From positions 1,705,501 through 1,769,500 of the forward strand of contig NZ_CP081966.1 in the NCBI RefSeq assembly GCF_019823065.1: a stretch of DNA of 64,000 nucleotides, given 5' to 3'. The notes under the pieces are model-generated. The model had not been told where the DNA came from and searched no databases. It was given only the letters and a program-made list of their open reading frames with translations. Position numbers and translations under genes: made by a program. Positions 1 through 64,000 of this stretch are shown piece by piece. This DNA is from Pseudomonas mosselii (GTDB lineage Bacteria > Pseudomonadota > Gammaproteobacteria > Pseudomonadales > Pseudomonadaceae). Positions within the stretch are counted from its first letter, which is position 1; each line of letters starts with the position of its first letter.

Positions 1-114
1 AGAAGATCAAGTGGAACTTCACCAAGTTCCTGGTCGATCCGCGCACCGGCAAGGTCAGCCGCTTTGCCCCGACCACCAAGCCCGAGGCGCTGAAGTCGGC
101 GATCGAGCCGCTGC

Positions 115-125
<11 letters not shown>
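1..125 (+). CDS. Glutathione peroxidase, C-terminal end (partial)
   Basis: Only the last 40 or so codons are inside the window, read in the frame beginning at base 3 and ending in TGA at 123-125. The translation starts [12 protein letters not shown] and ends AIEPLLNR, which matches the conserved C-terminal strand and helix of thiol/glutathione peroxidases, enzymes that reduce hydroperoxides in the cytoplasm. The catalytic Cys/Gln/Trp residues lie outside the window. It converges on the sensor kinase gene and the two stop regions overlap by about 11 bases. A glutathione peroxidase close to sagS is also the arrangement I recall from P. aeruginosa. Confidence 0.8.
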
Positions 126-2427
<2,302 letters not shown>

Positions 2428-2572
2428 GGGTCCCAAGCCGGTTACTTGCTCCGTGCGCTGCGCAAGCATAGCCGATCAGCCCTGGCTGCTGGCGGGTCTG
2501 TCTGTTCATTTCAGTTGATCGTCGATTAAGGGCCGCTGCGCCCCCAAAAAACTGAAATCAATAGGAGTCGTC

Positions 2573-3460
2573 ATGGACGCCCGTCTCAATGCTTTTCTCG
2601 ACCGCGCAGAATCCGTCCTCGCCCGCCTCGAACCCCTGCTGCCGGCCCCACGCCCGGACATCGACTGGACCCGTACCCTGGCGGCCCGCTGGCAACGCGA
2701 CGGCCGCAGCGGCTACCTGATGCCACTGGAGGTCAGCCTCGACATCCGCCTGTCCGACCTGATCGGTGTCGACCAGCAGCGCGAACAGCTGGGCCGCAAT
2801 ACCCACCAGTTCATCAACGGCATGCCGGCCAACCACGCCCTGCTGTGGGGCTCGCGCGGCACCGGCAAGTCGTCGCTGGTGCGGGCGCTGTTGGCCGAGC
2901 ATGCGGGCCAGGGCCTGCGCCTGATTGAAATCGAGCGCGACCACCTGGCCGACCTGCCACGGGTGGTCGAGCAACTGCAAAAACGTGAACAACGCTTCAT
3001 CCTGTTCTGCGACGACCTGTCGTTCGAAGCCGGGGAGGGCGATTACCGGGTGCTCAAGAGCGTGCTCGACGGCTCGCTGGAACAGGCCCCGGACAACGTG
3101 CTGCTATACGCCACCTCCAACCGCCGCCACCTGGTGCCGGAGAAACAGAGCGACAACGAGAACTGGAAGATGGTCGACGGCGAGCTGCACCCCAACGAAG
3201 CGGTGGAGGACAAGATCGCCCTGTCCGACCGCTTCGGCCTGTGGCTGTCGTTCTACCCGTTCAGCCAGGAGCACTTCCTCAACGTGGTCGAGCACTGGAT
3301 CGGCCAGCTGGCGCGCCCGGCCGGGCTGCAGTGGCAGCGCAGCGAAGCGCTCGACATCCTCGCCGTGCGCTGGGCCACCGGCCGCGGTAACCGTAATGGC
3401 CGTTGTGCCTATCAGTTCGCCCGCTACTGGGTCGGGCTGCAATTGCTGGAGCAGAAATAA
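2573..3460 (+). CDS. DUF815-type AAA+ ATPase
   Basis: Soluble P-loop ATPase of 295 residues. The Walker A motif LLWGSRGTGKSSL lies at residues 90-102, the Walker B-like FILFCDDLSF is near 140, and a sensor-like segment ATSNRRHLVPE is near 185. This is the DUF815 family of AAA+ proteins, whose substrate is unknown. It is divergent from the sensor kinase across 145 bases. Its TAA stop is followed immediately by the ATG of msrC, so the two are probably cotranscribed and translationally coupled. Confidence 0.85.
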   Translation: MDARLNAFLDRAESVLARLEPLLPAPRPDIDWTRTLAARWQRDGRSGYLMPLEVSLDIRLSDLIGVDQQREQLGRNTHQFINGMPANHALLWGSRGTGKSSLVRALLAEHAGQGLRLIEIERDHLADLPRVVEQLQKREQRFILFCDDLSFEAGEGDYRVLKSVLDGSLEQAPDNVLLYATSNRRHLVPEKQSDNENWKMVDGELHPNEAVEDKIALSDRFGLWLSFYPFSQEHFLNVVEHWIGQLARPAGLQWQRSEALDILAVRWATGRGNRNGRCAYQFARYWVGLQLLEQK

Positions 3461-3943
3461 ATGATCGACCTCAACGCCAGTGGCCAAGGCCTCGACGGCT
3501 ACGACTTGCTGGCCGCGCAAGTGCAGGCGCTGTTCGCCGACGAGCGCGACTTCATCGCCAACGCCGCGCAGTTCTCGGCGTTTCTCTACAACCAGGTAGA
3601 GGACCTGAACTGGGCGGGCTTCTATATCAACCGCAACGAAGCGCTGGTGCTCGGCCCGTTCCAGGGTCAGGTGGCGTGCGTGCGCATCCCGTTCGGTCGG
3701 GGCGTATGCGGCGCCGCGGCGGCCACCCGCACGACCCAGCGGGTCGAGGACGTGCACGCGTTTCCCGGGCATATCGCCTGTGACAGCGCGTCCAACAGCG
3801 AACTGGTGATTCCGTTGGTCAAGGCCGGAAGGCTGATCGGCGTGCTCGACCTGGACAGCCCGAAGCTGGCGCGCTTCAGCGAGGCCGACCAGGCAGGGCT
3901 GGAGCGGTTGGTCGAGGTGTTCCTCGCGTTGACCGATTGCTGA
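3461..3943 (+). CDS. msrC: Free methionine-(R)-sulfoxide reductase (GAF domain)
   Basis: Single GAF-domain protein of 160 residues that reduces free methionine-R-sulfoxide with thioredoxin as electron donor. Signature segments WAGFYI (51-56), IPFGRGVCG (76-84) and LDLDSPKLARF near the C-terminus are present. Cysteines at 73, 83 and 107 have the same spacing (10 and 24) as Cys84, Cys94 and Cys118 of the E. coli enzyme as I recall it. The start codon directly abuts the stop of the upstream ATPase gene, and a strong hairpin follows 10 bases after the stop. With the glutathione peroxidase gene nearby, this looks like a chromosomal oxidative-damage neighbourhood. Confidence 0.9.
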   Translation: MIDLNASGQGLDGYDLLAAQVQALFADERDFIANAAQFSAFLYNQVEDLNWAGFYINRNEALVLGPFQGQVACVRIPFGRGVCGAAAATRTTQRVEDVHAFPGHIACDSASNSELVIPLVKAGRLIGVLDLDSPKLARFSEADQAGLERLVEVFLALTDC

Positions 3944-3950
3944 AATGAAG

Positions 3951-3977
3951 AAGGGGCCTGCGAAGGCCCCTTTCTTT
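3951..3977. terminator. Bidirectional rho-independent terminator
   Basis: GGGGCCT-GCGA-AGGCCCC forms a perfect 7-bp stem with a GCGA loop at 3953-3970. It is followed by TTTCTTTT and preceded by an A-rich stretch. It sits between convergent msrC and the membrane protein gene at 4021 and could serve both. Confidence 0.8.
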
Positions 3978-3983
3978 TGGGGC

Positions 3984-4010
3984 GTGGGAGCGGGCTTGCC
4001 CCGCGATAGA
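3984..4010. repeat. P. putida-type REP fragment
   Basis: GTGGGAGCGGGCTTGCCCCG followed by CGAT matches the core of the abundant repetitive extragenic palindrome of the P. putida group. A diverged second copy is at 4904-4930. Both lie in chromosomal intergenic DNA, and I saw none inside the ICE. Confidence 0.7.
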
Positions 4011-4020
4011 GTCAGCGCTG

Positions 4021-4788
4021 TCAGTCGTAGATGACCTTCTTCTTCCAGGTCTCATCCTCGTCGGTCTTGAGCCCTTGGGTCAGCGCGTTCTGTTCATTCT
4101 CCGCCGGTTCCATCTGGTCCAGCACCTGGGCATTGGCCCGGTTCAGCAGTTTCTCAAGGTAGGTCAACTGCTCTTCATACTGCTTGGGCTCAGGCTGCTT
4201 GCGCAGGTACTGCACGCCACGCTCGAAGGCCAGGCGCGCCTGCCCTGGCTGGTTCTGCTGCAGGGCCTGCTGGCCGAGGTTGTTGAAGAACTCGATATGC
4301 AGCAGCACGAGGATATGACGGATTTCCTTGACCCAATACTTGCCTTCGTTGGTCGCCAGGAAGCCTTCCTGAGTGGCACGCACGATCTGGTTGTGCAGCA
4401 GTTCCAGCAAAAAGCGCACGTCCTTGGCCTTTACCTCGGTCTGGATGGGCGAGGGTGGGTTACTGACCGGTATCCTCTCGCCTTGGGCGATCAGCCCTTC
4501 CAGCTCGGCGATGCGTGCCTTGAGGTCGCCACTGTGCTTGTCCAGGGCCAGCTGGCGCTGGTTGAGGTTCAGTTCGAGGCGGGTCAGCAGCAGTTTGAGC
4601 GCGGGCGTCATGAATTGCCCGGGGAAGGTCTCGGTGATTTCGCCGCAACGGCGCAGGCGGTCGGCCAGCTCGACCTTGAGCCGTGCGCGCTCGAGCTTGC
4701 CGTTCTCGACCACATTGTTGAGGTAGCCGATCACGATCAGCAGCGCGATACCCGCAACGATAAGCAGGGTGATCAGAAGTGGTGTCAC
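4021..4788 (-). CDS. Membrane-anchored coiled-coil protein, unknown function
   Basis: A 255-residue protein with one N-terminal transmembrane helix (LLITLLIVAGIALLIVIGYL, about residues 4-23) and a long cytoplasmic, strongly helical body. Residues 40-100 contain a coiled coil (LNLNQRQLALDKHSGDLKA). Residues 165-215 (NNLGQQALQQNQPGQARLAF, then GVQYLRKQ) look like a TPR-type helical repeat, and the tail is acidic. I do not recognise a named family. Pseudomonas genomes carry a similar gene beside the Glu/Gly tRNA operon, so it is probably core chromosome. A scaffold or envelope-stress role is possible but nothing in the sequence proves it. Confidence 0.7.
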   Translation of the reverse strand: MTPLLITLLIVAGIALLIVIGYLNNVVENGKLERARLKVELADRLRRCGEITETFPGQFMTPALKLLLTRLELNLNQRQLALDKHSGDLKARIAELEGLIAQGERIPVSNPPSPIQTEVKAKDVRFLLELLHNQIVRATQEGFLATNEGKYWVKEIRHILVLLHIEFFNNLGQQALQQNQPGQARLAFERGVQYLRKQPEPKQYEEQLTYLEKLLNRANAQVLDQMEPAENEQNALTQGLKTDEDETWKKKVIYD

Positions 4789-4903
4789 CGTTAACGCCTC
4801 ATGAAGAAGTTTTGCATCTATCGAGAGTGTAGTGAGTCCGCCCGAAAGCGAACAGTGCAGCCTGGCGGACAGTCCTGCTCGCCCTTGAATCCATGAAGCA
4901 TTC

Positions 4904-4930
4904 GTGGGAGCGGGCTAGCCCTGCGATCAG
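4904..4930. repeat. Diverged REP fragment
   Basis: GTGGGAGCGGGCTAGCCCTG followed by CGAT is a second, slightly degenerate copy of the palindrome core at 3984. Confidence 0.55.
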
Positions 4931-5106
4931 GCCCTCAAGCCTTGCCTATATGTATCGGCCCATCATCCAAAACCTACAGGTAGTGGCACATCGCTACGAG
5001 CTTGCCGAGCCAACGTCAGAAAAGCAACGCCAATCCCCGGACGCATCCTGCACCACCACCCATGACGACGGGAAGTCATTGATTTAAATAAATTTCTACA
5101 AAGGGG

Positions 5107-5135
5107 TTGACGACCTTCCAAGGCATCCATAGAAT
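5107..5135 (+). promoter_or_regulatory. Sigma70 promoter of the tRNA operon
   Basis: TTGACG (5107-5112) and TAGAAT (5130-5135) are separated by 17 bases. They are preceded by an AT-rich stretch and followed by a GC-rich discriminator (GCGCGCC), the pattern expected for a stringently controlled stable-RNA promoter. Confidence 0.7.
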
Positions 5136-5221
5136 GCGCGCCACTTGCAGCGTAAAGCACACAGCGAAACGCGGCAGGGAGTGAAAGCAAGCAGTACTCT
5201 AATAGGTAATGCGAGCAGTGT

Positions 5222-5297
5222 GTCCCCTTCGTCTAGTGGCCTAGGACACCGCCCTTTCACGGCGGTAACAGGGGTTCGAGTCCCCTAGGGGACGCCA
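5222..5297 (+). tRNA. tRNA-Glu (TTC), first copy
   Basis: A 76-base cloverleaf with encoded CCA. The acceptor stem is GTCCCCT/AGGGGAC, the anticodon loop CTTTCAC gives TTC, and the T loop is GGTTCGAGTCC. It is identical to the copy at 5470. Confidence 0.95.
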
Positions 5298-5301
5298 TAT
5301 T

Positions 5302-5377
<76 letters not shown>

Positions 5378-5469
5378 GTTTCTCCGGCACTGCTTCGGCA
5401 GGGCAGGAAAAGAAAATCCAGGCTGAATCGTGAGGTTCATGTTCTGGTGCGCTGAAAAGCGTCGGCTTA

Positions 5470-5545
5470 GTCCCCTTCGTCTAGTGGCCTAGGACACCGC
5501 CCTTTCACGGCGGTAACAGGGGTTCGAGTCCCCTAGGGGACGCCA
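5470..5545 (+). tRNA. tRNA-Glu (TTC), second copy
   Basis: Identical in sequence to the first tRNA-Glu, and followed by the second tRNA-Gly after 5 bases. Confidence 0.95.
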
Positions 5546-5550
5546 TATTT

Positions 5551-5626
<76 letters not shown>

Positions 5627-5668
5627 AATTTTGATCCACAGACTTCTACTGGGGTCTGTAGGTCATTG

Positions 5669-5694
5669 AAAAAAGGAGCTTCGGCTCCTTTTTT
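5669..5694. terminator. Terminator at the ICE left edge
   Basis: A6-GGAGC-TTCG-GCTCC-T6 is a symmetrical tetraloop hairpin 43 bases into the ICE. It should stop tRNA-operon transcripts from running into the integrase gene, leaving int dependent on its own promoter. Confidence 0.85.
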
Positions 5695-5852
5695 CATTCC
5701 AGCGAGTGCCACGGAAATCCACCCACAGCTACCGTTTTTGAGTGACCAAATAAGGCACAAGAATACGGGTGGGTCGGCTACCGGATAGTTGCTGGGGCTG
5801 AGCGGGGACCATGACGAGCATAGGGCCTAAGTCATTACTTAGGAGTCTCGAA

Positions 5853-7796
5853 ATGGCGCTCTCTGATCTGACCGTCCGGCAGGCGAAGACCACCGGAAAA
5901 CGCTACACCCTCTCCGACAACGACTGCCTGGGCCTGATGGTCTCAGCCGCAGGCGGCAAGTCATGGCAATTCCGCTACTACTGGCTGGGCAAGCAAAAGC
6001 GCCTGTGCCTGGGCGGCTATCCTGCTCTCAGCCTGCGCGAGGCCCGGATCGAGCGAGACAAGGCCCAGGCCCTGCTCGCCAGGGGGATCGATCCTCAGGT
6101 CGAGCGCGACCAGAAACGGCACGCGGCCAAGCTGGCGGGCGAATACACCTTCAAGACCGTCTTCGATGCCTGGGTCGAGCATCGCCGCAAGGAACTCAAG
6201 GAAGGCCGTCAAAGCACGCTGTCGCAGATCCTGCGCATCTTCAACAAGGACGTGTTGCCCACCCTGGGAAGAATGTCGATCTACGACATTCGCCGCCCCC
6301 AACTCCTGGGCGTCTTGGCGGCGATCGAGAAACGCAAGGCGTTCACCACCGCCGAGAAGGTCCGCACCTGGTTCAACCAGTTGTTCCGCTATGCCCTGGT
6401 CATTGCCGAGGGGTTGGAAGTCAACCCGGCCGCCGACCTGGACGTGGTGGCAGAGCCCAAGCCCCCCGTAGCCCACAATCCCTACCTGCACCTGCCCGAG
6501 ATGCCCGAGTTCCTCCAGAAGCTCCGGCTCTACAACCCCCGTGGCTGGCAGACCCAGCTTGGCGTCCGGCTGCTGTTCCTGACCGGGGTGCGCACCGGCG
6601 AACTGCGATTGGCCGAACCCGAACAGTTCGACCTCGACAGGGGCTTGTGGATCATCCCACCGCAGATCGTCAAGCAGCTCCAGGATGAAATGCGCAAGGC
6701 AGGGAAGCGGCCGCAGGATGTGCCCCCCTATATCGTGCCGCTATCCCTGCAGGCCATCGAGATCGTGCGCTATCTCCTGGGGGTGATGCGGCCGGCGCAG
6801 AAGTACTTGCTGTCACACCGCAGCGAACTCAAGAAGCGCATCAGCGAGAACACCCTCAACAAGGCCGTGCAGCTCATGGGCTATGAGGGGCGCCTGACCG
6901 GCCACGGCATCCGCGGCACTATCTCGACGGCGCTCAACGAGATTGGCTACCCGAAGATTTGGGTGGACGCGCAGCTTTCCCATTCCGACCCCAACAAGGT
7001 GAGTTCGTCCTACAACCACGCCAAGTACGTTGAGCCGCGCCGTCGGATGATGCAGGACTGGGCCGATCGGCTCGACCTGCTCGAACAGGGCGAAGTGGAA
7101 GCCGCGAGCGCGCATCTGACCATCCGTATCGACGGGGCGCCGGCGATGGCAGAAGTGGAGGAAGCGGTGGATGCGACCCTCGCGATGGCCGAGCCCACTC
7201 CTCCCGGCGTCCCGCCCGTCGTGGCCACGCCTATTGTCGTAACCCCGAGCAGCGGCGGCATCACGTTCCAGCGGCTGTCTCAGGTACCGCCGCCTCCGAC
7301 GCATGCCCCAGAGCCGGAAGTGTCCGCGATCCAGCGCGAGCGCGAGGAAATGCTGACCATCTACGAGTCTCCAAGCAGCTTGCCGGTCCCGCTGTTCGGC
7401 AAGCTGGCCGGAAAGTCCAAGGACCAGATCAACCGCGAACTGAAAGCGGGCAAGTTGCTGTCCATCAGTTTGGGCAATCGGGGGCAGCGTGTTCCCGATT
7501 GGCAACTGGTGCCGCTCAAGCACAAGCTGGCCCAGGTGCTCATGAACCAGTGCCCGCACGCGGATTCGTGGGATCTGTACCGCATGCTGACCCAGCCGCA
7601 CCCTGACCTGGGGGACCGCGCGGCCATTGATGCGGTCACGCCGACCAACGTACCGGCGATCATCCAGGTCATCATGGGCGACTACCAGCACTATGCGGAT
7701 ATGCCCGAGGCCATTGCCCCGTACCCCATCCCCGAGGATGTGCGGCAAAGCGTTCGTCGGCTGGTGGATAGCGCAGTAGTTCTAGACGGAGCATAG
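5853..7796 (+). CDS. intB13: ICE tyrosine integrase (P4/IntB13 type) with antitoxin-like C-terminus
   Basis: Site-specific recombinase of 647 residues that would integrate and excise the ICE at tRNA-Gly. The start at 5853 (MALSDLTVRQAKTT) has AGGAG 8 bases upstream; an in-frame ATG at 5811 is less likely. The order is DUF4102 arm-type DNA-binding domain (1-90), core-binding SAM-like domain (100-195), and catalytic domain with Arg in GVRTGELR (about 247), HGIR (351-354) and a Tyr in SYNHAKY (probably 387). Residues 400-500 form a linker rich in Pro, Ala and Val. Residues of about 510-610 resemble the Xre antitoxin encoded at 35695 at roughly 40% identity by my hand alignment, a domain absent from ordinary phage integrases. 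The symbol reflects similarity to the ICEclc integrase. Confidence 0.9.
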   Translation: MALSDLTVRQAKTTGKRYTLSDNDCLGLMVSAAGGKSWQFRYYWLGKQKRLCLGGYPALSLREARIERDKAQALLARGIDPQVERDQKRHAAKLAGEYTFKTVFDAWVEHRRKELKEGRQSTLSQILRIFNKDVLPTLGRMSIYDIRRPQLLGVLAAIEKRKAFTTAEKVRTWFNQLFRYALVIAEGLEVNPAADLDVVAEPKPPVAHNPYLHLPEMPEFLQKLRLYNPRGWQTQLGVRLLFLTGVRTGELRLAEPEQFDLDRGLWIIPPQIVKQLQDEMRKAGKRPQDVPPYIVPLSLQAIEIVRYLLGVMRPAQKYLLSHRSELKKRISENTLNKAVQLMGYEGRLTGHGIRGTISTALNEIGYPKIWVDAQLSHSDPNKVSSSYNHAKYVEPRRRMMQDWADRLDLLEQGEVEAASAHLTIRIDGAPAMAEVEEAVDATLAMAEPTPPGVPPVVATPIVVTPSSGGITFQRLSQVPPPPTHAPEPEVSAIQREREEMLTIYESPSSLPVPLFGKLAGKSKDQINRELKAGKLLSISLGNRGQRVPDWQLVPLKHKLAQVLMNQCPHADSWDLYRMLTQPHPDLGDRAAIDAVTPTNVPAIIQVIMGDYQHYADMPEAIAPYPIPEDVRQSVRRLVDSAVVLDGA

Positions 7797-7810
7797 GGCT
7801 CTCAAACCTT

Positions 7811-7832
7811 GCAGGGGCCTTGCGGCCCCTGC
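7811..7832. terminator. Terminator between convergent int and dyp
   Basis: GCAGGGGCC-TTGC-GGCCCCTGC is a perfect 9-bp stem between the integrase stop and the end of the peroxidase gene. No long T-run follows, so activity is inferred from position and stem strength. Confidence 0.65.
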
Positions 7833-7833
7833 A

Positions 7834-8814
7834 TTACGCTTGCACCGCCTCCACGAGTTCGCTCAGCGTGCGCGGTGCGGGAGCGAAGAACACGGCGCCG
7901 GTGTGCGCCGTCGAGAAATCGAGCAGGCGGTCGTGCATGCCTGGCGGATCGCCGAGGAACATGCGCTCCAGCATCTTCTGCGTCACCCACAGATGCCTGG
8001 AGTAGCCGATGAAGTAGGTGCCATATTCGCCCTGGCCGGGGCGGCCGAAGGGCATGTTGTCGCGCAGGATGTCGTGCTCGGTGCCGTCGTCGTCCACGAT
8101 CGTGGCGAGGGTCTTGTGCGATTTCTGGCCGCTCGTCGCGTCGGGCAATTCGACATTGCTGACGATCTCCCGGCCGATGATCCGCTCTTGCTCGTCCTTG
8201 GCGAGCCGAGCCCACGGCTGCATTTGGTGCAGATACTTCTGCACCACCAAGTAGCTGCCGCCGGCGAACGCCTGATCTTCACTGCCGACCAGCGTCGAGG
8301 CGCCGATGTCGTGCCCGGTCGGGTTGGCCGTGCCATCGACAAAGCCAAGCAGGTCGCGGGAGTCGAAGTAGCGAAAACCGACCACCTCGTCGGCCACCGT
8401 CACGCTGCTGCCCAGTTGGTCCAGCAGCAGGCGCTCGAATTCAAAACAGAGGTCCTCGCGTTCGGCACGGATGTGAAAGAACAGGTCGCCGGGCGTGGCA
8501 GGCGCGGTGTGCTTGGCACCCTCGATGGGCACGAAGGGCCGTAGTTCCTTCGGGCGCTTCCCGGTCTGGAAACGGTCCCATAGCGCCGATCCCAGTGCAG
8601 TGATGCACGACAGCCGGCCGTTGAGATCGCGGAAGCCCACCGTTTTGATCAGGTCGTCCAGCCCGTCCAAGACGCCGGCGACCGCCTGAAGGGCCTCGTG
8701 GCCCTCGGCGACCGTCAACGTGAGAAACACCGCCGCGCGCGACAGCGGCGCATCGATGCTTTGCGAGTCAATTGGTACTCGATCCCAACCACTTCCAACC
8801 ATTCGTGCCTCCAA
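7834..8814 (-). CDS. Dye-decolourising (DyP-type) heme peroxidase
   Basis: A 326-residue heme peroxidase of the DyP superfamily, YfeX-like subgroup. The family signature GFVDGTANP is at 157-165 with the catalytic Asp at about 160. The likely proximal heme His is in KSHKT (about 233) and the distal Arg is in LRDNMPFG (about 251), followed by GQGEYGTYFIGYSR. No signal or Tat peptide is visible, so it should be cytoplasmic. The family oxidises dyes and phenolics with peroxide; the physiological substrate here is unknown. It is the first cargo gene after the integrase and convergent with it. A promoter was not identified in the roughly 100 bases upstream. Confidence 0.9.
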   Translation of the reverse strand: MEARMVGSGWDRVPIDSQSIDAPLSRAAVFLTLTVAEGHEALQAVAGVLDGLDDLIKTVGFRDLNGRLSCITALGSALWDRFQTGKRPKELRPFVPIEGAKHTAPATPGDLFFHIRAEREDLCFEFERLLLDQLGSSVTVADEVVGFRYFDSRDLLGFVDGTANPTGHDIGASTLVGSEDQAFAGGSYLVVQKYLHQMQPWARLAKDEQERIIGREIVSNVELPDATSGQKSHKTLATIVDDDGTEHDILRDNMPFGRPGQGEYGTYFIGYSRHLWVTQKMLERMFLGDPPGMHDRLLDFSTAHTGAVFFAPAPRTLSELVEAVQA

Positions 8815-8920
8815 AGACCATGTTAATTCATCATATTGCCAGAGATGGAAGCGCTATCACTGGCGCGCTAACAGGCGCGTGCCGCTGCAATTACCCGCAC
8901 GCAGCCTCGGCGAGAGCGGG

Positions 8921-9574
8921 CTATGGGGTATTCGAGCAAGCCGCCCTGTCCCTGGCAACCAGCATTGCCCTGTGCTCGAACCGCTCAGAAACAACATTGG
9001 CTCGTCCGTGGGGTCGCTGCAGGTATGTCACGATCTCGTAGGGGCCGTCTGAAAGCGGTCGCATAGTGATCCCCCACGCATGGGCACGCTCAATGCGCGA
9101 TTGCGCGGAGAGCCCCACTCCGTAGCCAGCGGTCACCCAAAGCGCCATCATCTCGAACGAAGTCACGTGCTGAATGCTCTGCTGGCTCAACGGAAGAAAG
9201 GACAGTCGCTGATCCAGCAGTAGGCAAGCCTCCGCCGGCCAGCGAAACACCGGATAGTCCAGAAGCTCGGCAAGCGTGATCTTCGCCTGGGCAACTAAGG
9301 GGGACCCCAGCGGCACTGCAACAGCCACGTTCTCCACCCAGAGCGGTTGGCTTTTCACAGCCGGAGCACCAGCGTTCCGAAGCGTCATTCCAGCGTCGTA
9401 GCGGCCTTCCTCAAGGCCCGTCAACAGATCATCGGCTGAGGTCTCAAAGAACGTGATGGTGACTTCTGGTTCCTCCGCGCGCTGTAGGGCAAGAAGCGTT
9501 GTGAGGCAAGAGGATGGCACTCCGGGCGCGATAGCAAGCCTGAAATGGGAAAACTGGCTGGTGGCGTCATGCAT
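8921..9574 (-). CDS. LysR-type effector-binding domain lacking the HTH
   Basis: About 217 residues from the ATG at 9574; a TTG at 9610 would add 12. Homology to LysR regulators starts exactly at the effector domain (HFRLAIAPGVPSSC) and runs through SFEMMALWVTAGYGVGLSAQ to the end. The N-terminal winged HTH of about 60-90 residues is missing, and I see no HTH code in any frame before the divergent XRE gene. It resembles the effector domain of the full LysR at 10010. It is either a truncation or a stand-alone ligand-sensing subunit. Its divergent partner encodes a small DNA-binding protein, so a split sensor/DNA-binder pair is possible, but that is inference. Confidence 0.7.
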   Translation of the reverse strand: MHDATSQFSHFRLAIAPGVPSSCLTTLLALQRAEEPEVTITFFETSADDLLTGLEEGRYDAGMTLRNAGAPAVKSQPLWVENVAVAVPLGSPLVAQAKITLAELLDYPVFRWPAEACLLLDQRLSFLPLSQQSIQHVTSFEMMALWVTAGYGVGLSAQSRIERAHAWGITMRPLSDGPYEIVTYLQRPHGRANVVSERFEHRAMLVARDRAACSNTP

Positions 9575-9637
9575 GAGGGCCCCCAATAAGCGATCTGTCC
9601 AGAAAGGCAAACCAGCGTTTCAGGAAAGAGTGAAGTT

Positions 9638-9664
9638 TAACGTCGTTATCTTTAACGTGGTTAA
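9638..9664. promoter_or_regulatory. Tandem palindromic operator between divergent LysR-domain and XRE genes
   Basis: Two perfect palindromes lie side by side: TAACG-T-CGTTA (9638-9648) and TTAAC-GTG-GTTAA (9652-9664). They are embedded in 13-bp direct repeats of TTTAACGTSGTTA spaced 15 bases apart. The site is 3 bases upstream of the first possible XRE codon, as expected for an autoregulatory operator. Confidence 0.65.
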
Positions 9665-9693
9665 TTGTGGCAGATTGTTTGACGCTTCTGCTA

Positions 9694-9987
9694 ATGCAGA
9701 AATCAACAATTCAGCCAGGCCGTCCTTCTGGCACATCGACGTATGAATCCGAGTCGGCGTTAGCCTTCGGACAGGCCGTGCGCGCTGCGCGCGTCGCTCA
9801 AGGAGTCGCGCAAGACGAGTTCGCATCTCGGGCAAGCATTTCGCGTTCTCACATGGGTAAGATCGAGCGTGGTGAGCACGTGCCCACGCTTCCGCTCATA
9901 CTGAAAATTTCTACGGCACTTGGAATAAGCGCGGCTGACCTGATGACGGCGACCGAACGCAATCTGCGTGCCGACACTGATCCCTGA
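9694..9987 (+). CDS. XRE-family transcriptional regulator
   Basis: Small DNA-binding protein of about 97 residues. The HTH_3 domain spans about 25-85: FGQAVRAARVAQGVAQDEFA is followed by SRSHMGKIERGEHVPTLPLI, with the second and third helices clearly recognisable. I prefer the ATG at 9694 (MQKSTIQPGR); an ATG at 9667 would overlap the operator edge. There is no effector domain. It is divergent from the HTH-less LysR-domain gene and ends 23 bases before the convergent full LysR gene. Repression of its own divergent promoter through the TTTAACGT palindromes is likely. Confidence 0.85.
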   Translation: MQKSTIQPGRPSGTSTYESESALAFGQAVRAARVAQGVAQDEFASRASISRSHMGKIERGEHVPTLPLILKISTALGISAADLMTATERNLRADTDP

Positions 9988-10009
9988 GTGTCTAGCCTGC
10001 CAGGCTCCG

Positions 10010-10900
10010 TCAACCGTCCGAAGAGTCGCGAAGGCGAACGATAAATCGCTCCACCGAAGCCGATAAATTGCCGCCGTCCGGCCGAAGCAGGTAGGTGGTG
10101 ATCACGGCAGAATCCATCGCCAAGGGGCGGATCACCACATCCGGCCGTTGGGAGATGGGAATCTTGGTCGCCGTCATGAAGCCGATGCCGTAGCCGGCGC
10201 CGACCAACGTGAGCATCATGTCCAGCGAGGACACTTCCTCGACAACATTCAGCTTGTGCTCCAACGTGTTGAGCAGCCGCTTGAGTTCGCGGCAATAGCC
10301 CTCGCATACCTGCGGGTCGCACAGGACAAGTGGATGGCCTTGAAGTTCTTGAAGTGGCACCTCCTTGTAGGTGAGCAATGAGTGACGAGCTGGCACCGCA
10401 ATCACCAGCGGGTCGTGCCAGATTGGTTCGGCAGCGATACCGTCGCCGACATCGCCCGTGTGCGCGAACCCGATCATGAAGTCGCCCGAACGCAAGCCAC
10501 GCACTTGCTCTGCCAGAGGCACTTCTGACAAGCGTATTTCGATCTCCGGCTCCTCGGCGCGGCAACGAGCCAGAAATGCCGACAGCCGTGGATCGATAGC
10601 CCCATCTGATACAGCGATGCGCAGGCTACCGCGCAAGCCCGATGCCACAGCCTTGGCATTTTCACGAGCCTGTTCCAGCACTGTGAATAGACGGCGAACA
10701 TCTTGCAAGAAGACCGCGCCCGCCGCCGTTAGAACTGTTCCTCGTCGGTTTCGGTCGAAGAGCACTACGCCCAACTCGTCCTCAAGTTCCTTGATGGCTC
10801 GTGATAGCGGTGGTTGTTCGATATGCAGGCGCTCAGCCGCCCGCGTGAAATGTAGCTCCTCAGCAAGAACTACGAAGCAGCGAAGATGGCGCAGCTCCAT
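10010..10900 (-). CDS. LysR-family transcriptional regulator
   Basis: Full-length LysR regulator of 296 residues. The N-terminal winged HTH (MELRHLRCFVVLAEELHFTR, recognition helix near IEQPPLSRAIKELEDELGV) is followed by a linker helix and an effector domain from about 90 (GSLRIAVSDGAIDPRL). The subgroup resembles BenM/CatM-type regulators of aromatic catabolism by sequence feel (LHFTRAAERLHIEQPPLSRAI). No catabolic operon is adjacent. The nearest genes are the XRE gene (convergent) and, 480 bases away, fdhA on the same strand. It could be one candidate for the activator of the shared formaldehyde promoter block, though the LysR at 13066 is closer to that site. Confidence 0.88.
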   Translation of the reverse strand: MELRHLRCFVVLAEELHFTRAAERLHIEQPPLSRAIKELEDELGVVLFDRNRRGTVLTAAGAVFLQDVRRLFTVLEQARENAKAVASGLRGSLRIAVSDGAIDPRLSAFLARCRAEEPEIEIRLSEVPLAEQVRGLRSGDFMIGFAHTGDVGDGIAAEPIWHDPLVIAVPARHSLLTYKEVPLQELQGHPLVLCDPQVCEGYCRELKRLLNTLEHKLNVVEEVSSLDMMLTLVGAGYGIGFMTATKIPISQRPDVVIRPLAMDSAVITTYLLRPDGGNLSASVERFIVRLRDSSDG

Positions 10901-11384
10901 AGGCCACCCTCCCGTTCCGACTTATCCAACACTGTGCTATCTCCCTATAGAAGTGACTGCCATTCTGGCGGCGGCGAGTTCGGCCACATCATTGGAAACT
11001 TCTGGCTGAATGAGCCAGGGCTGGGTTGACCGTGCGATGGCCCGAGGCAGGCACAACACTAGGCGAGCCTGATCAAGTCCGTGGGGTGATAAGGATCAGA
11101 CGAAGGCTATCTCCAGCCACGCACGTCAATGGATGCCGTGCATCGTCCCCGTCTGACCCTTGGCCGATTGCGAACCAAGCGCTTGAACACGCTTGCGGTT
11201 GATCATCACCTGCGGATTGCTGAGGCTCTGCTCCTGGTCCGAGCCAAGGCAAGTACCCTGGGGCAGACGGCAAATGCCGGCGAAAATATTCGCCGGCTCC
11301 AGTTGCTGCCCGGAGACTGGCGGGACCAGAATGCCTCTCACCAGAAAGTGTGAGACATCCTGATGCTTAGCCCGCGCCGGATGC
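10901..11384. other. Intergenic region, no convincing gene
   Basis: About 480 bases between lysR and fdhA. Short open frames on both strands (for example 11126-11404 on the minus strand) have no recognisable domain or good ribosome site. The 10930-10950 stretch is upstream of lysR and may hold its promoter. Confidence 0.5.
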
Positions 11385-12599
11385 TTAATGCCGCACTGAA
11401 CCATGCGGGTCGATGACGTACTTGTATGCAGAACCCGCGTCGAACTCTTTGTACGCGGCGGGCGCGTCTTCGAGCTTGATGAACTTAGTGTTCATCATCG
11501 GCGAAAGGTAAGGCATGCGATCGTTCAGTATCGCCCGCATTAACGCGTGGTTGTAGTTGGCCGTCGGAGATTGACCAGCCGACATTCGCGGCGACTTGAT
11601 CCAGGCGTTGGACCATTCCAGATCCATATGGCCTTTCTTGGCTTTCGGGTCTTTCGAGATCGGGTTTGCGCAGTACACACCGACCGTACTGGTCATTCCG
11701 CCGAAGCGGACATATTTGAGCATTGCGTTGGTAACAGCGCTCTCCACGATCTTGTCAGCCTCCGCGCCAAACCCGCGGCAGTCCACACCAACATAGTCGA
11801 TGACGCGATCCACCTCCCTGTGCCCGGTAATGCGTTCGAGATGCTCCTCGATCGGCACGCCGTCGGAAAGGTTGATGGTTTCCACGCCGTGTGGCTTGAG
11901 AAGGTCCAGCCGCTCTTGAATGTAATCGGCAACGATGATGGCGCCTGCACCCAGAAGTCTGGCGCAGGCGGCACCCGCTCTGCCGACCGGCCCGGCACCG
12001 AAGATCAGGATGTTTTCGCCGACGACGTAGGCCGGCGCGGCTGGCCAGTCTGGGCCAGCGAACCCATGGAAAGCTGTGGGTAATACGTCAGAGAGAAGGG
12101 TCAGGTCGCGGATTTTTTCCATGGCGGCATCCTTGTCAGGGAAGCGAAGGAGATTGAAATCCGCATACGGTACGAAGAGATAATCACCTTGCCCCCCCGT
12201 CCAGCCACCGAGGTTGAACCCGTAGGCTCCGCAGTCGATTTCGGGGTTGGTGTTCTCGCATACATCGGAGCGCATATGCTTGCAGTTGTAGCAACGCCCA
12301 CACCCCACATTGAAGGGAACGGAAACGATGTCGCCCTTCTTCACGACTTCGACGTCTGATCCCACTTCGATCACTTCGCCGGTCATTTCATGGCCCATGG
12401 TCATTCCCTTGGGAACAGCAAACGAACCGCGATAAATGTGAAGGTCGCTGCCACAGATATTTGTGGTAACTATTTTGAGGATAGCGCCATGGGGTGCGCT
12501 TTTCCCTTGAGGGGTTATCAGCTCTGGAAATTTGAAGGTGTTGACCTTCATTTCCAAGGGCTTCTCGAAAGTCACGATTCGGTTACCGGTCGGAGTCAT
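11385..12599 (-). CDS. fdhA: Glutathione-independent formaldehyde dehydrogenase
   Basis: Zinc- and NAD-dependent medium-chain dehydrogenase of 404 residues that oxidises formaldehyde to formate without glutathione, as in P. putida FdhA. The catalytic-zinc Cys is in TTNICGSDLHIYRG (about 46), followed by GHEMTGEVIEVG. The structural zinc loop CGRCYNCKHMRSDVC is complete. The Rossmann motif FGAGPVGRAGAACARLLGAG supports the tightly held NAD of this nicotinoprotein group. I chose the ATG at 12599 (MTPTGNRIVTFEKP) over one 30 bases upstream. A conserved promoter/dyad block lies 120-200 bases upstream and is repeated before frmR, linking this gene to the glutathione-dependent operon. A LysR gene lies upstream on the same strand. 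Confidence 0.93.
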   Translation of the reverse strand: MTPTGNRIVTFEKPLEMKVNTFKFPELITPQGKSAPHGAILKIVTTNICGSDLHIYRGSFAVPKGMTMGHEMTGEVIEVGSDVEVVKKGDIVSVPFNVGCGRCYNCKHMRSDVCENTNPEIDCGAYGFNLGGWTGGQGDYLFVPYADFNLLRFPDKDAAMEKIRDLTLLSDVLPTAFHGFAGPDWPAAPAYVVGENILIFGAGPVGRAGAACARLLGAGAIIVADYIQERLDLLKPHGVETINLSDGVPIEEHLERITGHREVDRVIDYVGVDCRGFGAEADKIVESAVTNAMLKYVRFGGMTSTVGVYCANPISKDPKAKKGHMDLEWSNAWIKSPRMSAGQSPTANYNHALMRAILNDRMPYLSPMMNTKFIKLEDAPAAYKEFDAGSAYKYVIDPHGSVRH

Positions 12600-13065
12600 T
12601 TCGTCACCTCTGTGCGTTAATGTTTCCATCTTCTAAATCGAAGTGGGAAACGAAATTTACCGCTGTCAAGAAGAACGATCGTGGTACTGCCTAGCCGTTG
12701 GCCGCGTCTCCTTCTGCGGTCTTGACAGCATCGGATCAAGCTCAGAAGTGGTCAAACTGGAATAATCTATGTACAGATAGGCACGATCTATCTACGCGGG
12801 ATCGTCGAGCCGTGCTCGTCTCCTAGCCGGGAGAGGGCAACGATCATCGCTACATCGCGCCTCCTAGCTTGATCTAGGAACAGTCAGCTCGACCCAGCGA
12901 GACATGAGGAGGCCGCATGCAGCAGGTACTCCTGTCCCCCGAGTTGCCCCTGGACCTAGTGGCCTTCGATGGGTTGCTCAGCACGTGGCGCCTGTTAGCG
13001 GCGCACACGGCATGCCTGCAATCTTCGCCTGGTTGAAGCAATACAGAGTTGCTCTTCAAGACTCG
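12600..13065. other. fdhA promoter region
   Basis: A 466-base gap between lysR and fdhA. It contains the conserved promoter block 12721-12796. The remainder shows no gene I can support. Confidence 0.6.
12721..12796 (-). promoter_or_regulatory. Shared formaldehyde promoter block, copy 1 (fdhA)
   Basis: Read toward fdhA, it holds the dyad AGATAG-N7-CTATCT (12775-12793), 19 bases, TTGACC (-35, 12755-12750), a 17-base spacer and GATGCT (-10, 12732-12727). Copy 2 at 21626-21699 upstream of frmR has the same dyad, the same 19-base and 17-base spacings and identical -35 and -10 hexamers. The inner ATAG-N7-CTAT is a classic T-N11-A LysR-type site. The start codon is about 120 bases downstream of the predicted start point. 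Confidence 0.75.
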
Positions 13066-14007
13066 CTATTTCAGGGGGCTTTGAGATGAGTCTGCTTTGG
13101 GCTGGAACCGACGATGGATCGATATAACGGATTGAAGAGTGGCGGCGAGTTCGGGGGTGTGCACCATTTCGAGCAATGCACGCGATGACGGTGCCTCGAA
13201 CGCATTTTTCCCAGCAACGAATCCGACATTTGAGTGCGACATTGGTCCATTGATTGCGATTGCGTGGAGATTTGGAATGTGCGCGAGTTGGCCGGCGAGA
13301 GATTGCGGAAGAACTGCCGAATATTTTCCTGTCGCCACGTGTGCCGATAGCACGTCAATTGAATCAGTGCGAATAGTCTGCGCGGTACATTGCATCAGCC
13401 TATCTTGAATGGGTTCAGGTACTGCCGAGTTCAGCACGCAGAGTTGTCTATTGAGAACATGGTCCCACGTTGTGCTTCGGGGTTGCTGTGTTCTCGCGGC
13501 GTGAAAAAGGAAAATGCGTTCACGGTACAGAAGGTGAGTATCGAAGTCTTCCCCTGGGATATCCTCCAAATGCATGAGTGCGATATCCAAATTGTTTTCT
13601 CGAATCGCCTGTAGCAGGGAAGAAGCGCCGGAAACCAGAACTGATTGTTGAAGTAAGGGTGTTTTTTCAGCAAGGGCGATGCTTAATGTGGGCGCTACAC
13701 CGGCAGTTCCTGGGAGTATCCCTAGCCGGAATTGCCCCTCTATACCTCGCCGTAGTGCGGAGAGTTCTCGCTCCAGCCCTTTGCAGTCGTCATACATCTG
13801 CTGAGCCCAAGACAGTACGCGCATCCCTTCAGAAGTGAGGCCGTCATAGCGTCGGCCATGACGCACGATCTCGACACCCATGTCTTCCTCCAATTGCTTA
13901 ATGCCCGCGGAGAGTGTCGGCTGAGAAACATTGCAGCTTTTGGCCGCGTTGCCAAAATGGCCTTCACGGTGCAAAGCAAGCAAGTATTCAAAGTTTCTTA
14001 CGATCAT
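13066..14007 (-). CDS. LysR-family regulator, candidate formaldehyde-regulon activator
   Basis: A 313-residue LysR protein. HTH in the first 60 residues (MIVRNFEYLLALHREGHFGN, then CNVSQPTLSAGIKQLEEDMG), and an OxyR/CysB-like effector domain from about 90 (GQFRLGILPGTAGVAPTLSI). It precedes fdhA on the same strand with a 466-base gap that includes the LTTR-like dyad AGATAG-N7-CTATCT. The proximity makes it the best candidate for binding that dyad and the matching one before frmR. The effector domain has several Cys residues (for example LCVLNS and LMQCTAQ) that could in principle react with an aldehyde; this is speculation. Its base composition is more AT-rich than the conjugation genes. Confidence 0.85.
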   Translation of the reverse strand: MIVRNFEYLLALHREGHFGNAAKSCNVSQPTLSAGIKQLEEDMGVEIVRHGRRYDGLTSEGMRVLSWAQQMYDDCKGLERELSALRRGIEGQFRLGILPGTAGVAPTLSIALAEKTPLLQQSVLVSGASSLLQAIRENNLDIALMHLEDIPGEDFDTHLLYRERIFLFHAARTQQPRSTTWDHVLNRQLCVLNSAVPEPIQDRLMQCTAQTIRTDSIDVLSAHVATGKYSAVLPQSLAGQLAHIPNLHAIAINGPMSHSNVGFVAGKNAFEAPSSRALLEMVHTPELAATLQSVISIHRRFQPKADSSQSPLK

Positions 14008-14387
14008 ATATTTTCTTCTGATAAAGTTGATTAGATTTTATACTTTCACGAAAAACCCTGCGCACGCTTCGATCCGCGTCCAACCTTGGGCACGTAGCTG
14101 GCACGCATGAAAGGCTGCCGCGCGCAGTGCCCATACAGTAGGTTCGACTCGTCATCGACGGTCAGCACCACAACGCACGGGACAGCCAATAGCGCGAACA
14201 CAGGTGCTTTGCGCTGTGGGCGAGTCGTCCTCATGTAGCTTAGCAGTTGGCGCGTTCTGGAAGGGAGTAAGCGTGAGTGGTGAGGCACGCAACCGCAAAA
14301 GGCGGTGCTAAGCTCTTGAGCTGTTCGGGTCGTGGCCGTTGAAGCGGGGAGAGAATGGAGCCTGCCATGGCCGTTGTGGCGCAGCTG
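14008..14387. other. Region between lysR and the IS5 element
   Basis: About 380 bases. One minus-strand frame (about 14046-14231, MRTTRPQRKAPVFALL...) has a weak signal-peptide-like start, but no family was recognised and no good ribosome site is visible. No gene is called. Confidence 0.45.
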
Positions 14388-15582
14388 GGGAAATCCTGAA
14401 AAAGACTTCCTGATTTGGCAAAATCCCCGGACACCAATCGCCGAGCTTTTCGATGATGAAACAAATGACCTTCGCCGATGCCGAGTACGCCGGTAAGCGC
14501 AAGCAGACCCGCAAGGAGCTGTTCCTGATAGAGATGGATCGGGTCGTACCCTGGGAGGGTTTGATTGCTCTGATCAAACCTCATTACCCAAAGGGCGAAG
14601 GGGGCCGTCCAGCCTATCCGCTGATGGCGATGCTGCGGATTCATCTAATGCAGAACTGGTTCGGTTACAGCGATCCGGCGATGGAAGAGGCGCTGTACGA
14701 GACGACGATCCTGCGCCAGTTTTCCGGTCTGAGCCTGGAGCGAATCCCGGATGAAACCACCATCCTCAACTTCCGTCGCCTGCTGGAAAAGCATGAGTTG
14801 GCCACCGGTATTCTCGGCGTGATCAATGGCTATTTGGGCGACCGTGGCTTGTCACTGCGACAAGGCACCATCGTCGATGCCACTCTGATTCATGCGCCCA
14901 GTTCGACCAAGAACAAGGACGGCAAACGCGACCCGGAAATGCATCAGACCAAGAAGGGCAACCAGTATTACTTCGGTGCCAAAGCTCACATTGGTGTCGA
15001 CGATGAGTCCGGGCTTGTGCACAGCGTGGTGGTCACTGCGGCCAACGTCGCGGACGTAACCCAAGTCGACAAACTGCTGCACGGTGGTGAGAACGTGGTC
15101 TGCGCTGATGCGGGCTATACCGGTGTAGAGAAGCGTGAAGAGCATGAGGGGCGCCAAGTCATCTGGCAGATTGCAGCCCGGCGCAGCACTTACAAAAAGC
15201 ACGGTAACCGCAGCGCGTTATACAAAGCGATACGTAAGATCGAAAGAGCCAAGGCCCAGGTTCGCTCCAAGGTTGAGCATCCATTTCGGGTGATCAAGCG
15301 CCAGTTTGGTTATACGAAAGTGCGCTTCCGAGGCTTGGTGAAAAACACTGCTCAGATGGTGACGCTGTTCGCCCTGTCGAACATTTGGATGGCGCGTCGA
15401 CATTTGCTCTCCAATGCAGGAGAGGTGCGTCCGTGAAGAGTGAAGTGACTGCTGCGAGGTGCTTGCAGCGGCAAAAAAGGCTGAAATAGACGGCAGGTTT
15501 GACCGGGATTTGAGCGGCTACCGTTTTTTGAAAGTGTCGATGGCGAAGTAGCCGGAAAACAGGGGCTACTTCAGACCATCCC
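14388..15582 (+). mobile_element. IS5-family insertion sequence
   Basis: About 1195 bp, the usual IS5 length. The proposed ends carry imperfect inverted repeats: GGGAAATCCTGAAAAAGAC at the left against GGGATGGTCTGAAGTAGCC read inward from the right. I found no target duplication, so the exact ends are approximate. Confidence 0.65.
14453..15436 (+). CDS. IS5-family transposase
   Basis: DDE transposase of 327 residues. It contains the DUF772 N-terminal domain (RPAYPLMAMLRIHLMQNWFG) and the DDE region: Asp in GTIVDATLIHAPSS (about 142), Asp in NVVCADAGYTG (about 217), and the C-terminal Y-(2)-R-(3)-E-(6)-K-like stretch around RSKVEHPFRVIKRQFGYTKV. The reading frame is intact, so the element may still be active. 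It separates the fdhA/lysR block from the DUF488/uvrB block, both of which could have arrived with or been rearranged by IS activity. Confidence 0.92.
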   Translation: MMKQMTFADAEYAGKRKQTRKELFLIEMDRVVPWEGLIALIKPHYPKGEGGRPAYPLMAMLRIHLMQNWFGYSDPAMEEALYETTILRQFSGLSLERIPDETTILNFRRLLEKHELATGILGVINGYLGDRGLSLRQGTIVDATLIHAPSSTKNKDGKRDPEMHQTKKGNQYYFGAKAHIGVDDESGLVHSVVVTAANVADVTQVDKLLHGGENVVCADAGYTGVEKREEHEGRQVIWQIAARRSTYKKHGNRSALYKAIRKIERAKAQVRSKVEHPFRVIKRQFGYTKVRFRGLVKNTAQMVTLFALSNIWMARRHLLSNAGEVRP

Positions 15583-15688
15583 TAGTACACCATGCCCCCA
15601 GCGTTTCCTTAGCTGCGATTGACGGGCATGCCTGGCGGTAGCTCAATAACAGCCATTTATGGATGAAGGAACGAGGGGAATAAGGCAG

Positions 15689-16120
15689 ATGAAGATATTC
15701 ACGATTGGATTCACTAAGACCTCCGCGCGGTCCTTCTTCACCAAGTTAAGTGCTTCTGGTGCCAAGCGCCTTGTCGATGTTCGCCTGAATAATGTTTCGC
15801 AATTGGCCGGGTTCGCTAAACGCGAGGATCTTCGATATTTTTCCGAGGCGTTGTGTGGGATGGAATATGAACATCTACCAGCACTTGCTCCAACCAAAGA
15901 CATGTTCGAGGAATATAAAATAAAAGGGGGAGATTGGGATATCTACGCCAGTAAATTTCTGGATTTAATGTCGTCCCGAAAGATTGAGTCAATCGATAAA
16001 GAAAAGATTGATAACAGTTGCCTGCTTTGCAGCGAAGACAAGCCCCATCACTGCCATCGGAGGCTAGTGGCCGAGTACCTTGCAGGCAAATGGCCGAATG
16101 TTGAGATCGTGCATCTTTAG
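15689..16120 (+). CDS. DUF488 family protein
   Basis: A 143-residue protein of the DUF488 family. It has the N-terminal MKIFTIGFTKTSARSFF strand-helix, a central DVRLNN segment and the C-terminal hallmark CLLCSEDKPHHCHRRLVAEY with clustered Cys/His. The biochemical function is unknown; family members often sit near DNA-repair or restriction genes. The ATG at 15689 is chosen because it has AAGGCAG upstream and because family members start with K-I-x-T-I-G. The gene is clearly more AT-rich than its ICE surroundings, a sign of separate acquisition. It lies immediately downstream of the IS5 element and upstream of uvrB. Confidence 0.85.
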   Translation: MKIFTIGFTKTSARSFFTKLSASGAKRLVDVRLNNVSQLAGFAKREDLRYFSEALCGMEYEHLPALAPTKDMFEEYKIKGGDWDIYASKFLDLMSSRKIESIDKEKIDNSCLLCSEDKPHHCHRRLVAEYLAGKWPNVEIVHL

Positions 16121-16495
16121 AGGGGCGACGTAGCTCCACGTTTCCAACGCCTCGTCTGGAGGGCTGAGAGAGACAAAGGCGCGTATCGGCGGGAGCCGGC
16201 GCCACACATTGGGCGTACAGAGCAACCTCGCCCGCCACGGCTCGATGTCAGCGCTCAACGAGGCGAGTGGCTCCAGGTGCATTGGCAGACGGGCCGCTGG
16301 CTGACGTCGTGGCGATCGGCGGATATGCACTGGGAAGCCCGCCCATGTGTTGGGCTATCATGTTGGCGACGCCTACGCCCAGGTGGGGCGCGGCAGGATC
16401 GCCGTCATTTACACCCCAGTTTGGTACTGCTATAGGTCTTCTGGAATAGCCGATACATCAGGACAAATTGAAGTAGCTCAATTAGGAGATATCTA
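16121..16495. other. Intergenic region upstream of the accessory uvrB
   Basis: 375 bases. A minus-strand stretch near 16115-16290 translates to a Trp/Arg/Pro-rich peptide that could be a gene remnant, but I recognise no family. An AT-rich segment (16420-16490) with TTAGGAGATATCTA just before the ATG gives uvrB a good ribosome site. Confidence 0.45.
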
Positions 16496-18472
16496 ATGTC
16501 AACCGGTATGTTTATTCTGCACTCCAACTATACGCCGGCGGGGGACCAGCCAGAGGCGATCGCGCGGCTGCTGTCGGACATAGAAGAAGGTGCGACGCAC
16601 CAGACGCTGAAAGGTATCACCGGCTCAGGTAAGACCTTCACCATGGCCAATGTGATTCATCGTCTGAAGCGGCCCACGTTGATCTTGGCTCCCAACAAGA
16701 CGTTGACCGCGCAGCTCTATAGTGAAATGAAGCACTTCTTTCCTGAGAATGCGGTCGAGTACTTCGTTTCGTATTACGACTATTTTCAGCCCGAGATCTA
16801 TATGCCGGGCACCGATCGTTTCATACCGAAGGACTCGGCCATCAATGACCACCTTGAGCGCCTGCGCCTGTCCACGACCAAATCCTTGATTGAGCGTCGT
16901 GACGTGATCGTCGTCGCTTCGGTGTCTTCAATCTACGGCCTGGGTGATCCAGATGCATATCGAGCGCTACAGATCGCTCTGTCCCCTGGGGTCAAACTAA
17001 ACCAGAGAGAGCTAATTCGTCGCTTGGCTTTGCTGCAATATGATCGCACGGAGCGTACGCTCAAGCGTGCAACGTTCCGCGTCCAAGGTGATGTGATTGA
17101 CATTTTCCCCGCTGATTCCGAGTACAGGGCGGTTCGGGTGGAACTGTTGGATGACACTGTTGCGTCTGTCCAATGGATGGACCCTGTTACTGGCAAGACG
17201 TTGGGAGAGATAGACCATTATTTGGTTTCGCCAAAAACGCTTTTCGCACCGCCCACGAACAAAATAGATTCTGCATCCAAAAAGATACTCGCTGATATGG
17301 AAGAGCGGGTTGCCGAGCTGAACAGGAATAATCGCTTGGTCGAGGCAAACAGACTGTACGAGCGGATCACGCATGACGTGGAAATGATGCGCGAGGTCGG
17401 CTATTGCTCGGGGATGGAGAATTATTCCTGCTACTTCAGCGACCGAGACGCAGCTTCTCCTCCGATCACGTTGCTGGATTATTTGCCGAAAGACGGGCTG
17501 CTGTTCGTCGATGAATCTCATGTCATGGTGCCACAGATATCCGCAATGTACCGGGGGGATCAGGCGCGCAAGGACACGCTGATCGATTACGGGTTCCGTT
17601 TGCCTTCATCGAAGAACAACCGGCCATTGAACTTTGACGAGTTCGAGAAGGTCAAGCCTCAGACCATCTTTGTTTCCGCTACTCCGGGCGACTACGAGCT
17701 GAGGGTGTCGAAAGGCAGGGTTGTCGAACAGGTTATCAGGCCAACGGGACTGCTTGACCCCAAGGTTGAAGTGCGGAAAGCGGATGGATACATAGATGAC
17801 CTGCTTGCCGAAATATCGAAGTGCGTGAAGAGAAAGAATCGAGTGCTTGTGACTACGCTGACGAAGGTCAGTGCAGAAGAGCTAACGGATTTCTTGACGG
17901 ACAACGGGATTCGAGCGCGCTACATGCATTCGGACATAAAAGCGGAGGATCGTGTTGAGATCATCAATGGCCTGCGCGCAGGAGAGTTCGATGTTTTGAT
18001 TGGGATTAGTCTTTTGCGCGAAGGGCTGGATATTCCAGAGGCATCATTGGTTGCCATTCTCGATGCAGACCGTGCAGGGTTCTTGCGTTCGGCCCATGCG
18101 CTCATTCAGATGATCGGTCGAGTCGCTCGGAATGAAAACGGCAAGGCGATCTTGTACGCCGACGCGGTGACGCCGGCGATGAAGCAGGCGATCGATGAGA
18201 CCAATAGGCGCAGGCAGCTTCAAATTGCCTTTAACGAGGAAAATGGGATTTCTCCAGCCTCGTCTGTGCGAAAACTAGCAGGGGAAGAGACGAATACGGA
18301 GGAGCCCACCGTTCATTCCGAGGCTTTCTGCGAGAACTTGTCCGACCTTTGCGATCAGATCACTGCCAAGGAACAGCAGCTACTCGAATTTACCGATACC
18401 GGTGACGAGCAGCGCGTCGAAGACATTCGTCATCAGTTGGATGGGTTGTACCGGCAATTCATTTACATCTAA
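16496..18472 (+). CDS. uvrB: UvrB-type excinuclease subunit (accessory copy)
   Basis: Full-length UvrB, 658 residues. The Walker A motif GITGSGKTFTMA is at about 40-51. The damage-probing beta-hairpin SYYDYFQPEIYMPGTDRF is at about 92-109. The helicase motifs VDESHV, SATPGDYEL, TTLTKVSAEELT and QMIGRVARNENGKA are all present, and the last 45 residues form the UVR/UvrC-binding domain. UvrB verifies DNA lesions and recruits UvrC in nucleotide excision repair. The host chromosome should have its own copy, so this one is mobile cargo. It is more AT-rich than the conjugation genes. Carriage with formaldehyde enzymes suggests repair of aldehyde adducts. The island's UvrA-like protein lacks the UvrB-binding domain, so this UvrB presumably works with chromosomal UvrA. 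Confidence 0.95.
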   Translation: MSTGMFILHSNYTPAGDQPEAIARLLSDIEEGATHQTLKGITGSGKTFTMANVIHRLKRPTLILAPNKTLTAQLYSEMKHFFPENAVEYFVSYYDYFQPEIYMPGTDRFIPKDSAINDHLERLRLSTTKSLIERRDVIVVASVSSIYGLGDPDAYRALQIALSPGVKLNQRELIRRLALLQYDRTERTLKRATFRVQGDVIDIFPADSEYRAVRVELLDDTVASVQWMDPVTGKTLGEIDHYLVSPKTLFAPPTNKIDSASKKILADMEERVAELNRNNRLVEANRLYERITHDVEMMREVGYCSGMENYSCYFSDRDAASPPITLLDYLPKDGLLFVDESHVMVPQISAMYRGDQARKDTLIDYGFRLPSSKNNRPLNFDEFEKVKPQTIFVSATPGDYELRVSKGRVVEQVIRPTGLLDPKVEVRKADGYIDDLLAEISKCVKRKNRVLVTTLTKVSAEELTDFLTDNGIRARYMHSDIKAEDRVEIINGLRAGEFDVLIGISLLREGLDIPEASLVAILDADRAGFLRSAHALIQMIGRVARNENGKAILYADAVTPAMKQAIDETNRRRQLQIAFNEENGISPASSVRKLAGEETNTEEPTVHSEAFCENLSDLCDQITAKEQQLLEFTDTGDEQRVEDIRHQLDGLYRQFIYI

Positions 18473-18622
18473 TCGTTCGCCGGCATTGAGTTGCATGGCC
18501 GACCGATCTGCACCTGGGGCAAGCGGGCAGACGGTCGGCTCATCATTCAACCGGAGGGGTGAGCCGCCGAGGCTCAGTGCCCCGCTTTCCAAGGTGTGTG
18601 CCCTACAGCGTCTTGCGACGTG

Positions 18623-19528
18623 TCAGCGCAAAGCTGGCAACGATCCAACGGCGACCAGCATTTCATCAAATACCGCTCGAACCCTTCCCGGAATGGGGCC
18701 ACGCTGAGGCCGATAGACGTACAACCCCCATGCCGGAGGTTCTTCGTTCTCCAGCACTCGCACGAGCTTCCCGCTGGCAATGTAGGGGGCGGCCATGTAG
18801 TCCGCCAGTTGCGCGAACGCGATCCCGGCCAGCGCCGCTCCCATTTCCATGTCGGCATTGTCTGCGACGAGAGTGGGTGCGGTAGGTGTCCACTGGCGTC
18901 CCGCCTTGAAGTGCCAAGGCCAGGGACGGCCGGTATTGATATCCAAGGCCACGGTAACTGGCAGGCTGCTTAGCGCATCGATGTTTGCAGGTACGCCCAC
19001 TTTCTTGATCAGGCGCGGAGCGGCAACGATGGGGAGTCTCATGTCGGCGGCCTTGCGTGCGACGAAGCGGCTATCGCGCATGAATCCGACCCTGATCCCG
19101 ACGTCAATCCCTTCGTCAACCGTATTGCTGATGCGATCGGACAGGCGCACATCCAGCGTGATGCCGGGATGGCGCGCGGCCACGCGCTCCAGTGCCGGTA
19201 GCACCGCTCTGGTGCCCAAGCTGTGCGGTGCGGTGATGCGAACCGTACCGGACAGAGAGGCCTGCTGGTCGGAGCCAGGCGTTCGCCACAGATCCTCGAA
19301 CCGCTCCAATGCGGGGCGCACTTGGTCTAGCAGCCCTTCGCCGAAGGCGGTGATGCGCACCTGGCGCGTGCTTCGATGAAACAACACCTCGCCGTAGTGT
19401 TGCTCCAGTTGCTGGATGGCACGGGTTACACCTTGCGGAGAAGTCCCCAGCCGGACGGCCGCATCGCGAAAACTGCTGCTTTCGGCCGCCACCCGAAAGA
19501 TGCGCAGTAGTTCCATTTCCTTGTTCAT
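18623..19528 (-). CDS. LysR-family transcriptional regulator
   Basis: A 301-residue LysR of the DsdC/AaeR-like subgroup. HTH in MELLRIFRVAAESSSFRDAA and then TSPQGVTRAIQQLEQHYG; effector domain from about 90 (GTVRITAPHSLGTRAVLPAL). It is divergent from the NTF2/GNAT/nitrilase operon over 154 bases that contain a T-N11-A dyad at 19568-19582. Control of that operon is the likely role. Confidence 0.88.
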   Translation of the reverse strand: MNKEMELLRIFRVAAESSSFRDAAVRLGTSPQGVTRAIQQLEQHYGEVLFHRSTRQVRITAFGEGLLDQVRPALERFEDLWRTPGSDQQASLSGTVRITAPHSLGTRAVLPALERVAARHPGITLDVRLSDRISNTVDEGIDVGIRVGFMRDSRFVARKAADMRLPIVAAPRLIKKVGVPANIDALSSLPVTVALDINTGRPWPWHFKAGRQWTPTAPTLVADNADMEMGAALAGIAFAQLADYMAAPYIASGKLVRVLENEEPPAWGLYVYRPQRGPIPGRVRAVFDEMLVAVGSLPALR

Positions 19529-19562
19529 GACGCACGCCTTATGGCCGATTTCGCTGCTCGTT

Positions 19563-19602
19563 AATTGTTCCAGATTGTGGAATTATAAAATCGCAACAAT
19601 TC
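19563..19602. promoter_or_regulatory. LysR-type operator between divergent genes
   Basis: TTCC-N7-GGAA (19568-19582) fits a T-N11-A LysR box. A wider inverted repeat, AATTGTT...AACAATT, spans 19563-19601. The position midway between lysR and the NTF2 gene supports dual autoregulation and activation. Confidence 0.55.
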
Positions 19603-19682
19603 CATATACAAGGGAGGCGCGGTTGCCCAGACTGACAACACCCCGGAATGCTCCGCTCCGAACAACCCAATAAGGAACGCGA

Positions 19683-20090
19683 ATGAACGCTGCGACTCTC
19701 ATCACTGCCTACTACGACGCCTTCAACCGCGGTGACCGCGAGGCCATGCTGTCAATGTTGACCGATGACGTCGCGCACGACTTGAACCAGGGCGCTCGTG
19801 AGGTCGGTCGCGAAGCCTTCCGCGCCTTCCTGCAGCGCATGGACCGCTGCTATGGCGAGCAACTGCGCGGGATCGTGGTGATGGTCAGCGCCGACGGCCT
19901 GTGTGCAGGCGCGGAGTACGTGGTGCATGGCGAATACAAGGTCACGGACGACGGGCTGCCGGAAGCCCAGGGCCAGCGCTACGTGCTGCCGGGCGGCGCG
20001 TTCTTCGAGATCCGCGATGGCAAGATCGCTCGTGTCACCAACTACTACAACCTCGGCGACTGGATCGCACAGGTTGGAGGGGACGCCTGA
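19683..20090 (+). CDS. SnoaL/NTF2-like ketosteroid isomerase-related protein
   Basis: A 135-residue single-domain protein of the NTF2-like superfamily: ITAYYDAFNRGDREAMLSML is followed by VAHDLNQ, and GGAFFEIRDGKIARVTNYYN sits at the C-terminus. Members are small barrels used as isomerases, hydrolases or binding proteins. It is the first gene of a three-gene operon with GNAT and nitrilase-family genes, which points to modification of a small nitrogenous compound. The substrate cannot be read from the sequence. Confidence 0.82.
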   Translation: MNAATLITAYYDAFNRGDREAMLSMLTDDVAHDLNQGAREVGREAFRAFLQRMDRCYGEQLRGIVVMVSADGLCAGAEYVVHGEYKVTDDGLPEAQGQRYVLPGGAFFEIRDGKIARVTNYYNLGDWIAQVGGDA

Positions 20091-20091
20091 A

Positions 20092-20700
20092 ATGACCAGC
20101 GACGTGCAGGTGCTGGTTCATCGTGGTCCGGACATTGCCGAATGGTTCGATGCCGTGGCAGGCCTGCGGGCGAGCGTCTTCCGCAGCTTTCCTTACCTGT
20201 ACGAGGGCGACACCGAATACGAGAAGCACTACCTCGCTATGTACGCCCGTTCGGCAGACAGCCTGCTGGTACTCGCGCTCGCTGATGACGTGGTCGTGGG
20301 TGCGTCCACGGGATTGCCGCTCGGCGATGCGGAGCCGGCCTTCCAGGTGCCGTTCGCCGATCGAGGAATCCCGATGGAGGCAGTGTTTTACTGCGGCGAA
20401 TCAGTCCTGCTCCCGGCCTTCCGGGGCCTTGGCCTGGGCCATCGCTTCTTTGACGAACGCGAAGCGCATGCCCGTTCGTTGGGCGGCATGCAGTGGACAT
20501 CGTTCGCGTCGGTGGATCGAGCAGACGACGATCCCCGGCGTCCTTCCAACTACCGCAGTAATGATCCCTTCTGGATCCGTCGTGGCTACGTGCGGCAGTC
20601 GGACATGAAGGTTACGCTGCCCTGGAAACAGGTGGGTGAGCCGAGCGAAACCGAGCAGACGCTCACGATGTGGCTGCGCTCCCTGGAGAACGCGAAATGA
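20092..20700 (+). CDS. GNAT-family N-acetyltransferase
   Basis: A 202-residue acetyltransferase. The acetyl-CoA binding motif is in GESVLLPAFRGLGLGHRFFD (about 103-122), and the C-terminal part contains FWIRRGYVRQ. The ATG at 20092 begins 1 base after the upstream stop, and its own stop overlaps the next start in ATGA, so translation is coupled on both sides. The N-terminal segment VAGLRASVFRSFPYLYEG matches a group of GNAT proteins found beside carbon-nitrogen hydrolases. The acceptor substrate is unknown. Confidence 0.87.
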   Translation: MTSDVQVLVHRGPDIAEWFDAVAGLRASVFRSFPYLYEGDTEYEKHYLAMYARSADSLLVLALADDVVVGASTGLPLGDAEPAFQVPFADRGIPMEAVFYCGESVLLPAFRGLGLGHRFFDEREAHARSLGGMQWTSFASVDRADDDPRRPSNYRSNDPFWIRRGYVRQSDMKVTLPWKQVGEPSETEQTLTMWLRSLENAK

Positions 20701-21587
20701 AAGTAGCAGTTGCGAAATACGCAGTGGGTCAGCCCACGGGCTTCGAGGCATTCGCAGCGCGGCAGCGGCGGGTTCTGGAGGAGGCGAGCCGTGCCGGAGC
20801 GGAACTGGCCGTGTTGCCAGAATATCTGTCCCTCGAACTGGCTGCGATGTTCGAGCCTGGCATCCGCCAGGATTTCAACGCCTCGCTGGCCGCGCTGCAG
20901 GCCTTGCAGCCTGCGTGGCTGGCCCTGTACACCGACCTGGCGCGCGAGCTGCGCATGACCATTCAGGCCGGTACGTTCTTGACCCGGGTTGGACCGGATC
21001 GCTATCGCAACCGGGCGTGGTGGTTTGCGCCGGACGGCACGCGTGACTACCAGGACAAATTGCAGTTGACGGGGTTCGAGAAAGACACTGGCGTCATCGA
21101 GGGGGGCGACGAACTCAAAGTGTTCGACCTGAATGGCGTGCGTGCCGGCATCGCTGTCTGCTACGACAGTGAGTTTCCATTGCCCGTGCGAGCCCAGCGA
21201 GAGGCGGGTGCACGCCTGCTGTTGGTCCCGAGCTGTACGGACACGAGGGCAGGTGCAACCCGGGTTCGTGTGGGCTGCATGGCGCGGGCACTGGAGAACC
21301 GGATGTTCGTCGCACAGGCCGTGACGACCGGAGCTGCTGACTGGAGTCCGGCGCTGGACACGAACACTGGCGAGGCCACGATCTATGCACCCATGGATCG
21401 TGGATTCCCCGAGGATGGCATTCTCGCGACTACTTGCGGCACGCAGACATGGGCGATCGGTGATCTTGACGTTGAAGCACTCGAACGAAACCAAGAACAG
21501 GCCCAGGTTGCGGTCGATCGTGACTGGGACGGACAGATGTTGCCTGCACTGCGGAAAGCTCGACACTCGGGTCATCAGGTCGCCTAG
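20697..21587 (+). CDS. Carbon-nitrogen hydrolase (nitrilase superfamily)
   Basis: A 296-residue amidase/nitrilase-fold enzyme with the Glu-Lys-Cys triad: Glu in LAVLPEYLSLE (about 42), Lys in YQDKLQLTGFE (about 122) and Cys in GIAVCYDSEFP (about 157). It should cleave or form a C-N bond in an amide or nitrile; the substrate is not evident. It overlaps the GNAT gene by ATGA and ends the operon. The downstream 280 bases carry the frm promoter region. Confidence 0.87.
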   Translation: MKVAVAKYAVGQPTGFEAFAARQRRVLEEASRAGAELAVLPEYLSLELAAMFEPGIRQDFNASLAALQALQPAWLALYTDLARELRMTIQAGTFLTRVGPDRYRNRAWWFAPDGTRDYQDKLQLTGFEKDTGVIEGGDELKVFDLNGVRAGIAVCYDSEFPLPVRAQREAGARLLLVPSCTDTRAGATRVRVGCMARALENRMFVAQAVTTGAADWSPALDTNTGEATIYAPMDRGFPEDGILATTCGTQTWAIGDLDVEALERNQEQAQVAVDRDWDGQMLPALRKARHSGHQVA

Positions 21588-21625
21588 CCGGTCTCATCTT
21601 GATAGCTTCAACTCGATGAGTCGGC

Positions 21626-21699
21626 TTAGATAGGTCATATCTATCTGCGCATAGATTTTTCCAGTTTGACCAGTTTTGAACTTGCCCCGATGCTGTCGA
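21626..21699 (+). promoter_or_regulatory. Shared formaldehyde promoter block, copy 2 (frm operon)
   Basis: AGATAG-N7-CTATCT at 21628-21646, 19 bases, TTGACC at 21666-21671, 17 bases, GATGCT at 21689-21694. It is a near match, with all spacings preserved, to the block before fdhA at 12721-12796 on the opposite strand. The predicted transcript starts near 21701 and runs through the FrmR operator before reaching frmR. Confidence 0.75.
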
Positions 21700-21811
21700 T
21701 ACATGCAAGAAATATTCATTGATTTGAATGTTTTGCGCTTCTTGGGAACAAACCTGTACTAGCCTGTAAGAGTGCTCGAAGAGCACAGAATTTGTGGCAA
21801 AGTTCGGCCGC

Positions 21812-21838
21812 ATATACTATGGGGGAGTATTGTATAAT
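21812..21838 (+). promoter_or_regulatory. FrmR operator and -10 element
   Basis: ATACT-ATGGGGG-AGTAT (21814-21830) is a perfect inverted repeat around a G-tract, the typical layout of CsoR/RcnR/FrmR operators. It is followed by TATAAT at 21833-21838. No good -35 is seen at the right spacing. The site lies 32-56 bases before the frmR start. Confidence 0.7.
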
Positions 21839-21869
21839 GCGGCGGTGTACCCAAGTAGAGAGGTGTTCG

Positions 21870-22145
21870 ATGCCACACAGTCCGGAAGAAAAGAAGCAAG
21901 CACTGACGCGCATCCGGCGCATCAAAGGTCAGGTAGCGACTCTTGAGCAAACGCTTGATGCAGGTGCGGAATGCCCTGCAATTCTTCAGCAGCTTGCGGC
22001 CGTTCGTGGGGCAGTCAACGGATTGATGGCAACCGTTCTGGAGAGCTATCTGCGGGAAGAATTTCCCAGTAGCGAAATCAGGAGCGATTCGCAGAACAAG
22101 TCCATTGACGAGACCATCTCTATCGTCCGCTCCTATCTGCGATAG
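21870..22145 (+). CDS. frmR: Formaldehyde-responsive repressor FrmR
   Basis: DUF156/CsoR-RcnR family repressor of 91 residues. Pro2 and Cys35 (in GAECPAIL), the pair that formaldehyde crosslinks in E. coli FrmR, are both present, as is the family segment RIRRIKGQVATLEQTL. Binding of formaldehyde releases DNA and induces the operon (established for the family). The ATG at 21870 is selected over an upstream frame because it places Pro at position 2. It is followed 59 bases later by adhC, in the classic frmRAB order interrupted by extra genes. Confidence 0.93.
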   Translation: MPHSPEEKKQALTRIRRIKGQVATLEQTLDAGAECPAILQQLAAVRGAVNGLMATVLESYLREEFPSSEIRSDSQNKSIDETISIVRSYLR

Positions 22146-22180
22146 AGGCACCAGGGTGCCCTCGGTGAGGGCAAATTTAG

Positions 22181-23314
<1,134 letters not shown>

Positions 23315-23357
23315 TCACTCACTATCCATTCAACACCAACCACCAAGGAAATTAACC

Positions 23358-23756
23358 ATGTCCAATCCTGTCATTTCCGGCGACGGCATCTTCTCGCACG
23401 TCTTCATCGGCGCCGCCGACGTCCAGAAGTCGGCCGCGTTCTATGACGCCGCTCTGGGTGCTCTCGGCATCAAGAACCTCGGTCCTTTCGGCAACGGATG
23501 GGTGCTTTTCGGTCGCGAAAAGCCGGCTTTCATCATCGCCCGTCCGGGCAATGGTGAAGCGCCTTCCAGCAACGGCGTGACGGTCGGCTTTGCGGCCGCC
23601 ACTCCCGCCGAAGTGGATGCCTTCCACGCCGCCGGCCTTGCCGCAGGCGGCACCGACGAGGGCCAGCCTGGCCCGCGTGGCCACCTGCCGGGTGCCTATG
23701 CGGCCTACCTGCGTGATCCGGCGGGCAACAAGGTTTGCTCGTACACCTTCGTCTGA
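23358..23756 (+). CDS. VOC-superfamily (glyoxalase-like) protein
   Basis: A 132-residue vicinal-oxygen-chelate protein with paired beta-alpha-beta-beta-beta modules: FSHVFIGAADVQKSAAFYDA, then PAEVDAFHAAGLAAGG and GAYAAYLRDPAGNKVCSYTF. The metal-ligand pattern (His near the start, Glu missing in the final strand) is incomplete, so glyoxalase activity is unproven. Its place directly after adhC suggests a role with glutathione-bound aldehydes. Confidence 0.83.
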   Translation: MSNPVISGDGIFSHVFIGAADVQKSAAFYDAALGALGIKNLGPFGNGWVLFGREKPAFIIARPGNGEAPSSNGVTVGFAAATPAEVDAFHAAGLAAGGTDEGQPGPRGHLPGAYAAYLRDPAGNKVCSYTFV

Positions 23757-23857
23757 AAGCTAGGAAGCTGAGGGCGTTCTGAAAGGGCCAGCACAAGCCT
23801 CTACACGGCGAGCCTATTAGACGGACCGTGTAGAGCGGTGCCCGCTCATGAAGATCG

Positions 23858-23892
23858 GCCCGCAGCCATGTGCGAAACGCATGGCTGCGGGC
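23858..23892 (+). terminator. Strong hairpin between VOC and DUF3422 genes
   Basis: GCCCGCAGCCATG...CATGGCTGCGGGC forms a perfect 13-bp stem with a 9-base loop. It is followed only by ATTTGCTTTG, so it may attenuate or process the frm transcript rather than end it fully. Confidence 0.5.
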
Positions 23893-23938
23893 ATTTGCTT
23901 TGAAGCGTGTTTTTCAACCAAGAAGAAATGAGGTCGTT

Positions 23939-25273
23939 ATGAAAGAGCCGGCCAACATCAATACGACGACCGTACAACCCACCCCGACCGCCACCGTGTA
24001 CGGCATGCCGGCCTATACCGATCGTGCTGCCGCCGTGGGTGAAGTGCACGCGCGCCCGCATCTCTTGATTCAGGCCCCCCGCGGCATATTGCAGCTCGCT
24101 TTCATGACCGAAGGCGACCAGGCCAGGGATCAGATGGCGATGAGCGAGTTGTCTCATCGCTTCGGCGTTGCCGAACCCGACCATACTACGCCGCTCCACG
24201 GCGTGACATGGGATGAAGGAGACCTGCACTGCGAAAAGCACACCGAGTTCTCGACGTATCTCTGGTGCGCTTCGCTGGATTCCGAGACGGGAGAGCCGTG
24301 CGGCGAAAATCCGTTCAAGCATGGATTTGTTCCTCCCGGCCCGGTCGTATCCGGCATCCGTTTGAGACTTCTTCCGTGGACGCCGGAAACGGAGAAGGAG
24401 GTCGATCGCTTCGATCCTGCCAGCCTGTGCTACTCGCTGGTGGAGAACGGCTCTGCCGCCATCCTGACCGACTTTCGACAGGATGAGGATGGCCTGACGC
24501 AGATCCTCGTCCTGGCCCGCGATTTGACCCCGGCGCGGGCGGGTGCGCTGGCTCAACGTCTGCTGGAGATCGAGACTTACCGCACCTTGGCGTTGCTGTC
24601 CCTGCCGTTGACACGATCGATGACGTCGGAACTGCGACGCATGGAGTCGCGCCTTGCGGCGATCACCGACGAGATGTGTACGAGCTTGGTGGAACGGCGC
24701 GACAGCGACGTGCTGCTGTCCGAATTGACCGGCCTGGCTGCCGAGCTGGAAGCTGGCGTTGCGGCGAATCTCTATCGCTTCGGCGCCAGCCGTGCCTACT
24801 ACGAGATCGTCGAGGAAAGGCTGGCAGCGCTTTCGGAAGAGGCCGTATCCGGGTACTGCACCTGGGCGGATTTCCTGCAGCGTCGCATCGCTCCCGCCAT
24901 GCGGACATGCCAATCCGTAAAGGAGCGCCAGACCAAGCTCTCCGACAAGCTGACCCGGGCCATCGCGTTGCTGCGTTCCTGGATCGACGTCGAGCTTGAA
25001 CGCCAGAACCGCGATCTGCTTGCGTCGATGAACAACCGGGCCAAGATGCAATTGCGCCTTCAGCAAACCGTCGAAGGCCTGTCGGTCGCGGCAATTTCTT
25101 ATTACGTCGTGAGTCTTCTCGGCTATTTGCTCAAGGGCATTCCGATGGTTCACGACAGCGTGGCGCCGGTGATGGCGGTTCTGGTGCCTGCGGTGATGCT
25201 GACGATCTGGTGGATCGTGCGCAGGATCAGACACGCCCACGGCGACACGGCAGCGGAAGAGAAATCTTCCTGA
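23939..25273 (+). CDS. DUF3422 family membrane protein
   Basis: A 444-residue protein of the DUF3422 family. The N-terminal part contains the family segment VGEVHARPHLLI and an LHGVTWDEGDLHCEKHTEFST stretch. The middle (about 220-370) is helical/coiled coil, and two membrane helices near the C-terminus (ISYYVVSLLGYLLKGI and APVMAVLVPAVMLTIWWIV) anchor it. The function is unknown. The same family appears in some other formaldehyde-resistance clusters as I recall, and here it lies between adhC and frmB. The ATG at 23939 is preceded by GAAATGAGG; an upstream in-frame ATG at 23870 would fall in the hairpin. Confidence 0.85.
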   Translation: MKEPANINTTTVQPTPTATVYGMPAYTDRAAAVGEVHARPHLLIQAPRGILQLAFMTEGDQARDQMAMSELSHRFGVAEPDHTTPLHGVTWDEGDLHCEKHTEFSTYLWCASLDSETGEPCGENPFKHGFVPPGPVVSGIRLRLLPWTPETEKEVDRFDPASLCYSLVENGSAAILTDFRQDEDGLTQILVLARDLTPARAGALAQRLLEIETYRTLALLSLPLTRSMTSELRRMESRLAAITDEMCTSLVERRDSDVLLSELTGLAAELEAGVAANLYRFGASRAYYEIVEERLAALSEEAVSGYCTWADFLQRRIAPAMRTCQSVKERQTKLSDKLTRAIALLRSWIDVELERQNRDLLASMNNRAKMQLRLQQTVEGLSVAAISYYVVSLLGYLLKGIPMVHDSVAPVMAVLVPAVMLTIWWIVRRIRHAHGDTAAEEKSS

Positions 25274-25331
25274 CGAGCTGCCGTCCTGGCGCGCGAGAGC
25301 TGCGCCGTTCCTTTGAACATAGGAGAACACC

Positions 25332-26162
25332 ATGGAACGCATCGAACATCACGCCAGCTTTGATGGTTGGCAGGACGTTTATCAGCATGAATCCACGACG
25401 CTCGGTTGCACGATGAAAGTCGGCGTCTATCTGCCTCCGCAGGCACAGCACGGCAAGGTGCCGGTGCTGTACTGGCTTTCAGGCCTCACCTGCACCGAGC
25501 AGAACTTCATCACCAAGTCCGCCGTCCAGCGCTACGCAGCCGAACATGGCATTGCCGTCGTCGCGCCCGATAGCAGCGCTCGCGGCGAAGGCGTTGCCGA
25601 CGATCCCGCCTATGACCTCGGACAGGGGGCAGGTTTCTACGTCAACGCCACGCAGGAACCCTGGGCTGCGAATCATCGGATGTATGACTACGTGGTGCAG
25701 GAACTACCGGCGCTGATCGAGGCCCACTTTCCCGTGACAGCGGAGCGGAGCATCAGCGGCCATTCCATGGGGGGACACGGTGCTCTGGTCATCGCCCTGC
25801 GCAACCCGGGCCGTTATCGAAGCGTCTCGGCCTTCTCGCCCATCGTCGCGCCCACCCAGGTTCCCTGGGGACACAAGGCCTTCGAGGCGTACCTGGGCAG
25901 CGACCGGGAGGCGTGGAAGCAGTACGACACCGTGGAGCTGATTCGCACCGTGCAGGAGCGTCTGCCGCTGCTGGTGGATCAGGGTTTGGGCGACGAGTTC
26001 CTGGAGAGTCAGCTTCAGCCCGATCTGCTGCGCAAGGCCTGCGACGAGACGGGGCACCCGCTCACGTTGAATCTGCGCCCAGGCTACGACCACAGCTACT
26101 ACTTCATTGCCAGTTTCATTGGCGAGCATATGGCACACCACGCATCGGCGCTGAAACGCTGA
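25332..26162 (+). CDS. frmB: S-formylglutathione hydrolase
   Basis: Esterase-D family alpha/beta hydrolase of 276 residues that hydrolyses S-formylglutathione to formate and glutathione, completing the glutathione pathway. Ser145 lies in the nucleophile elbow SGHSMGGHGAL, with Asp221 in GLGDEF and His254 in YDHSYYF. The oxyanion region SGLTCTEQNF is also conserved. AGGAG lies just upstream of the ATG. No formate dehydrogenase is seen in the window, so formate must be handled by the chromosome or exported. Confidence 0.94.
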   Translation: MERIEHHASFDGWQDVYQHESTTLGCTMKVGVYLPPQAQHGKVPVLYWLSGLTCTEQNFITKSAVQRYAAEHGIAVVAPDSSARGEGVADDPAYDLGQGAGFYVNATQEPWAANHRMYDYVVQELPALIEAHFPVTAERSISGHSMGGHGALVIALRNPGRYRSVSAFSPIVAPTQVPWGHKAFEAYLGSDREAWKQYDTVELIRTVQERLPLLVDQGLGDEFLESQLQPDLLRKACDETGHPLTLNLRPGYDHSYYFIASFIGEHMAHHASALKR

Positions 26163-26180
26163 GAGAGAGGAGATCAGGTC

Positions 26181-27488
26181 ATGACAAAGACCTCCAAAAA
26201 CCGACATCACGTCGTCATTATCGGAGCGGGCTTCGGCGGGATCGAGGTTGCCAACCAGCTTGCTGGTGCCGAGGTCGATGTGACGATCATCGACCGGCGC
26301 AATCATCACCTGTTCCAGCCGCTGCTTTACCAGGTCGCAGGGGCATCTCTCTCGACATCCGAGATCGCCTGGCCTATTCGCTATCTATTCCGAAATCGCC
26401 CGGAAGTGAACACCTTGATGGCGGAAGTGGAAGGTATCGACCAGGACGCGCGTCAGGTCATTCTCAACAATGGCTCGCGCCAAACCTACGACACGCTCGT
26501 ACTCGCGACAGGTGCTACCCATGCCTATTTCGGACACGACGAATGGGGGGCTTTCGCGCCGGGGTTGAAGACGCTGGAAGATGCCACGACCATTCGAGGC
26601 CGAATCCTCGCGGCTTTCGAGGAGGCCGAGCGCACGAGCGATCCTCAGCAGCGTGCCGCGCTGCAGACGTTCGTCATCATCGGTGGTGGTCCCACCGGGG
26701 TTGAATTGGCCGGGACCATCGCCGAGCTTGCACGAGACACGCTGGCGCGTGACTTCCGCTCGATCGACCCGAGCACGTCCCGGGTTGTACTGATCGAGGC
26801 GGGCCCGCGTCTGTTGTCCGTCTTTCCAGAGGATCTTTCGGCCTATACGCGCCAGGCACTCGAAAAGCTCGGGGTCGAGGTCGTGCTGGGTACGCCGGTC
26901 ACCGAATGCTCGGCCGACGGCGTGGTGTATGGCGGCAAGCCTCTTTCGGCCAAGACCATCGTTTGGGCCGCCGGCGTCCAGGCGTCTCCCGCGGCTCGCT
27001 GGTTGGGTGCTGCGTCTGATCGTGCGGGTCGAGTGGTCGTTGGTCCCGACCTGACGGTGGCCGGTCGCCCGGAGGTCTTCGCCATCGGCGATACCGCCTC
27101 GTGCACCATGGCTGATGGGAAGCCCGTACCGGGCATCGCCCCCGCCGCCAAACAGCAAGGCAAGTACGTCGCCAACCTCATTGGACGGCGTTTGAAAGGC
27201 AAGCCCGCTGACGGGCCTTTCAAATACCGGCATCAGGGGAACCTGGCCACCATCGGCCGCAGCCTGGCCGTAATTGACATGGGGCGGGTTAAGCTGCGTG
27301 GAGCCTTTGCGTGGTGGATCTGGAAGCTCGCGCATATCTACTTTCTGATCGGTACGCGAAATCGTCTCAGCGTCGCGTTGAGCTGGGTATGGAACCATAG
27401 CATCGGCTACCGCGGCTCTCGCATCATCATGCATGCGATTAGCGACAAAGAGCCCACGGCGTTGGATAAATCCGGCTCTCTGGATTGA
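26181..27488 (+). CDS. NADH dehydrogenase, type II-like FAD oxidoreductase
   Basis: A 435-residue flavoprotein with two Rossmann motifs: FAD site VVIIGAGFGGIEVANQLAG (about 11-29) and NADH site FVIIGGGPTGVELAGTIAEL (about 163-182). EVFAIGDTA near 298 and the C-terminal amphipathic/membrane segment WWIWKLAHIYFLIGTRNR are typical of NDH-2. NDH-2 passes electrons from NADH to quinone without pumping protons. In this operon it could re-oxidise the NADH made by AdhC and FdhA; this is inference. It follows frmB by 18 bases. Confidence 0.87.
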   Translation: MTKTSKNRHHVVIIGAGFGGIEVANQLAGAEVDVTIIDRRNHHLFQPLLYQVAGASLSTSEIAWPIRYLFRNRPEVNTLMAEVEGIDQDARQVILNNGSRQTYDTLVLATGATHAYFGHDEWGAFAPGLKTLEDATTIRGRILAAFEEAERTSDPQQRAALQTFVIIGGGPTGVELAGTIAELARDTLARDFRSIDPSTSRVVLIEAGPRLLSVFPEDLSAYTRQALEKLGVEVVLGTPVTECSADGVVYGGKPLSAKTIVWAAGVQASPAARWLGAASDRAGRVVVGPDLTVAGRPEVFAIGDTASCTMADGKPVPGIAPAAKQQGKYVANLIGRRLKGKPADGPFKYRHQGNLATIGRSLAVIDMGRVKLRGAFAWWIWKLAHIYFLIGTRNRLSVALSWVWNHSIGYRGSRIIMHAISDKEPTALDKSGSLD

Positions 27489-27539
27489 GGTGCACACCTT
27501 ATCGGAACGTCAACTATCAGAAATACCAGGGAGAGGAAC

Positions 27540-28853
27540 TTGACCGATCTATTCACGACAAAGCCCAAGCCTCCCTTGGCCGAACTCCTGCGGCCCAAGA
27601 CGCTGGATGAATTCGTCGGGCAACGGCACTTGCTCGGCCCCGGCAAGCCGCTTCGTCTCGCGTTCGAGGCGGGCAAGTTGCACTCGTTCATCCTCTGGGG
27701 GCCGCCAGGCGTGGGCAAGACCACCCTGGGGCGCCTGGCCGCCAGTGCGACCGACAGCCGATTCATCGCCATCTCGGCCGTGCTTGCCGGGGTGAAGGAC
27801 ATCCGGCAAGCCATCGACGAGGCCCAGGCAGAACTGGGCAACCATGGTCGATCGACGGTGCTTTTCGTCGATGAGATCCATCGCTTCAACAAGGCGCAGC
27901 AGGATGCCCTACTGCCCCATGTCGAGTCGGGGCTCCTGACCCTGGTGGGGGGAACGACCGAGCATCCGGGGCTGGCGGTCAATTCCGCTCTGCTCTCACG
28001 CGCGCAGGTCTATACCCTCGAACCGCTGTCCGGCGACGAACTGAACCAGCTCTACGAACGCGCACTGCCGCATCTCCAGGGCGTCACGTTGGACGCGGAC
28101 GCGCTGGATCTGCTCAAGGGCTTTGCCGATGGCGATGGCAGGCGCTTCCTCAATCTGCTTGAGCAGGTGACGAATGCTGCGTCGGGCGCGGGCAAGGCCG
28201 TGGTCGATGGCGAGTTTGCCAAACTGTCCACCAGCCCATCACTGCGCAGGTTCGACAAGGGCGGCGACGAGTTCTACTGGCAGCTCTCCGCCTTCCACAA
28301 GTCGCTGCGGGGCTCCGACCCCGACGCGGCCCTGTACTGGCTGGCCCGCATCCTCGACGGCAGCGGCGACGTCAGCCAGGTGACGCGCCGCATGATCGTG
28401 GTGGCCAGCGAAGACATCGGCAATGCCGACCCGCAGGCGCTGCAACTGGCGCTCAATGCCGCGCTGGCTTATGAGAGGCTGGGTTCCCCCGAAGGCGAAA
28501 TACCGATTGCCCACGCGGCGACCTACCTTGCTGCCGCCCCCAAGTCGAACGCTGCCTATGCCGCCTGGAACAAGGCGAAGGCCTTCGTCAAGAACAGCGG
28601 CTCCCTGCCTGTGCCTCTCCATCTTCGCAATGCGCCGACGAAGCTGATGCAGCAGATGGGGTATCACGAAGGCTACCGCTATGCCCATGACGAGCCCAAC
28701 GGCTATGCCGCTGGGCAAAGCTACTTTCCCGAGGGCGTGGCGCGGCCGGGCTGGTATCAGCCAACGGACAGAGGTGTTGAGCGCAGGCTGGGAGAAAGGC
28801 TTACTTGGCTGCGCTCGCTGGATGATGGGACGCTGCCAGAGGCGGACGCCTGA
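27540..28853 (+). CDS. rarA: RarA/MgsA-type AAA+ recombination factor
   Basis: Clamp-loader-like AAA+ ATPase of 437 residues with TTG start at 27540 (MTDLFTTKPKPPLAELLRPK) preceded by GGGAGAGG. Walker A WGPPGVGKTTLGRLA (about 58-72), Walker B VLFVDEIHRFNKAQQD, and the C-terminal tetramerisation region with ARSSNAAY-type segment (PKSNAAYAAWNKAKAFV). RarA acts at stalled replication forks. As mobile cargo with uvrA-like and uvrB genes it fits tolerance of DNA-protein crosslinks. The host should have its own copy. Confidence 0.92.
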   Translation: MTDLFTTKPKPPLAELLRPKTLDEFVGQRHLLGPGKPLRLAFEAGKLHSFILWGPPGVGKTTLGRLAASATDSRFIAISAVLAGVKDIRQAIDEAQAELGNHGRSTVLFVDEIHRFNKAQQDALLPHVESGLLTLVGGTTEHPGLAVNSALLSRAQVYTLEPLSGDELNQLYERALPHLQGVTLDADALDLLKGFADGDGRRFLNLLEQVTNAASGAGKAVVDGEFAKLSTSPSLRRFDKGGDEFYWQLSAFHKSLRGSDPDAALYWLARILDGSGDVSQVTRRMIVVASEDIGNADPQALQLALNAALAYERLGSPEGEIPIAHAATYLAAAPKSNAAYAAWNKAKAFVKNSGSLPVPLHLRNAPTKLMQQMGYHEGYRYAHDEPNGYAAGQSYFPEGVARPGWYQPTDRGVERRLGERLTWLRSLDDGTLPEADA

Positions 28854-28888
28854 CCGGTCGCCTCCGAAACCGGCTCATCGCGACTTCA

Positions 28889-28942
28889 CGAACTACAGGA
28901 ACAGGATAAGAACATGTCAGCCACTTCTTTCGGTGCATCCTC
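28889..28942 (+). repeat. Leader repeat A (nhaA-dsbA start)
   Basis: CGAACTAC, AGGATAAGAACATG and the following codons to TTCTTTCGG and ATCCTC recur at 30786-30833 before the uvrA-like gene. Copy A has an extra AGGAAC. The repeat covers the ribosome site, start codon and first ten codons. Confidence 0.8.
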
Positions 28943-30779
28943 GGCGAATATCAGCCGGGGACGCGTTGCCCGCTATCTGCGCACGGAGTCTGGTGCTGCG
29001 GTGCTGCTGGTGATCGTCACGGTCGTGGCGCTGGCGTGGGCGAACTCGCCGCTATCCGATGCCTATTTCGCGTTGTGGCACCTGGACGTCGGGTTTGACT
29101 TCGGGCCGCTGGGCATGCACATGGATCTGCATCACTGGGTCAACGACGGCCTGATGGTGGTCTTCTTCTTCCTGATCGGCCTGGAGGTGCGTCAGGAGTT
29201 CGCCCACGGATCGCTCAGGGACCGCAGCCGTGCCCGTCTCGCTCTGATCGCGGGTGTCGCAGGTGTCGTGCTTCCCGCGCTGGTGTATGTCCTGATCGTG
29301 GGGCTGGCCGGAAGTGAAGGCCTGCACGGGTGGGGGGCGGTGGTCGGCACCGATACGGCATTCATGCTGGGCACCCTGGCGATCGTCGGCCCGCGGCTAT
29401 CCGGTCAGTTGCGCGTGTTCCTGCTCACCCTGACCGTGGTCGATGACTTCCTCGCCGTGTCCATCATCGGCATCGTCTATAGCGAGGAGATTCGGATCGT
29501 CCCGTTGTTGATCGCCCTCGCCAGTCTCGTTGCGTTGTGGTGGCTAGGGCGCACCCGCCAGTGGCGGGCAATGCCGTATGTGCTGATCGTGATCGTGCTG
29601 TGGCTCGCAACCGTGTACTCCGGCATCCATGCCTCTCTCGCCGGGATGGCCGCGGGGCTGCTGATCCCCGCCTACGCGACGCAACGTCACAAGGTCGTCG
29701 CGGCAAAACAACTGTTCCGCGACTTCTGGCAGTCTCCGAGTGCCGCATCGGCCCGCGCGGTGGACTGCGGGCTGTCCCGGGGTATCTCGGTGAACGAGCG
29801 ATTGCACGAGTTCCTGCGGCTGCCGACGGCGCTGCTGATCGTGCCGGTGTTCGCCTTGGCGAACGCCGGAGTGGACGTGCGTGGCGGGCTGCTCGCCGAG
29901 GCCTTCGGCTCGCCAGTCACGTGGGGCGTCATCGCAGGGCTCGTGCTCGGCAAGCTCGTGGGCATCGGGCTCATCACGCTCGTCGCCGTCCGTCTCGGCC
30001 TGGGCCGGCTGCCCGAGGGCGTCGGGGTGGGGAGCGTGTTCGGTGGTGCGGCACTGTCCGGGATCGGCTTCACCGTGTCGCTGCTGATCATCGGGCTCGC
30101 GTTCGGCACGACCTCCGACCTGGGCCGCCAGGCGACGGTCGGCGTGCTCGTGTCGATGGTGTTCGCCACGTTGCTCGGGTGGCTGATCTTCAAGGTCGCC
30201 GCCAAGCGGTGGGGTGAGAAGACCGCTGACCTGCCGATGGTGCTTGAGCCACCGGTCGATCCGGAGATCGATCACATCCGCGGGCCGGAGGACGCCCAGC
30301 TCACACTCGTCGAGTACGTGGACTTCGAGTGCGCGTACTGTGCGCACGCGACCGGTTCTTGGGACGATCTGCGTGCCCACTTCGGGGACGACCTGCGGTA
30401 TGTGGTGCGCCATCTGCCGCACCACCCGCACGGGCCGATCGCCGCGCGGGCGTCCGAGGCAGCGGCGAACCAGGGGATGTTCTGGCCGTGGCTGGACTTC
30501 GTGTTCACCCGTCAGCATGCGCTGGAGCGCGAGCATCTGATCGGCTACGCCGCCGAGCTTGGGCTCGACGTCGAACGGTTCATCGCGGATCTCGACAGCA
30601 CCGCGGTGATCGAGCGTGTCGAGCGCGACCTCGCCAGTGCGGTCGCCAGCGGTGCGCACGCCACGCCGACGTTCTTCGTCGAGGGTCGTCGTCTGCGCGG
30701 CAGCTACGACGCCCGCACTGTCACCGCGGCGCTCGAAGCCAGTCGCCGCGGCCCACGAACTCAGGAAGTCCCGTCCTGA
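28914..30779 (+). CDS. nhaA: NhaA Na+/H+ antiporter fused to a DsbA-like domain
   Basis: A 621-residue fusion. Residues 1-430 form an NhaA antiporter of about 12 membrane helices. The paired ion-binding Asp residues are in TLTVVDDFLAVSII, and HHWVNDGLMVVFFFLIGLE is an NhaA hallmark. Residues 450-610 are a thioredoxin/DsbA-like domain (LTLVEYVDFECAYC, then GAHATPTFFVEG) with Cys473-Ala-Tyr-Cys476 and the cis-Pro in ATPTF. This architecture is most familiar to me from Actinobacteria, and the codon bias is very GC-rich, suggesting distant transfer. The fusion is preceded by a leader sequence repeated before the next gene. Confidence 0.9.
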   Translation: MSATSFGASSANISRGRVARYLRTESGAAVLLVIVTVVALAWANSPLSDAYFALWHLDVGFDFGPLGMHMDLHHWVNDGLMVVFFFLIGLEVRQEFAHGSLRDRSRARLALIAGVAGVVLPALVYVLIVGLAGSEGLHGWGAVVGTDTAFMLGTLAIVGPRLSGQLRVFLLTLTVVDDFLAVSIIGIVYSEEIRIVPLLIALASLVALWWLGRTRQWRAMPYVLIVIVLWLATVYSGIHASLAGMAAGLLIPAYATQRHKVVAAKQLFRDFWQSPSAASARAVDCGLSRGISVNERLHEFLRLPTALLIVPVFALANAGVDVRGGLLAEAFGSPVTWGVIAGLVLGKLVGIGLITLVAVRLGLGRLPEGVGVGSVFGGAALSGIGFTVSLLIIGLAFGTTSDLGRQATVGVLVSMVFATLLGWLIFKVAAKRWGEKTADLPMVLEPPVDPEIDHIRGPEDAQLTLVEYVDFECAYCAHATGSWDDLRAHFGDDLRYVVRHLPHHPHGPIAARASEAAANQGMFWPWLDFVFTRQHALEREHLIGYAAELGLDVERFIADLDSTAVIERVERDLASAVASGAHATPTFFVEGRRLRGSYDARTVTAALEASRRGPRTQEVPS

Positions 30780-30785
30780 GCGGGA

Positions 30786-30833
30786 CGAACTACAGGATAA
30801 GAACATGCCAAACAATTCTTTCGGTGAATCCTC
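30786..30833 (+). repeat. Leader repeat B (uvrA-like start)
   Basis: Second copy of the leader at 28889-28942: CGAACTACAGGATAAGAACA then TG and the first codons, ending TTCTTTCGGTGAATCCTC. It lacks one AGGAAC unit relative to copy A. Confidence 0.8.
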
Positions 30834-33456
30834 TTGTACCGCTGCGGCCAGCGGCCTCGTGCAGGTGCGCGGGGCGCGCGAGAACAACCTCAAAGAGGTG
30901 GACGTTTCCATCCCGCGTAACGCGCTCGTGGTGTTCTCGGGAGTCTCCGGCTCCGGGAAGTCCTCGCTGGCCTTCGGCACCATCTATGCCGAGGCTCAGC
31001 GACGTTACTTCGAGTCGGTGGCCCCCTATGCGCGGCGATTGATCGACCAGGCCGGCGTGCCCGACGTCGATGCGATCGACGGCCTCCCGCCGGCGGTGGC
31101 GCTGCAGCAGCAGCGTGGCTCCAGCAACGCGCGTTCCTCCGTGGGCAGTGTGACCACCCTGTCCAGCCTGGTGCGGATGATGTATTCGCGCGCCGGCGCC
31201 TACCCAGCCAACCAGCCGATGCTGTACGCCGAGGATTTTTCGCCCAACACGCCGCAGGGAGCGTGCCCGACCTGCCACGGCCTGGGCCATGTGTACGAGG
31301 TGACCGAGGCCATCATGGTGCCCGATCCCTCCCTGAGCATCCGCGAGCGGGCGATCGCCTCCTGGCCCCCCGCCTGGCAAGGCCAGAACCTGCGCGACAT
31401 CCTGGTCAGCATGGGCTACGACGTTGACCGACCGTGGAAGGACCTGCCGAAGAAGGATCGCGACTGGATTCTGTTCACCGAGGAAACACCGACGGTGCCG
31501 GTGTACGCCGGCTTCACGCCCGCCGAGACCCGCGCCGCGCTCAAGCGCAAGATGGAGCCGAGCTACATGGGCACCTTCACCGGTGCTCGCCGGTATGTGC
31601 TGCACACCTTTGCCAACACCCAGAGCGCGCTGATGAGAAAGCGCGTGTCCCGGTTCATGGAGGGCAAGCCGTGCCCCACCTGCCACGGCAAGCGGCTCAA
31701 GCCCGAGGCGTTGTCGGTCACCTTCGCCGGCGTGGACATCGGCGCGTTCATGCAGATGCCGCTGGACCAGTTGGCGGCCTTGCTCGAACCCATTGCCCAG
31801 GGTGATTTCCGCGCCCATGCAGCGGGGGCGGCTACGGACAAGGAAGCGACCCGGCGCGACCGTGCCCAACGCGCGGCCTCCGGTCGTGCCGTACACGCGG
31901 TATCGCCCGACGTGCGCCGCACCTCCGCGCTGTCGGAAGAAAAGCGCCTCGCCGCGCAGCGCCTGGCCGGTGGCGTGATGGCACGCCTGCGCCAACTGCG
32001 CGGGCTGGGCTTGGGCTACCTGACGCTGGACCGGGCCACGCCGACGCTTTCGGCTGGCGAGTTGCAACGCCTGCGGCTGGCTACGCAATTGAGTTCCCTG
32101 CTGTTCGGCGTCGTGTACGTGCTCGACGAGCCCTCGGCGGGGCTGCACCCCTCCGACAGCCAGGCCCTGTACGACGCACTCGATCGGCTGCGCGACGCAG
32201 GCAACTCGGTGTTCGTGGTGGAGCACGACCTGGAACTGATGCGCCGCGCGCAATGGCTAGTGGATGTCGGGCCGGATGCCGGGGAGCGTGGCGGCCGCGT
32301 GCTCTACAGTGGCGAGCCGGATGGCCTGCGCAAGATTGCCGAATCGCGCACCGCCCGTTACCTGTTCGACGAGATCCCCGCGCCGGGGAGCCGGGCACGC
32401 GAAGCGATCGGCTGGCTGGAGCTGCAGGGCGTCCACCGCCACAACCTGCATGGCGTGGACGCACGCATTCCGCTGGGCGTGCTGACGGCCGTCACCGGCA
32501 TCTCCGGCTCGGGCAAGTCCAGCCTCGTCGCGCAGGCCCTGCCGGAGCTGGTGCTGCTGCACCTGGGCCACGAGCCGGAAGACGATGTAGCCGAAAGCGC
32601 CACCAGCGAAGGGCCGGCAGTGATCGAAGCGACCGGCGGCCATCTGGCGGGCGACGTGGACGCCGTACAGCGTCTGGTGCAGGTGGACCAGAAACCGATC
32701 GGGCGCACGCCGCGGTCGAACCTAGCCACCTACACGGGCCTGTTCGACCATGTGCGCAAGCTGTTCGCTGCCACGCCCGATGCGCGACGCCGCCGCTACG
32801 ATGCCGGACGGTTCTCGTTCAACGTCGCCAAGGGGCGCTGCGAGACCTGCGAGGGCGAGGGCTTCGTCAGCGTGGAACTGCTGTTCATGCCCAGCGTGTA
32901 CGCGCCGTGCCCGACGTGCCATGGCGCACGCTACAACGAGGCCACGCTGAAGGTGCAATGGAACGGGCGCAACATCGCCGAGGTGCTGCAGATGACCGTG
33001 GACGAAGCCAGCGAATTCTTCGCGGGTGAAGACGCTGTGGCAAGGCCACTGCAACTGCTGCGCGATATCGGACTGGGCTACCTGCGCCTGGGGCAACCGG
33101 CCACCGAGCTTTCCGGTGGCGAGGCGCAGCGTATCAAGCTGGCGACCGAGCTTCAGCGCAGCCAGCGCGGCCGAAGCCTGTACGTGCTCGACGAGCCGAC
33201 TACCGGGCTGCATGCGTCGGACGCCGACCGGCTGCTGGTGCAGTTGCAGCGCCTGGTCGATGCCGGCAATACCGTAGTGATGATCGAACACGATATGCGC
33301 GCGGTGGCCCAGGCCGATTGGGTGATCGACGTGGGGCCTGGTGCAGGCGCTGCCGGCGGCAGCATCGTGGTGGCGGGCTCCCCTCAGCAGGTGGCCCGAA
33401 CGTCTGGCAGCAGAACCGCTCCGTTCCTTGCACAGGAGTTGGCGCGGGCCGAGTAG
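30805..33456 (+). CDS. UvrA2-like ABC ATPase lacking the UvrB-binding domain
   Basis: An 883-residue UvrA homologue with two ABC modules: Walker A GVSGSGKSSLAFGT (about 45) and GISGSGKSSLVAQ (about 567), signatures LSAGELQRLRLA and LSGGEAQRIKLA, and Walker B VLDEPSAGLHP and VLDEPTTGLH. Zinc-module cysteines are present (ACPTCHGLGH, PCPTCHGKRL, CETCEGEGF, PCPTCHGARY). Compared with E. coli UvrA, the sequence goes directly from MMYSRAG to DFSPNTPQGACPTC, omitting the roughly 120-130 residues that hold the UvrB-binding domain. This is the class III/UvrA2 layout. It may bind damaged DNA or, as in drug-producer proteins, protect against an agent. It is the last gene of the frm run. Confidence 0.9.
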   Translation: MPNNSFGESSCTAAASGLVQVRGARENNLKEVDVSIPRNALVVFSGVSGSGKSSLAFGTIYAEAQRRYFESVAPYARRLIDQAGVPDVDAIDGLPPAVALQQQRGSSNARSSVGSVTTLSSLVRMMYSRAGAYPANQPMLYAEDFSPNTPQGACPTCHGLGHVYEVTEAIMVPDPSLSIRERAIASWPPAWQGQNLRDILVSMGYDVDRPWKDLPKKDRDWILFTEETPTVPVYAGFTPAETRAALKRKMEPSYMGTFTGARRYVLHTFANTQSALMRKRVSRFMEGKPCPTCHGKRLKPEALSVTFAGVDIGAFMQMPLDQLAALLEPIAQGDFRAHAAGAATDKEATRRDRAQRAASGRAVHAVSPDVRRTSALSEEKRLAAQRLAGGVMARLRQLRGLGLGYLTLDRATPTLSAGELQRLRLATQLSSLLFGVVYVLDEPSAGLHPSDSQALYDALDRLRDAGNSVFVVEHDLELMRRAQWLVDVGPDAGERGGRVLYSGEPDGLRKIAESRTARYLFDEIPAPGSRAREAIGWLELQGVHRHNLHGVDARIPLGVLTAVTGISGSGKSSLVAQALPELVLLHLGHEPEDDVAESATSEGPAVIEATGGHLAGDVDAVQRLVQVDQKPIGRTPRSNLATYTGLFDHVRKLFAATPDARRRRYDAGRFSFNVAKGRCETCEGEGFVSVELLFMPSVYAPCPTCHGARYNEATLKVQWNGRNIAEVLQMTVDEASEFFAGEDAVARPLQLLRDIGLGYLRLGQPATELSGGEAQRIKLATELQRSQRGRSLYVLDEPTTGLHASDADRLLVQLQRLVDAGNTVVMIEHDMRAVAQADWVIDVGPGAGAAGGSIVVAGSPQQVARTSGSRTAPFLAQELARAE

Positions 33457-33536
33457 CTCAGTTCGCCAAATGTTGCCAGTTTTCGCGGGGCATTGATCGT
33501 CGCCACACGACGGTGGCGATCAATGCCCGAATCGCG

Positions 33537-35381
33537 TCATCCTTCCTGAGTCAGAGCAAGATAGGGATTGTTGGGCGGTATTTCGGCGAGTGCCAAGGAC
33601 CCATCTTCGAGGAGGTAGCCATGCAGTCGGCGGGACTTCCTCGGGCCCGTGACTTCACAGGTCCAAATGTTCAGGCCATTGGGCTGCTTTCGATGTAGCT
33701 GCAGCTTCTCGAAGCGCTTCTGCACCCACTGCCAATCCTGTTGACTCTCCTGCTTGGCGAGTGCGGCCACTTCGGGATGCTCCTGCGCATAGCGTTGGAA
33801 CACACCCGGGCTGACCAGGTAGGCCGTGTCATTCACCGTATGCACGAGTGCCTTCGCGTCGTTGATGATGAGCCGTCGTGAGGCGATTCCCTGCTTCAGC
33901 CAAACCATGAACTGTTCCCCGGATGGCTTCGTTGCCGATGACCCAGGCGTAGGCGCGGGTGCAGGTGCAGGCGATGGAATGGACGTCGCGGCTGTTGCTG
34001 GCGCGGGGGTGTGGAGGAACTCCTCGGCATCCTGGCCAACGCCGGCCGACTCACCCAAGCCCACCATCGCGAGCAAATCCTCCATGACGTCGGGCACGGG
34101 CTGGGCTGCGGGCGGTGAAACGATGGTGGTGCTGTCGCCCTCCCAAATCGGAGGCTCTTGACCTCCCTGCGCTGGGTTCACCGAGACGGTAGGCGCGGGA
34201 GCCGACATGCTGGCGTCGTTTTCCGCGGGCGTCGCGTCGATCTCTACCGTGCCCGCGAAAGGTGCTGGTCGCTCGCCAGACTCCCAGATCAGCGCGGGAG
34301 CGAGACGCAACAGGGTGAACGAATGGGACCAGCCGGTCGTGCTGGTCACGGTCGCGCGCCAGACCGCCTTGCCGTCCGGTGTGGGCTGCAGCATGCCGTG
34401 GTCCTGCAGCACATTGAACACGGCGGTGTTGTTCGCAGGAATGCCATCGATCCCCTGAGACAGGAGGTGTGCGCGCAGTTTGTCCGAAACCGTCTTGCTC
34501 ACCAGCCACAAACCATCCTCGGTGAGCCAGCCATCGGAGGCTTCCGGCTGGTTCAGCTTCAACTGTTCCTTGAGCAGGTAGCGCAACCCGTCCAGCAGCT
34601 TGCGTTGCAGTGCGTGCTTGGGCGCGGCCATGGCGCGCGCCGGATCGCCGCCCAGCTCCTGGGCCACCGACGCCCGGTCTGCTTGCACGACGAGTTCCCC
34701 CAGTACACCGGCATGTTCGTACTGACCGGCCAGCACATAGAGCAGCGGTGCCCAGAGAGCCGGATAGTCGCTGAGCCAGTCCAGGACGTGGCGGTCGAGC
34801 AGTTGGCGATAGAGCAAGCCTGTTGCGGCGCTGTGCAGGCGGTATTCGCGGTCGTCACGGTAGCGAAATCGGTACGCCTGGTGCAGCGGGCCATGCCACG
34901 GATGCCAAGTACTGCCGTCGGCCAGTTCGACGTGTAGATCGACGGCGATCTTGCCAATATCGTGGAGCAGCGCAGCATAGGCAACGGCGGCGGTCCAGGC
35001 TTCGGACTGGGCCGCCTGGTCTTCGGGACTGGCACCGATGGGCAGCAGATGGGACTGCCGCAGTTTCAGGCTGTAGGCGACGATCTCCAGGCCGTGGTCG
35101 AGCATGCCGCCCGGGTAGGCATGGTGATGCGCCTCGGAGGCCGGGAAGGCCTGGACCAGTTCGGCATAGCGTTCCAGGGGCGTGCGATACAGGGTGGCGA
35201 ATTGCCTACGCGAGAGCGAGGTACGCTGCCAGATGTGCTCCAGCAGCTTCTGCCGGCGTGGGGTGGCCAGCAGCGATGCGGCCGACTCAGGACGCAGCAG
35301 CCCTTTCGGGAGGGCGGTGACGGGTGGTGGCGTCGGTGCGGCAGCGACCGGGGGCCGTTTTCGCTGGAACAGGGAAAGCAT
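33537..35381 (-). CDS. traI: TraI_2-type MobH relaxase
   Basis: Relaxase of 614 residues that would nick the ICE at oriT to start transfer. An HD-like fold carries the MobH motifs: HHHAYPGGMLDHGLE (85-99) and LLHDIGK (139-144). The middle contains a winged-helix-like segment (about 290-390), then a Pro/Ala-rich linker, and a C-terminal TraI_2_C domain (GEQFMVWLKQGIASRRLIIN to the end). I chose the ATG at 35381 (MLSLFQRKRPP) since the upstream frame is repeat-rich noncoding DNA. It is the anchor gene of the conjugation module. Confidence 0.9.
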   Translation of the reverse strand: MLSLFQRKRPPVAAAPTPPPVTALPKGLLRPESAASLLATPRRQKLLEHIWQRTSLSRRQFATLYRTPLERYAELVQAFPASEAHHHAYPGGMLDHGLEIVAYSLKLRQSHLLPIGASPEDQAAQSEAWTAAVAYAALLHDIGKIAVDLHVELADGSTWHPWHGPLHQAYRFRYRDDREYRLHSAATGLLYRQLLDRHVLDWLSDYPALWAPLLYVLAGQYEHAGVLGELVVQADRASVAQELGGDPARAMAAPKHALQRKLLDGLRYLLKEQLKLNQPEASDGWLTEDGLWLVSKTVSDKLRAHLLSQGIDGIPANNTAVFNVLQDHGMLQPTPDGKAVWRATVTSTTGWSHSFTLLRLAPALIWESGERPAPFAGTVEIDATPAENDASMSAPAPTVSVNPAQGGQEPPIWEGDSTTIVSPPAAQPVPDVMEDLLAMVGLGESAGVGQDAEEFLHTPAPATAATSIPSPAPAPAPTPGSSATKPSGEQFMVWLKQGIASRRLIINDAKALVHTVNDTAYLVSPGVFQRYAQEHPEVAALAKQESQQDWQWVQKRFEKLQLHRKQPNGLNIWTCEVTGPRKSRRLHGYLLEDGSLALAEIPPNNPYLALTQEG

Positions 35382-35638
35382 GTGGGTGTCCTGATGACGG
35401 GCCGACCGGGAGGCCTTTTGGCCTTTTCGAGGTAGGGCCTTTCCCCTTGCACCCCATTCCCTTGCCATTTCGGCCCTTTGGCCTTTAACCGTTTCGGTAT
35501 AGCGAGGCCTGGGTTGCGGCTCCAGCGTCAATGTGGAACCCGCTCGAATGCATTGGACGGCGACCCGGCGCTGGCCTCTGCCTATGCTGTGGGAACGCTG
35601 CTTCCGCCAGGTAGGTTGTTCTCACTCAGGCGACTAAG
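35382..35638. other. Repeat-rich region upstream of the relaxase, possible oriT/control region
   Basis: GGCCTTT occurs at 35412, 35420, 35436 and 35480, with GGCCCTTT at 35472. No gene is supported. The position next to a MobH relaxase makes it an oriT or traI-regulatory candidate. Confidence 0.45.
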
Positions 35639-35667
35639 TTGACAGACGCGACAAAGGCGACTAGAGT
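35628..35667 (+). promoter_or_regulatory. Promoter and operator of the Xre-RES operon
   Basis: TTGACA (35639-35644), 17 bases, TAGAGT (35662-35667). Two exact AGGCGACTA repeats at 35628-35636 and 35655-35663 flank the -35 and overlap the -10, so a bound antitoxin would block polymerase. Confidence 0.7.
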
Positions 35668-35694
35668 GAATCCTGTCCCAAACCTACTCGGGAG

Positions 35695-36327
35695 ATGACC
35701 ATGCCCACTGCCATTGAATTCATTGCCGACCGTCTGCCGCGCGTCACGGTGGAAGATGTACGCCGCTTCGCGGATACCGTCGAAATCCGGGATGCCACGG
35801 CTTTCGCGGCCGAGTTGCAGGCGTTCGTCCACGAGCGTGTGGAAGCGGTGACACTGCCCGCCAACTTGGAGGGGGAGACCGTTGGGCAGGCCCTTGCACG
35901 CAAGGCGGCCGCGCTGCGCGCCGACACGCGCTGGGCACCGAATGAAACCGACGTCCAGCGAGGCCGCGCCGTGCTGCTGGAAACCTTCAACCAGCCGCAC
36001 AACCTGCCGCCCGCGGAGTTCGCCAAGCTGGCGGACAAGTCGCGCCAGCAGATCTACAAGGACATCCTCGCGCGTCGGCTGCTGGCGCTGAACGTGGGGC
36101 CGCGCGGTCAGAAGCTGCCCGACTGGCAGCTCGACCCGGTGAAACAGCAGTTGACCCAAACCGTGCTTCAGGAGGTCGAGGGTATCGATCACTGGACGAT
36201 CTACCGCGCACTGTCCGAACCGCTCGAAGGCTTGGGTGGGCGCTCGCCGGTGGATGCGGTGACGCATGGCACGATCGATGACGTGGCCGAGGCCGTGTTC
36301 AACGTGCTGGGCGTCCAGGTGCATTGA
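35695..36327 (+). CDS. Xre/MbcA/ParS-type antitoxin
   Basis: Antitoxin of 210 residues with the DUF2384-type toxin-binding domain at the C-terminus (WTIYRALSEPLEGLGGRSPV, then DAV). An HTH-like stretch LPPAEFAKLADKSRQQIYKD lies at about 101-120, followed by PRGQKLPDWQLDP. It should bind the RES toxin encoded 12 bases downstream and repress the promoter at 35639. Starts at 35695 or 35701 are both possible. Residues 105-197 are similar to the C-terminal extension of the ICE integrase, an unusual link discussed in the findings. Confidence 0.87.
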   Translation: MTMPTAIEFIADRLPRVTVEDVRRFADTVEIRDATAFAAELQAFVHERVEAVTLPANLEGETVGQALARKAAALRADTRWAPNETDVQRGRAVLLETFNQPHNLPPAEFAKLADKSRQQIYKDILARRLLALNVGPRGQKLPDWQLDPVKQQLTQTVLQEVEGIDHWTIYRALSEPLEGLGGRSPVDAVTHGTIDDVAEAVFNVLGVQVH

Positions 36328-36339
36328 AGCGAGATCGCC

Positions 36340-36972
36340 ATGAGCCACGAGCTGCCTTCGTTCCTGATCGATGCCGGTGAACTGCTCCAGCATGTGAGCC
36401 GCGTCGTCTATCGGGGCAGCCCGCTGTACTATGGTCGCAGCAGCACGAATCGCTACGATGACCCGGCGGGGGCCTACGGCGTGCTCTACCTGGGGCGCGA
36501 CCTGCCCACGGCGCTGATGGAGTCGGTGTTTCACAAGCACCAGTGGCTTGAAGACACGAAGCGCTCCATCGCCCTGAAGGAGGTCCACGCCCGGATGGTC
36601 CGCGCCGTGGGCGTGCTGGACGACGTGCTCCTGGCCGACCTCACGGCGCCGGGCGTCATGGCGGGCTACTTCGGCCTGAATCTGGAGCAGTTGGCGAGCC
36701 GCGACTACACGCACACGCAGCAGGTGTCCGCTCAGGTGCATGCGATGGTCGGCGACGACGGCCAGCCGCTGTTCGACGGGGTGCTCTATCCGTCGCGCAA
36801 CAACTATCCCGCCGCGAGCATCGCCCTGTTCGAGCGTGCGGGAACGAAGGTCAGCGTTGTCGAGGACATCGACCTGGTTGACCATGTGGACTGGCCGCGT
36901 TTCGTTGCCACCTACCGCATCGGCGTGGAGCCCGACCCCGGCCCGGTGGAACCGGATGACGAAGCGTCCTGA
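36340..36972 (+). CDS. RES-domain toxin (NAD-degrading family)
   Basis: A 210-residue RES-domain protein. The residues that give the family its name are visible: Arg25 in VVYRGSPLYYGR, Glu61 in TALMESVFH, and Ser152 in LYPSRNNY, with GVLYLGRDL near 47-55. Family members deplete NAD+ (by hydrolysis or phosphorolysis) unless bound by the Xre antitoxin. The pair sits inside the conjugation module between relaxase and DUF3742, a good place to stabilise the ICE. The antitoxin ends 12 bases upstream. Confidence 0.88.
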   Translation: MSHELPSFLIDAGELLQHVSRVVYRGSPLYYGRSSTNRYDDPAGAYGVLYLGRDLPTALMESVFHKHQWLEDTKRSIALKEVHARMVRAVGVLDDVLLADLTAPGVMAGYFGLNLEQLASRDYTHTQQVSAQVHAMVGDDGQPLFDGVLYPSRNNYPAASIALFERAGTKVSVVEDIDLVDHVDWPRFVATYRIGVEPDPGPVEPDDEAS

Positions 36973-37056
36973 AGCAGCAAGAAAACACATTGAAGCCCGA
37001 AACGGAATGAAGTGGAGCAAACAGGAATAGGCATTCCTCAGTAGCAGGAGACGACC

Positions 37057-37422
37057 ATGAACACGACGACCCGCACCAGTACCGCAGAACGCCTCGGCCG
37101 TACCTTTGGCCGCGGATGGCGCGTCTATGCGCGTGGCGAACGGCGGGTATCGAATTGGTTGGTGGCCAAAGGGGTGCCTTCGGTTGGTGCCACAGTGCTG
37201 CTGTGGGTGGTCAAGCTGGCTGTGCTGGGCGCGCTGCTCTACGCCGCCTTCTGGTTCGCACTCGTGTTGCTGGGAGTCGTGGTGGCGGGATGGGCGGCGG
37301 CTGCCAATACATCGGAAGAAGACGAGTGGCCGTTCACCGACCTCACCGAACTGCGCAAGACACCCGGCTACGATCCCAATCTGTACAACGATACGTCGCA
37401 CGAGTTGTACACCGACGACTGA
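37057..37422 (+). CDS. DUF3742 family ICE membrane protein
   Basis: A 121-residue protein typical of GI-type ICEs (DUF3742). The N-terminus is basic (AERLGRTFGRGWRVYARGER), one or two membrane helices lie at about 47-80 (TVLLWVVKLAVLGALLYAAF, continuing), and the tail is acidic with PFTDLTELRKTPGYDPNLYN. The role is unknown, and it is usually next to traG/traI as here. Tn5393 inserted 17 bases after its stop without touching it. Confidence 0.85.
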   Translation: MNTTTRTSTAERLGRTFGRGWRVYARGERRVSNWLVAKGVPSVGATVLLWVVKLAVLGALLYAAFWFALVLLGVVVAGWAAAANTSEEDEWPFTDLTELRKTPGYDPNLYNDTSHELYTDD

Positions 37423-37439
37423 TCGGCACCGCGCTACTT

Positions 37440-37520
37440 GGGGTCGTTTGCGGGAGAGGGCGAAATCCTACGCTAAGGCTTTGGCCAACGATATTCTCCG
37501 GTAAGATTGATGTGTTCCCA
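37440..37520 (+). repeat. Tn5393 left inverted repeat
   Basis: 81-bp terminal repeat starting GGGGTCGTTTGCGGGAGAGG, downstream of strB. Confidence 0.93.
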
Positions 37521-37545
37521 GGGGATAGGAGAAGTCGCTTGATAT

Positions 37546-38382
37546 CTAGTATGACGTCTGTCGCACCTGCTTGATCGCGGCCGCGATAGCTAGATCGCGT
37601 TGCTCCTCTTCTCCATCCGCGTTCCAAGCTGCGGAAAGGCACCCATAAGCGTACGCCTGGTCGAGCAGGCGACGCGGATCGACGTCCAGCGCACGAGAGA
37701 ATGCGTCCGCCATCTGTGCAATGCGTCTAGGATCGAGACAAAGGTCGTCTCTGTCAGCCGGATCGTAGAACATATTGGCGGCGCCAAAGCCCACTTCACC
37801 GACCAGACCGACGGGATCTATCACCAGCCAGCCGCGACTGGAGAACATGATGTTTTCATGATGCAGATCGCCATGTAGCCCACGCAGTTCCGAGGCATTG
37901 CTCATCATTTGATCGGCTATAATCGCCGCGTGGACGTAGTCAGTTTGACAACCTGCGTTTTGATCATCGCGCGCCCGCTGAAACAAAGCTGCAAAGCGAT
38001 CCCGGATCGGGAGAAGGGCAGAAGGCAGGGGTTCCTCAGATGCGGCATACAGCTTCGCCATTAGTTCCGCTGCAATTTCGGTCGCCTGGTAGTCGCCGTG
38101 CTCGGCAACGATGTGAGAGAGCATTCGCTCCCCGGCATATTCGAGCAACATCAGATTGTTCTCACGACCGAGCAACCGGACTGCTCCCCTCCCATTGCGC
38201 CATACCAGATAGTCGGCCCCGCGCAGTTCATCAGCAATGTCTTCTATAGGTTTCAATCCCTTGACGATTGCAGGAGTCCCGTCTGGCAATGAAACTTTCC
38301 AAACGAGGCTGGAAAAGGTGTCCGCAATGAGAACAGGTTGCGAAACGTGCCAATGAGCAGGAAAAACAGGCGGCATGAACAT
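37546..38382 (-). CDS. aph(6)-Id: Aminoglycoside 6-phosphotransferase StrB
   Basis: Streptomycin-inactivating kinase of 278 residues, the known full length (837 bp). The phosphotransferase motif GLHGDLHHENIMF, followed by WLVIDPVGLVGE, carries the catalytic Asp. It overlaps the strA stop by one base, so the two are coupled. An ATG 9 bases upstream (MGLMFMPP) is in frame, but the standard start is at 38382. Confidence 0.97.
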   Translation of the reverse strand: MFMPPVFPAHWHVSQPVLIADTFSSLVWKVSLPDGTPAIVKGLKPIEDIADELRGADYLVWRNGRGAVRLLGRENNLMLLEYAGERMLSHIVAEHGDYQATEIAAELMAKLYAASEEPLPSALLPIRDRFAALFQRARDDQNAGCQTDYVHAAIIADQMMSNASELRGLHGDLHHENIMFSSRGWLVIDPVGLVGEVGFGAANMFYDPADRDDLCLDPRRIAQMADAFSRALDVDPRRLLDQAYAYGCLSAAWNADGEEEQRDLAIAAAIKQVRQTSY

Positions 38383-39185
38383 CAACCCCAAGTCAGAGGG
38401 TCCAATCGCAGATAGAAGGCAAGGCGTTCGCGGTCGGGGGCTTCGATCCCCAATACATTGAATAGGACAGCGAAGGCGCGCTCTGCTTCATCTGGCGCTG
38501 CCCAGTTCTCTTCGGCGTTAGCAATCATGAGTGCCAAATCGGCATAGCGATCTGCTGTTCCGAGCCGCCCAAGGTCGATCAGACCCGTGCATTGAAGAGT
38601 TTTAGGGTCCACCATGAAGTTCGGCATGCAGGGATCACCATGGCAAACAACCATATCGGTGCGCTCTTGGTCGAGCCGCACCGGTAGCTCTCGTTCGACA
38701 CGAGCCAAAAGATCGAGCTGCGGCGTACTCTTGTCCTCGTCCGGTAAGAAGTCGGGATTGACGGCATTGCGGGACACCACATCAACGGCGCGTCCGAACA
38801 TTCGCGACAGCCTGCGCTCAAACGGACATTGATCAACCGATAGGCTGTGAACAGCGCCAAGTTGCTGCCCCATTGACGGCCACGCTTTGAGCAAATCCGC
38901 TCCAGACAGATCAGCCGCCGGTACTCCCGGAATTGCCGTTATCACCAAGCATGCACCCTCCTGTTCCTCCTGCCAGTTGATCACCTCGGGGCAAGCCACA
39001 CCTCGACCTTTGAGCCAAATGAGGCGGTCACGCTCTCCAGCGAGCTCACCGCGGCGGGAAGCAGGTGCGATTTTCGCGAAGGCATGCCCGTCACCACGTC
39101 GAAAAACAAAATCACCAGATTCTCCGCCTCTGACAGGCAACCAGTCAGAATGCGATTCACCAAAAAAAATATTAGTTCGATTCAA
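38382..39185 (-). CDS. aph(3'')-Ib: Aminoglycoside 3''-phosphotransferase StrA
   Basis: Streptomycin kinase of 267 residues (804 bp, the standard length). The catalytic motif VVCHGDPCMPNFMVD, then LIDLGRLGTADRYADLAL, is intact. It is transcribed from tnpR toward strB, with only 65 bases between the tnpR stop and its start. Confidence 0.97.
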   Translation of the reverse strand: MNRTNIFFGESHSDWLPVRGGESGDFVFRRGDGHAFAKIAPASRRGELAGERDRLIWLKGRGVACPEVINWQEEQEGACLVITAIPGVPAADLSGADLLKAWPSMGQQLGAVHSLSVDQCPFERRLSRMFGRAVDVVSRNAVNPDFLPDEDKSTPQLDLLARVERELPVRLDQERTDMVVCHGDPCMPNFMVDPKTLQCTGLIDLGRLGTADRYADLALMIANAEENWAAPDEAERAFAVLFNVLGIEAPDRERLAFYLRLDPLTWG

Positions 39186-39250
39186 TGGAGGTTCCTTCAG
39201 TTTTCTGATGAAGCGCGGAGGTGGCTCAACCTGCGAAAAGAAACGAGTTG

Positions 39251-39865
39251 CTACGTAAGTCCGAGAACATGCTTTCCATGGTCTCTGAGCTCGCCTTTGG
39301 GACCGACATATCGGTAGAGAGTGACGCGCTCGATGCCGAGTTCCTTGCAGAGATCGGAAACTGAAGTATCGCGCTGGGCCATGGCGGCTTGCGCGAGACG
39401 CACCTGAGCTTTGGTGAGCGCGAATTTTCGTCCGCCCTTGCGACCGCGCGCTCTCGCGGAGGCGAGACCCGCCATGGTGCGCTCTCGGATCAGATCCCGC
39501 TCGAACTCGGCCAAGGTGGCGAAGATTCCGAACACCATGCGACCGGACGCAGTCGTGGTGTCGATCTGAGCGCCCTTTCCAGTCAGAACCCGCAGGCCGA
39601 TCTTGCGGTCTGACAGCTCCTTCACCGTGTTGACCAGATGGGCAAGCGATCGTCCGAGGCGATCGAGCTTCCAGACCACCAGCACATCGCCGTCACGCAA
39701 TGACTTGAGGCAGGCAGTCAAGCCAGGGCGATCATCACGACCGCCGGAAGCAAGATCATCATAGATATTGTCCCGTTCGACACCTGCGGCGCGCAAGGCG
39801 TCGTGCTGCAGGTCGAGAGACTGCGAGCCATCGGCTTTGGAGACGCGGGCATATCCGATCAGCAT
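39251..39865 (-). CDS. tnpR: Tn5393 serine resolvase
   Basis: A 204-residue serine recombinase that resolves cointegrates. It has the catalytic N-terminal domain (MLIGYARVSKADGSQSLDLQ, Ser at about 17 by family position), VWKLDRLGRSLAHLV, and a C-terminal HTH (SVSDLCKELGIERVTLYRYV). It is divergent from tnpA, with the res region between. Confidence 0.95.
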   Translation of the reverse strand: MLIGYARVSKADGSQSLDLQHDALRAAGVERDNIYDDLASGGRDDRPGLTACLKSLRDGDVLVVWKLDRLGRSLAHLVNTVKELSDRKIGLRVLTGKGAQIDTTTASGRMVFGIFATLAEFERDLIRERTMAGLASARARGRKGGRKFALTKAQVRLAQAAMAQRDTSVSDLCKELGIERVTLYRYVGPKGELRDHGKHVLGLT

Positions 39866-39990
39866 GTATCACAAACGTTGGTTTGAGGCGGCGCTTCGGC
39901 CACGATTGCATTGACCTCTGGAAATGTATCTCAACCAGCTTCATAAACAAAGCGTCTTGAACGCTATCAGATTTTGAAAAAGGAACATGT
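39866..39990. promoter_or_regulatory. Tn5393 res site and divergent promoters
   Basis: AT-rich 125-base gap between tnpR and tnpA, the standard place for the resolution site and both promoters in Tn3-family elements. Subsites were not resolved by eye. Confidence 0.7.
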
Positions 39991-42876
39991 ATGCCGCGTC
40001 GCGTCACTCTAACCGATCGGCAGAAAGACGCGCTGTTGCGCTTGCCGACTTCACAGACGGATTTGCTCAAGCACTATACGCTGAGTGATGAAGACCTTGG
40101 GCATATCAGGCTGCGTCGGCGCGCTCACAACAGGTTCGGCTTCGCCCTGCAATTGTGTGTCCTGCGCTATCCCGGCCGGGTGCTGGCTCCAGGCGAACTG
40201 ATCCCTGCAGAGGTCATCGAATTTATCGGAGCGCAGCTTGGCCTGGGTGCCGACGATCTCGTAGACTATGCTGCCCGCGAGGAAACACGGCACGAGCATC
40301 TTGCCGAGTTACGGGGGCTCTACGGCTTCCGCACCTTCTCCGGACGTGGTGCGAGCGAGCTGAAGGAATGGTTGTTCCGAGAAGCCGAGATGGCGGTGTC
40401 GAACGAGGATATCGCCCGTCGCTTCGTAGCCGAGTGCCGACGCACCCGCACTGTCCTTCCCGCGACATCCACGATCGAGCGGCTTTGTGCCGCGGCTCTC
40501 GTCGATGCCGAGCGACGCATCGAGACGAGGATCGCCAGTCGGCTGCCTATGTCGATCCGAGAACAGTTGCTGGCATTGCTCGAGGAGACGGCTGATGATC
40601 GGGTGACCCGTTTTGTGTGGCTGCGCCAGTTCGAGCCTGGCTCGAACTCTTCGTCGGCCAACCGGCTGCTCGACCGGCTCGAATATCTGCAACGCATCGA
40701 TCTCCCCGAGGATCTGCTTGCCGGCGTTCCTGCCCATCGGGTGACTCGTCTGCGCAGGCAGGGTGAACGGTATTATGCCGACGGCATGCGCGATCTCCCG
40801 GAGGACAGGCGGCTTGCGATCTTGGCTGTTTGCGTCTCGGAATGGCAGGCGATGTTGGCCGACGCAGTGGTCGAAACCCACGACCGGATCGTCGGCCGTC
40901 TCTACCGTGCTTCGGAGCGTATTTGCCATGCAAAGGTCGCAGACGAAGCGGGGGTGGTGCGTGACACCCTGAAATCCTTCGCCGAGATCGGGGGCGCCCT
41001 GGTCGATGCACAGGATGATGGCCAGCCGCTGGGCGATGTCATCGCGAGTGGGTCAGGGTGGGACGGCTTAAAAACCCTTGTTGCAATGGCAACCAGGCTG
41101 ACCGCCACCATGGCCGACGATCCGCTCAATCATGTGCTCGACGGTTATCACCGCTTCCGCCGATACGCTCCACGCATGTTGCGCCTGCTCGATCTGCGAG
41201 CTGCGCCCGTTGCACTGCCGCTTCTGGAAGCGGTGACGGCCCTTCGTACCGGTTTGAACGATGCCGCGATGACCAGCTTCTTGCGGCCCAGCTCGAAATG
41301 GCATCGCCACCTTCGGGCCCAGAGGGCTGGCGACGCTCGCCTATGGGAGATCGCGGTGCTGTTCCATCTGCGCGATGCGTTCCGCTCCGGAGATGTCTGG
41401 CTTACTAGGTCCCGGCGCTATGGCGATCTGAAACACGCACTCGTTCCGGCACAATCCATCGCGGAAGGCGGTCGTCTCGCTGTGCCATTGCGGCCGGAGG
41501 AATGGCTGGCAGACCGGCAAGCTCGCCTCGACATGCGGTTGCGCGAGCTTGGCCGTGCCGCTCGCGCAGGCACGATCCCGGGCGGGTCGATTGAAAACGG
41601 CGTTCTGCATATCGAGAAACTCGAAGCCGCCGCGCCGACAGGCGCCGAAGATCTGGTGCTCGATCTCTACAAGCAGATCCCGCCCACGCGCATCACCGAT
41701 CTCCTGCTGGAGGTGGATGCGGCGACCGGCTTCACCGAAGCGTTCACCCATCTGCGCACAGGAGCACCCTGCGCTGACCGGATCGGGCTAATGAACGTTA
41801 TCTTGGCGGAAGGGATCAACCTCGGCTTGCGCAAAATGGCGGATGCGACAAACACCCACACCTTCTGGGAATTGATCCGCATTGGACGGTGGCATGTCGA
41901 GGGCGAAGCCTATGACCGGGCGCTGGCCATGGTGGTCGAGGCACAGGCAGCGTTACCCATGGCCCGGTTCTGGGGCATGGGCACGTCGGCTTCGAGCGAC
42001 GGACAGTTCTTCGTCGCTACAGAGCAAGGTGAGGCCATGAACCTGGTCAACGCGAAATATGGCAATACCCCGGGCCTGAAAGCCTATAGCCACGTCTCCG
42101 ACCAATATGCGCCGTTCGCAACCCAGGTGATTCCTGCAACGGCAAGCGAAGCGCCTTACATCCTCGATGGCCTGCTGATGAACGATGCTGGACGCCATAT
42201 CCGCGAGCAGTTCACCGACACGGGCGGCTTCACCGATCACGTCTTTGCCGCATGTGCCATTCTCGGCTACCGGTTCGCTCCGCGCATCCGCGACCTGCCA
42301 TCCAAACGGCTCTACGCGTTCAATCCGTCGGCCGCCCCGGCGCACCTGCGAGCGTTGATCGGCGGAAAGGTCAACCAAGCCATGATCGAGCGCAATTGGC
42401 CCGACATCCTGCGCATCGCCGCCACCATTGCTGCCGGGACCGTCGCGCCAAGCCAGATTCTGCGGAAACTCGCCTCCTATCCGCGGCAGAACGAGCTCGC
42501 GACAGCCCTGCGGGAAGTCGGTCGCGTCGAGCGCACCCTGTTCATGATCGACTGGATTCTGGATGCCGAACTCCAACGGCGTGCCCAGATCGGGCTCAAC
42601 AAAGGCGAAGCTCATCATGCGCTGAAGCGGGCAATCAGCTTCCACCGCCGCGGTGAAATCCGCGACCGTTCCGCCGAAGGCCAGCATTACCGCATCGCCG
42701 GCATGAATCTGCTCGCCGCCATCATCATCTTCTGGAACACCATGAAGCTCGGCGAGGTCGTTGCAAACCAGAAACGCGATGGAAAGCTGCTATCGCCCGA
42801 TCTCTTGGCCCATGTTTCGCCGCTCGGATGGGAACACATCAATCTCACCGGAGAATATCGCTGGCCAAAGCCTTAG
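39991..42876 (+). CDS. tnpA: Tn5393 transposase
   Basis: Tn3-family DDE transposase of 961 residues. The N-terminal DUF4158 region (MPRRVTLTDRQKDALLRLPT...) is complete, as is the C-terminal catalytic region (FWGMGTSASSDGQFFVATEQ, then GLKAYSHVSDQYAPFATQVI, and the final GEIRDRSAEGQHYRIAGMNL). The frame is uninterrupted, so the transposon should be mobile. Its end overlaps the right inverted repeat. Confidence 0.96.
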   Translation: MPRRVTLTDRQKDALLRLPTSQTDLLKHYTLSDEDLGHIRLRRRAHNRFGFALQLCVLRYPGRVLAPGELIPAEVIEFIGAQLGLGADDLVDYAAREETRHEHLAELRGLYGFRTFSGRGASELKEWLFREAEMAVSNEDIARRFVAECRRTRTVLPATSTIERLCAAALVDAERRIETRIASRLPMSIREQLLALLEETADDRVTRFVWLRQFEPGSNSSSANRLLDRLEYLQRIDLPEDLLAGVPAHRVTRLRRQGERYYADGMRDLPEDRRLAILAVCVSEWQAMLADAVVETHDRIVGRLYRASERICHAKVADEAGVVRDTLKSFAEIGGALVDAQDDGQPLGDVIASGSGWDGLKTLVAMATRLTATMADDPLNHVLDGYHRFRRYAPRMLRLLDLRAAPVALPLLEAVTALRTGLNDAAMTSFLRPSSKWHRHLRAQRAGDARLWEIAVLFHLRDAFRSGDVWLTRSRRYGDLKHALVPAQSIAEGGRLAVPLRPEEWLADRQARLDMRLRELGRAARAGTIPGGSIENGVLHIEKLEAAAPTGAEDLVLDLYKQIPPTRITDLLLEVDAATGFTEAFTHLRTGAPCADRIGLMNVILAEGINLGLRKMADATNTHTFWELIRIGRWHVEGEAYDRALAMVVEAQAALPMARFWGMGTSASSDGQFFVATEQGEAMNLVNAKYGNTPGLKAYSHVSDQYAPFATQVIPATASEAPYILDGLLMNDAGRHIREQFTDTGGFTDHVFAACAILGYRFAPRIRDLPSKRLYAFNPSAAPAHLRALIGGKVNQAMIERNWPDILRIAATIAAGTVAPSQILRKLASYPRQNELATALREVGRVERTLFMIDWILDAELQRRAQIGLNKGEAHHALKRAISFHRRGEIRDRSAEGQHYRIAGMNLLAAIIIFWNTMKLGEVVANQKRDGKLLSPDLLAHVSPLGWEHINLTGEYRWPKP

Positions 42877-42909
42877 CGTAGGATTCCGCCCCCTCCCGCA
42901 AACGACCCC
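42829..42909 (-). repeat. Tn5393 right inverted repeat
   Basis: 81-bp repeat, the reverse of the left end, overlapping the last codons of tnpA. Its terminal C at 42909 becomes part of the traG stop codon. Confidence 0.93.
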
Positions 42910-44430
42910 TACTTCAGCTTACCTCCGGTAAGGGCCCCAGCGCCCTTACCGCCTGCTTGGCCGGCGCTCTTGCTGCCATCTGAAAGCCCCTGGATGACGT
43001 GCCCGGCCCGAATCCCAACCCAGGTAAGGCTCGCAAGCCAAAAGCCCGGCAAGACCAGGAACATCGTGCCCATGACGAACATCAGGAGCAGGTCGCCAAA
43101 GGCATTGTTCAACCCCACCAGCGGATCGAAGTTAGTGTGTGGCCGGTTCCAGCCGAAGCCCCACCCATAGAGCGCATCGAGGATGGTGCTGTCGATCCAG
43201 CGTGCGAGTTGGAACCAGAAATCGGTGAAGAACAGCGCGAATTGCACGACGCTGACGGTGACGACCGTCTTCAGGTCATAGGTTCCGACGACCAGTACGA
43301 GCGGGATGCAGATGACCAGTGCCATCTTGAGCAAGGCAAGCACCATGGGCAGCGCCTGGCGCACCACGTCCATGGCGGGAAATGCGGCAAGTGCCCCGAC
43401 CGCCATTCCTACATCCCCCGTGGCCCGCGTCACGATGTTCGGCAGGGTCTTGTCGATCTGGCCGCCGTAGTCGGTATAGACCGAACCCTGGTTGAGCTTC
43501 TGCTGTCGCGGTGACGCGATGGTACGGACCACCGAATCGTCCACCTCGGTACGGCTCAGGAACCCGGCCCAGCCCGCCAAGCGATTCAACAGGCTGGGGT
43601 CCACCTGGCCCAGCAGCCGTGCCCGCAGGCCGTTGCTGCCATCGGCCCACCACTGCCTGCAGGTCGGGTAGCCGCCGCCACTGGCCACCTGCGCAAGCCC
43701 TGCGTCGCGGGTGTCGTCATAGGGCCATGACTCGCGCGCCGTGCTGGAACGGTAGCTGTCGTAGTAGCCGCCGGTATCCGTGAAAAACCTCGAACCGATC
43801 CAGGTCACGTCGTTCATTTGAGCGTCGTCCAGCTCCGGCCGCGCCATGAACAATTTAGCGCGTGCAGGTCCGTAGCAGTCGTGTGTGAAATCGGCCACTT
43901 CCTGAGCCAGAACCGGGTCATTGATGCGGGTAGCGTCGATCTCCATGCGCATCTGTCGCAGGTCTGTCCCGCACGGGATTGCCGCCACCGAGGCGCTGGT
44001 GACGGCGCGCGAGAGCGCGTGCATGAAGGCCCACCAGACCGGCACCTTGGCACTCTGGTTGTTGATGGTGCTGAAGGACTGGGACCAGCCGGTATCCGTG
44101 GGCTGCGGCACGTTGACCTGGCACTGGGCCGAGCGCGAGCTGTCGTACTGAATTGTGTTGAGGTCCACGTCGATGAAGGGGATGCCGGCGAACATCACCA
44201 CCACGATGGCGACGAACACCCGGTTCTCGATGCGTGCGGCCGAGAGCACGCCCTTGTTGCCTTCGTCGGCACCTTCCGCAGGGGGCCTTAAGCCATTCCT
44301 GCACGATGATCGCCACGAAGGGCAGTGCGAATACCCCGCTGGATACCAGTACCGCCCAGATGCCGTTGTTGACGATCCAGGACACCAAGGTCAGGTAGTA
44401 CTCCAGGTAGTCGGTTGTGAAAAGCGTCAT
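42909..44430 (-). pseudogene. TraG-N family conjugation protein, frameshifted
   Basis: The normal product would be about 506 residues: an N-terminal part (MTLFTTDYLEYYLTLVSWIV, then NNGIWAVLVSSGVFALPFVAI) and a large multi-spanning body from LSAARIENRVFVAIVVVMFA to the C-terminus. The two parts are in different frames. The join falls at the run of five G (C on the coding strand) at 44281-44285; with four, WLKAPAEGADEGNKGVLSA would read through. TraG-N proteins help mating-pair stabilisation and are usually needed for transfer. It could be a true mutation, a sequencing error or phase variation. The stop codon uses the last base of Tn5393. An internal start at 44249 could give a shortened product. 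Confidence 0.8.
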
Positions 44431-44445
44431 GGCTCGGACCTCCCC

Positions 44446-44802
44446 TCAGCCCTGCATCAACAGGCTGGCTTCAAGCGCCACGATGGCAACGACGCCGGCG
44501 ATCTCGCTGCGTACCAGGCGGCGCCGCGCTTGCGCGTCGTCCTCACGCGCAAGCAGCCGGCGACGCATCCAGACCCAGCCGTAGGCCGTCGCGCCATACA
44601 GGCACAGCCGCCAGACCAGGAAGTAGCCCGCTGCTGCCGCCAGCCAACGCTCCCAGCCCGCGACACTTCCGACGAGGTAGATGCCAACGATGTTGGCACC
44701 CACGGCGACGGCCGCGAGTACCATCGTCCACAGCAGCGCCTTCGCTGCGCGCCGGTTGAACAGCCAGCGCGGGCGCAGCCAGGCCGCACGCATCAGGCTC
44801 AT
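44446..44802 (-). CDS. ICE membrane protein, unknown function
   Basis: A 118-residue protein conserved in GI-type ICEs. It has three predicted membrane helices (ALLWTMVLAAVAVGANIVGI, then WLAAAAGYFLVWRLCLYGAT, and VAIVALEASLLM) and an Arg-rich loop (WMRRRLLAREDDAQARRR). It lies between the TraG-N gene and the TIGR03755-like gene and overlaps the latter's stop by four bases, so it belongs to the same operon. Confidence 0.75.
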   Translation of the reverse strand: MSLMRAAWLRPRWLFNRRAAKALLWTMVLAAVAVGANIVGIYLVGSVAGWERWLAAAAGYFLVWRLCLYGATAYGWVWMRRRLLAREDDAQARRRLVRSEIAGVVAIVALEASLLMQG

Positions 44803-46193
44803 GGCCGGCCTCCCGGATTGCCCTTCTGCAACTGATCGAGGCGGTCAGGCACCGGATCGCCTTCGTAGATGCCACGCGAGCCCGCCGCGCGCGTGCCGTG
44901 GCGCTGGATGATCGCCATGGGCGAGTTGTTCGCCAGCTCCCGGCGCAGCTCCAGCTCGGTCTTGAGGTTGCGAATCTCGCGATCGAGCGTGTCGCTCTCG
45001 TGGTTCACCGCCTCCACGGCGAGCTGGTTGGCCGCCACGTTGGGCTCCTTCTTGCCGGTCAGCAGCGTGCGTTGCAGCAGTAGCGCCTTCTCCAGCACCG
45101 ACGCCAGCGCAACCTCGGACGCCAGGCGCTGCGACAGCAGGTGCTGGTCCGGTTCGTCGCGCAGTGCCTCGACCACGCCGCGCGTGATGGGCAGCGACGC
45201 GCTGCCGGCCTCCCGCAGGTTTTCGGGCGTCGTGTTCTTCGCCTTGGAGACCAGGTCCTGGAGCGCCTGCAGCTTGGCGTCGTACTCCTCCTGGATCAGG
45301 GGCGTCAGCCCGACGCCGGGCACCGTCTCCGTCTTGGTGCAGGCGTCGCAGGTGCGCTGCTCCTTCTCGCCGAGCACCCGTGTTGCCCACTCGATGGCCG
45401 CCTGCGGCGTGGTCCAGGTTTGGCACGACAGGCTCGTGCAACTGGCCGGAGCGATTGCCGACGTGTCGGTCACCCCGCGGCCATTGACCAGGTTGTAGCC
45501 CGCGCGGGTGACGTCACCGACCACCTTGATCGCGGGCTGACCGGAGCCGCCGGCATTGCTTCCCCCGACCCAGGGCACGCCATCGTTGCCACGGCGCGTC
45601 TCGGCCTGCTCGATGGCCGAGACGGCATCCGTGCTCGAAACAGCGTCACGCAGCGCCAACCCCTCTGCCATCTGGCTCCAGCCGAGTTGGCCGCCAGCCG
45701 TTTCGGCCATCTTTTCGGCCATGGCGCGGCACGTCAGCTTCGAGCGGTCGAAATCCAGCCGCGCTTGCAGAACGCCGTTGGTGAGCAGGTTGTAGAGGCC
45801 TGGATCTGCACGCTGGATGATCAACGCCGGCAGGGACGCCACAGCACTCGTAGCACTCTGGATCACCGAGGACATGATCTGCTGAAAGCCATTGGTGACA
45901 CCGTTGAGTTGATTCTTCAACGTGGTCTGGATGCTCATGTCGCCGCAGATCAGATTGCTGTTCCAGCCGACACCCACGCCGAGCGAGCGCATGCCGGCTG
46001 CGCGGCCCATCGAAACGGCGCTGCCGCCGCCGATGGAGTACATGACGTCATCGCCGATGACGTTGCCGCTGGTCTGGTAGCCCAGTTGGCCCCAGGCCAC
46101 GCCGCTTGCCAGAACCAACGCGCCGGTAAGCGCCAAACAGATCCTCTTGCCACGAGCCGGTGGGGAGAACTGCATAGAGTCGGAACGCTTCAT
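44799..46193 (-). CDS. ICE conjugation protein, TIGR03755-like
   Basis: A 464-residue exported protein with signal peptide (GKRICLALTGALVLASGVAW). The mature part has LGVGVGWNSNLICGDMSIQT and a Cys pair CDACTKTE near 290. It is the conserved ICE family I recall as TIGR03755, similar in position to TraH/TraU-type pilus-assembly proteins. The coiled-coil C-terminus (LDREIRNLKTELELRRELAN) suggests assembly contacts. Confidence 0.82.
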   Translation of the reverse strand: MKRSDSMQFSPPARGKRICLALTGALVLASGVAWGQLGYQTSGNVIGDDVMYSIGGGSAVSMGRAAGMRSLGVGVGWNSNLICGDMSIQTTLKNQLNGVTNGFQQIMSSVIQSATSAVASLPALIIQRADPGLYNLLTNGVLQARLDFDRSKLTCRAMAEKMAETAGGQLGWSQMAEGLALRDAVSSTDAVSAIEQAETRRGNDGVPWVGGSNAGGSGQPAIKVVGDVTRAGYNLVNGRGVTDTSAIAPASCTSLSCQTWTTPQAAIEWATRVLGEKEQRTCDACTKTETVPGVGLTPLIQEEYDAKLQALQDLVSKAKNTTPENLREAGSASLPITRGVVEALRDEPDQHLLSQRLASEVALASVLEKALLLQRTLLTGKKEPNVAANQLAVEAVNHESDTLDREIRNLKTELELRRELANNSPMAIIQRHGTRAAGSRGIYEGDPVPDRLDQLQKGNPGGRP

Positions 46194-46202
46194 CGCGGCA
46201 CC

Positions 46203-47150
46203 TCAAAGGAAATCAACGCTGCCAAGGAACACCTGTCCACGGCGTTCGCAGCAGGCATACGGCCGCCACAGCGCCCAGGCGTAGTCGCCTTGCTGGGCCT
46301 GAGTCAGGAAGCCGGTGCGTGGGAAAACCGTGCAGGACGAGGACAGGACGGGCGTGAGTTCCTGCCACTTGCCAGTCGAGGCATCACCCTCCATCAGCGC
46401 GCTGGCGGGCCAGTAGCCATCGCGGGCATTGGCAAGCAGCGGCTGGTACACGTGCAACTGCCCGCGGCGCGTGACGACATCGCCCGCACGCTGGGCCACC
46501 ACGGCTCCCGATTTGTGGTCGTCGGTCTGGTGCAGGAAGCCGCCGCGGGGATACACGTTGCCCCAAAGGTTCATCGTGGTGCGTGCGCCGACCTCGCGCA
46601 TGCCGGGAATCAATGCCTCCGGGTAGGCCATCTCGGGCACGTTGTAGCGCCAGGCAAGCGTGTCCAAGGTGCTGAGCAGATACGGCATGAATGCCGTTCC
46701 CGCGCCCTCGCAGAAGTAGCCCGAGGACGAAACAAACTGGTTGAACACCTCGACGCCGGGATGGCCGATCACGTCGGCGTTCTTGAATTTCGCGAGATTG
46801 TTTTCGTGATCCTCGTTCGTCGTTCCATCGCCGCCCGCTTGGGCGGACGGGTTGGCCGTACTCATCGCCCGGACTTCGACCCACGGGTTCTCGCCCGTGT
46901 TGCTGTAGCTGGAGACGACCGCATCGGGGATGTAGTGGCGCACCTTGACAGAGGTGCGCACCGTGCAGCCTCCCCAGGTGCAGTAGAGCCAGTAGCAGAT
47001 ACCCACCACCCGGTACTCCAAGCAATCGGGCGAGGCCACCGAGGCAACGATGGCGGTGGTGTTCAAGGCGTAGCTACCCGTGGCGCTGAGCAGCAGCAAG
47101 GAAGCCACGCCAGCCCGCATGCGGCGCATAAGGTCGAATGGCCTCGTCAT
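46203..47150 (-). CDS. TraU-like ICE protein, TIGR03756-like
   Basis: A 315-residue exported protein. Signal peptide MRAGVASLLLLSATGSYALN, then a Cys-rich N-terminal portion (SPDCLEYRVVGICYWLYCTW), the TraU hallmark. The C-terminus has PYACCERRGQVFLGSVDFL. It probably acts in the periplasm in pilus assembly. The ATG at 47150 overlaps the upstream gene's stop by four bases (ATGA); an upstream in-frame start would reach deep into the neighbour. Confidence 0.85.
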   Translation of the reverse strand: MTRPFDLMRRMRAGVASLLLLSATGSYALNTTAIVASVASPDCLEYRVVGICYWLYCTWGGCTVRTSVKVRHYIPDAVVSSYSNTGENPWVEVRAMSTANPSAQAGGDGTTNEDHENNLAKFKNADVIGHPGVEVFNQFVSSSGYFCEGAGTAFMPYLLSTLDTLAWRYNVPEMAYPEALIPGMREVGARTTMNLWGNVYPRGGFLHQTDDHKSGAVVAQRAGDVVTRRGQLHVYQPLLANARDGYWPASALMEGDASTGKWQELTPVLSSSCTVFPRTGFLTQAQQGDYAWALWRPYACCERRGQVFLGSVDFL

Positions 47151-47593
47151 GGCTGGGTCCTCCGACGCTGCTCGATGCGCGCGACAGCGCGGGCCACATC
47201 CGGCTCGCCATAGACCACGTAGCGCTGATCCACCACGACAGCCGGGATGCTGGTGATGCCCAGGCTCCATGCGTCGGTGACGCCCTGGTATGCGGAAGCG
47301 ATGCGGCGCTGTAGGTCGGCGCCGCCTTGGTTCAGCCGACGCTTGACGGTGGCCGCCGCCTGTTCGGGGGCGGCGGGCAGTTCCGCAGAAAGCTCCGCTT
47401 CAATCCGGCGGGCTTCGTCCAGCTCGATCAGCCGCTCGCCGCCCATGGTCTTGACCGGGTGGTGGCTGTCGGTGACGACCAGTACGTCGGCTGCGAAGGT
47501 GACGGGGCTGAACACGGCCAGGGACGCCGGCAGCGCCACGACGAGACCAAGGGTTCGCCAGCCCGACGCGAACGTGGAAAAGGATGCCGGCAT
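47147..47593 (-). CDS. DUF1525/TIGR03757-like thioredoxin-fold ICE protein
   Basis: A 148-residue exported protein: signal peptide to about 35 (PASLAVFSPVTFAADV), then VLVVTDSHHPVKTMGGERLI and TSIPAVVVDQRYVVYGEPDV, a thioredoxin-like fold without a CxxC. Conserved as a partner of the TraU-like protein encoded immediately downstream. Confidence 0.82.
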   Translation of the reverse strand: MPASFSTFASGWRTLGLVVALPASLAVFSPVTFAADVLVVTDSHHPVKTMGGERLIELDEARRIEAELSAELPAAPEQAAATVKRRLNQGGADLQRRIASAYQGVTDAWSLGITSIPAVVVDQRYVVYGEPDVARAVARIEQRRRTQP

Positions 47594-47703
47594 GTCGCGT
47601 GCCCCGAAAGTTGATCAGGGCCATAGTCAAACGCGAACCCGATGCCACCCCAACAAACAATGCGCATCGCGGGCTGCCCGCATACCTGCTTGTCCCGGGC
47701 CAT

Positions 47704-47729
47704 AAAAAAACGGAGGCCGAAGCCTCCGC
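47704..47729 (-). terminator. Rho-independent terminator after radC
   Basis: On the minus strand CGGAGGC-TTC-GGCCTCCG followed by seven T. It ends the radC transcript and separates it from the TraU-type operon. Confidence 0.85.
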
Positions 47730-47754
47730 GAGGATCAATGAAGCAATGCGACCG

Positions 47755-48249
47755 TTACAGCAGGCCTGACTCCGCAAAGGAGAACGGGGAACCTTGGCCT
47801 ACGATGATGTGATCCAGTACCCGTACATCGATGAGCGCCAGCGCGGCCTGCAGTTGCTGGGTCAGCACACGATCCGCGCTCGACGGCTCGGAGATGCCCG
47901 AGGGGTGCTGGTGCGCGAAGATCACCGCGGCGGCGTTCAACTCCAGCACACGCTGTACGACGACACGTGGATAAACAGAAGTCGAGTTGATCGTGCCCCT
48001 GAACAATGGCTCGTAGGCCAGCACCTGGTGCATGCTATCCAGGAACACAGCGGCGAATATCTCGTTGGGTTCAGCGACCAGTTTCACGCGCAGATAGTCC
48101 CGCACGGCGGCCGGCTGGCTGAGGCATGGTCCAGCTTTGAAGATCCGTTTTTCCAGCAGCACGATGGCCTGCTGGATGATCCAGTCTTCGTGCTGGGCAG
48201 CTACGGCGGAAAGCGACTCCACACAGGAGTCATTGATGGCGAAAGACAT
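47755..48249 (-). CDS. radC: RadC-family JAB-domain protein
   Basis: A 164-residue RadC-like (DUF2466) protein with the JAMM zinc motif: FAHQHPSGISEPSSADRVLT is complete, and the Glu ligand is in NEIFAAVFLD. ATG at 48249 (MSFAINDSCVESLS) is chosen because the upstream frame reads through repeat-like DNA. Accessory RadC copies are common on ICEs and phages; the function is unsettled. It is a single-gene unit with its own terminator. Confidence 0.88.
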   Translation of the reverse strand: MSFAINDSCVESLSAVAAQHEDWIIQQAIVLLEKRIFKAGPCLSQPAAVRDYLRVKLVAEPNEIFAAVFLDSMHQVLAYEPLFRGTINSTSVYPRVVVQRVLELNAAAVIFAHQHPSGISEPSSADRVLTQQLQAALALIDVRVLDHIIVGQGSPFSFAESGLL

Positions 48250-48427
48250 GGCGAACCTCCAGACGGTGAGATCGGAGGGCGCGCGCCCCCGAGGGCAAGC
48301 CCTCCTGGGGATGAGAATGAAAAGATGCATCCATCACCGCGATTGCGGTGACCGTTCGCGGCCAGGATGCAAGGCGAACGAGTCGCGGTCAGCGCAGAGG
48401 ACTGCGCCGTAGCCTTGAAGACCGGGG

Positions 48428-49192
48428 CTACCTGGGCATGTCGCCGACGACGTCGGCAGGCATTTCGGATGTGGGTGTGCTGGTCGGACCCTCAGCCGCC
48501 AGCATGTCCATGGCTGACAGCAAGGCATCGCCCTCGATCGGCCCCTGCAGCAGGATGGCCTGGCCCGTTTGGCGATCGAGCAGGCGCAGCGACGGCGTGG
48601 CGGTTACGCCGCTCTTGGTGGCTTCCGCAGCCTGGGCGCGGATAGCCGCACTGGGCCTTTCGCTTGCCATGCACTGCTCGCTGGCTGGCGTCGATTCGGG
48701 GTACCGCAAGCCATCGGGCAAGCCCTGGCCGCCGCTGCGCGTGTGGGCATAGACCCATTCGATCGCCTGCCAGAACGCGACATGCCCACCTGCTTCGGCA
48801 GCGCATTCCACTAGGCGTGCCTCGGCTGACGCGGCCGGCTCGTGCTCGGCCAGCGGCTGGTGGTGCCATTGCAGCGCCACGTCGGTGTTGTTGCCGATCC
48901 ACCGCTTGAGCTGCGGGAAATACTCCCGGCAGAACGGGCACTCCAGGTCGGCATAGAGCGTCAGCGTGAAACGGCCTTTGGGGTTGCCCATTAGCCAGGG
49001 CGGCCCGGCCACCGGTGCCATGCTGACCGGCGTGGGCGGCTGCGGCGGGGATTCGCCGGGCGACCTTGACACAAGCCAGATCAGCAGCAGCGCGACCAGC
49101 ACAGCAGCCAATGCCCAGGGCCAGCGGGGCCGCCCGTTGCGGCGGCGGAACGCCTGGACCTGCATCGGAATGGAAGGACGTTTCTGTTCCAT
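48428..49192 (-). CDS. Membrane-anchored DsbA-like thiol oxidoreductase
   Basis: A 254-residue protein: N-terminal membrane anchor (WPWALAAVLVALLLIWLVSR, about 24-43), a Pro-rich linker, then a thioredoxin/DsbA-like domain with Cys-Pro-Phe-Cys in YADLECPFCREYF and cis-Pro in VTATPSLRLL. It would form or isomerise disulfides in the Cys-rich secreted pilus proteins of this module. It lies 13 bases after the VirB4-like gene. Confidence 0.85.
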   Translation of the reverse strand: MEQKRPSIPMQVQAFRRRNGRPRWPWALAAVLVALLLIWLVSRSPGESPPQPPTPVSMAPVAGPPWLMGNPKGRFTLTLYADLECPFCREYFPQLKRWIGNNTDVALQWHHQPLAEHEPAASAEARLVECAAEAGGHVAFWQAIEWVYAHTRSGGQGLPDGLRYPESTPASEQCMASERPSAAIRAQAAEATKSGVTATPSLRLLDRQTGQAILLQGPIEGDALLSAMDMLAAEGPTSTPTSEMPADVVGDMPR

Positions 49193-49205
49193 GGCGTTCT
49201 CCGTC

Positions 49206-52073
49206 TTACGACAGTTCCAAGGCCGGCGACTCGATGCCGCGCGCCTGGTCGATCTTCTCGGCCACCTTGAAGGCCGCTTCCAGTTCGGTGCAGCCGTAGT
49301 GCTGCATGAGCTGGTAGCGCTCGGCCTTCTCTTCGGGTTCGGTCTGCGCCAACGCCAAGTACAGGCTGGGCGGCACGGCGCGGAACAGCACTTCCATGCT
49401 CTTGGAAAGGATGACGCCCTCGGTGAACTTGCCCGCTTCTTTGCGCGCCGAGAGCATCAGCGCTTTCTGCGCGGGCGAGAGTTCGCGGAAGCGTGCAATC
49501 TTCTCGACCTCATCGGGCGGCATCGACAGGCAGATCCACCACTCAATCATGTTGAGCATGGGCTCCGCGGCACGCGGCAGATCGTCGATATTTTGTGTAG
49601 CCAGCCAGAACCAGGCCCCTAGCTTGCGCCACATTTTTGTAATTTTTACAACGTAGGGCGCAAGCAGCGGGTTCTTCGTGATGATGTGGCCTTCGTCGGT
49701 CACATTGATGATCGGACGGCCCAGGTACTGGTCGCGCTCGGCGATGTTGTTCACCGTGCTGATCAGGCTGATGTAGGCGATGGAGAGCTGCGCGTTGTAG
49801 CCCTCCCGGGCATAGGTCGCGAGATCCACCAGCGTGATGTCGGCCTCGGGCCACGGCGTGCCATCGCGATCGAACATCTCGCCGTCCGTGCCTTGGCAGA
49901 ACATGTCCATCGCGTCCGCCATCTCCAGCAGCCGCACGCGCCGCATCTCGGGCAGCGTCGGGTCCTGGCCGCGCGTGCGCAGCGCGTTGCGCACGTCGCG
50001 CGTGAGCACCGTGCGTTTCTCGGCCACGCAGTGCTCGGCGGCATCGAGGATGCACTGGCGGATCAGCGAGCGATCGGCCCGCGTCATCCGGGCTTCTTCC
50101 TTGTCCTCGCCGCCTGTGATCATCAGCCGTGCCGTGATCTCCAGTTCACCCAGCACGTCGCGCTGCTCGTCCTCCTCCATGACCGAGGAATCGGCTGGCA
50201 ATTCTTCATCCAGTGCATCGGCATCAAGCGTCTGCACGTTGCTGGGCGTTTCGATCAGCCGGCGAGCGTCGGCGAACGGCGCCAGGCTGATGCCCGAGCC
50301 AGGAGCCAGCTTGACCCGGTTCACGGTCAGACCCAGGCGCTTTGCGAAGTCGCTGAACAAGCCAAAGCTGTTGCCGGCTTCCACGATGAACAGCCGCGGC
50401 CGGTAGATGGCCGTGACCTGGTTCAAGAGGTTGTTGAGCGTTGCGCTCTTGCCCGAGCCGGTGGGGCCGAACAGGAACAGATGGGCGTTCATCTGCCTGT
50501 CCAAGCGGTTCAGTGGATCAAACGTGATCGGCCCGCCGCCGCGGTTGAAGAACGTGTTGCCCGGATGACCCGTACCCTGGCTGCGACCCCACGCCGGCGA
50601 GAGATTCGCCACATGCTGGGCGAACATCAGTTGGGTGAACCAGTTCCGTCGATCTTGCGCAGGGTTGTAGCAGCACGGTAGCCAGCGCAGGTAGCTGTTG
50701 AGCGGCGCGACTTCATCGTCCTCGCGCACAGGCTGCAACCCCGCGTTGAGCATCACGTTGGCGAGGTCCAGACCGCGCCTGTCAAGTTCGGCTTCATCGC
50801 GTCCGCGCAGATAGAAGGCCAGCGTGCCGCGGTAGAGCTTGTGCGCGCTGCCGATGAGCGAGCGTGCCTCCTGCACATCCTTGAGCGTTTGTTCCGATGC
50901 CAGTGTTTCGCCGACAGCCTTCTTCGCCAGGTGATTCAGGTGCGATTCGAGGATGTCCTGGGGCGTCGCCACCATGGTCAGACACATCGTGGTGTCTTCG
51001 GGCATCTGATCGAAAAGCGTGTTGATAGCGTCCCCCTTGCGGGTTTCGCCGGTCAGGTGCCCCGTACCGGGCGGCATGCGTAGCCGGTCGGTGACCAGTA
51101 CGCGATGCGGCATACCGTCAAAGTACCAGGTGCCGTGCTCGGCATCGGAGCGAGGCTGACCGAAGAACAGCCGTTGACTGAAGTCCCGACCACTCGCCAG
51201 CTCAATCTCACCTTCCTCCACCTCGTCGGGATAGCGGGCCAGCGCATAGAAGCGCTCTCGCTCCTCAGCGCCGGGCCCGAGCATCGTGGGGCGTGGGTTG
51301 AACCAACGCAGCAGCCAGTCGTGAACATCGGCCGCGACCATGCGCCGGGCCTGGATGCCGGCGTTCGCCAAGCCGCCGCAGAGGCGATCGCAGACGATGT
51401 TCAGCATTTGCTCGGGTGTCTGGCCGCGGCGGTTCGCCTGCCCGGCGGCCCGGCGATAGACCACCATGCGCACGCGCCGCGTCTGGCCGCGCCAGCGCAA
51501 CCGCGTGACCACCGTATCCTCGAACAGTCCGCCGGGCTTGGCCACCGCGCGCAGGTGGTGGCCAAAGAAGCGGAGGTAGAACTCGGTGAAGGCCGTGCTG
51601 CGGGCGCGCGGCTGCACGTAGTCGCGTAGCGTCTGCATGTACTGGTCGAAGCTGGGCTCGTCCTGTGCATAGAGCTGGAGCACCCACGGGTTCTCATCCA
51701 GCTCATCGAACGAGTCCTGGAGCGCGTTTTCGAGCGCATCGCGGGCATGAGCGAGCCAGCCCGGTTCCCGACCTTCGGTGCCTAGCGGGACCAGTTCGTA
51801 GAAGGCCGCGACCGATTGCCCGTCCTCCAGCAGCATGGACTTCGACGGCGGCAGGAACTCCACCCACGGCAGCAGCTCCGCGAATGACTGCGCAACGTCG
51901 TACATCGCCTGCTCGTCCGCCACGGTCGCCGGCCTGCGGCCCTGGACCGTCGCTCCGGGTTCGGCAATGCCGGCCTGGCGCAACGCCTCGACGTGGCGCT
52001 GCCAGCCGTCCGGCTGCTCGTCATTGCCACCATCGGATGCAGCCAGCTTCGGCCAGGGGAGTTTCCAGCGCAT
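49206..52073 (-). CDS. Conjugative transfer ATPase TraC/VirB4-like (TIGR03744-like)
   Basis: A 955-residue ATPase that energises pilus assembly and substrate transport. Walker A FLFGPTGSGKSATLNNLLNQ is at about 534-553, the Walker B equivalent IINVTDEGHIIT at about 800, and ATQNIDDLPRAAEPML near 835. The N-terminal TraC_F-like part (1-450) contains LEFLPPSKSMLLEDG-type segments. Its start shares a base with the stop of the lipoprotein gene (TGATG), so the two are translationally coupled. Confidence 0.92.
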   Translation of the reverse strand: MRWKLPWPKLAASDGGNDEQPDGWQRHVEALRQAGIAEPGATVQGRRPATVADEQAMYDVAQSFAELLPWVEFLPPSKSMLLEDGQSVAAFYELVPLGTEGREPGWLAHARDALENALQDSFDELDENPWVLQLYAQDEPSFDQYMQTLRDYVQPRARSTAFTEFYLRFFGHHLRAVAKPGGLFEDTVVTRLRWRGQTRRVRMVVYRRAAGQANRRGQTPEQMLNIVCDRLCGGLANAGIQARRMVAADVHDWLLRWFNPRPTMLGPGAEERERFYALARYPDEVEEGEIELASGRDFSQRLFFGQPRSDAEHGTWYFDGMPHRVLVTDRLRMPPGTGHLTGETRKGDAINTLFDQMPEDTTMCLTMVATPQDILESHLNHLAKKAVGETLASEQTLKDVQEARSLIGSAHKLYRGTLAFYLRGRDEAELDRRGLDLANVMLNAGLQPVREDDEVAPLNSYLRWLPCCYNPAQDRRNWFTQLMFAQHVANLSPAWGRSQGTGHPGNTFFNRGGGPITFDPLNRLDRQMNAHLFLFGPTGSGKSATLNNLLNQVTAIYRPRLFIVEAGNSFGLFSDFAKRLGLTVNRVKLAPGSGISLAPFADARRLIETPSNVQTLDADALDEELPADSSVMEEDEQRDVLGELEITARLMITGGEDKEEARMTRADRSLIRQCILDAAEHCVAEKRTVLTRDVRNALRTRGQDPTLPEMRRVRLLEMADAMDMFCQGTDGEMFDRDGTPWPEADITLVDLATYAREGYNAQLSIAYISLISTVNNIAERDQYLGRPIINVTDEGHIITKNPLLAPYVVKITKMWRKLGAWFWLATQNIDDLPRAAEPMLNMIEWWICLSMPPDEVEKIARFRELSPAQKALMLSARKEAGKFTEGVILSKSMEVLFRAVPPSLYLALAQTEPEEKAERYQLMQHYGCTELEAAFKVAEKIDQARGIESPALELS

Positions 52074-52513
52074 CAGTAGTCCTCCACGCGCTCGCCCGGC
52101 ATGGCGTACTGCACACGCTGGTACAGGGGAAAGACCGTCGTGTAGCCCGGAACCGGCACGGGATCGGTGCCCGCCAGGTGCGGGTACACATACATGACAA
52201 GATCGGGGTTCGGCAGGCGGTGGAACTGGCGATAGACCTCGTTGCGCGCCGTGCGCGTGTAGCGCATCTGCTCGGTGGGCGCGGCCTCCACGTCGGCCTC
52301 GGTCAGCGTCCGGCGCAGGCTCTGGCGTGCATCGAGCAATTGCCTGCGCGCCACCTGGCCGGCGCCACCACCCCCGTCACCGGCGTTCTGCTGCCAGATG
52401 TCCATCATCGTGCTGTCGCCGTGGGGGAGCAGCTTTTCCTTGCTGGTGGCACAGCCGCCGAGCACCGCGACGGCGAGGGCCAGCGCCAGGGCCTTATTCA
52501 AGTTCGAGAGCAT
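52073..52513 (-). CDS. ICE lipoprotein, TIGR03751-like
   Basis: A 146-residue lipoprotein with the lipobox in LALAVAVLGGCATSKEKLLP (Cys at about 20). The mature part has MMDIWQQNAGDGGGGAGQVA and FHRLPNPDLVMYVYPHLA. It is a VirB7-like outer-membrane component by position. The ATG at 52513 (MLSNLNKALAL) is chosen because it begins the signal peptide. Confidence 0.85.
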   Translation of the reverse strand: MLSNLNKALALALAVAVLGGCATSKEKLLPHGDSTMMDIWQQNAGDGGGGAGQVARRQLLDARQSLRRTLTEADVEAAPTEQMRYTRTARNEVYRQFHRLPNPDLVMYVYPHLAGTDPVPVPGYTTVFPLYQRVQYAMPGERVEDY

Positions 52514-53924
52514 GGCTTTCTCCTGCGCGGTGATCGACCTTGCGGCCTTCGGGATCGAAGTCGATGGCGAGCGGCTTTTCGAGGTGGACGGCGACCTTCG
52601 CGCCGGGCTGGACATAGACAGCGGCGAACGCCTGGCCGTACAGCTTGTTCACCCAGTCGGCCATGTCGCGCACGCCACCGGCCAGGATGCGGCCCACGGC
52701 TTCATTGCCCGAGATACCGACGCTGCCGATGGAGCCGTCGGCGCCGACGTAGGACATCTGGCCGCTGTCGCTGTCGATCAGCGAGGCGACGCCGGCACCG
52801 GCGGCGGTAATCAGGGCTTGCGAGCCAAGGTACTGCTGGGCGTTGCTGCGCCGCTCCCCGCTGACGCAGGGAATGCCGTATGGGTCGCTGATCCAGCCCA
52901 GGCCTCCACTTTGAGAGTTCTGCTGCTGGTTGTTTTGCTGGTTGCCGTCGCGGTCTTCGGGGATGGTGCGGATCGTGCCGTCGTGGAAGACGAAGGTGAT
53001 GCTGCGTACCTGGCCGCGCACGCACGAGAGCGTCCAGTCGCCCGATGCGGTGCCGCTGAACACGGCACCGGCCACGTCGGGAATGTCGATGCCATTGGCG
53101 GTCAGGTTGTCCGATCCGACCAACACCTTGAAGGGGTACGGATCGTTGACGGTTCCGTCGATCGGCACGCGGCCGATCAGCGCCGTCATCGCCACCGACC
53201 CCATCAGCGTCGAATTGGTCGGTACGGTATAGACCGCCTTGGCGCTCTTCACGCCTGCGGCGCGTGCGCCCGCGTTCGCCACGGTTTCCGCCGTGGTTTC
53301 CAACGTGCTCTGCGCGGGGCCGAAGCTCGTCGGGAAGCTCATGCCGCTACCCGTGCCACGACTGCTGTTGCGCCCCTCGGCTTTCCTCGCATCGTCGGGT
53401 TCGACCCAGCGCACGCCGCCTTCCATGCCGGCCTCGTCGCCGTCACGCAGCCCCAGACCCACCGGCAGGTCGGCATGGCCGCCGCCACGTCCGCCGATAC
53501 TGTCCAGGCGCCGTTGCAGGTCGGCCAGCAGCCCTTCGGTCTGCTGACGCGCGCTGGCTGCCTGCTCTTGGTCGCGACGCAGGTTGGTGCGCTCGGAGTC
53601 GAGGGCCGAATTGATGCGCTGGTCAATGGAGTTCTCGCGCTGGCGCAGTCGCTGGTTTTCTTCGCGCTGGGATTTGTTGTCCGAGAGCGCGGTCTGAAGC
53701 TCGGTGCGCAACTGCTTCACTTGGGCAACGAGCGTCGCCACGGTGTCGCGCGGGGTATCGCCCTCGATGCCCAGCGCCTTCATTTCCGCTGGCGTGAGCT
53801 TGGCGCCGGCATCCGCGGTCGGTGGTGCCGAAGTGCTGCCTCCCGAGAACAGCCGGATGGCGACGAACAGCACCAGCACGGCAACCGGGATCATCAGCCA
53901 CTTCAGGAGTCCATTACTGCGCAT
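52494..53924 (-). CDS. VirB10/TraB-like ICE protein, TIGR03752-like
   Basis: A 476-residue protein with N-terminal membrane anchor (LLKWLMIPVAVLVLFVAIRL), a long coiled coil (about 50-130, VKQLRTELQTALSDNKSQRE continuing), a linker, and a C-terminal VirB10-like barrel domain (AKAVYTVPTNSTLMGSVAMT, then DDLADWV-type end). It spans inner to outer membrane in the type IV secretion channel. Start at 53924 overlaps the upstream gene by 11 bases. Confidence 0.87.
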   Translation of the reverse strand: MRSNGLLKWLMIPVAVLVLFVAIRLFSGGSTSAPPTADAGAKLTPAEMKALGIEGDTPRDTVATLVAQVKQLRTELQTALSDNKSQREENQRLRQRENSIDQRINSALDSERTNLRRDQEQAASARQQTEGLLADLQRRLDSIGGRGGGHADLPVGLGLRDGDEAGMEGGVRWVEPDDARKAEGRNSSRGTGSGMSFPTSFGPAQSTLETTAETVANAGARAAGVKSAKAVYTVPTNSTLMGSVAMTALIGRVPIDGTVNDPYPFKVLVGSDNLTANGIDIPDVAGAVFSGTASGDWTLSCVRGQVRSITFVFHDGTIRTIPEDRDGNQQNNQQQNSQSGGLGWISDPYGIPCVSGERRSNAQQYLGSQALITAAGAGVASLIDSDSGQMSYVGADGSIGSVGISGNEAVGRILAGGVRDMADWVNKLYGQAFAAVYVQPGAKVAVHLEKPLAIDFDPEGRKVDHRAGESHALELE

Positions 53925-54840
53925 GGCGGACCTCCTTGCGGTCGGTGCCATCCTGGGAACCGGCTTCCGGTTGCGGGAGATGCACGGCCGGGTCGAAGCG
54001 GTTGACCGCTGGTAGCAGCGATTGCGCAAGGCCACGCCCGCGCGTCACCAGGTACAGAACGGTCGTGTCCTCGGGCGTCCCGCGCGGGCCAAGCGCCTCG
54101 TGTTGGAAGGTGGCGGTGAGGAAATCGCCTTGCAGCACGCGCGGGTCCAGGGTGATCCAGCCGCTGCTGCTGTTGGTCAGGCGCACGGCGGTCACCCACT
54201 GGTCTTCCAGACGCCATGACGCGAGCGCGACCGCGCGCACGGGCAGCGTCGGCATCAGCGTGCCGAGGTCGAGGTCACGGCGCAGGTTCACCCGCATGAC
54301 GCTCGGCAGCGGCTCCACGGTGCGTAGCGGCGCGTAGAGGTTCTGTGCGGCAAAGCGCGTCAGGACAACCGACACCGGGGTCTCGCGTCGCGCCGCTCGC
54401 GCGCCGGCCTGGTCCTGGGCGCGCGCCGGAGCTTCGTTGTCATCGCCGGGCTGATCGCCATAGCGCGCCGGGGTGCTGTTGCCCTCGACGATGCGCACTG
54501 GTTCCAGCTCGGCTTCGCCGTCCTTGGCTGGCTCCGCCGCAATGTCCAGCAGGATCAGCGCGCCCGTGTCGGCGTCCTGCAATTGCAGCCGCGTGGGCTC
54601 GATCGGCTCGCTGGCGCGCAGGTACACCGCGCCGCCCGCGCTCTGCACCCGTAGGCGCTCGCCGACGCCCGCAGGTACGCCCACGCGGACGTTGCGGTCG
54701 ATGAACACGATGCGCTCGTGGCCGACCTTCAGCGGCACCGCCAACGGCATACGTTCCCAGCGCAGGATCTCCACTGCCTGGACAGCAGGAGCGGCGGCCA
54801 CGGCCAACAGCCCCAGCAGCGTGAGTACAGGATGCTTCAT
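53914..54840 (-). CDS. TraK/VirB9-like ICE protein, TIGR03749-like
   Basis: A 308-residue periplasmic protein: signal peptide MKHPVLTLLGLLAVAAAPAV ending at AVQA, then VEILRWERMPLAVPLKVGHE and a VirB9/TraK-like beta-rich body. It should form part of the outer-membrane core with the VirB10-like protein and the lipoprotein. Four-base overlap (ATGA) with the upstream gene. Confidence 0.85.
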   Translation of the reverse strand: MKHPVLTLLGLLAVAAAPAVQAVEILRWERMPLAVPLKVGHERIVFIDRNVRVGVPAGVGERLRVQSAGGAVYLRASEPIEPTRLQLQDADTGALILLDIAAEPAKDGEAELEPVRIVEGNSTPARYGDQPGDDNEAPARAQDQAGARAARRETPVSVVLTRFAAQNLYAPLRTVEPLPSVMRVNLRRDLDLGTLMPTLPVRAVALASWRLEDQWVTAVRLTNSSSGWITLDPRVLQGDFLTATFQHEALGPRGTPEDTTVLYLVTRGRGLAQSLLPAVNRFDPAVHLPQPEAGSQDGTDRKEVRHAQ

Positions 54841-55526
54841 GGGGTTTCTCCTTGGGGCGCTTGCGGAGACAGGCCGCCAGACGCCGGGCGCGTTGGCTCC
54901 GGCGTGCTGATGCGCTGGGGCGCGCCCTCATAGCAGTCGAGCGCCAGGCCGAACGGGTTGCGGGCAGGATCGACGTCCACCCGCGTGACCTTCACTGGAT
55001 AGCGCACCAGAGCGCGCTTGACTTGCTCGGCGCCGTAGTACTCGTCGGCGGTGATGTCCAGCGTCACCACCCAGTCGCGGTCGGAGACCACGCGCACGCG
55101 CGCCGTAGGGTCGTCGCCGTAGCCGCGGCCGGGGATTTCATAAATCCCGCGCACGCGCTGGCGCAGCTCGCCCGTGCTGCGGCGGTAGTCGTAGTCCGCG
55201 CGAAGGAAGGCCTGGCAGGACGGGGTGAGATACGGCGAGAGCGTGTGGAGGTTGCGCGCGTAGTCCTCTTCGCCATTCGTCGGCCAGCGGTTGAGCGTCT
55301 GGAACACGTAGAACGTGAACGCATAGACCGATTCGGGCGGCACTTCCCACCACTTCCTGGTACTGCCGGAGCGCAGGTCAGGCGGAACGTGGATGGTCAG
55401 ATCGCGCGGAGCGCTCCACCAGCCGCCGCCCATGACCAGGGCGACGATGACCAGGGCGCCAGCCCCCAGGCGAAGCGTCTTGATGTGCGCCTGCAGGTGG
55501 GTGATCTCGTTCTTGAAGCGGCTCAT
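54837..55526 (-). CDS. TraE/VirB8-like ICE protein, TIGR03746-like
   Basis: A 229-residue inner-membrane protein with one N-terminal helix (LGAGALVIVALVMGGGWWSA) and a periplasmic VirB8-like domain (VYAFTFYVFQTLNRWPTNGE, then GIYEIPGRGYGDDPTARVRV). The ATG at 55526 (MSRFKNEITHLQAH) is taken; it overlaps the preceding stop in ATGA. Confidence 0.85.
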   Translation of the reverse strand: MSRFKNEITHLQAHIKTLRLGAGALVIVALVMGGGWWSAPRDLTIHVPPDLRSGSTRKWWEVPPESVYAFTFYVFQTLNRWPTNGEEDYARNLHTLSPYLTPSCQAFLRADYDYRRSTGELRQRVRGIYEIPGRGYGDDPTARVRVVSDRDWVVTLDITADEYYGAEQVKRALVRYPVKVTRVDVDPARNPFGLALDCYEGAPQRISTPEPTRPASGGLSPQAPQGETP

Positions 55527-55921
55527 CGCGCGCTCCTTCGGGTGGTCCAGAAGCCGGAACGCGAGATCAGCACATGGCCGCCCACCCAACCCGCCATCAG
55601 TGGATGACGTGTCGCAATGCGCCATTGCAGTTGCCGATACAGCCAGGTGTCGGGACGCCCGCGTTTGAGGCGGCGAAGAATGCCGCCGCCGATGAACACG
55701 CCCAAGGCCACGCCCAGGACGACGAACGTGGGAGCTAGCGCGATCGTGCGGAACACCCACGACAGCGGCGCGCCGACCAGCAGGCCGGCGGCGCCGGACA
55801 AGCCGCAGCAGATCCACAGCTCGTCGGCGGTGAGGCCGCGCACGACAACGGGGTGGCGGTTGAGCCGGTGCGGAAGGAACGTCACGGTCCCGTCCGCACG
55901 GACGTGCTGCTGCTCAGACAT
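55523..55921 (-). CDS. TraL-like ICE membrane protein, TIGR03750-like
   Basis: A 132-residue protein with two membrane helices (ELWICCGLSGAAGLLVGAPL and APTFVVLGVALGVFIGGGIL) and the family segment RGRPDTWLYRQLQWRIA. TraL/VirB3-like position in the secretion operon. 12 bases after the TIGR03745-like gene. Confidence 0.85.
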   Translation of the reverse strand: MSEQQHVRADGTVTFLPHRLNRHPVVVRGLTADELWICCGLSGAAGLLVGAPLSWVFRTIALAPTFVVLGVALGVFIGGGILRRLKRGRPDTWLYRQLQWRIATRHPLMAGWVGGHVLISRSGFWTTRRSAR

Positions 55922-55933
55922 ACCGGCCTCGCC

Positions 55934-56293
55934 TTACAGGATGCCGGTGGCTTCGGTGAGCAGCCAGATGCCGATCACGAGCAGGACGGCGCCGATGGCG
56001 ACCGTGAGGCCGAACTGGCCCCACGTCTTGCGGCCTGTGTGGATTTCCGCGTAGGTCCCGTAAGCGTGGTAGCACACGCCGATGAACATCGACGCCACCA
56101 CCAGCAGGGCTACGAGCATGATGATGTCGTAGCCGTAGTTGCGGATCGTTTCCATGATGCCGTTGCCCGTGCCGCGGGTCGGGTTCTCCAATTGCGGCAG
56201 ACCCTGCGCGAACGACAGCACGGGCAGCGCAGCGGCGCCCAGGGCCACGGCGGCGCGCTGGGCAAGACGGGAATTGAGGATGCGGTTTTGCAT
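55934..56293 (-). CDS. VirB2-like pilin candidate, TIGR03745-like
   Basis: About 119 residues: signal peptide (MQNRILNSRLAQRAAVALGA, cleaved after SFA), then two helices (GYDIIMLVALLVVASMFIGV and WGQFGLTVAIGAVLLVIGIW). The size and pattern fit a VirB2/TraA-type pilin. The ATG at 56293 has a better-spaced ribosome site (AAAGG) than the in-frame ATG at 56299. Confidence 0.8.
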   Translation of the reverse strand: MQNRILNSRLAQRAAVALGAAALPVLSFAQGLPQLENPTRGTGNGIMETIRNYGYDIIMLVALLVVASMFIGVCYHAYGTYAEIHTGRKTWGQFGLTVAIGAVLLVIGIWLLTEATGIL

Positions 56294-56309
56294 GGTCATG
56301 CCTTTCAGG

Positions 56310-56543
56310 TCAGGAGAGGAGGAAGAAAGTCAGGACGAGGTACATCGCGACGAATCGGATGCAGACGCCGAGGAACTGGCGCTGGTTGAGGCGGCTCTCG
56401 GACCACCCCACGTAGGCCGTTCGCATGGCCCAGACGCCCCAGACGAGCAGGACCGCGAACACGACGCCGACCAGGACGGTCGCCATCGCTGAAGGTGCGA
56501 TGCCGCTGTTGGCTTGAAATGCCGAGACCTGGGCGCCGTTCAT
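56310..56543 (-). CDS. Small ICE membrane protein, TIGR03758-like
   Basis: A 77-residue protein with two hydrophobic helices (MATVLVGVVFAVLLVWGVWA and RFVAMYLVLTFFLLS). Conserved at this place in GI-type systems, between the RAQPRD protein and the pilin-like gene, and possibly a second pilin-type subunit. Four-base overlap with the upstream stop. Confidence 0.82.
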   Translation of the reverse strand: MNGAQVSAFQANSGIAPSAMATVLVGVVFAVLLVWGVWAMRTAYVGWSESRLNQRQFLGVCIRFVAMYLVLTFFLLS

Positions 56544-56923
56544 GGCTTGCCCTCCGCGGTCGTCGGCGGTGATGGCGGGACGACCCGCTCCGTGCGGTAG
56601 TCGCCGGCCAATTCGGACGGGTCGCGCGGCTGGGCGCGCGACGGTGTGAGATGGGCCTGGATGCCGGCGCGCACGCGCGCCAGGTCAGCCAGCAGCCTCG
56701 GGTAGTCGAAGTGGTAGCGCTCGCCCGGCTGGATGGGGGCATGCGCGGCGCTGTCGGCGACCGTGCGCTCCAGCGCGTCGAGTTGGCGCAGCGCTGCGAC
56801 CAGCTCCTGACGCTGCGCTGGGGACTCGGCCAAGGCCATCGAGGACTGGCCCAACACAAGGGCCGTCACGAGAAAAGTGGGCACGCCGCGATGCGCGGCG
56901 CGCAGCCAGATCGGAGCCAACAT
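56540..56923 (-). CDS. RAQPRD-family ICE protein
   Basis: A 127-residue exported protein (signal peptide ending at SMALA). It has the helix LVAALRQLDALERTVADSAA and the family-naming motif RAQPRD in SRAQPRDPSELAGDY. Conserved only in GI-type conjugation modules; the role is unknown, periplasmic by prediction. It begins the downstream part of the secretion operon. Confidence 0.88.
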   Translation of the reverse strand: MLAPIWLRAAHRGVPTFLVTALVLGQSSMALAESPAQRQELVAALRQLDALERTVADSAAHAPIQPGERYHFDYPRLLADLARVRAGIQAHLTPSRAQPRDPSELAGDYRTERVVPPSPPTTAEGKP

Positions 56924-57021
56924 CGCGCCATTCCTGTGTGATCAGCAATGGCTAGATCGTGGAGATCAGGGCTGTTTCAGGCCGCAAACAATAGGAACCT
57001 GCGGATGACCGGATTGATCGG

Positions 57022-57771
57022 CTAGAGGTACTTCTTGAAGCTGCCCGCAGTCAGGCTCACGGCCAGTCCCAGCAAGGCGGCGCTCGGCAACAGGATCAGC
57101 AATGGATGCACCGAGATCGGCAGTGCCAGGTACGTGATCCACGGCAGCACGGCCAGGGGCATAAGGCTGGCTTTCGCGCGGTGGTAGATGAACCCGGATT
57201 CGCGGCCCGCGCCGAACCTGCGCACGTCACGTCGCACCAGACCGTCAATCAGACCGACGAAAGCAGCCGTGAAGATCAGTGGCAGCGTGAGCACCAGGAC
57301 CAGCAGGCGCACTAGGAAGGTCAGCGTCGTGAAGGCCGCGGCGATCAGGTAGCTCTCGGCCCAGACATAGGCTTGGCTGATGTAGTAGCGGAAGTTGCGC
57401 GCCTGCTCGTGGCTGGGCGCGCGGACGCGCTCGGCGGTCTGGCTCATGCGCGCCAGCAGCCCGGAGCGAACAAACACCCATTCGTAGCCTGTATCCACCA
57501 ACTCGTGCGCCGTGCGCCCCGGCTCCTGCACGACCACGCTGCGCGTGAAGTGGTTGGACAGATGCCCAAGCTCGTACTGCAACATCTGCTGGGAATGGCG
57601 CCAGCCCTGGTCCTTCCAGAACAGGTGCATGCCGACGCACTCCACCACGATCGAGAACAGCAGCGAGCCGATCAGCACTCCAAGCAAGCGAAACGGCAAG
57701 GTGATGGTGCCGACGATCAGGCCCTGGCGCTGATTCTGCTCCCGCTGCGCGGTCGAGGCGGCGTCCTTCAC
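57022..57771 (-). CDS. ICE membrane protein, DUF4400/TIGR03747-like
   Basis: A 249-residue protein with about four to five membrane helices (LLGVLIGSLLFSIVVECVGM; LIAAAFTTLTFLVRLLVLVL; LPLIFTAAFVGLIDGLV; HPLLILLPSAALLGLAVSL). DUF4400 proteins partner the coupling protein. Its start overlaps the traD stop by four bases. Confidence 0.85.
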   Translation of the reverse strand: MKDAASTAQREQNQRQGLIVGTITLPFRLLGVLIGSLLFSIVVECVGMHLFWKDQGWRHSQQMLQYELGHLSNHFTRSVVVQEPGRTAHELVDTGYEWVFVRSGLLARMSQTAERVRAPSHEQARNFRYYISQAYVWAESYLIAAAFTTLTFLVRLLVLVLTLPLIFTAAFVGLIDGLVRRDVRRFGAGRESGFIYHRAKASLMPLAVLPWITYLALPISVHPLLILLPSAALLGLAVSLTAGSFKKYL

Positions 57772-59957
57772 GGCGCGGCCTCGTCGCCACTGTGGTCGGT
57801 GTCGGTGGCCACCGCAGCAGGCTCGGCTGGAGCAGCATCATCCAGCAGGTCATCGGGCAAGGCCGCATCCTGCAAGGCCGGGGAACTGGTGAACTCCCAC
57901 CACTGCGTAGCCTCGCTGTAGCTCTGGCGCATGTACCCTGCCAGTTGTTGCAGGTCCGTCGGCATCACTTCATCCGGGTCTGGTAGCGGCAGCGGCATGC
58001 GAACCTTCCAAAGCTGGCCGCCCTGCAGCAGCGCGAAGCATTGGCCTTTTGGCAGGCCGACTACGTGCGATGGCTCGATCATCGGCACGCTGGACATGCT
58101 GATGCGGTCCTGGGTGTTCGACGTGAAATCCGTCGCGCCGCGGATGTCCGAACTGTCGGTTGCCCCGGAGACGATGGTAGTGGTATAGACCTCGACCTTC
58201 GGCAACTGCCGCGTCAGCAGTTCGGCAGTGGCAGTCTCGCGCACGCGCAGCATGAACAGGTTGTTGAAGTTGCCGATCACCTGGCCAGCTTTCGCGCGAT
58301 TGCCGATGCGGGCCTCGATGTCCGAGAGGGTCTGCGTGTACGCGGTGACTTGCAGCCCGGCGCCGCCGCCTTTGTTGATAAGCGGCACGAATTCGTCACC
58401 CATGAGTTCATTGAATTCATCCGCATGGACGTTGATCGGTACGCGCGCGCCAGCCGAGGCGTCTGGCAGGCCATCGTCGATTCCGTGCTTGTAGATATGG
58501 CCCGCGACCGAAACCAGGTCGGAGAACATGGAGTTGCCGACCGCTGCGGCAACCTCGGCGTCGGACAGCGCGTCCAGTCCCACATAGACGATGGCGCGCT
58601 TCCTGATGACTTGCATCCAATCGAAGATCGGGCGCGGGTCGGCCAGGTCGGAATAGTTCGGTGCCAGGAGCTGCGCGATCTTGCCGCTGGTTAGCTTTTC
58701 CAACAACGGCAGCAATGACGCGACGATCTTGTCGAAGTAGGTCTTGTCGTACCGAACTGCCGAGCGCAGTCCGTCGAGCACCGGGTCGTAGTTGCGCGCC
58801 TGGGAGAGATACTGCTCCAGCGCAACCACGCGCTTCTCTCGCCCGATCATGTTGCGCGGGATGTTCTTCTCGTTGAGCTTGGCCTCGATCTGGACGATCA
58901 CCTCCCAGGCCTTGGGCTCGGTCTTGGCGAAGTAGTGCTGGGCGTACTCGATAAACAGCGCGTCGATGTTGATGACGTGCCGCTGGATCAGCATGTAGTC
59001 CGGGCGCTGTCCCAGTTCCACCAGGGCACGAGCAATGATGTTGACGAAGCGCCACGCGAACTCCCTGAAGGCCGCGCTATTGCCTTCACCGGAGAGTTGC
59101 CCTGCGATACGGGTGGCGACTTCCGAGATGCGACCGAATCGGCCCACCGCGTTGTAGCGGGCGCTGATCTCCGGCCAGCCCAAGTGGAAGATGTAAAACT
59201 CGCCTTCACGGCCGGCGCGCTTGGCCTCGACATACATGCGCTTCAAGAGGTCCGCATCCCCTTTGGGGTCGATGACGATCACGACTTCGTGCTCGCCGGC
59301 AGCGCTCTTGCGGCGGATGTCCTGGGTCACGAACAACTCGGCCAGTCGCGTCTTGCCCACGCGCGTGGTGCCCAGCACCAGCGAGTGCCCGACACGCTCG
59401 CCGAGCGGAAGGCTGACGTCCACCTCGTCCGGTTCGATGCCGTGCAGGCGTGGCAGGCCGCCCACAGGCGGCAGCGGACGCACCGGGTTGAAAGGAGCAT
59501 CCCAGCCCGTGAGCGCGGACAGCCGGGATAGCGGGAACGGCGCGAACTCCAGCCGCTCCTCCAGTCGCCGTGCCAGCCGGTAGGCAGGCGTCGGCTCGAC
59601 GTATCGGCGGAACTCCGGCCGGTACGTCTGCATCAGCCTATGGGTGTGTTTTTGTTCCCACAGGAACCCGCGCCCGATGAAAAGCCGCTGCTGGCTGACG
59701 GGCACGTCCTTGCTCGTCATCACGTAGCGCGACAGGCGGCGGATGTTGCGTCGGTAGCGCAGGATCACGCGGGCATCGCGATAGCGGATCGCGCCGTAAG
59801 CGCCGAAAGCCAGCGCGCTGCCGACGCCCATCGACGGGCTCAGCGCGAGCGACCATGGGGCCACCAGGCACAGAAACGCGGCGCCTGCACACGCCGCGAC
59901 GGTGTATAGCTCCACCGCTGGGCGTAGCAGAACCTCGACCGGCTGTTTCCCCGACAT
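57768..59957 (-). CDS. traD: Type IV coupling protein TraD (SXT/TOL subfamily)
   Basis: A 729-residue DNA-translocating ATPase that links the relaxosome to the secretion channel. Two N-terminal helices (ELYTVAACAGAAFLCLVAPW and SMGVGSALAFGAYGAI), Walker A SLVLGTTRVGKTRLAELFV (about 190-208), Walker B-like VVIVIDPKGDADLLKRM and NVHADEFNELMGDEFV, then QVTAYTQTLSDIEARIGNRA. The acidic C-terminus may bind the relaxase. It lies between the TIGR03765-like and DUF4400 genes as in other GI-type ICEs. Confidence 0.93.
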   Translation of the reverse strand: MSGKQPVEVLLRPAVELYTVAACAGAAFLCLVAPWSLALSPSMGVGSALAFGAYGAIRYRDARVILRYRRNIRRLSRYVMTSKDVPVSQQRLFIGRGFLWEQKHTHRLMQTYRPEFRRYVEPTPAYRLARRLEERLEFAPFPLSRLSALTGWDAPFNPVRPLPPVGGLPRLHGIEPDEVDVSLPLGERVGHSLVLGTTRVGKTRLAELFVTQDIRRKSAAGEHEVVIVIDPKGDADLLKRMYVEAKRAGREGEFYIFHLGWPEISARYNAVGRFGRISEVATRIAGQLSGEGNSAAFREFAWRFVNIIARALVELGQRPDYMLIQRHVINIDALFIEYAQHYFAKTEPKAWEVIVQIEAKLNEKNIPRNMIGREKRVVALEQYLSQARNYDPVLDGLRSAVRYDKTYFDKIVASLLPLLEKLTSGKIAQLLAPNYSDLADPRPIFDWMQVIRKRAIVYVGLDALSDAEVAAAVGNSMFSDLVSVAGHIYKHGIDDGLPDASAGARVPINVHADEFNELMGDEFVPLINKGGGAGLQVTAYTQTLSDIEARIGNRAKAGQVIGNFNNLFMLRVRETATAELLTRQLPKVEVYTTTIVSGATDSSDIRGATDFTSNTQDRISMSSVPMIEPSHVVGLPKGQCFALLQGGQLWKVRMPLPLPDPDEVMPTDLQQLAGYMRQSYSEATQWWEFTSSPALQDAALPDDLLDDAAPAEPAAVATDTDHSGDEAAP

Positions 59958-59961
59958 GGCT

Positions 59962-60501
59962 TCATTGCTCGATGCCGGTGGCCGTGATCAGCGCCGGGTA
60001 GTGCCGCAGCCCCAGGCGATCGGCCAGGTCGTCTCCGGCTACGGGCGCGAGCGGCACGCCCGGCACCAGGGCACGCAACCGTGCCAGGCCCTGCGCGGTC
60101 TCGACATTGACCACGAGGCCGACCGCGCCGCGTTCGCGCAAAGCGACGCCGCGGCGCTGCAGCCAGGCCCGGGAGGCGTCGTCGTCGCCGATGACCACGA
60201 ACGGCCGCAGGCCGGGCGCTTCGATCACGCGCCGCGCGACGGTGCCGGGCGTGAGCTTGGCGCTACGCACCGGCAGCATCGCTGCCTCGTCCGCGGGTGT
60301 GGCGGGAACCTGTGGCGTCGGAATGGGCGGCCGGCCCGGGACATCGGCGCGCGCCTGGAGGTTGAGGGCCTCGTAGTACGGCAGCGCCGACGTGCCACCG
60401 CGATCTTCGACCACGATCAGCGGATCGCCGGCACGCGATGCCAGCGGCAGACCTGCCAGCAGCACAAGCAGGCCCCGCAGGGCCAGATGGGATTTTGTCA
60501 T
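59962..60501 (-). CDS. ICE exported protein, TIGR03765-like
   Basis: A 179-residue protein with signal peptide (ALRGLLVLLAGLPLASRAGD) and a thioredoxin-like or restriction-like alpha/beta segment (PFVVIGDDDASRAWLQRRGV, then LPTLVVN-type repeats near VGLVVNVETAQGL). Named from its place upstream of traD; molecular role unknown. Overlaps the transglycosylase stop by four bases. Confidence 0.8.
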   Translation of the reverse strand: MTKSHLALRGLLVLLAGLPLASRAGDPLIVVEDRGGTSALPYYEALNLQARADVPGRPPIPTPQVPATPADEAAMLPVRSAKLTPGTVARRVIEAPGLRPFVVIGDDDASRAWLQRRGVALRERGAVGLVVNVETAQGLARLRALVPGVPLAPVAGDDLADRLGLRHYPALITATGIEQ

Positions 60502-61103
60502 GGGGAAGTCTCCTGGCGCGCGGCGAGCACCGCGGCGTTTGGATGTGCGCCCTGCACACGCGCGAGATGGCGCGACACGCTGCGCCGGTAGCGGGCGGCG
60601 GGCTCGCCGCCCGCAGGACGGTGGTAGCGGCCGATCGCGAGCAGCCAGTCTTCGCCGGACGTGTGCTGCTCGTTCAGGATTTCAGCGGCGATGGCGAGGT
60701 TTCGATACGGGTCCAGCAGGTCGCACGCGCTGGTGAAGCGATGCTTGTGGTAGCCGAGGTTGATCTGGACCAGGCCTGCATCGATGCGCGTGTGGGGCGT
60801 GGTACGCATTGCCTGTTGCAAGCCCGAGCAGGCGTCGGCGCGCGTGGCGAAGCGGCGCGACTGGCCGGCGACATTGAGGGACCACGGCCACGGCACGATG
60901 CGCCCGTTGCGTCGAACGCCGCTCTCCTGCAAGGCCACGGCGTAGAGCACGGTCGAGGGGATGCCCGCCTGCTGGGCGGCGAGCTGGTAGGCAGGTGGCG
61001 GAATCTCCTGGGCATGGACGGCGCAGGCGCACAGGCCGGTAGCGAGCACCAGTGCGCACAAGAGCTGCGAGAAGGAGGTGGCCGCTACGGCTGGCGCTGC
61101 CAT
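60498..61103 (-). CDS. Lytic transglycosylase of the transfer apparatus
   Basis: A 201-residue SLT-domain protein. Signal peptide to AVHA, catalytic Glu in LYAVALQESGVRRNG (about 60), and the family segment LVQINLGYHKHRF. It should open peptidoglycan locally for the secretion channel. Overlaps the next gene upstream by 19 bases. Confidence 0.9.
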   Translation of the reverse strand: MAAPAVAATSFSQLLCALVLATGLCACAVHAQEIPPPAYQLAAQQAGIPSTVLYAVALQESGVRRNGRIVPWPWSLNVAGQSRRFATRADACSGLQQAMRTTPHTRIDAGLVQINLGYHKHRFTSACDLLDPYRNLAIAAEILNEQHTSGEDWLLAIGRYHRPAGGEPAARYRRSVSRHLARVQGAHPNAAVLAARQETSP

Positions 61104-61810
61104 TGGCCGTTCACCTCGCGCACAGCCGCGGGCAAGTCACCGGGCAGGCCCAGCGACAGCCAGCGGCCGCCGTCGTGGTTGAGGGTAATGCTGCCGCTGC
61201 GCACGCGCGCCGGGTCGATCTGCGCGCGCTTGGCCCAGTCGCGGATGCGTGCGTCGTCCTGGCGGCTGCCCACCATATACAGGTCGAACTCGGCACCCGA
61301 GGATTGCAGCCGCTGCACGAGCTGCCCACAGGCCGCGCAGCCGTCCTTGACGAACACCGCCATGCGACCGCTGCCGCGCGCGGTGCCGGTGCCCGGCCCG
61401 TCGTCGGGCAGGTTCACGCGCTGCATGCCGGGGTTCAGGCGCTGCCAGGCTTCGTCGTAGGCACGTTGGTAGGCGAGCAGCTTCTCGACGCGGCGAGCCT
61501 CGACTTGCACCTGCAGCTCTGCATAGCGCCGCCGTTCTTCGTCGGTGCGTGCCTCGATGCCTAGGGCAGACAGCGGGTCCAGGTTTGGCGAGTAGATGCC
61601 CAGCGGCCCATCCATCAGCTCGCGGTAACGCGCCCATTCCTGGGGTTGGAGCCCCCAGTTGCTTGCTACTCGGTCGTCCAGGACGCGGGCGGCCAGCGGG
61701 CGCTCCTGGCTCTGCGCATTGCGGGCTGGAGCTGTGGCTGGCTGTTGCGCCCACGCGGGCCACTGGACTGAAGCCAGTAGGAGTGCGGAAAGGATGATCG
61801 ACGGCTTCAT
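61085..61810 (-). CDS. ICE exported protein, TIGR03759-like
   Basis: A 241-residue protein: signal peptide (MKPSIILSALLLASVQWPAW), helical middle (WGLQPQEWARYRELMDGPLG), and a thioredoxin-like C-terminal part with FVKDGCAACGQLVQRLQSSG. The Cys-Ala-Ala-Cys pair suggests a disulfide function. The ATG at 61810 is chosen to start at the signal peptide. Confidence 0.85.
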   Translation of the reverse strand: MKPSIILSALLLASVQWPAWAQQPATAPARNAQSQERPLAARVLDDRVASNWGLQPQEWARYRELMDGPLGIYSPNLDPLSALGIEARTDEERRRYAELQVQVEARRVEKLLAYQRAYDEAWQRLNPGMQRVNLPDDGPGTGTARGSGRMAVFVKDGCAACGQLVQRLQSSGAEFDLYMVGSRQDDARIRDWAKRAQIDPARVRSGSITLNHDGGRWLSLGLPGDLPAAVREVNGQWQRQP

Positions 61811-61824
61811 GTCGTGTGCTCCGA

Positions 61825-62466
61825 TCAGGGAATCGCCACGCGACGGATCTGTTCGCCGGCTTGGAACACCGCAGCGCTGCCATCGATTGCCTGCAAGCGC
61901 CATGGACCGACCGCATCACCGGGCAACAGCACCTGAAGCTGGTCGGGCGTGAAGTCCCCGCTGCTCGGCGCGACGGACACACTGAGCTGGCCGGCGCGCA
62001 GTTCGGCGCCGACGATGCGGAACGGCAGTGGCGGCGGTTCAGGCTTGGCGGCGGGCTTGCTCGATGTGCGCGGCTGGGCGGGTGTTGCTGCACGCGCGGC
62101 GGTCTGACGCGTCTTGATCTGCTCGATCTCCGCGCGCAGCGCCTGAAGGTCGTCGGCTGCTGCGTAGCTGCTCAATGTCTTCTCAACTTGGGAAGCGCGT
62201 GCTTCCAGGATTTGGCGGGTGTCTTTGAGGTCCGCCGCCGTTGCGACCTGCGGACGCTGCTGGATGGTTCCGATGGTCTCGGCCAAGGCCACCGCCTGCG
62301 CTTCGAGGCGTTGCAAACGGGAGTCGAGCCGTTCCTCGTCGGCCTGGTCGCTCATCGCCTGGTAGCCGAGGGCCACGATGACGCTGAGACCGAGCAGCCA
62401 GAGCCAGAGCAGGCTTTGCGCCACCACGGCGGCAGCCGGGCGCCGCGAGGATTGGGGAGTGTTCAT
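61825..62466 (-). CDS. Coiled-coil ICE membrane protein (PilO/TraP-like position)
   Basis: A 213-residue protein with one N-terminal helix (LLWLWLLGLSVIVALGYQAM), a coiled coil at about 45-125 (LDSRLQRLEAQAVALAETIG continuing), a Pro/Ala linker and a small beta-rich C-terminal domain (PFRIVGAELRAGQLSVSVAP). It lies between the PilL-like gene (ATGA overlap) and the TIGR03759-like gene. Role unproven. Confidence 0.75.
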   Translation of the reverse strand: MNTPQSSRRPAAAVVAQSLLWLWLLGLSVIVALGYQAMSDQADEERLDSRLQRLEAQAVALAETIGTIQQRPQVATAADLKDTRQILEARASQVEKTLSSYAAADDLQALRAEIEQIKTRQTAARAATPAQPRTSSKPAAKPEPPPLPFRIVGAELRAGQLSVSVAPSSGDFTPDQLQVLLPGDAVGPWRLQAIDGSAAVFQAGEQIRRVAIP

Positions 62467-63062
62467 GGCTGGCCGCCTGGAATGGAGGGCATCAGTGGGA
62501 AGGTCTGCACCGCATCGGCGGCGGCCGGTTCAGGCATGGATTCGACGGCCATGCTGTCGCCGGGCCGCTCGAAGCAAATTTGTCGTGCGCGGTCATCCGC
62601 GTGCAGTTCCCAGGCCGGACCAGCTAGGGTGATCAGCGCGTCGCGCAAGGTCATGGGACCGAGATGCAGGTGCGCCGCCGGCAGCGGCAGCGCATACAAC
62701 TCGATCACGGCATGTGCCGTTTGACACAGGCTGTAGCCGCTGCGCTTGAGCACGTGCCGCAGCCCATCGCCGACCGTGACGCGGGCATCCGCCGGCATCG
62801 AAACATCGATGGTCTGCAACAGCAGGTCGCGCTGCGCCGCCGTGGGGGCCAGCTCGACCAACGTGTAGCGCCCATAGCGCACAACGGGGATGTACTCGGG
62901 CGCTTCGGGTTCGGGCGCGGTCGAGACTTCCTCGAAGGCATCGGGTGCGTGCGGCGCAGTCGTTGTCGCGCAGCCGCCAGCCAGTACCGACCAAAGCAGG
63001 CCGAGAAATCCCGTCAGCAGGCGGCGTTCGGGATGGTGAAACCAGGGTGGAGAGGGGCACAT
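62463..63062 (-). CDS. PilL N-terminal-like lipoprotein (TIGR03748-like)
   Basis: A 199-residue lipoprotein: hydrophobic segment LLTGFLGLLWSVLAGGCATT with lipobox Cys, then IPVVRYGRYTLVELAPTAAQ and DGLRHVLKRSGYSLCQ, a PilL/TcpQ-like domain. The first gene of the visible secretion operon. Confidence 0.82.
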   Translation of the reverse strand: MCPSPPWFHHPERRLLTGFLGLLWSVLAGGCATTTAPHAPDAFEEVSTAPEPEAPEYIPVVRYGRYTLVELAPTAAQRDLLLQTIDVSMPADARVTVGDGLRHVLKRSGYSLCQTAHAVIELYALPLPAAHLHLGPMTLRDALITLAGPAWELHADDRARQICFERPGDSMAVESMPEPAAADAVQTFPLMPSIPGGQP

Positions 63063-63172
63063 AGCTCGGCGTCCTGAAACATCGAGCCCTCACCATCGCC
63101 GCTGGGGTCGTGCGCGGCAGCAAACAATGCGAATCACGCCCCGTCCGATTTTCCGACAGCCTCCCTCCAAAG

Positions 63173-63193
63173 AAAAAGGCCCCCGAAGGGGCC
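63173..63193 (-). terminator. Terminator after the 63223 gene
   Basis: On the minus strand GGCCCC-TTCG-GGGGCC followed by TTTTT. It separates the 63223 gene from the secretion operon. Confidence 0.8.
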
Positions 63194-63222
63194 AATGAGA
63201 GCGCAGGTCGGACCCTGCCGAA

Positions 63223-63999
63223 TCAACCCCGAGCCAGCTTCAGGCCAGGATCGACCTGTGCCAGTTGGGCATGCGCCCAGCAGCGCACGAGTTGGCCGTT
63301 CTCGCCGAGCGGCCGGTCCGCCATCGCCACCGAGTACTCGTCGGTATCGCTGGTGTCGTAGCAGACGACTTTGATCTCGCCGGTGTCGCAGCGGATGGAG
63401 TGGATCTGGCCGTCGGTCATATCGACCACGACGACCTGCGGGACAAGACCCAGTTCGCGGGCGGCCGACAGGATGGGGCCATATTCGGCAGCGTCGAAGC
63501 AGACGAACGGCCCTTCGTACCGGGCTTCTTCGGCCAGATCCTTGGCTTTGTGGTAGTGGGCACCCTGGTCGTATTCCTCCTGGGTGGTTCTGACCTTGAA
63601 GACCGGCATGTTGGGGGTGCCGGAAGCATCGACGCAGGCGACAGCGACTTGCATCTCGATCTCGCCGCCTTCAGCAGGCTCGGTCGGAGGGATGACAGCC
63701 TGACTCTCGGGTTCTTCGTCGGCCATACCCATGCGCTCGCGCATCTCGTCGGCGAATGCCTCGGGAGCCATCAGGCCGTAGCGCGCCAGGCGCACGGGGA
63801 TGTCTTCAGCGTTCAGATTGCCGTCTTCGATGCGCTGCCGCATGAAGGAGGCGATCTCGGTTACCAGGGTGTCACTCTCAGCTTCCGAGGGCTGCTCGGA
63901 CACATCGATCGACCACTTATCCACTTCCGCGGCGGTCTCGCCGGTCAGCAGACCCTCATCGATGGCGTATTCGCACATGCTGCGCAGCCGTGCCAGCAT
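63223..63999 (-). CDS. Conserved ICE protein, unknown function (possibly partial)
   Basis: 258 residues if the ATG at 63999 is the start; the frame could continue beyond the window. The N-terminal half is acidic and helical (VTEIASFMRQRIEDGNLNAE), the middle has VACVDASGTPNMPVFKVRTT, and the C-terminal part looks alpha/beta (ARELGLVPQVVVVDMTDGQI). I do not recognise a named family. Soluble by prediction. It ends with its own terminator. Confidence 0.65.
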   Translation of the reverse strand: MLARLRSMCEYAIDEGLLTGETAAEVDKWSIDVSEQPSEAESDTLVTEIASFMRQRIEDGNLNAEDIPVRLARYGLMAPEAFADEMRERMGMADEEPESQAVIPPTEPAEGGEIEMQVAVACVDASGTPNMPVFKVRTTQEEYDQGAHYHKAKDLAEEARYEGPFVCFDAAEYGPILSAARELGLVPQVVVVDMTDGQIHSIRCDTGEIKVVCYDTSDTDEYSVAMADRPLGENGQLVRCWAHAQLAQVDPGLKLARG

Positions 64000-64000
64000 T

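Follow-up and report, generated by a model that had tools for sequence, protein, structure and literature searches.

Introduction

Plasmid formaldehyde resistance has so far been ascribed to detoxification in the portion of the literature accessible to us. Plasmid frmRAB/adhC loci such as that of pVU3695 (cited in PMC13029678) tie FrmA/AdhC to this resistance, and the accessible text of the same source describes frmA and frmB on resistance plasmids as 'interspersed with other genes'. Formaldehyde and Uvr genes on ICEs were already mentioned in two papers of 2020. One describes ICEPni1 VR4 of Pseudomonas nitroreducens HBP-1, an ICEclc-type ICE at tRNA-Gly that lists FrmA, FrmB, FdhA, DyP, nitrilase, RarA, UvrA and UvrB; in its available sections the element is presented as a mosaic, without co-occurrence, regulation or repair analysis or a formaldehyde phenotype (PMC7466150). 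The other places formaldehyde-resistance and Uvr genes on identical ICE stretches of cluster C30, common to P. aeruginosa and Serratia marcescens, in one sentence and a figure legend, with no function proposed in the available text (PMC7156236). Within the accessible open-licence literature, we found no analysis that treats the formaldehyde and Uvr genes as one unit.

The repair genes also have described relatives. Deinococcus radiodurans UvrA2 (2vf7) is a class II UvrA without the UvrB-binding stretch, and canonical UvrABC is the ordinary excision repair system. We know of no settled role for the UvrA2 family.

Here we analyse a 64,000-nucleotide stretch of the Pseudomonas mosselii genome (contig NZ_CP081966.1), called the window throughout. 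By gene list it is akin to ICEPni1 VR4. An earlier note had read its interval 11385..33456 as one transferable defence that detoxifies aldehyde, recycles NADH and repairs DNA. We propose, with a probability of about 0.7, that this run is a mobile formaldehyde-tolerance module whose linked UvrA2, variant UvrB and RarA act on formaldehyde DNA damage as a specialised branch. We regard the run as a further version of mobile formaldehyde resistance, in which the DNA-damage genes linked to it would play a part. If a travelling unit does bring specialised DNA-damage functions, UvrA2 gains a testable substrate and inducer, a UvrB subfamily without the UVR motif comes to light, and the finding bears on bacterial survival of formaldehyde biocides and methenamine.

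Results and discussion

The carrier element and its gene run

A tRNA-Gly(gcc) gene lies at 5551..5626 (+ strand, ARAGORN), and its last 18 bp (5609-5626) form one end of the ICE. An 18-mer search of the genome found this sequence repeated at genome positions 1796443 and 1796599, the latter within another tRNA-Gly; the positions give an ICE size of about 85 kb. A tyrosine integrase gene (5811..7796, +; PF13356, PF22022, PF00589) adjoins the tRNA, and a MobH (TraI_2) relaxase gene, also MobH in the Aeromonas annotation, occupies 33537..35531 (-; PF07514, PF07515). The integrase next to tRNA-Gly, the 18-bp flanking repeat and the MobH relaxase are the features, and the only ones, by which we assign the element to the ICEclc family. 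Its cargo in the window includes nitrilase and aminoglycoside phosphotransferase genes.

Pfam and NCBIfam scans recovered every gene named in the earlier note at or near its place. From frmR to uvrA2 all genes share one strand, with intergenic gaps of 18-182 bp. The interval as a whole, which that note took for one unit, does not behave as such: its SnoaL-GNAT-nitrilase group, present in 2 of 23 related loci, lies outside the module core, and its IS is missing in the Aeromonas copy.

Formaldehyde genes and their regulator

The repressor gene frmR (21870..22145, +) encodes a protein that scores 155.9 bits with NF008464 (cut-off 133) and has both Pro2 and Cys35, the FrmR sensing residues (PMC5016687). 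A predicted FrmR-type operator, ATACTATGGGGGAGTAT, lies at 21814..21830 (+), starting 56 bp upstream of frmR, and has the published ATAC-N9-GTAT form (PMC5146963). Downstream are the genes for AdhC, an S-(hydroxymethyl)glutathione dehydrogenase (22205..23314, +; TIGR02818, 725.8 bits, cut-off 543.95), and the S-formylglutathione hydrolase FrmB/FghA (25332..26162, +; TIGR02821, 418.7 bits, cut-off 281.7). FrmR would sense formaldehyde and release frmR-adhC-frmB, and AdhC and FrmB would convert formaldehyde to formate through glutathione.

In some copies FdhA would add a second, glutathione-free route. The earlier note called this gene glutathione-independent fdhA; an FdhA-like gene with ADH domains is indeed there (11385..12629, -), but the protein reaches 425.3 bits with TIGR02819, under the equivalog cut-off of 636.95. 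Copies 82-92% identical occur in four related loci (L011, L136, L139, L153), and those of Aeromonas and Shinella are annotated as glutathione-independent formaldehyde dehydrogenase. A LysR regulator gene is nearby (13066..14007, -), and a 62% homologue adjoins fdhA in Shinella. The host chromosome has its own homologues of fdhA (46% identity to the module copy), adhC (72%), uvrB (60%) and rarA (57%), which we count in favour of the module reading. In line with the earlier note, Pfam/NCBIfam scans of a subset of the window's ORFs found no formate dehydrogenase; the host chromosome encodes one (926 bits, cut-off 666).

Further members

Between adhC and frmB lie genes for a VOC-family protein (23358..23756, +; PF00903), at least 84% identical in 18 of 23 related loci, and a membrane-anchored DUF3422 protein (23939..25273, +; PF11902, 485 bits). 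The model of the latter (pLDDT 83.7) has a weak CorA/ZntB-like architecture against the PDB, with matches dominated by generic helices, so we claim no function for it; searchable open-licence literature yielded no mention of DUF3422. Past frmB come an NDH-2-type NADH dehydrogenase (26181..27488, +; PF07992, PF22366), which probably turns NADH back to its oxidised form, the AAA+ ATPase RarA (MgsA) of a mobile lineage (27540..28853, +; PF12002), and an NhaA-DsbA fusion (28914..30779, +; PF06965 at residues 20-425, PF13462 at 453-608); the VOC, DUF3422 and NhaA-DsbA proteins may likewise serve tolerance. RarA, NhaA-DsbA and fdhA are absent from many module copies and are optional members, which counts against the module reading. 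Also optional is a DUF488 protein (15659..16120, +; PF04343), with 55-86% identical copies in L010, L011, L015 and L138. A DyP-type peroxidase (7834..8814, -; PF20628, PF04261) may, by its similarity, be another: it is about 50% identical over 91-94% to the DyP of sphingomonad and Methylobacterium module loci (L136, L139, L142, L158), which speaks against its being unrelated to the sphingomonad protein.

Recurrence on other mobile elements

Mobile elements of alpha-, beta- and gamma-proteobacteria, plasmids as well as ICEs, carry much of this set in varied order: frmR, adhC, VOC, DUF3422, frmB, NDH-2, uvrB and UvrA2 and, less often, rarA, NhaA-DsbA and fdhA. Rearranged copies are found in Aeromonas p1, Comamonas, Shinella, P. 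aeruginosa, Stutzerimonas, Moraxella and E. coli IncX5, and further ones in Sphingomonas/Sphingobium, Phaeobacter, Acinetobacter and Methylobacterium XJLW; some of the Enterobacterales and Acinetobacter plasmids that carry the set come from clinical isolates. In XJLW, a strain described in the accessible text as degrading and tolerating formaldehyde, the module sits on a conjugative plasmid. Since the set is rearranged on other plasmids, it looks like a travelling kit rather than a chance mixture. Among 72,556 plasmid records, many of the matching ones near-identical, the uvrB-uvrA2 block of E. coli type was at least 80% covered in 84, that of sphingomonad type occurred in 7, and that of Moraxella type in 7 among the matches listed.

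Controls point the same way. Genes for FrmR, AdhC, FrmB or FdhA (45% identity, half length) were found near none of 116 non-module loci: 79 of RarA, some on short contigs, 20 of DUF3422, the best 20 of 55 non-window places, and 17 hand-picked of UvrA2. Co-occurrence by chance only, which the earlier note had named as refuting its proposal, is thus unlikely, and the database comparison that it called for found much of the set shared across the three classes. Vehicles swap DNA, so the copies are not independent, which weighs against the module reading; given this common history, we did not treat the mirror-distance correlations of the module genes (0.35-0.95) as proof.

The accessory genes could instead mean that the module is directed at electrophiles or aldehydes other than formaldehyde, for example methylglyoxal, formaldehyde-releasing biocides or drugs, or at general oxidative stress, with the formaldehyde enzymes one part of a broad kit. 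Some copies do carry VOC, LLM/alkene reductases, SDR, DyP or bd oxidase: the VOC gene is widespread, as noted above, an alkene reductase and an LLM oxidoreductase lie by the P. aeruginosa and Stutzerimonas copies, cydAB, gshA and a ZIP transporter accompany those of Acinetobacter/Moraxella, and the Comamonas copy comes from metalworking fluid. We regard this as very improbable, however, given a regulator above the FrmR cut-off, boxes of the published FrmR type, AdhC and FghA above their equivalog cut-offs, and the formaldehyde-fixing hxlAB beside Kozakia UvrA2.

FrmR-type sites beyond frmR-adhC

In the window, the ATAC-N9-GTAT scan found a box only ahead of frmR-adhC, and none upstream of uvrB, DUF3422 or uvrA2. 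A strong hairpin, a 13-bp perfect inverted repeat resembling a terminator or attenuator (23858..23892, +), lies between VOC and DUF3422 and splits frmR-adhC-VOC from DUF3422-uvrA2. Both features count against the module reading.

Relatives present another picture. Seventeen module loci, together 369 kb, hold 27 boxes, and 110 control loci longer than 8 kb, together 2.12 Mb, hold 9, an enrichment of about 17-fold with tandem sites counted singly; the 17 loci omit the near copies L009, L130 and L142 as well as L153-L156, L158 and L159. Four of the 17 (L010, L012, L013, L140) have no intergenic box, a point against the module reading. Separate scans of L153, L154, L155, L156, L158 and L159 gave 0, 0, 0, 2, 3 and 3 sites; L153, the Kozakia locus, counts against it as well. 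In two Pseudomonas loci a box heads frmR2-DUF3422-uvrA2 (L131) or frmR2-DUF3422-rarA-uvrA2 (L132), and the second frmR of each retains Pro2 and Cys35; in L011 a box lies between dksA and rarA. These arrangements suggest that the repair genes may be induced by formaldehyde. Together with the recurrence and the empty controls, they strengthen the idea of a transferable defence, though not every gene of the interval belongs to it.

A variant repair pair

Class II UvrA is encoded at 30805..33456 (+), with 2vf7 as best PDB match (1206 bits, collinear). Residues 140-290 of canonical UvrA have no counterpart in it, the alignment jumping from 139 to 291; we take this region to be the UvrB-binding domain. 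Unlike Deinococcus radiodurans UvrA2, the module protein is mobile and linked to formaldehyde operons. The UvrB (16496..18472, +) is of a subfamily in which the UVR motif is absent: PF02151 is missing, whereas it scores 39 bits in host UvrB, and the protein ends in YRQFIYI, a YRQFIY-like tail being present in most members. As in canonical UvrABC, its helicase motifs and UvrA-interaction domain (PF17757) are intact. The loci whose annotation tables were viewed have no gene labelled uvrC; in the neighbourhood of Kozakia UvrA2 is a gene for a GIY-YIG nuclease. With UvrA2 lacking the UvrB-binding stretch and UvrB the UVR motif, the ordinary nucleotide excision repair assumed in the earlier note is unlikely. 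UvrA2 and the variant UvrB, joined by RarA in part of the copies, would target adducts, DNA-protein crosslinks and stalled forks, as a specialised branch rather than a second copy of ordinary UvrABC. More specifically, class II UvrA and UvrB with an FC...YRQFIY tail might form a formaldehyde-induced crosslink-repair or lesion-clearing branch that bypasses normal UvrA-UvrB and UvrB-UvrC contacts and has travelled on mobile elements, together with its FrmR control, among the proteobacteria, a proposal that we hold tentatively and think somewhat doubtful.

UvrA2 also occurs away from formaldehyde genes, in Pantoea, Psychrobacter and 17 Pseudomonas loci, one of which (L126) is 80-84% identical to module UvrA2; this counts against the module reading. 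In seven plasmid UvrA2 records hand-chosen for spread, formaldehyde genes were nearby in five and absent in two (Pantoea, Psychrobacter), and Kozakia UvrA2 adjoins fdhA as well as hxlAB. For plasmid UvrB, the best 60 of 185 records held 36 rows of at least 70% identity, 2 of them short fragments; the 20 checked by accession or view all had module genes within about 11 kb.

The formaldehyde role could be limited to frmR-adhC-frmB, with fdhA, and the repair, redox and transport genes could be general stress cargo hitchhiking on wastewater or hospital conjugative elements. Besides UvrA2 apart from formaldehyde genes, this is favoured by an Acinetobacter/Moraxella-type search in which 5 of 12 rows, among the matches listed (110 further records), cover the uvrA2 part only, by a 79% DUF3422 homologue whose neighbours are genes for a Clp-type ATPase and for a Na+/H+ exchanger, not formaldehyde genes, by the nitrilase and aminoglycoside phosphotransferase genes on the ICE, and by the tree tests below, which gave no second UvrA2 recruitment. 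We nevertheless judge it unlikely: the gene set is largely kept through rearrangement, the control loci lack formaldehyde genes, and the uvrA2/rarA operons of L131 and L132 are headed by FrmR boxes and a second frmR.

Gene trees

All trees were quick LG+G4 trees without bootstrap; sequences with internal stops were skipped, and near-duplicate, short or host-paralogue loci (L001-L009, L013, L130, L142, L144-L146, L148-L152) were omitted. Two separate UvrA2 recruitments had been considered when a single module clade was rejected (p-AU 3e-6), only because L126 nests inside it; with L126 included, a single clade is no longer rejected (p-AU 0.154), and it has support 100 once the long rows L154 and L155 are taken out. 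Two recruitments of DUF3422 fall likewise once L096 is counted in. Dropping the two-recruitment claim lowered our probability for the tolerance module from 0.74 to 0.71, slightly reduced that of the specific repair branch and slightly raised that of stress cargo.

A RarA scan of genome contigs kept 80 loci, of which L016 is a module copy and the remaining 79 are not. In the RarA tree the window protein and the four further module copies form one clade, apart from 80 other RarAs, with support 100. Among 97 plasmid RarA records, six reach at least 90% identity, all on module plasmids, and the next best has 63%.

A mobile element carries the module in Pseudomonas mosselii

The formaldehyde genes of this element belong to a real, widespread and mobile unit to which unusual kinds of DNA-damage genes are linked. 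The recurrent set, hereafter the module, comprises frmR, adhC, VOC, DUF3422, frmB, NDH-2, uvrB and uvrA2, with rarA, nhaA-dsbA and fdhA as optional members. ORF scans with domain profiles recovered in the window all the genes that the earlier note had named. The host genome measures 6.35 Mb in two contigs, with the window at C1:1705501-1769500. An integrase gene (5811-7796) follows a run of four tRNA genes (Glu, Gly, Glu, Gly), the last of which ends at 5626. The second tRNA-Gly gene closes with 18 bp (5609-5626) that are repeated at genome positions 1796443-1796460 and 1796599-1796616, the latter within another tRNA-Gly gene, and the element is therefore about 85 kb long, with its first 58 kb inside the window.

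From frmR to uvrA2 all genes lie on a single strand with intergenic gaps of 18-182 bp, although a 13-bp perfect inverted repeat separates VOC from DUF3422. LysR, SnoaL-like, GNAT and nitrilase genes (18623-21587) are located between uvrB and frmR; the SnoaL-GNAT-nitrilase stretch is found in only two of 23 related loci, the Aeromonas (L009) and P. profundi (L016) copies. A transposase gene (DDE_Tnp_1, DUF772) at 14453-15436, between LysR and DUF488, is probably a recent insertion, since it is missing in the Aeromonas copy. Before a TraG_N gene, the stretch 37546-42876 carries two aminoglycoside phosphotransferase genes (APH families, presumably strA/strB-like), a resolvase and a Tn3-family transposase; in the Aeromonas copy the DUF3742 and TraG_N genes are adjacent, and this block is absent between them. 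The TraG_N frame (42909-44249) has 446 codons versus 506 in the Aeromonas copy, and its Pfam match begins at profile position 54.

The gene set recurs in rearranged form on plasmids and ICEs

Searches of plasmid records and genomes, along the lines of the co-occurrence check suggested earlier, found much of the set again, rearranged, in several vehicles. Aeromonas caviae p1 carries a near-identical ICE stretch (98.3% identity, 95% coverage). On a Comamonas plasmid the order is DUF488, uvrB, LysR, adhC, VOC, DUF3422, frmB, NDH-2, ZIP transporter, rarA, uvrA2, and an E. coli IncX5 plasmid has uvrB divergent from frmR-adhC-VOC-DUF3422-frmB-NDH-2-uvrA2-DUF488. A plasmid of the alpha-proteobacterium Shinella shows a different order (rarA, nhaA-dsbA, frmR, LysR, fdhA, adhC, VOC, frmB, NDH-2, DUF3422, uvrB), and uvrA2 was not found in the stretch around its module. 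The Moraxella order is gshA-frmR-adhC-gfa-DUF3422-frmB-NDH-2-uvrA2, while sphingomonads and Methylobacterium XJLW share frmR-LysR-fdhA-adhC-VOC-frmB-NDH-2-DUF3422-uvrB-uvrA2-DyP (frmR where the stretch extended far enough). In P. aeruginosa pBJ86 and on a Stutzerimonas plasmid, frmR-adhC-VOC-DUF3422 is followed, farther along, by uvrA2 adjoining nhaA-dsbA.

Among 72,556 plasmid records, those covering 80% or more of a block number 84 for the E. coli type, 7 for the sphingomonad type and 7 for the Moraxella type, many of the hits being near-identical; the same coverage of the E. coli type is reached in 12 of 5,426 E. coli genomes. Among the parts that are not always present, VOC is found at 84% identity or more in 18 of the 23 related loci, and a DyP at about 50% in four sphingomonad/Methylobacterium loci. 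In Sphingobium (L139 13799-15698) and Methylobacterium (L158 18629-20528), the DyP peroxidase gene at the module end is followed by an encapsulin shell gene, and the pair may form a peroxidase nanocompartment travelling with the formaldehyde genes. An adenylate/guanylate-cyclase-domain gene adjoins the Shinella and Phaeobacter copies (L011 11530-12738; L156 1497-2687), and a DksA/TraR-type gene adjoins the Shinella, Phaeobacter and Methylobacterium copies.

Module RarA, UvrA2 and DUF3422 form lineages apart from sampled chromosomal homologues

At a threshold of 45% identity and half length, FrmR, AdhC, FrmB and FdhA were found near none of the 116 non-module loci (RarA, 79; DUF3422, 20; UvrA2, 17; about 2.15 Mb). 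UvrA2 at 89% or more occurs in four of 199 genomes of the window's genus (G000, G009, G102, G105), always amid module genes; a fifth, G193, has it at 80-84% outside such a setting (locus L126), with neighbours including an amino-acid permease, a fatty-acid hydroxylase and a TPR protein. Among 97 plasmid RarA records, six reach at least 90%, all on module plasmids, and the remainder stay at or below 63%. No formaldehyde genes were seen in the annotated neighbourhoods of plasmid UvrA2 from Pantoea and Psychrobacter, and five of the 12 Moraxella-type rows among the matches listed cover uvrA2 only. On a Kozakia plasmid, UvrA2 adjoins fdhA and the hxlA-hxlB pair, which represents a third formaldehyde route; the same locus (L153 3267-12528) gives a DUF3422 match at 58% as well, for which its gene table has no entry, and encodes a GIY-YIG nuclease close to UvrA2.

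In quick trees, module RarA forms a single clade (5 versus 80 others, support 100). As judged from sequence, RarA, UvrA2 and DUF3422 of the module each belong to a lineage distinct from the chromosomal homologues sampled. There is one stray for UvrA2 (L126) and one for DUF3422 (L096), and each of these two proteins forms one clade only when its stray is counted in; the same quick trees do not show separate recruitments of the two. In L096 (4345-12778), DUF3422 (79% identity) adjoins a Clp-family ATPase, a luciferase-like monooxygenase and a Na+/H+ exchanger, and formaldehyde genes were not found there. Host-chromosome homologues are 60% (uvrB), 57% (rarA), 72% (adhC) and 46% (fdhA homologue) identical to the module genes, and a second DUF3422 was not found on the host chromosome. 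The host's second UvrA match is probably canonical UvrA, because it is weaker than the listed UvrA2 matches.

The repair proteins depart from ordinary UvrABC

Excision repair removes small DNA-protein crosslinks, and the UVR motif of UvrB binds UvrC. Module UvrA2 aligns collinearly with the class II UvrA of D. radiodurans (2vf7, 1206 bits) and has no counterpart of canonical UvrA residues 140-290, which we take to be the UvrB-binding domain. Module UvrB retains the UvrA-interaction domain and helicase motifs, but its alignment to most solved UvrB chains stops at about residue 592. A profile scan found the UVR motif (PF02151) in host UvrB and not in module UvrB, and the precomputed domain column gives it for none of 120 module-UvrB homologues among the matches listed; the same column also gives PF27431. 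Homologues among these matches include Bacteroidota, Photobacterium, Shewanella and Planctomicrobium, and of the 115 with at least 650 residues, 95 have YRQFI at the C-terminus and most of the rest a close variant of it. Thus, the nucleotide excision repair of the earlier note should not be taken as ordinary UvrABC.

Relation to earlier reports

The detoxification side of the module is already known. In the accessible text of each source, ICEPni1 VR4, a variable region of a Pseudomonas nitroreducens ICE, lists the same kinds of genes, part of it being termed mosaic, and ICEPni1 was transferred to P. putida (PMC7466150); formaldehyde-resistance and Uvr genes lie on ICE stretches common to P. 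aeruginosa and Serratia (PMC7156236); formaldehyde-resistant E. coli carry plasmid frmA homologues, with pVU3695 cited (PMC13029678); and frm genes occur within a Tn4401 insertion (PMC11610580). The accessible part of PMC8879981 holds nothing bearing on the module. Strain XJLW, whose module is located on a conjugative plasmid, is described in the parts available as a formaldehyde degrader that tolerates 60 g/L (PMC10138955, PMC4377440); this is association, not proof, because XJLW also belongs to Methylobacterium, a genus of methylotrophs.

FrmR-type boxes extend to some repair operons

The FrmR-type box (ATAC-N9-GTAT) was taken from tandem operator sites in the accessible text of Denby et al. 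(PMC5146963). It occurs 27 times in 369 kb (17 module loci) versus 9 times in 2.12 Mb (110 control loci), and first-order Markov shuffles of 18 loci gave about 3.6 expected matches over both strands, or about 1.8 sites. All but one of the 27 boxes fall outside module genes, mainly upstream of frmR or adhC; four of the 17 module loci lack an intergenic box. Boxes stand 54 bp before frmR2-DUF3422-uvrA2 in L131 and 53 bp before frmR2-DUF3422-rarA-uvrA2 in L132, two loci with a second frmR. A box in Shinella (L011) lies between dksA and rarA, 252 bp from rarA, and one in L137 lies 327 bp upstream of uvrB, with a DksA-like coding stretch intervening. The single box of the window, at 21814, counts against FrmR control of the repair genes, and so do the four loci lacking an intergenic box. 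We infer that the repair part functions in formaldehyde tolerance. In the accessible portion of the open-licence literature searched, no description was found of the consistent linkage, of FrmR boxes on repair operons or of a UVR-less UvrB subfamily. Further boxes precede ZIP-gshA (L014, L138) and frmR-cydAB (L138). The Acinetobacter/Moraxella copies (L138 11310-17028; L014 2282-6082) carry extra cydAB, ZIP metal transporter and gshA genes, with cydB seen in L014.
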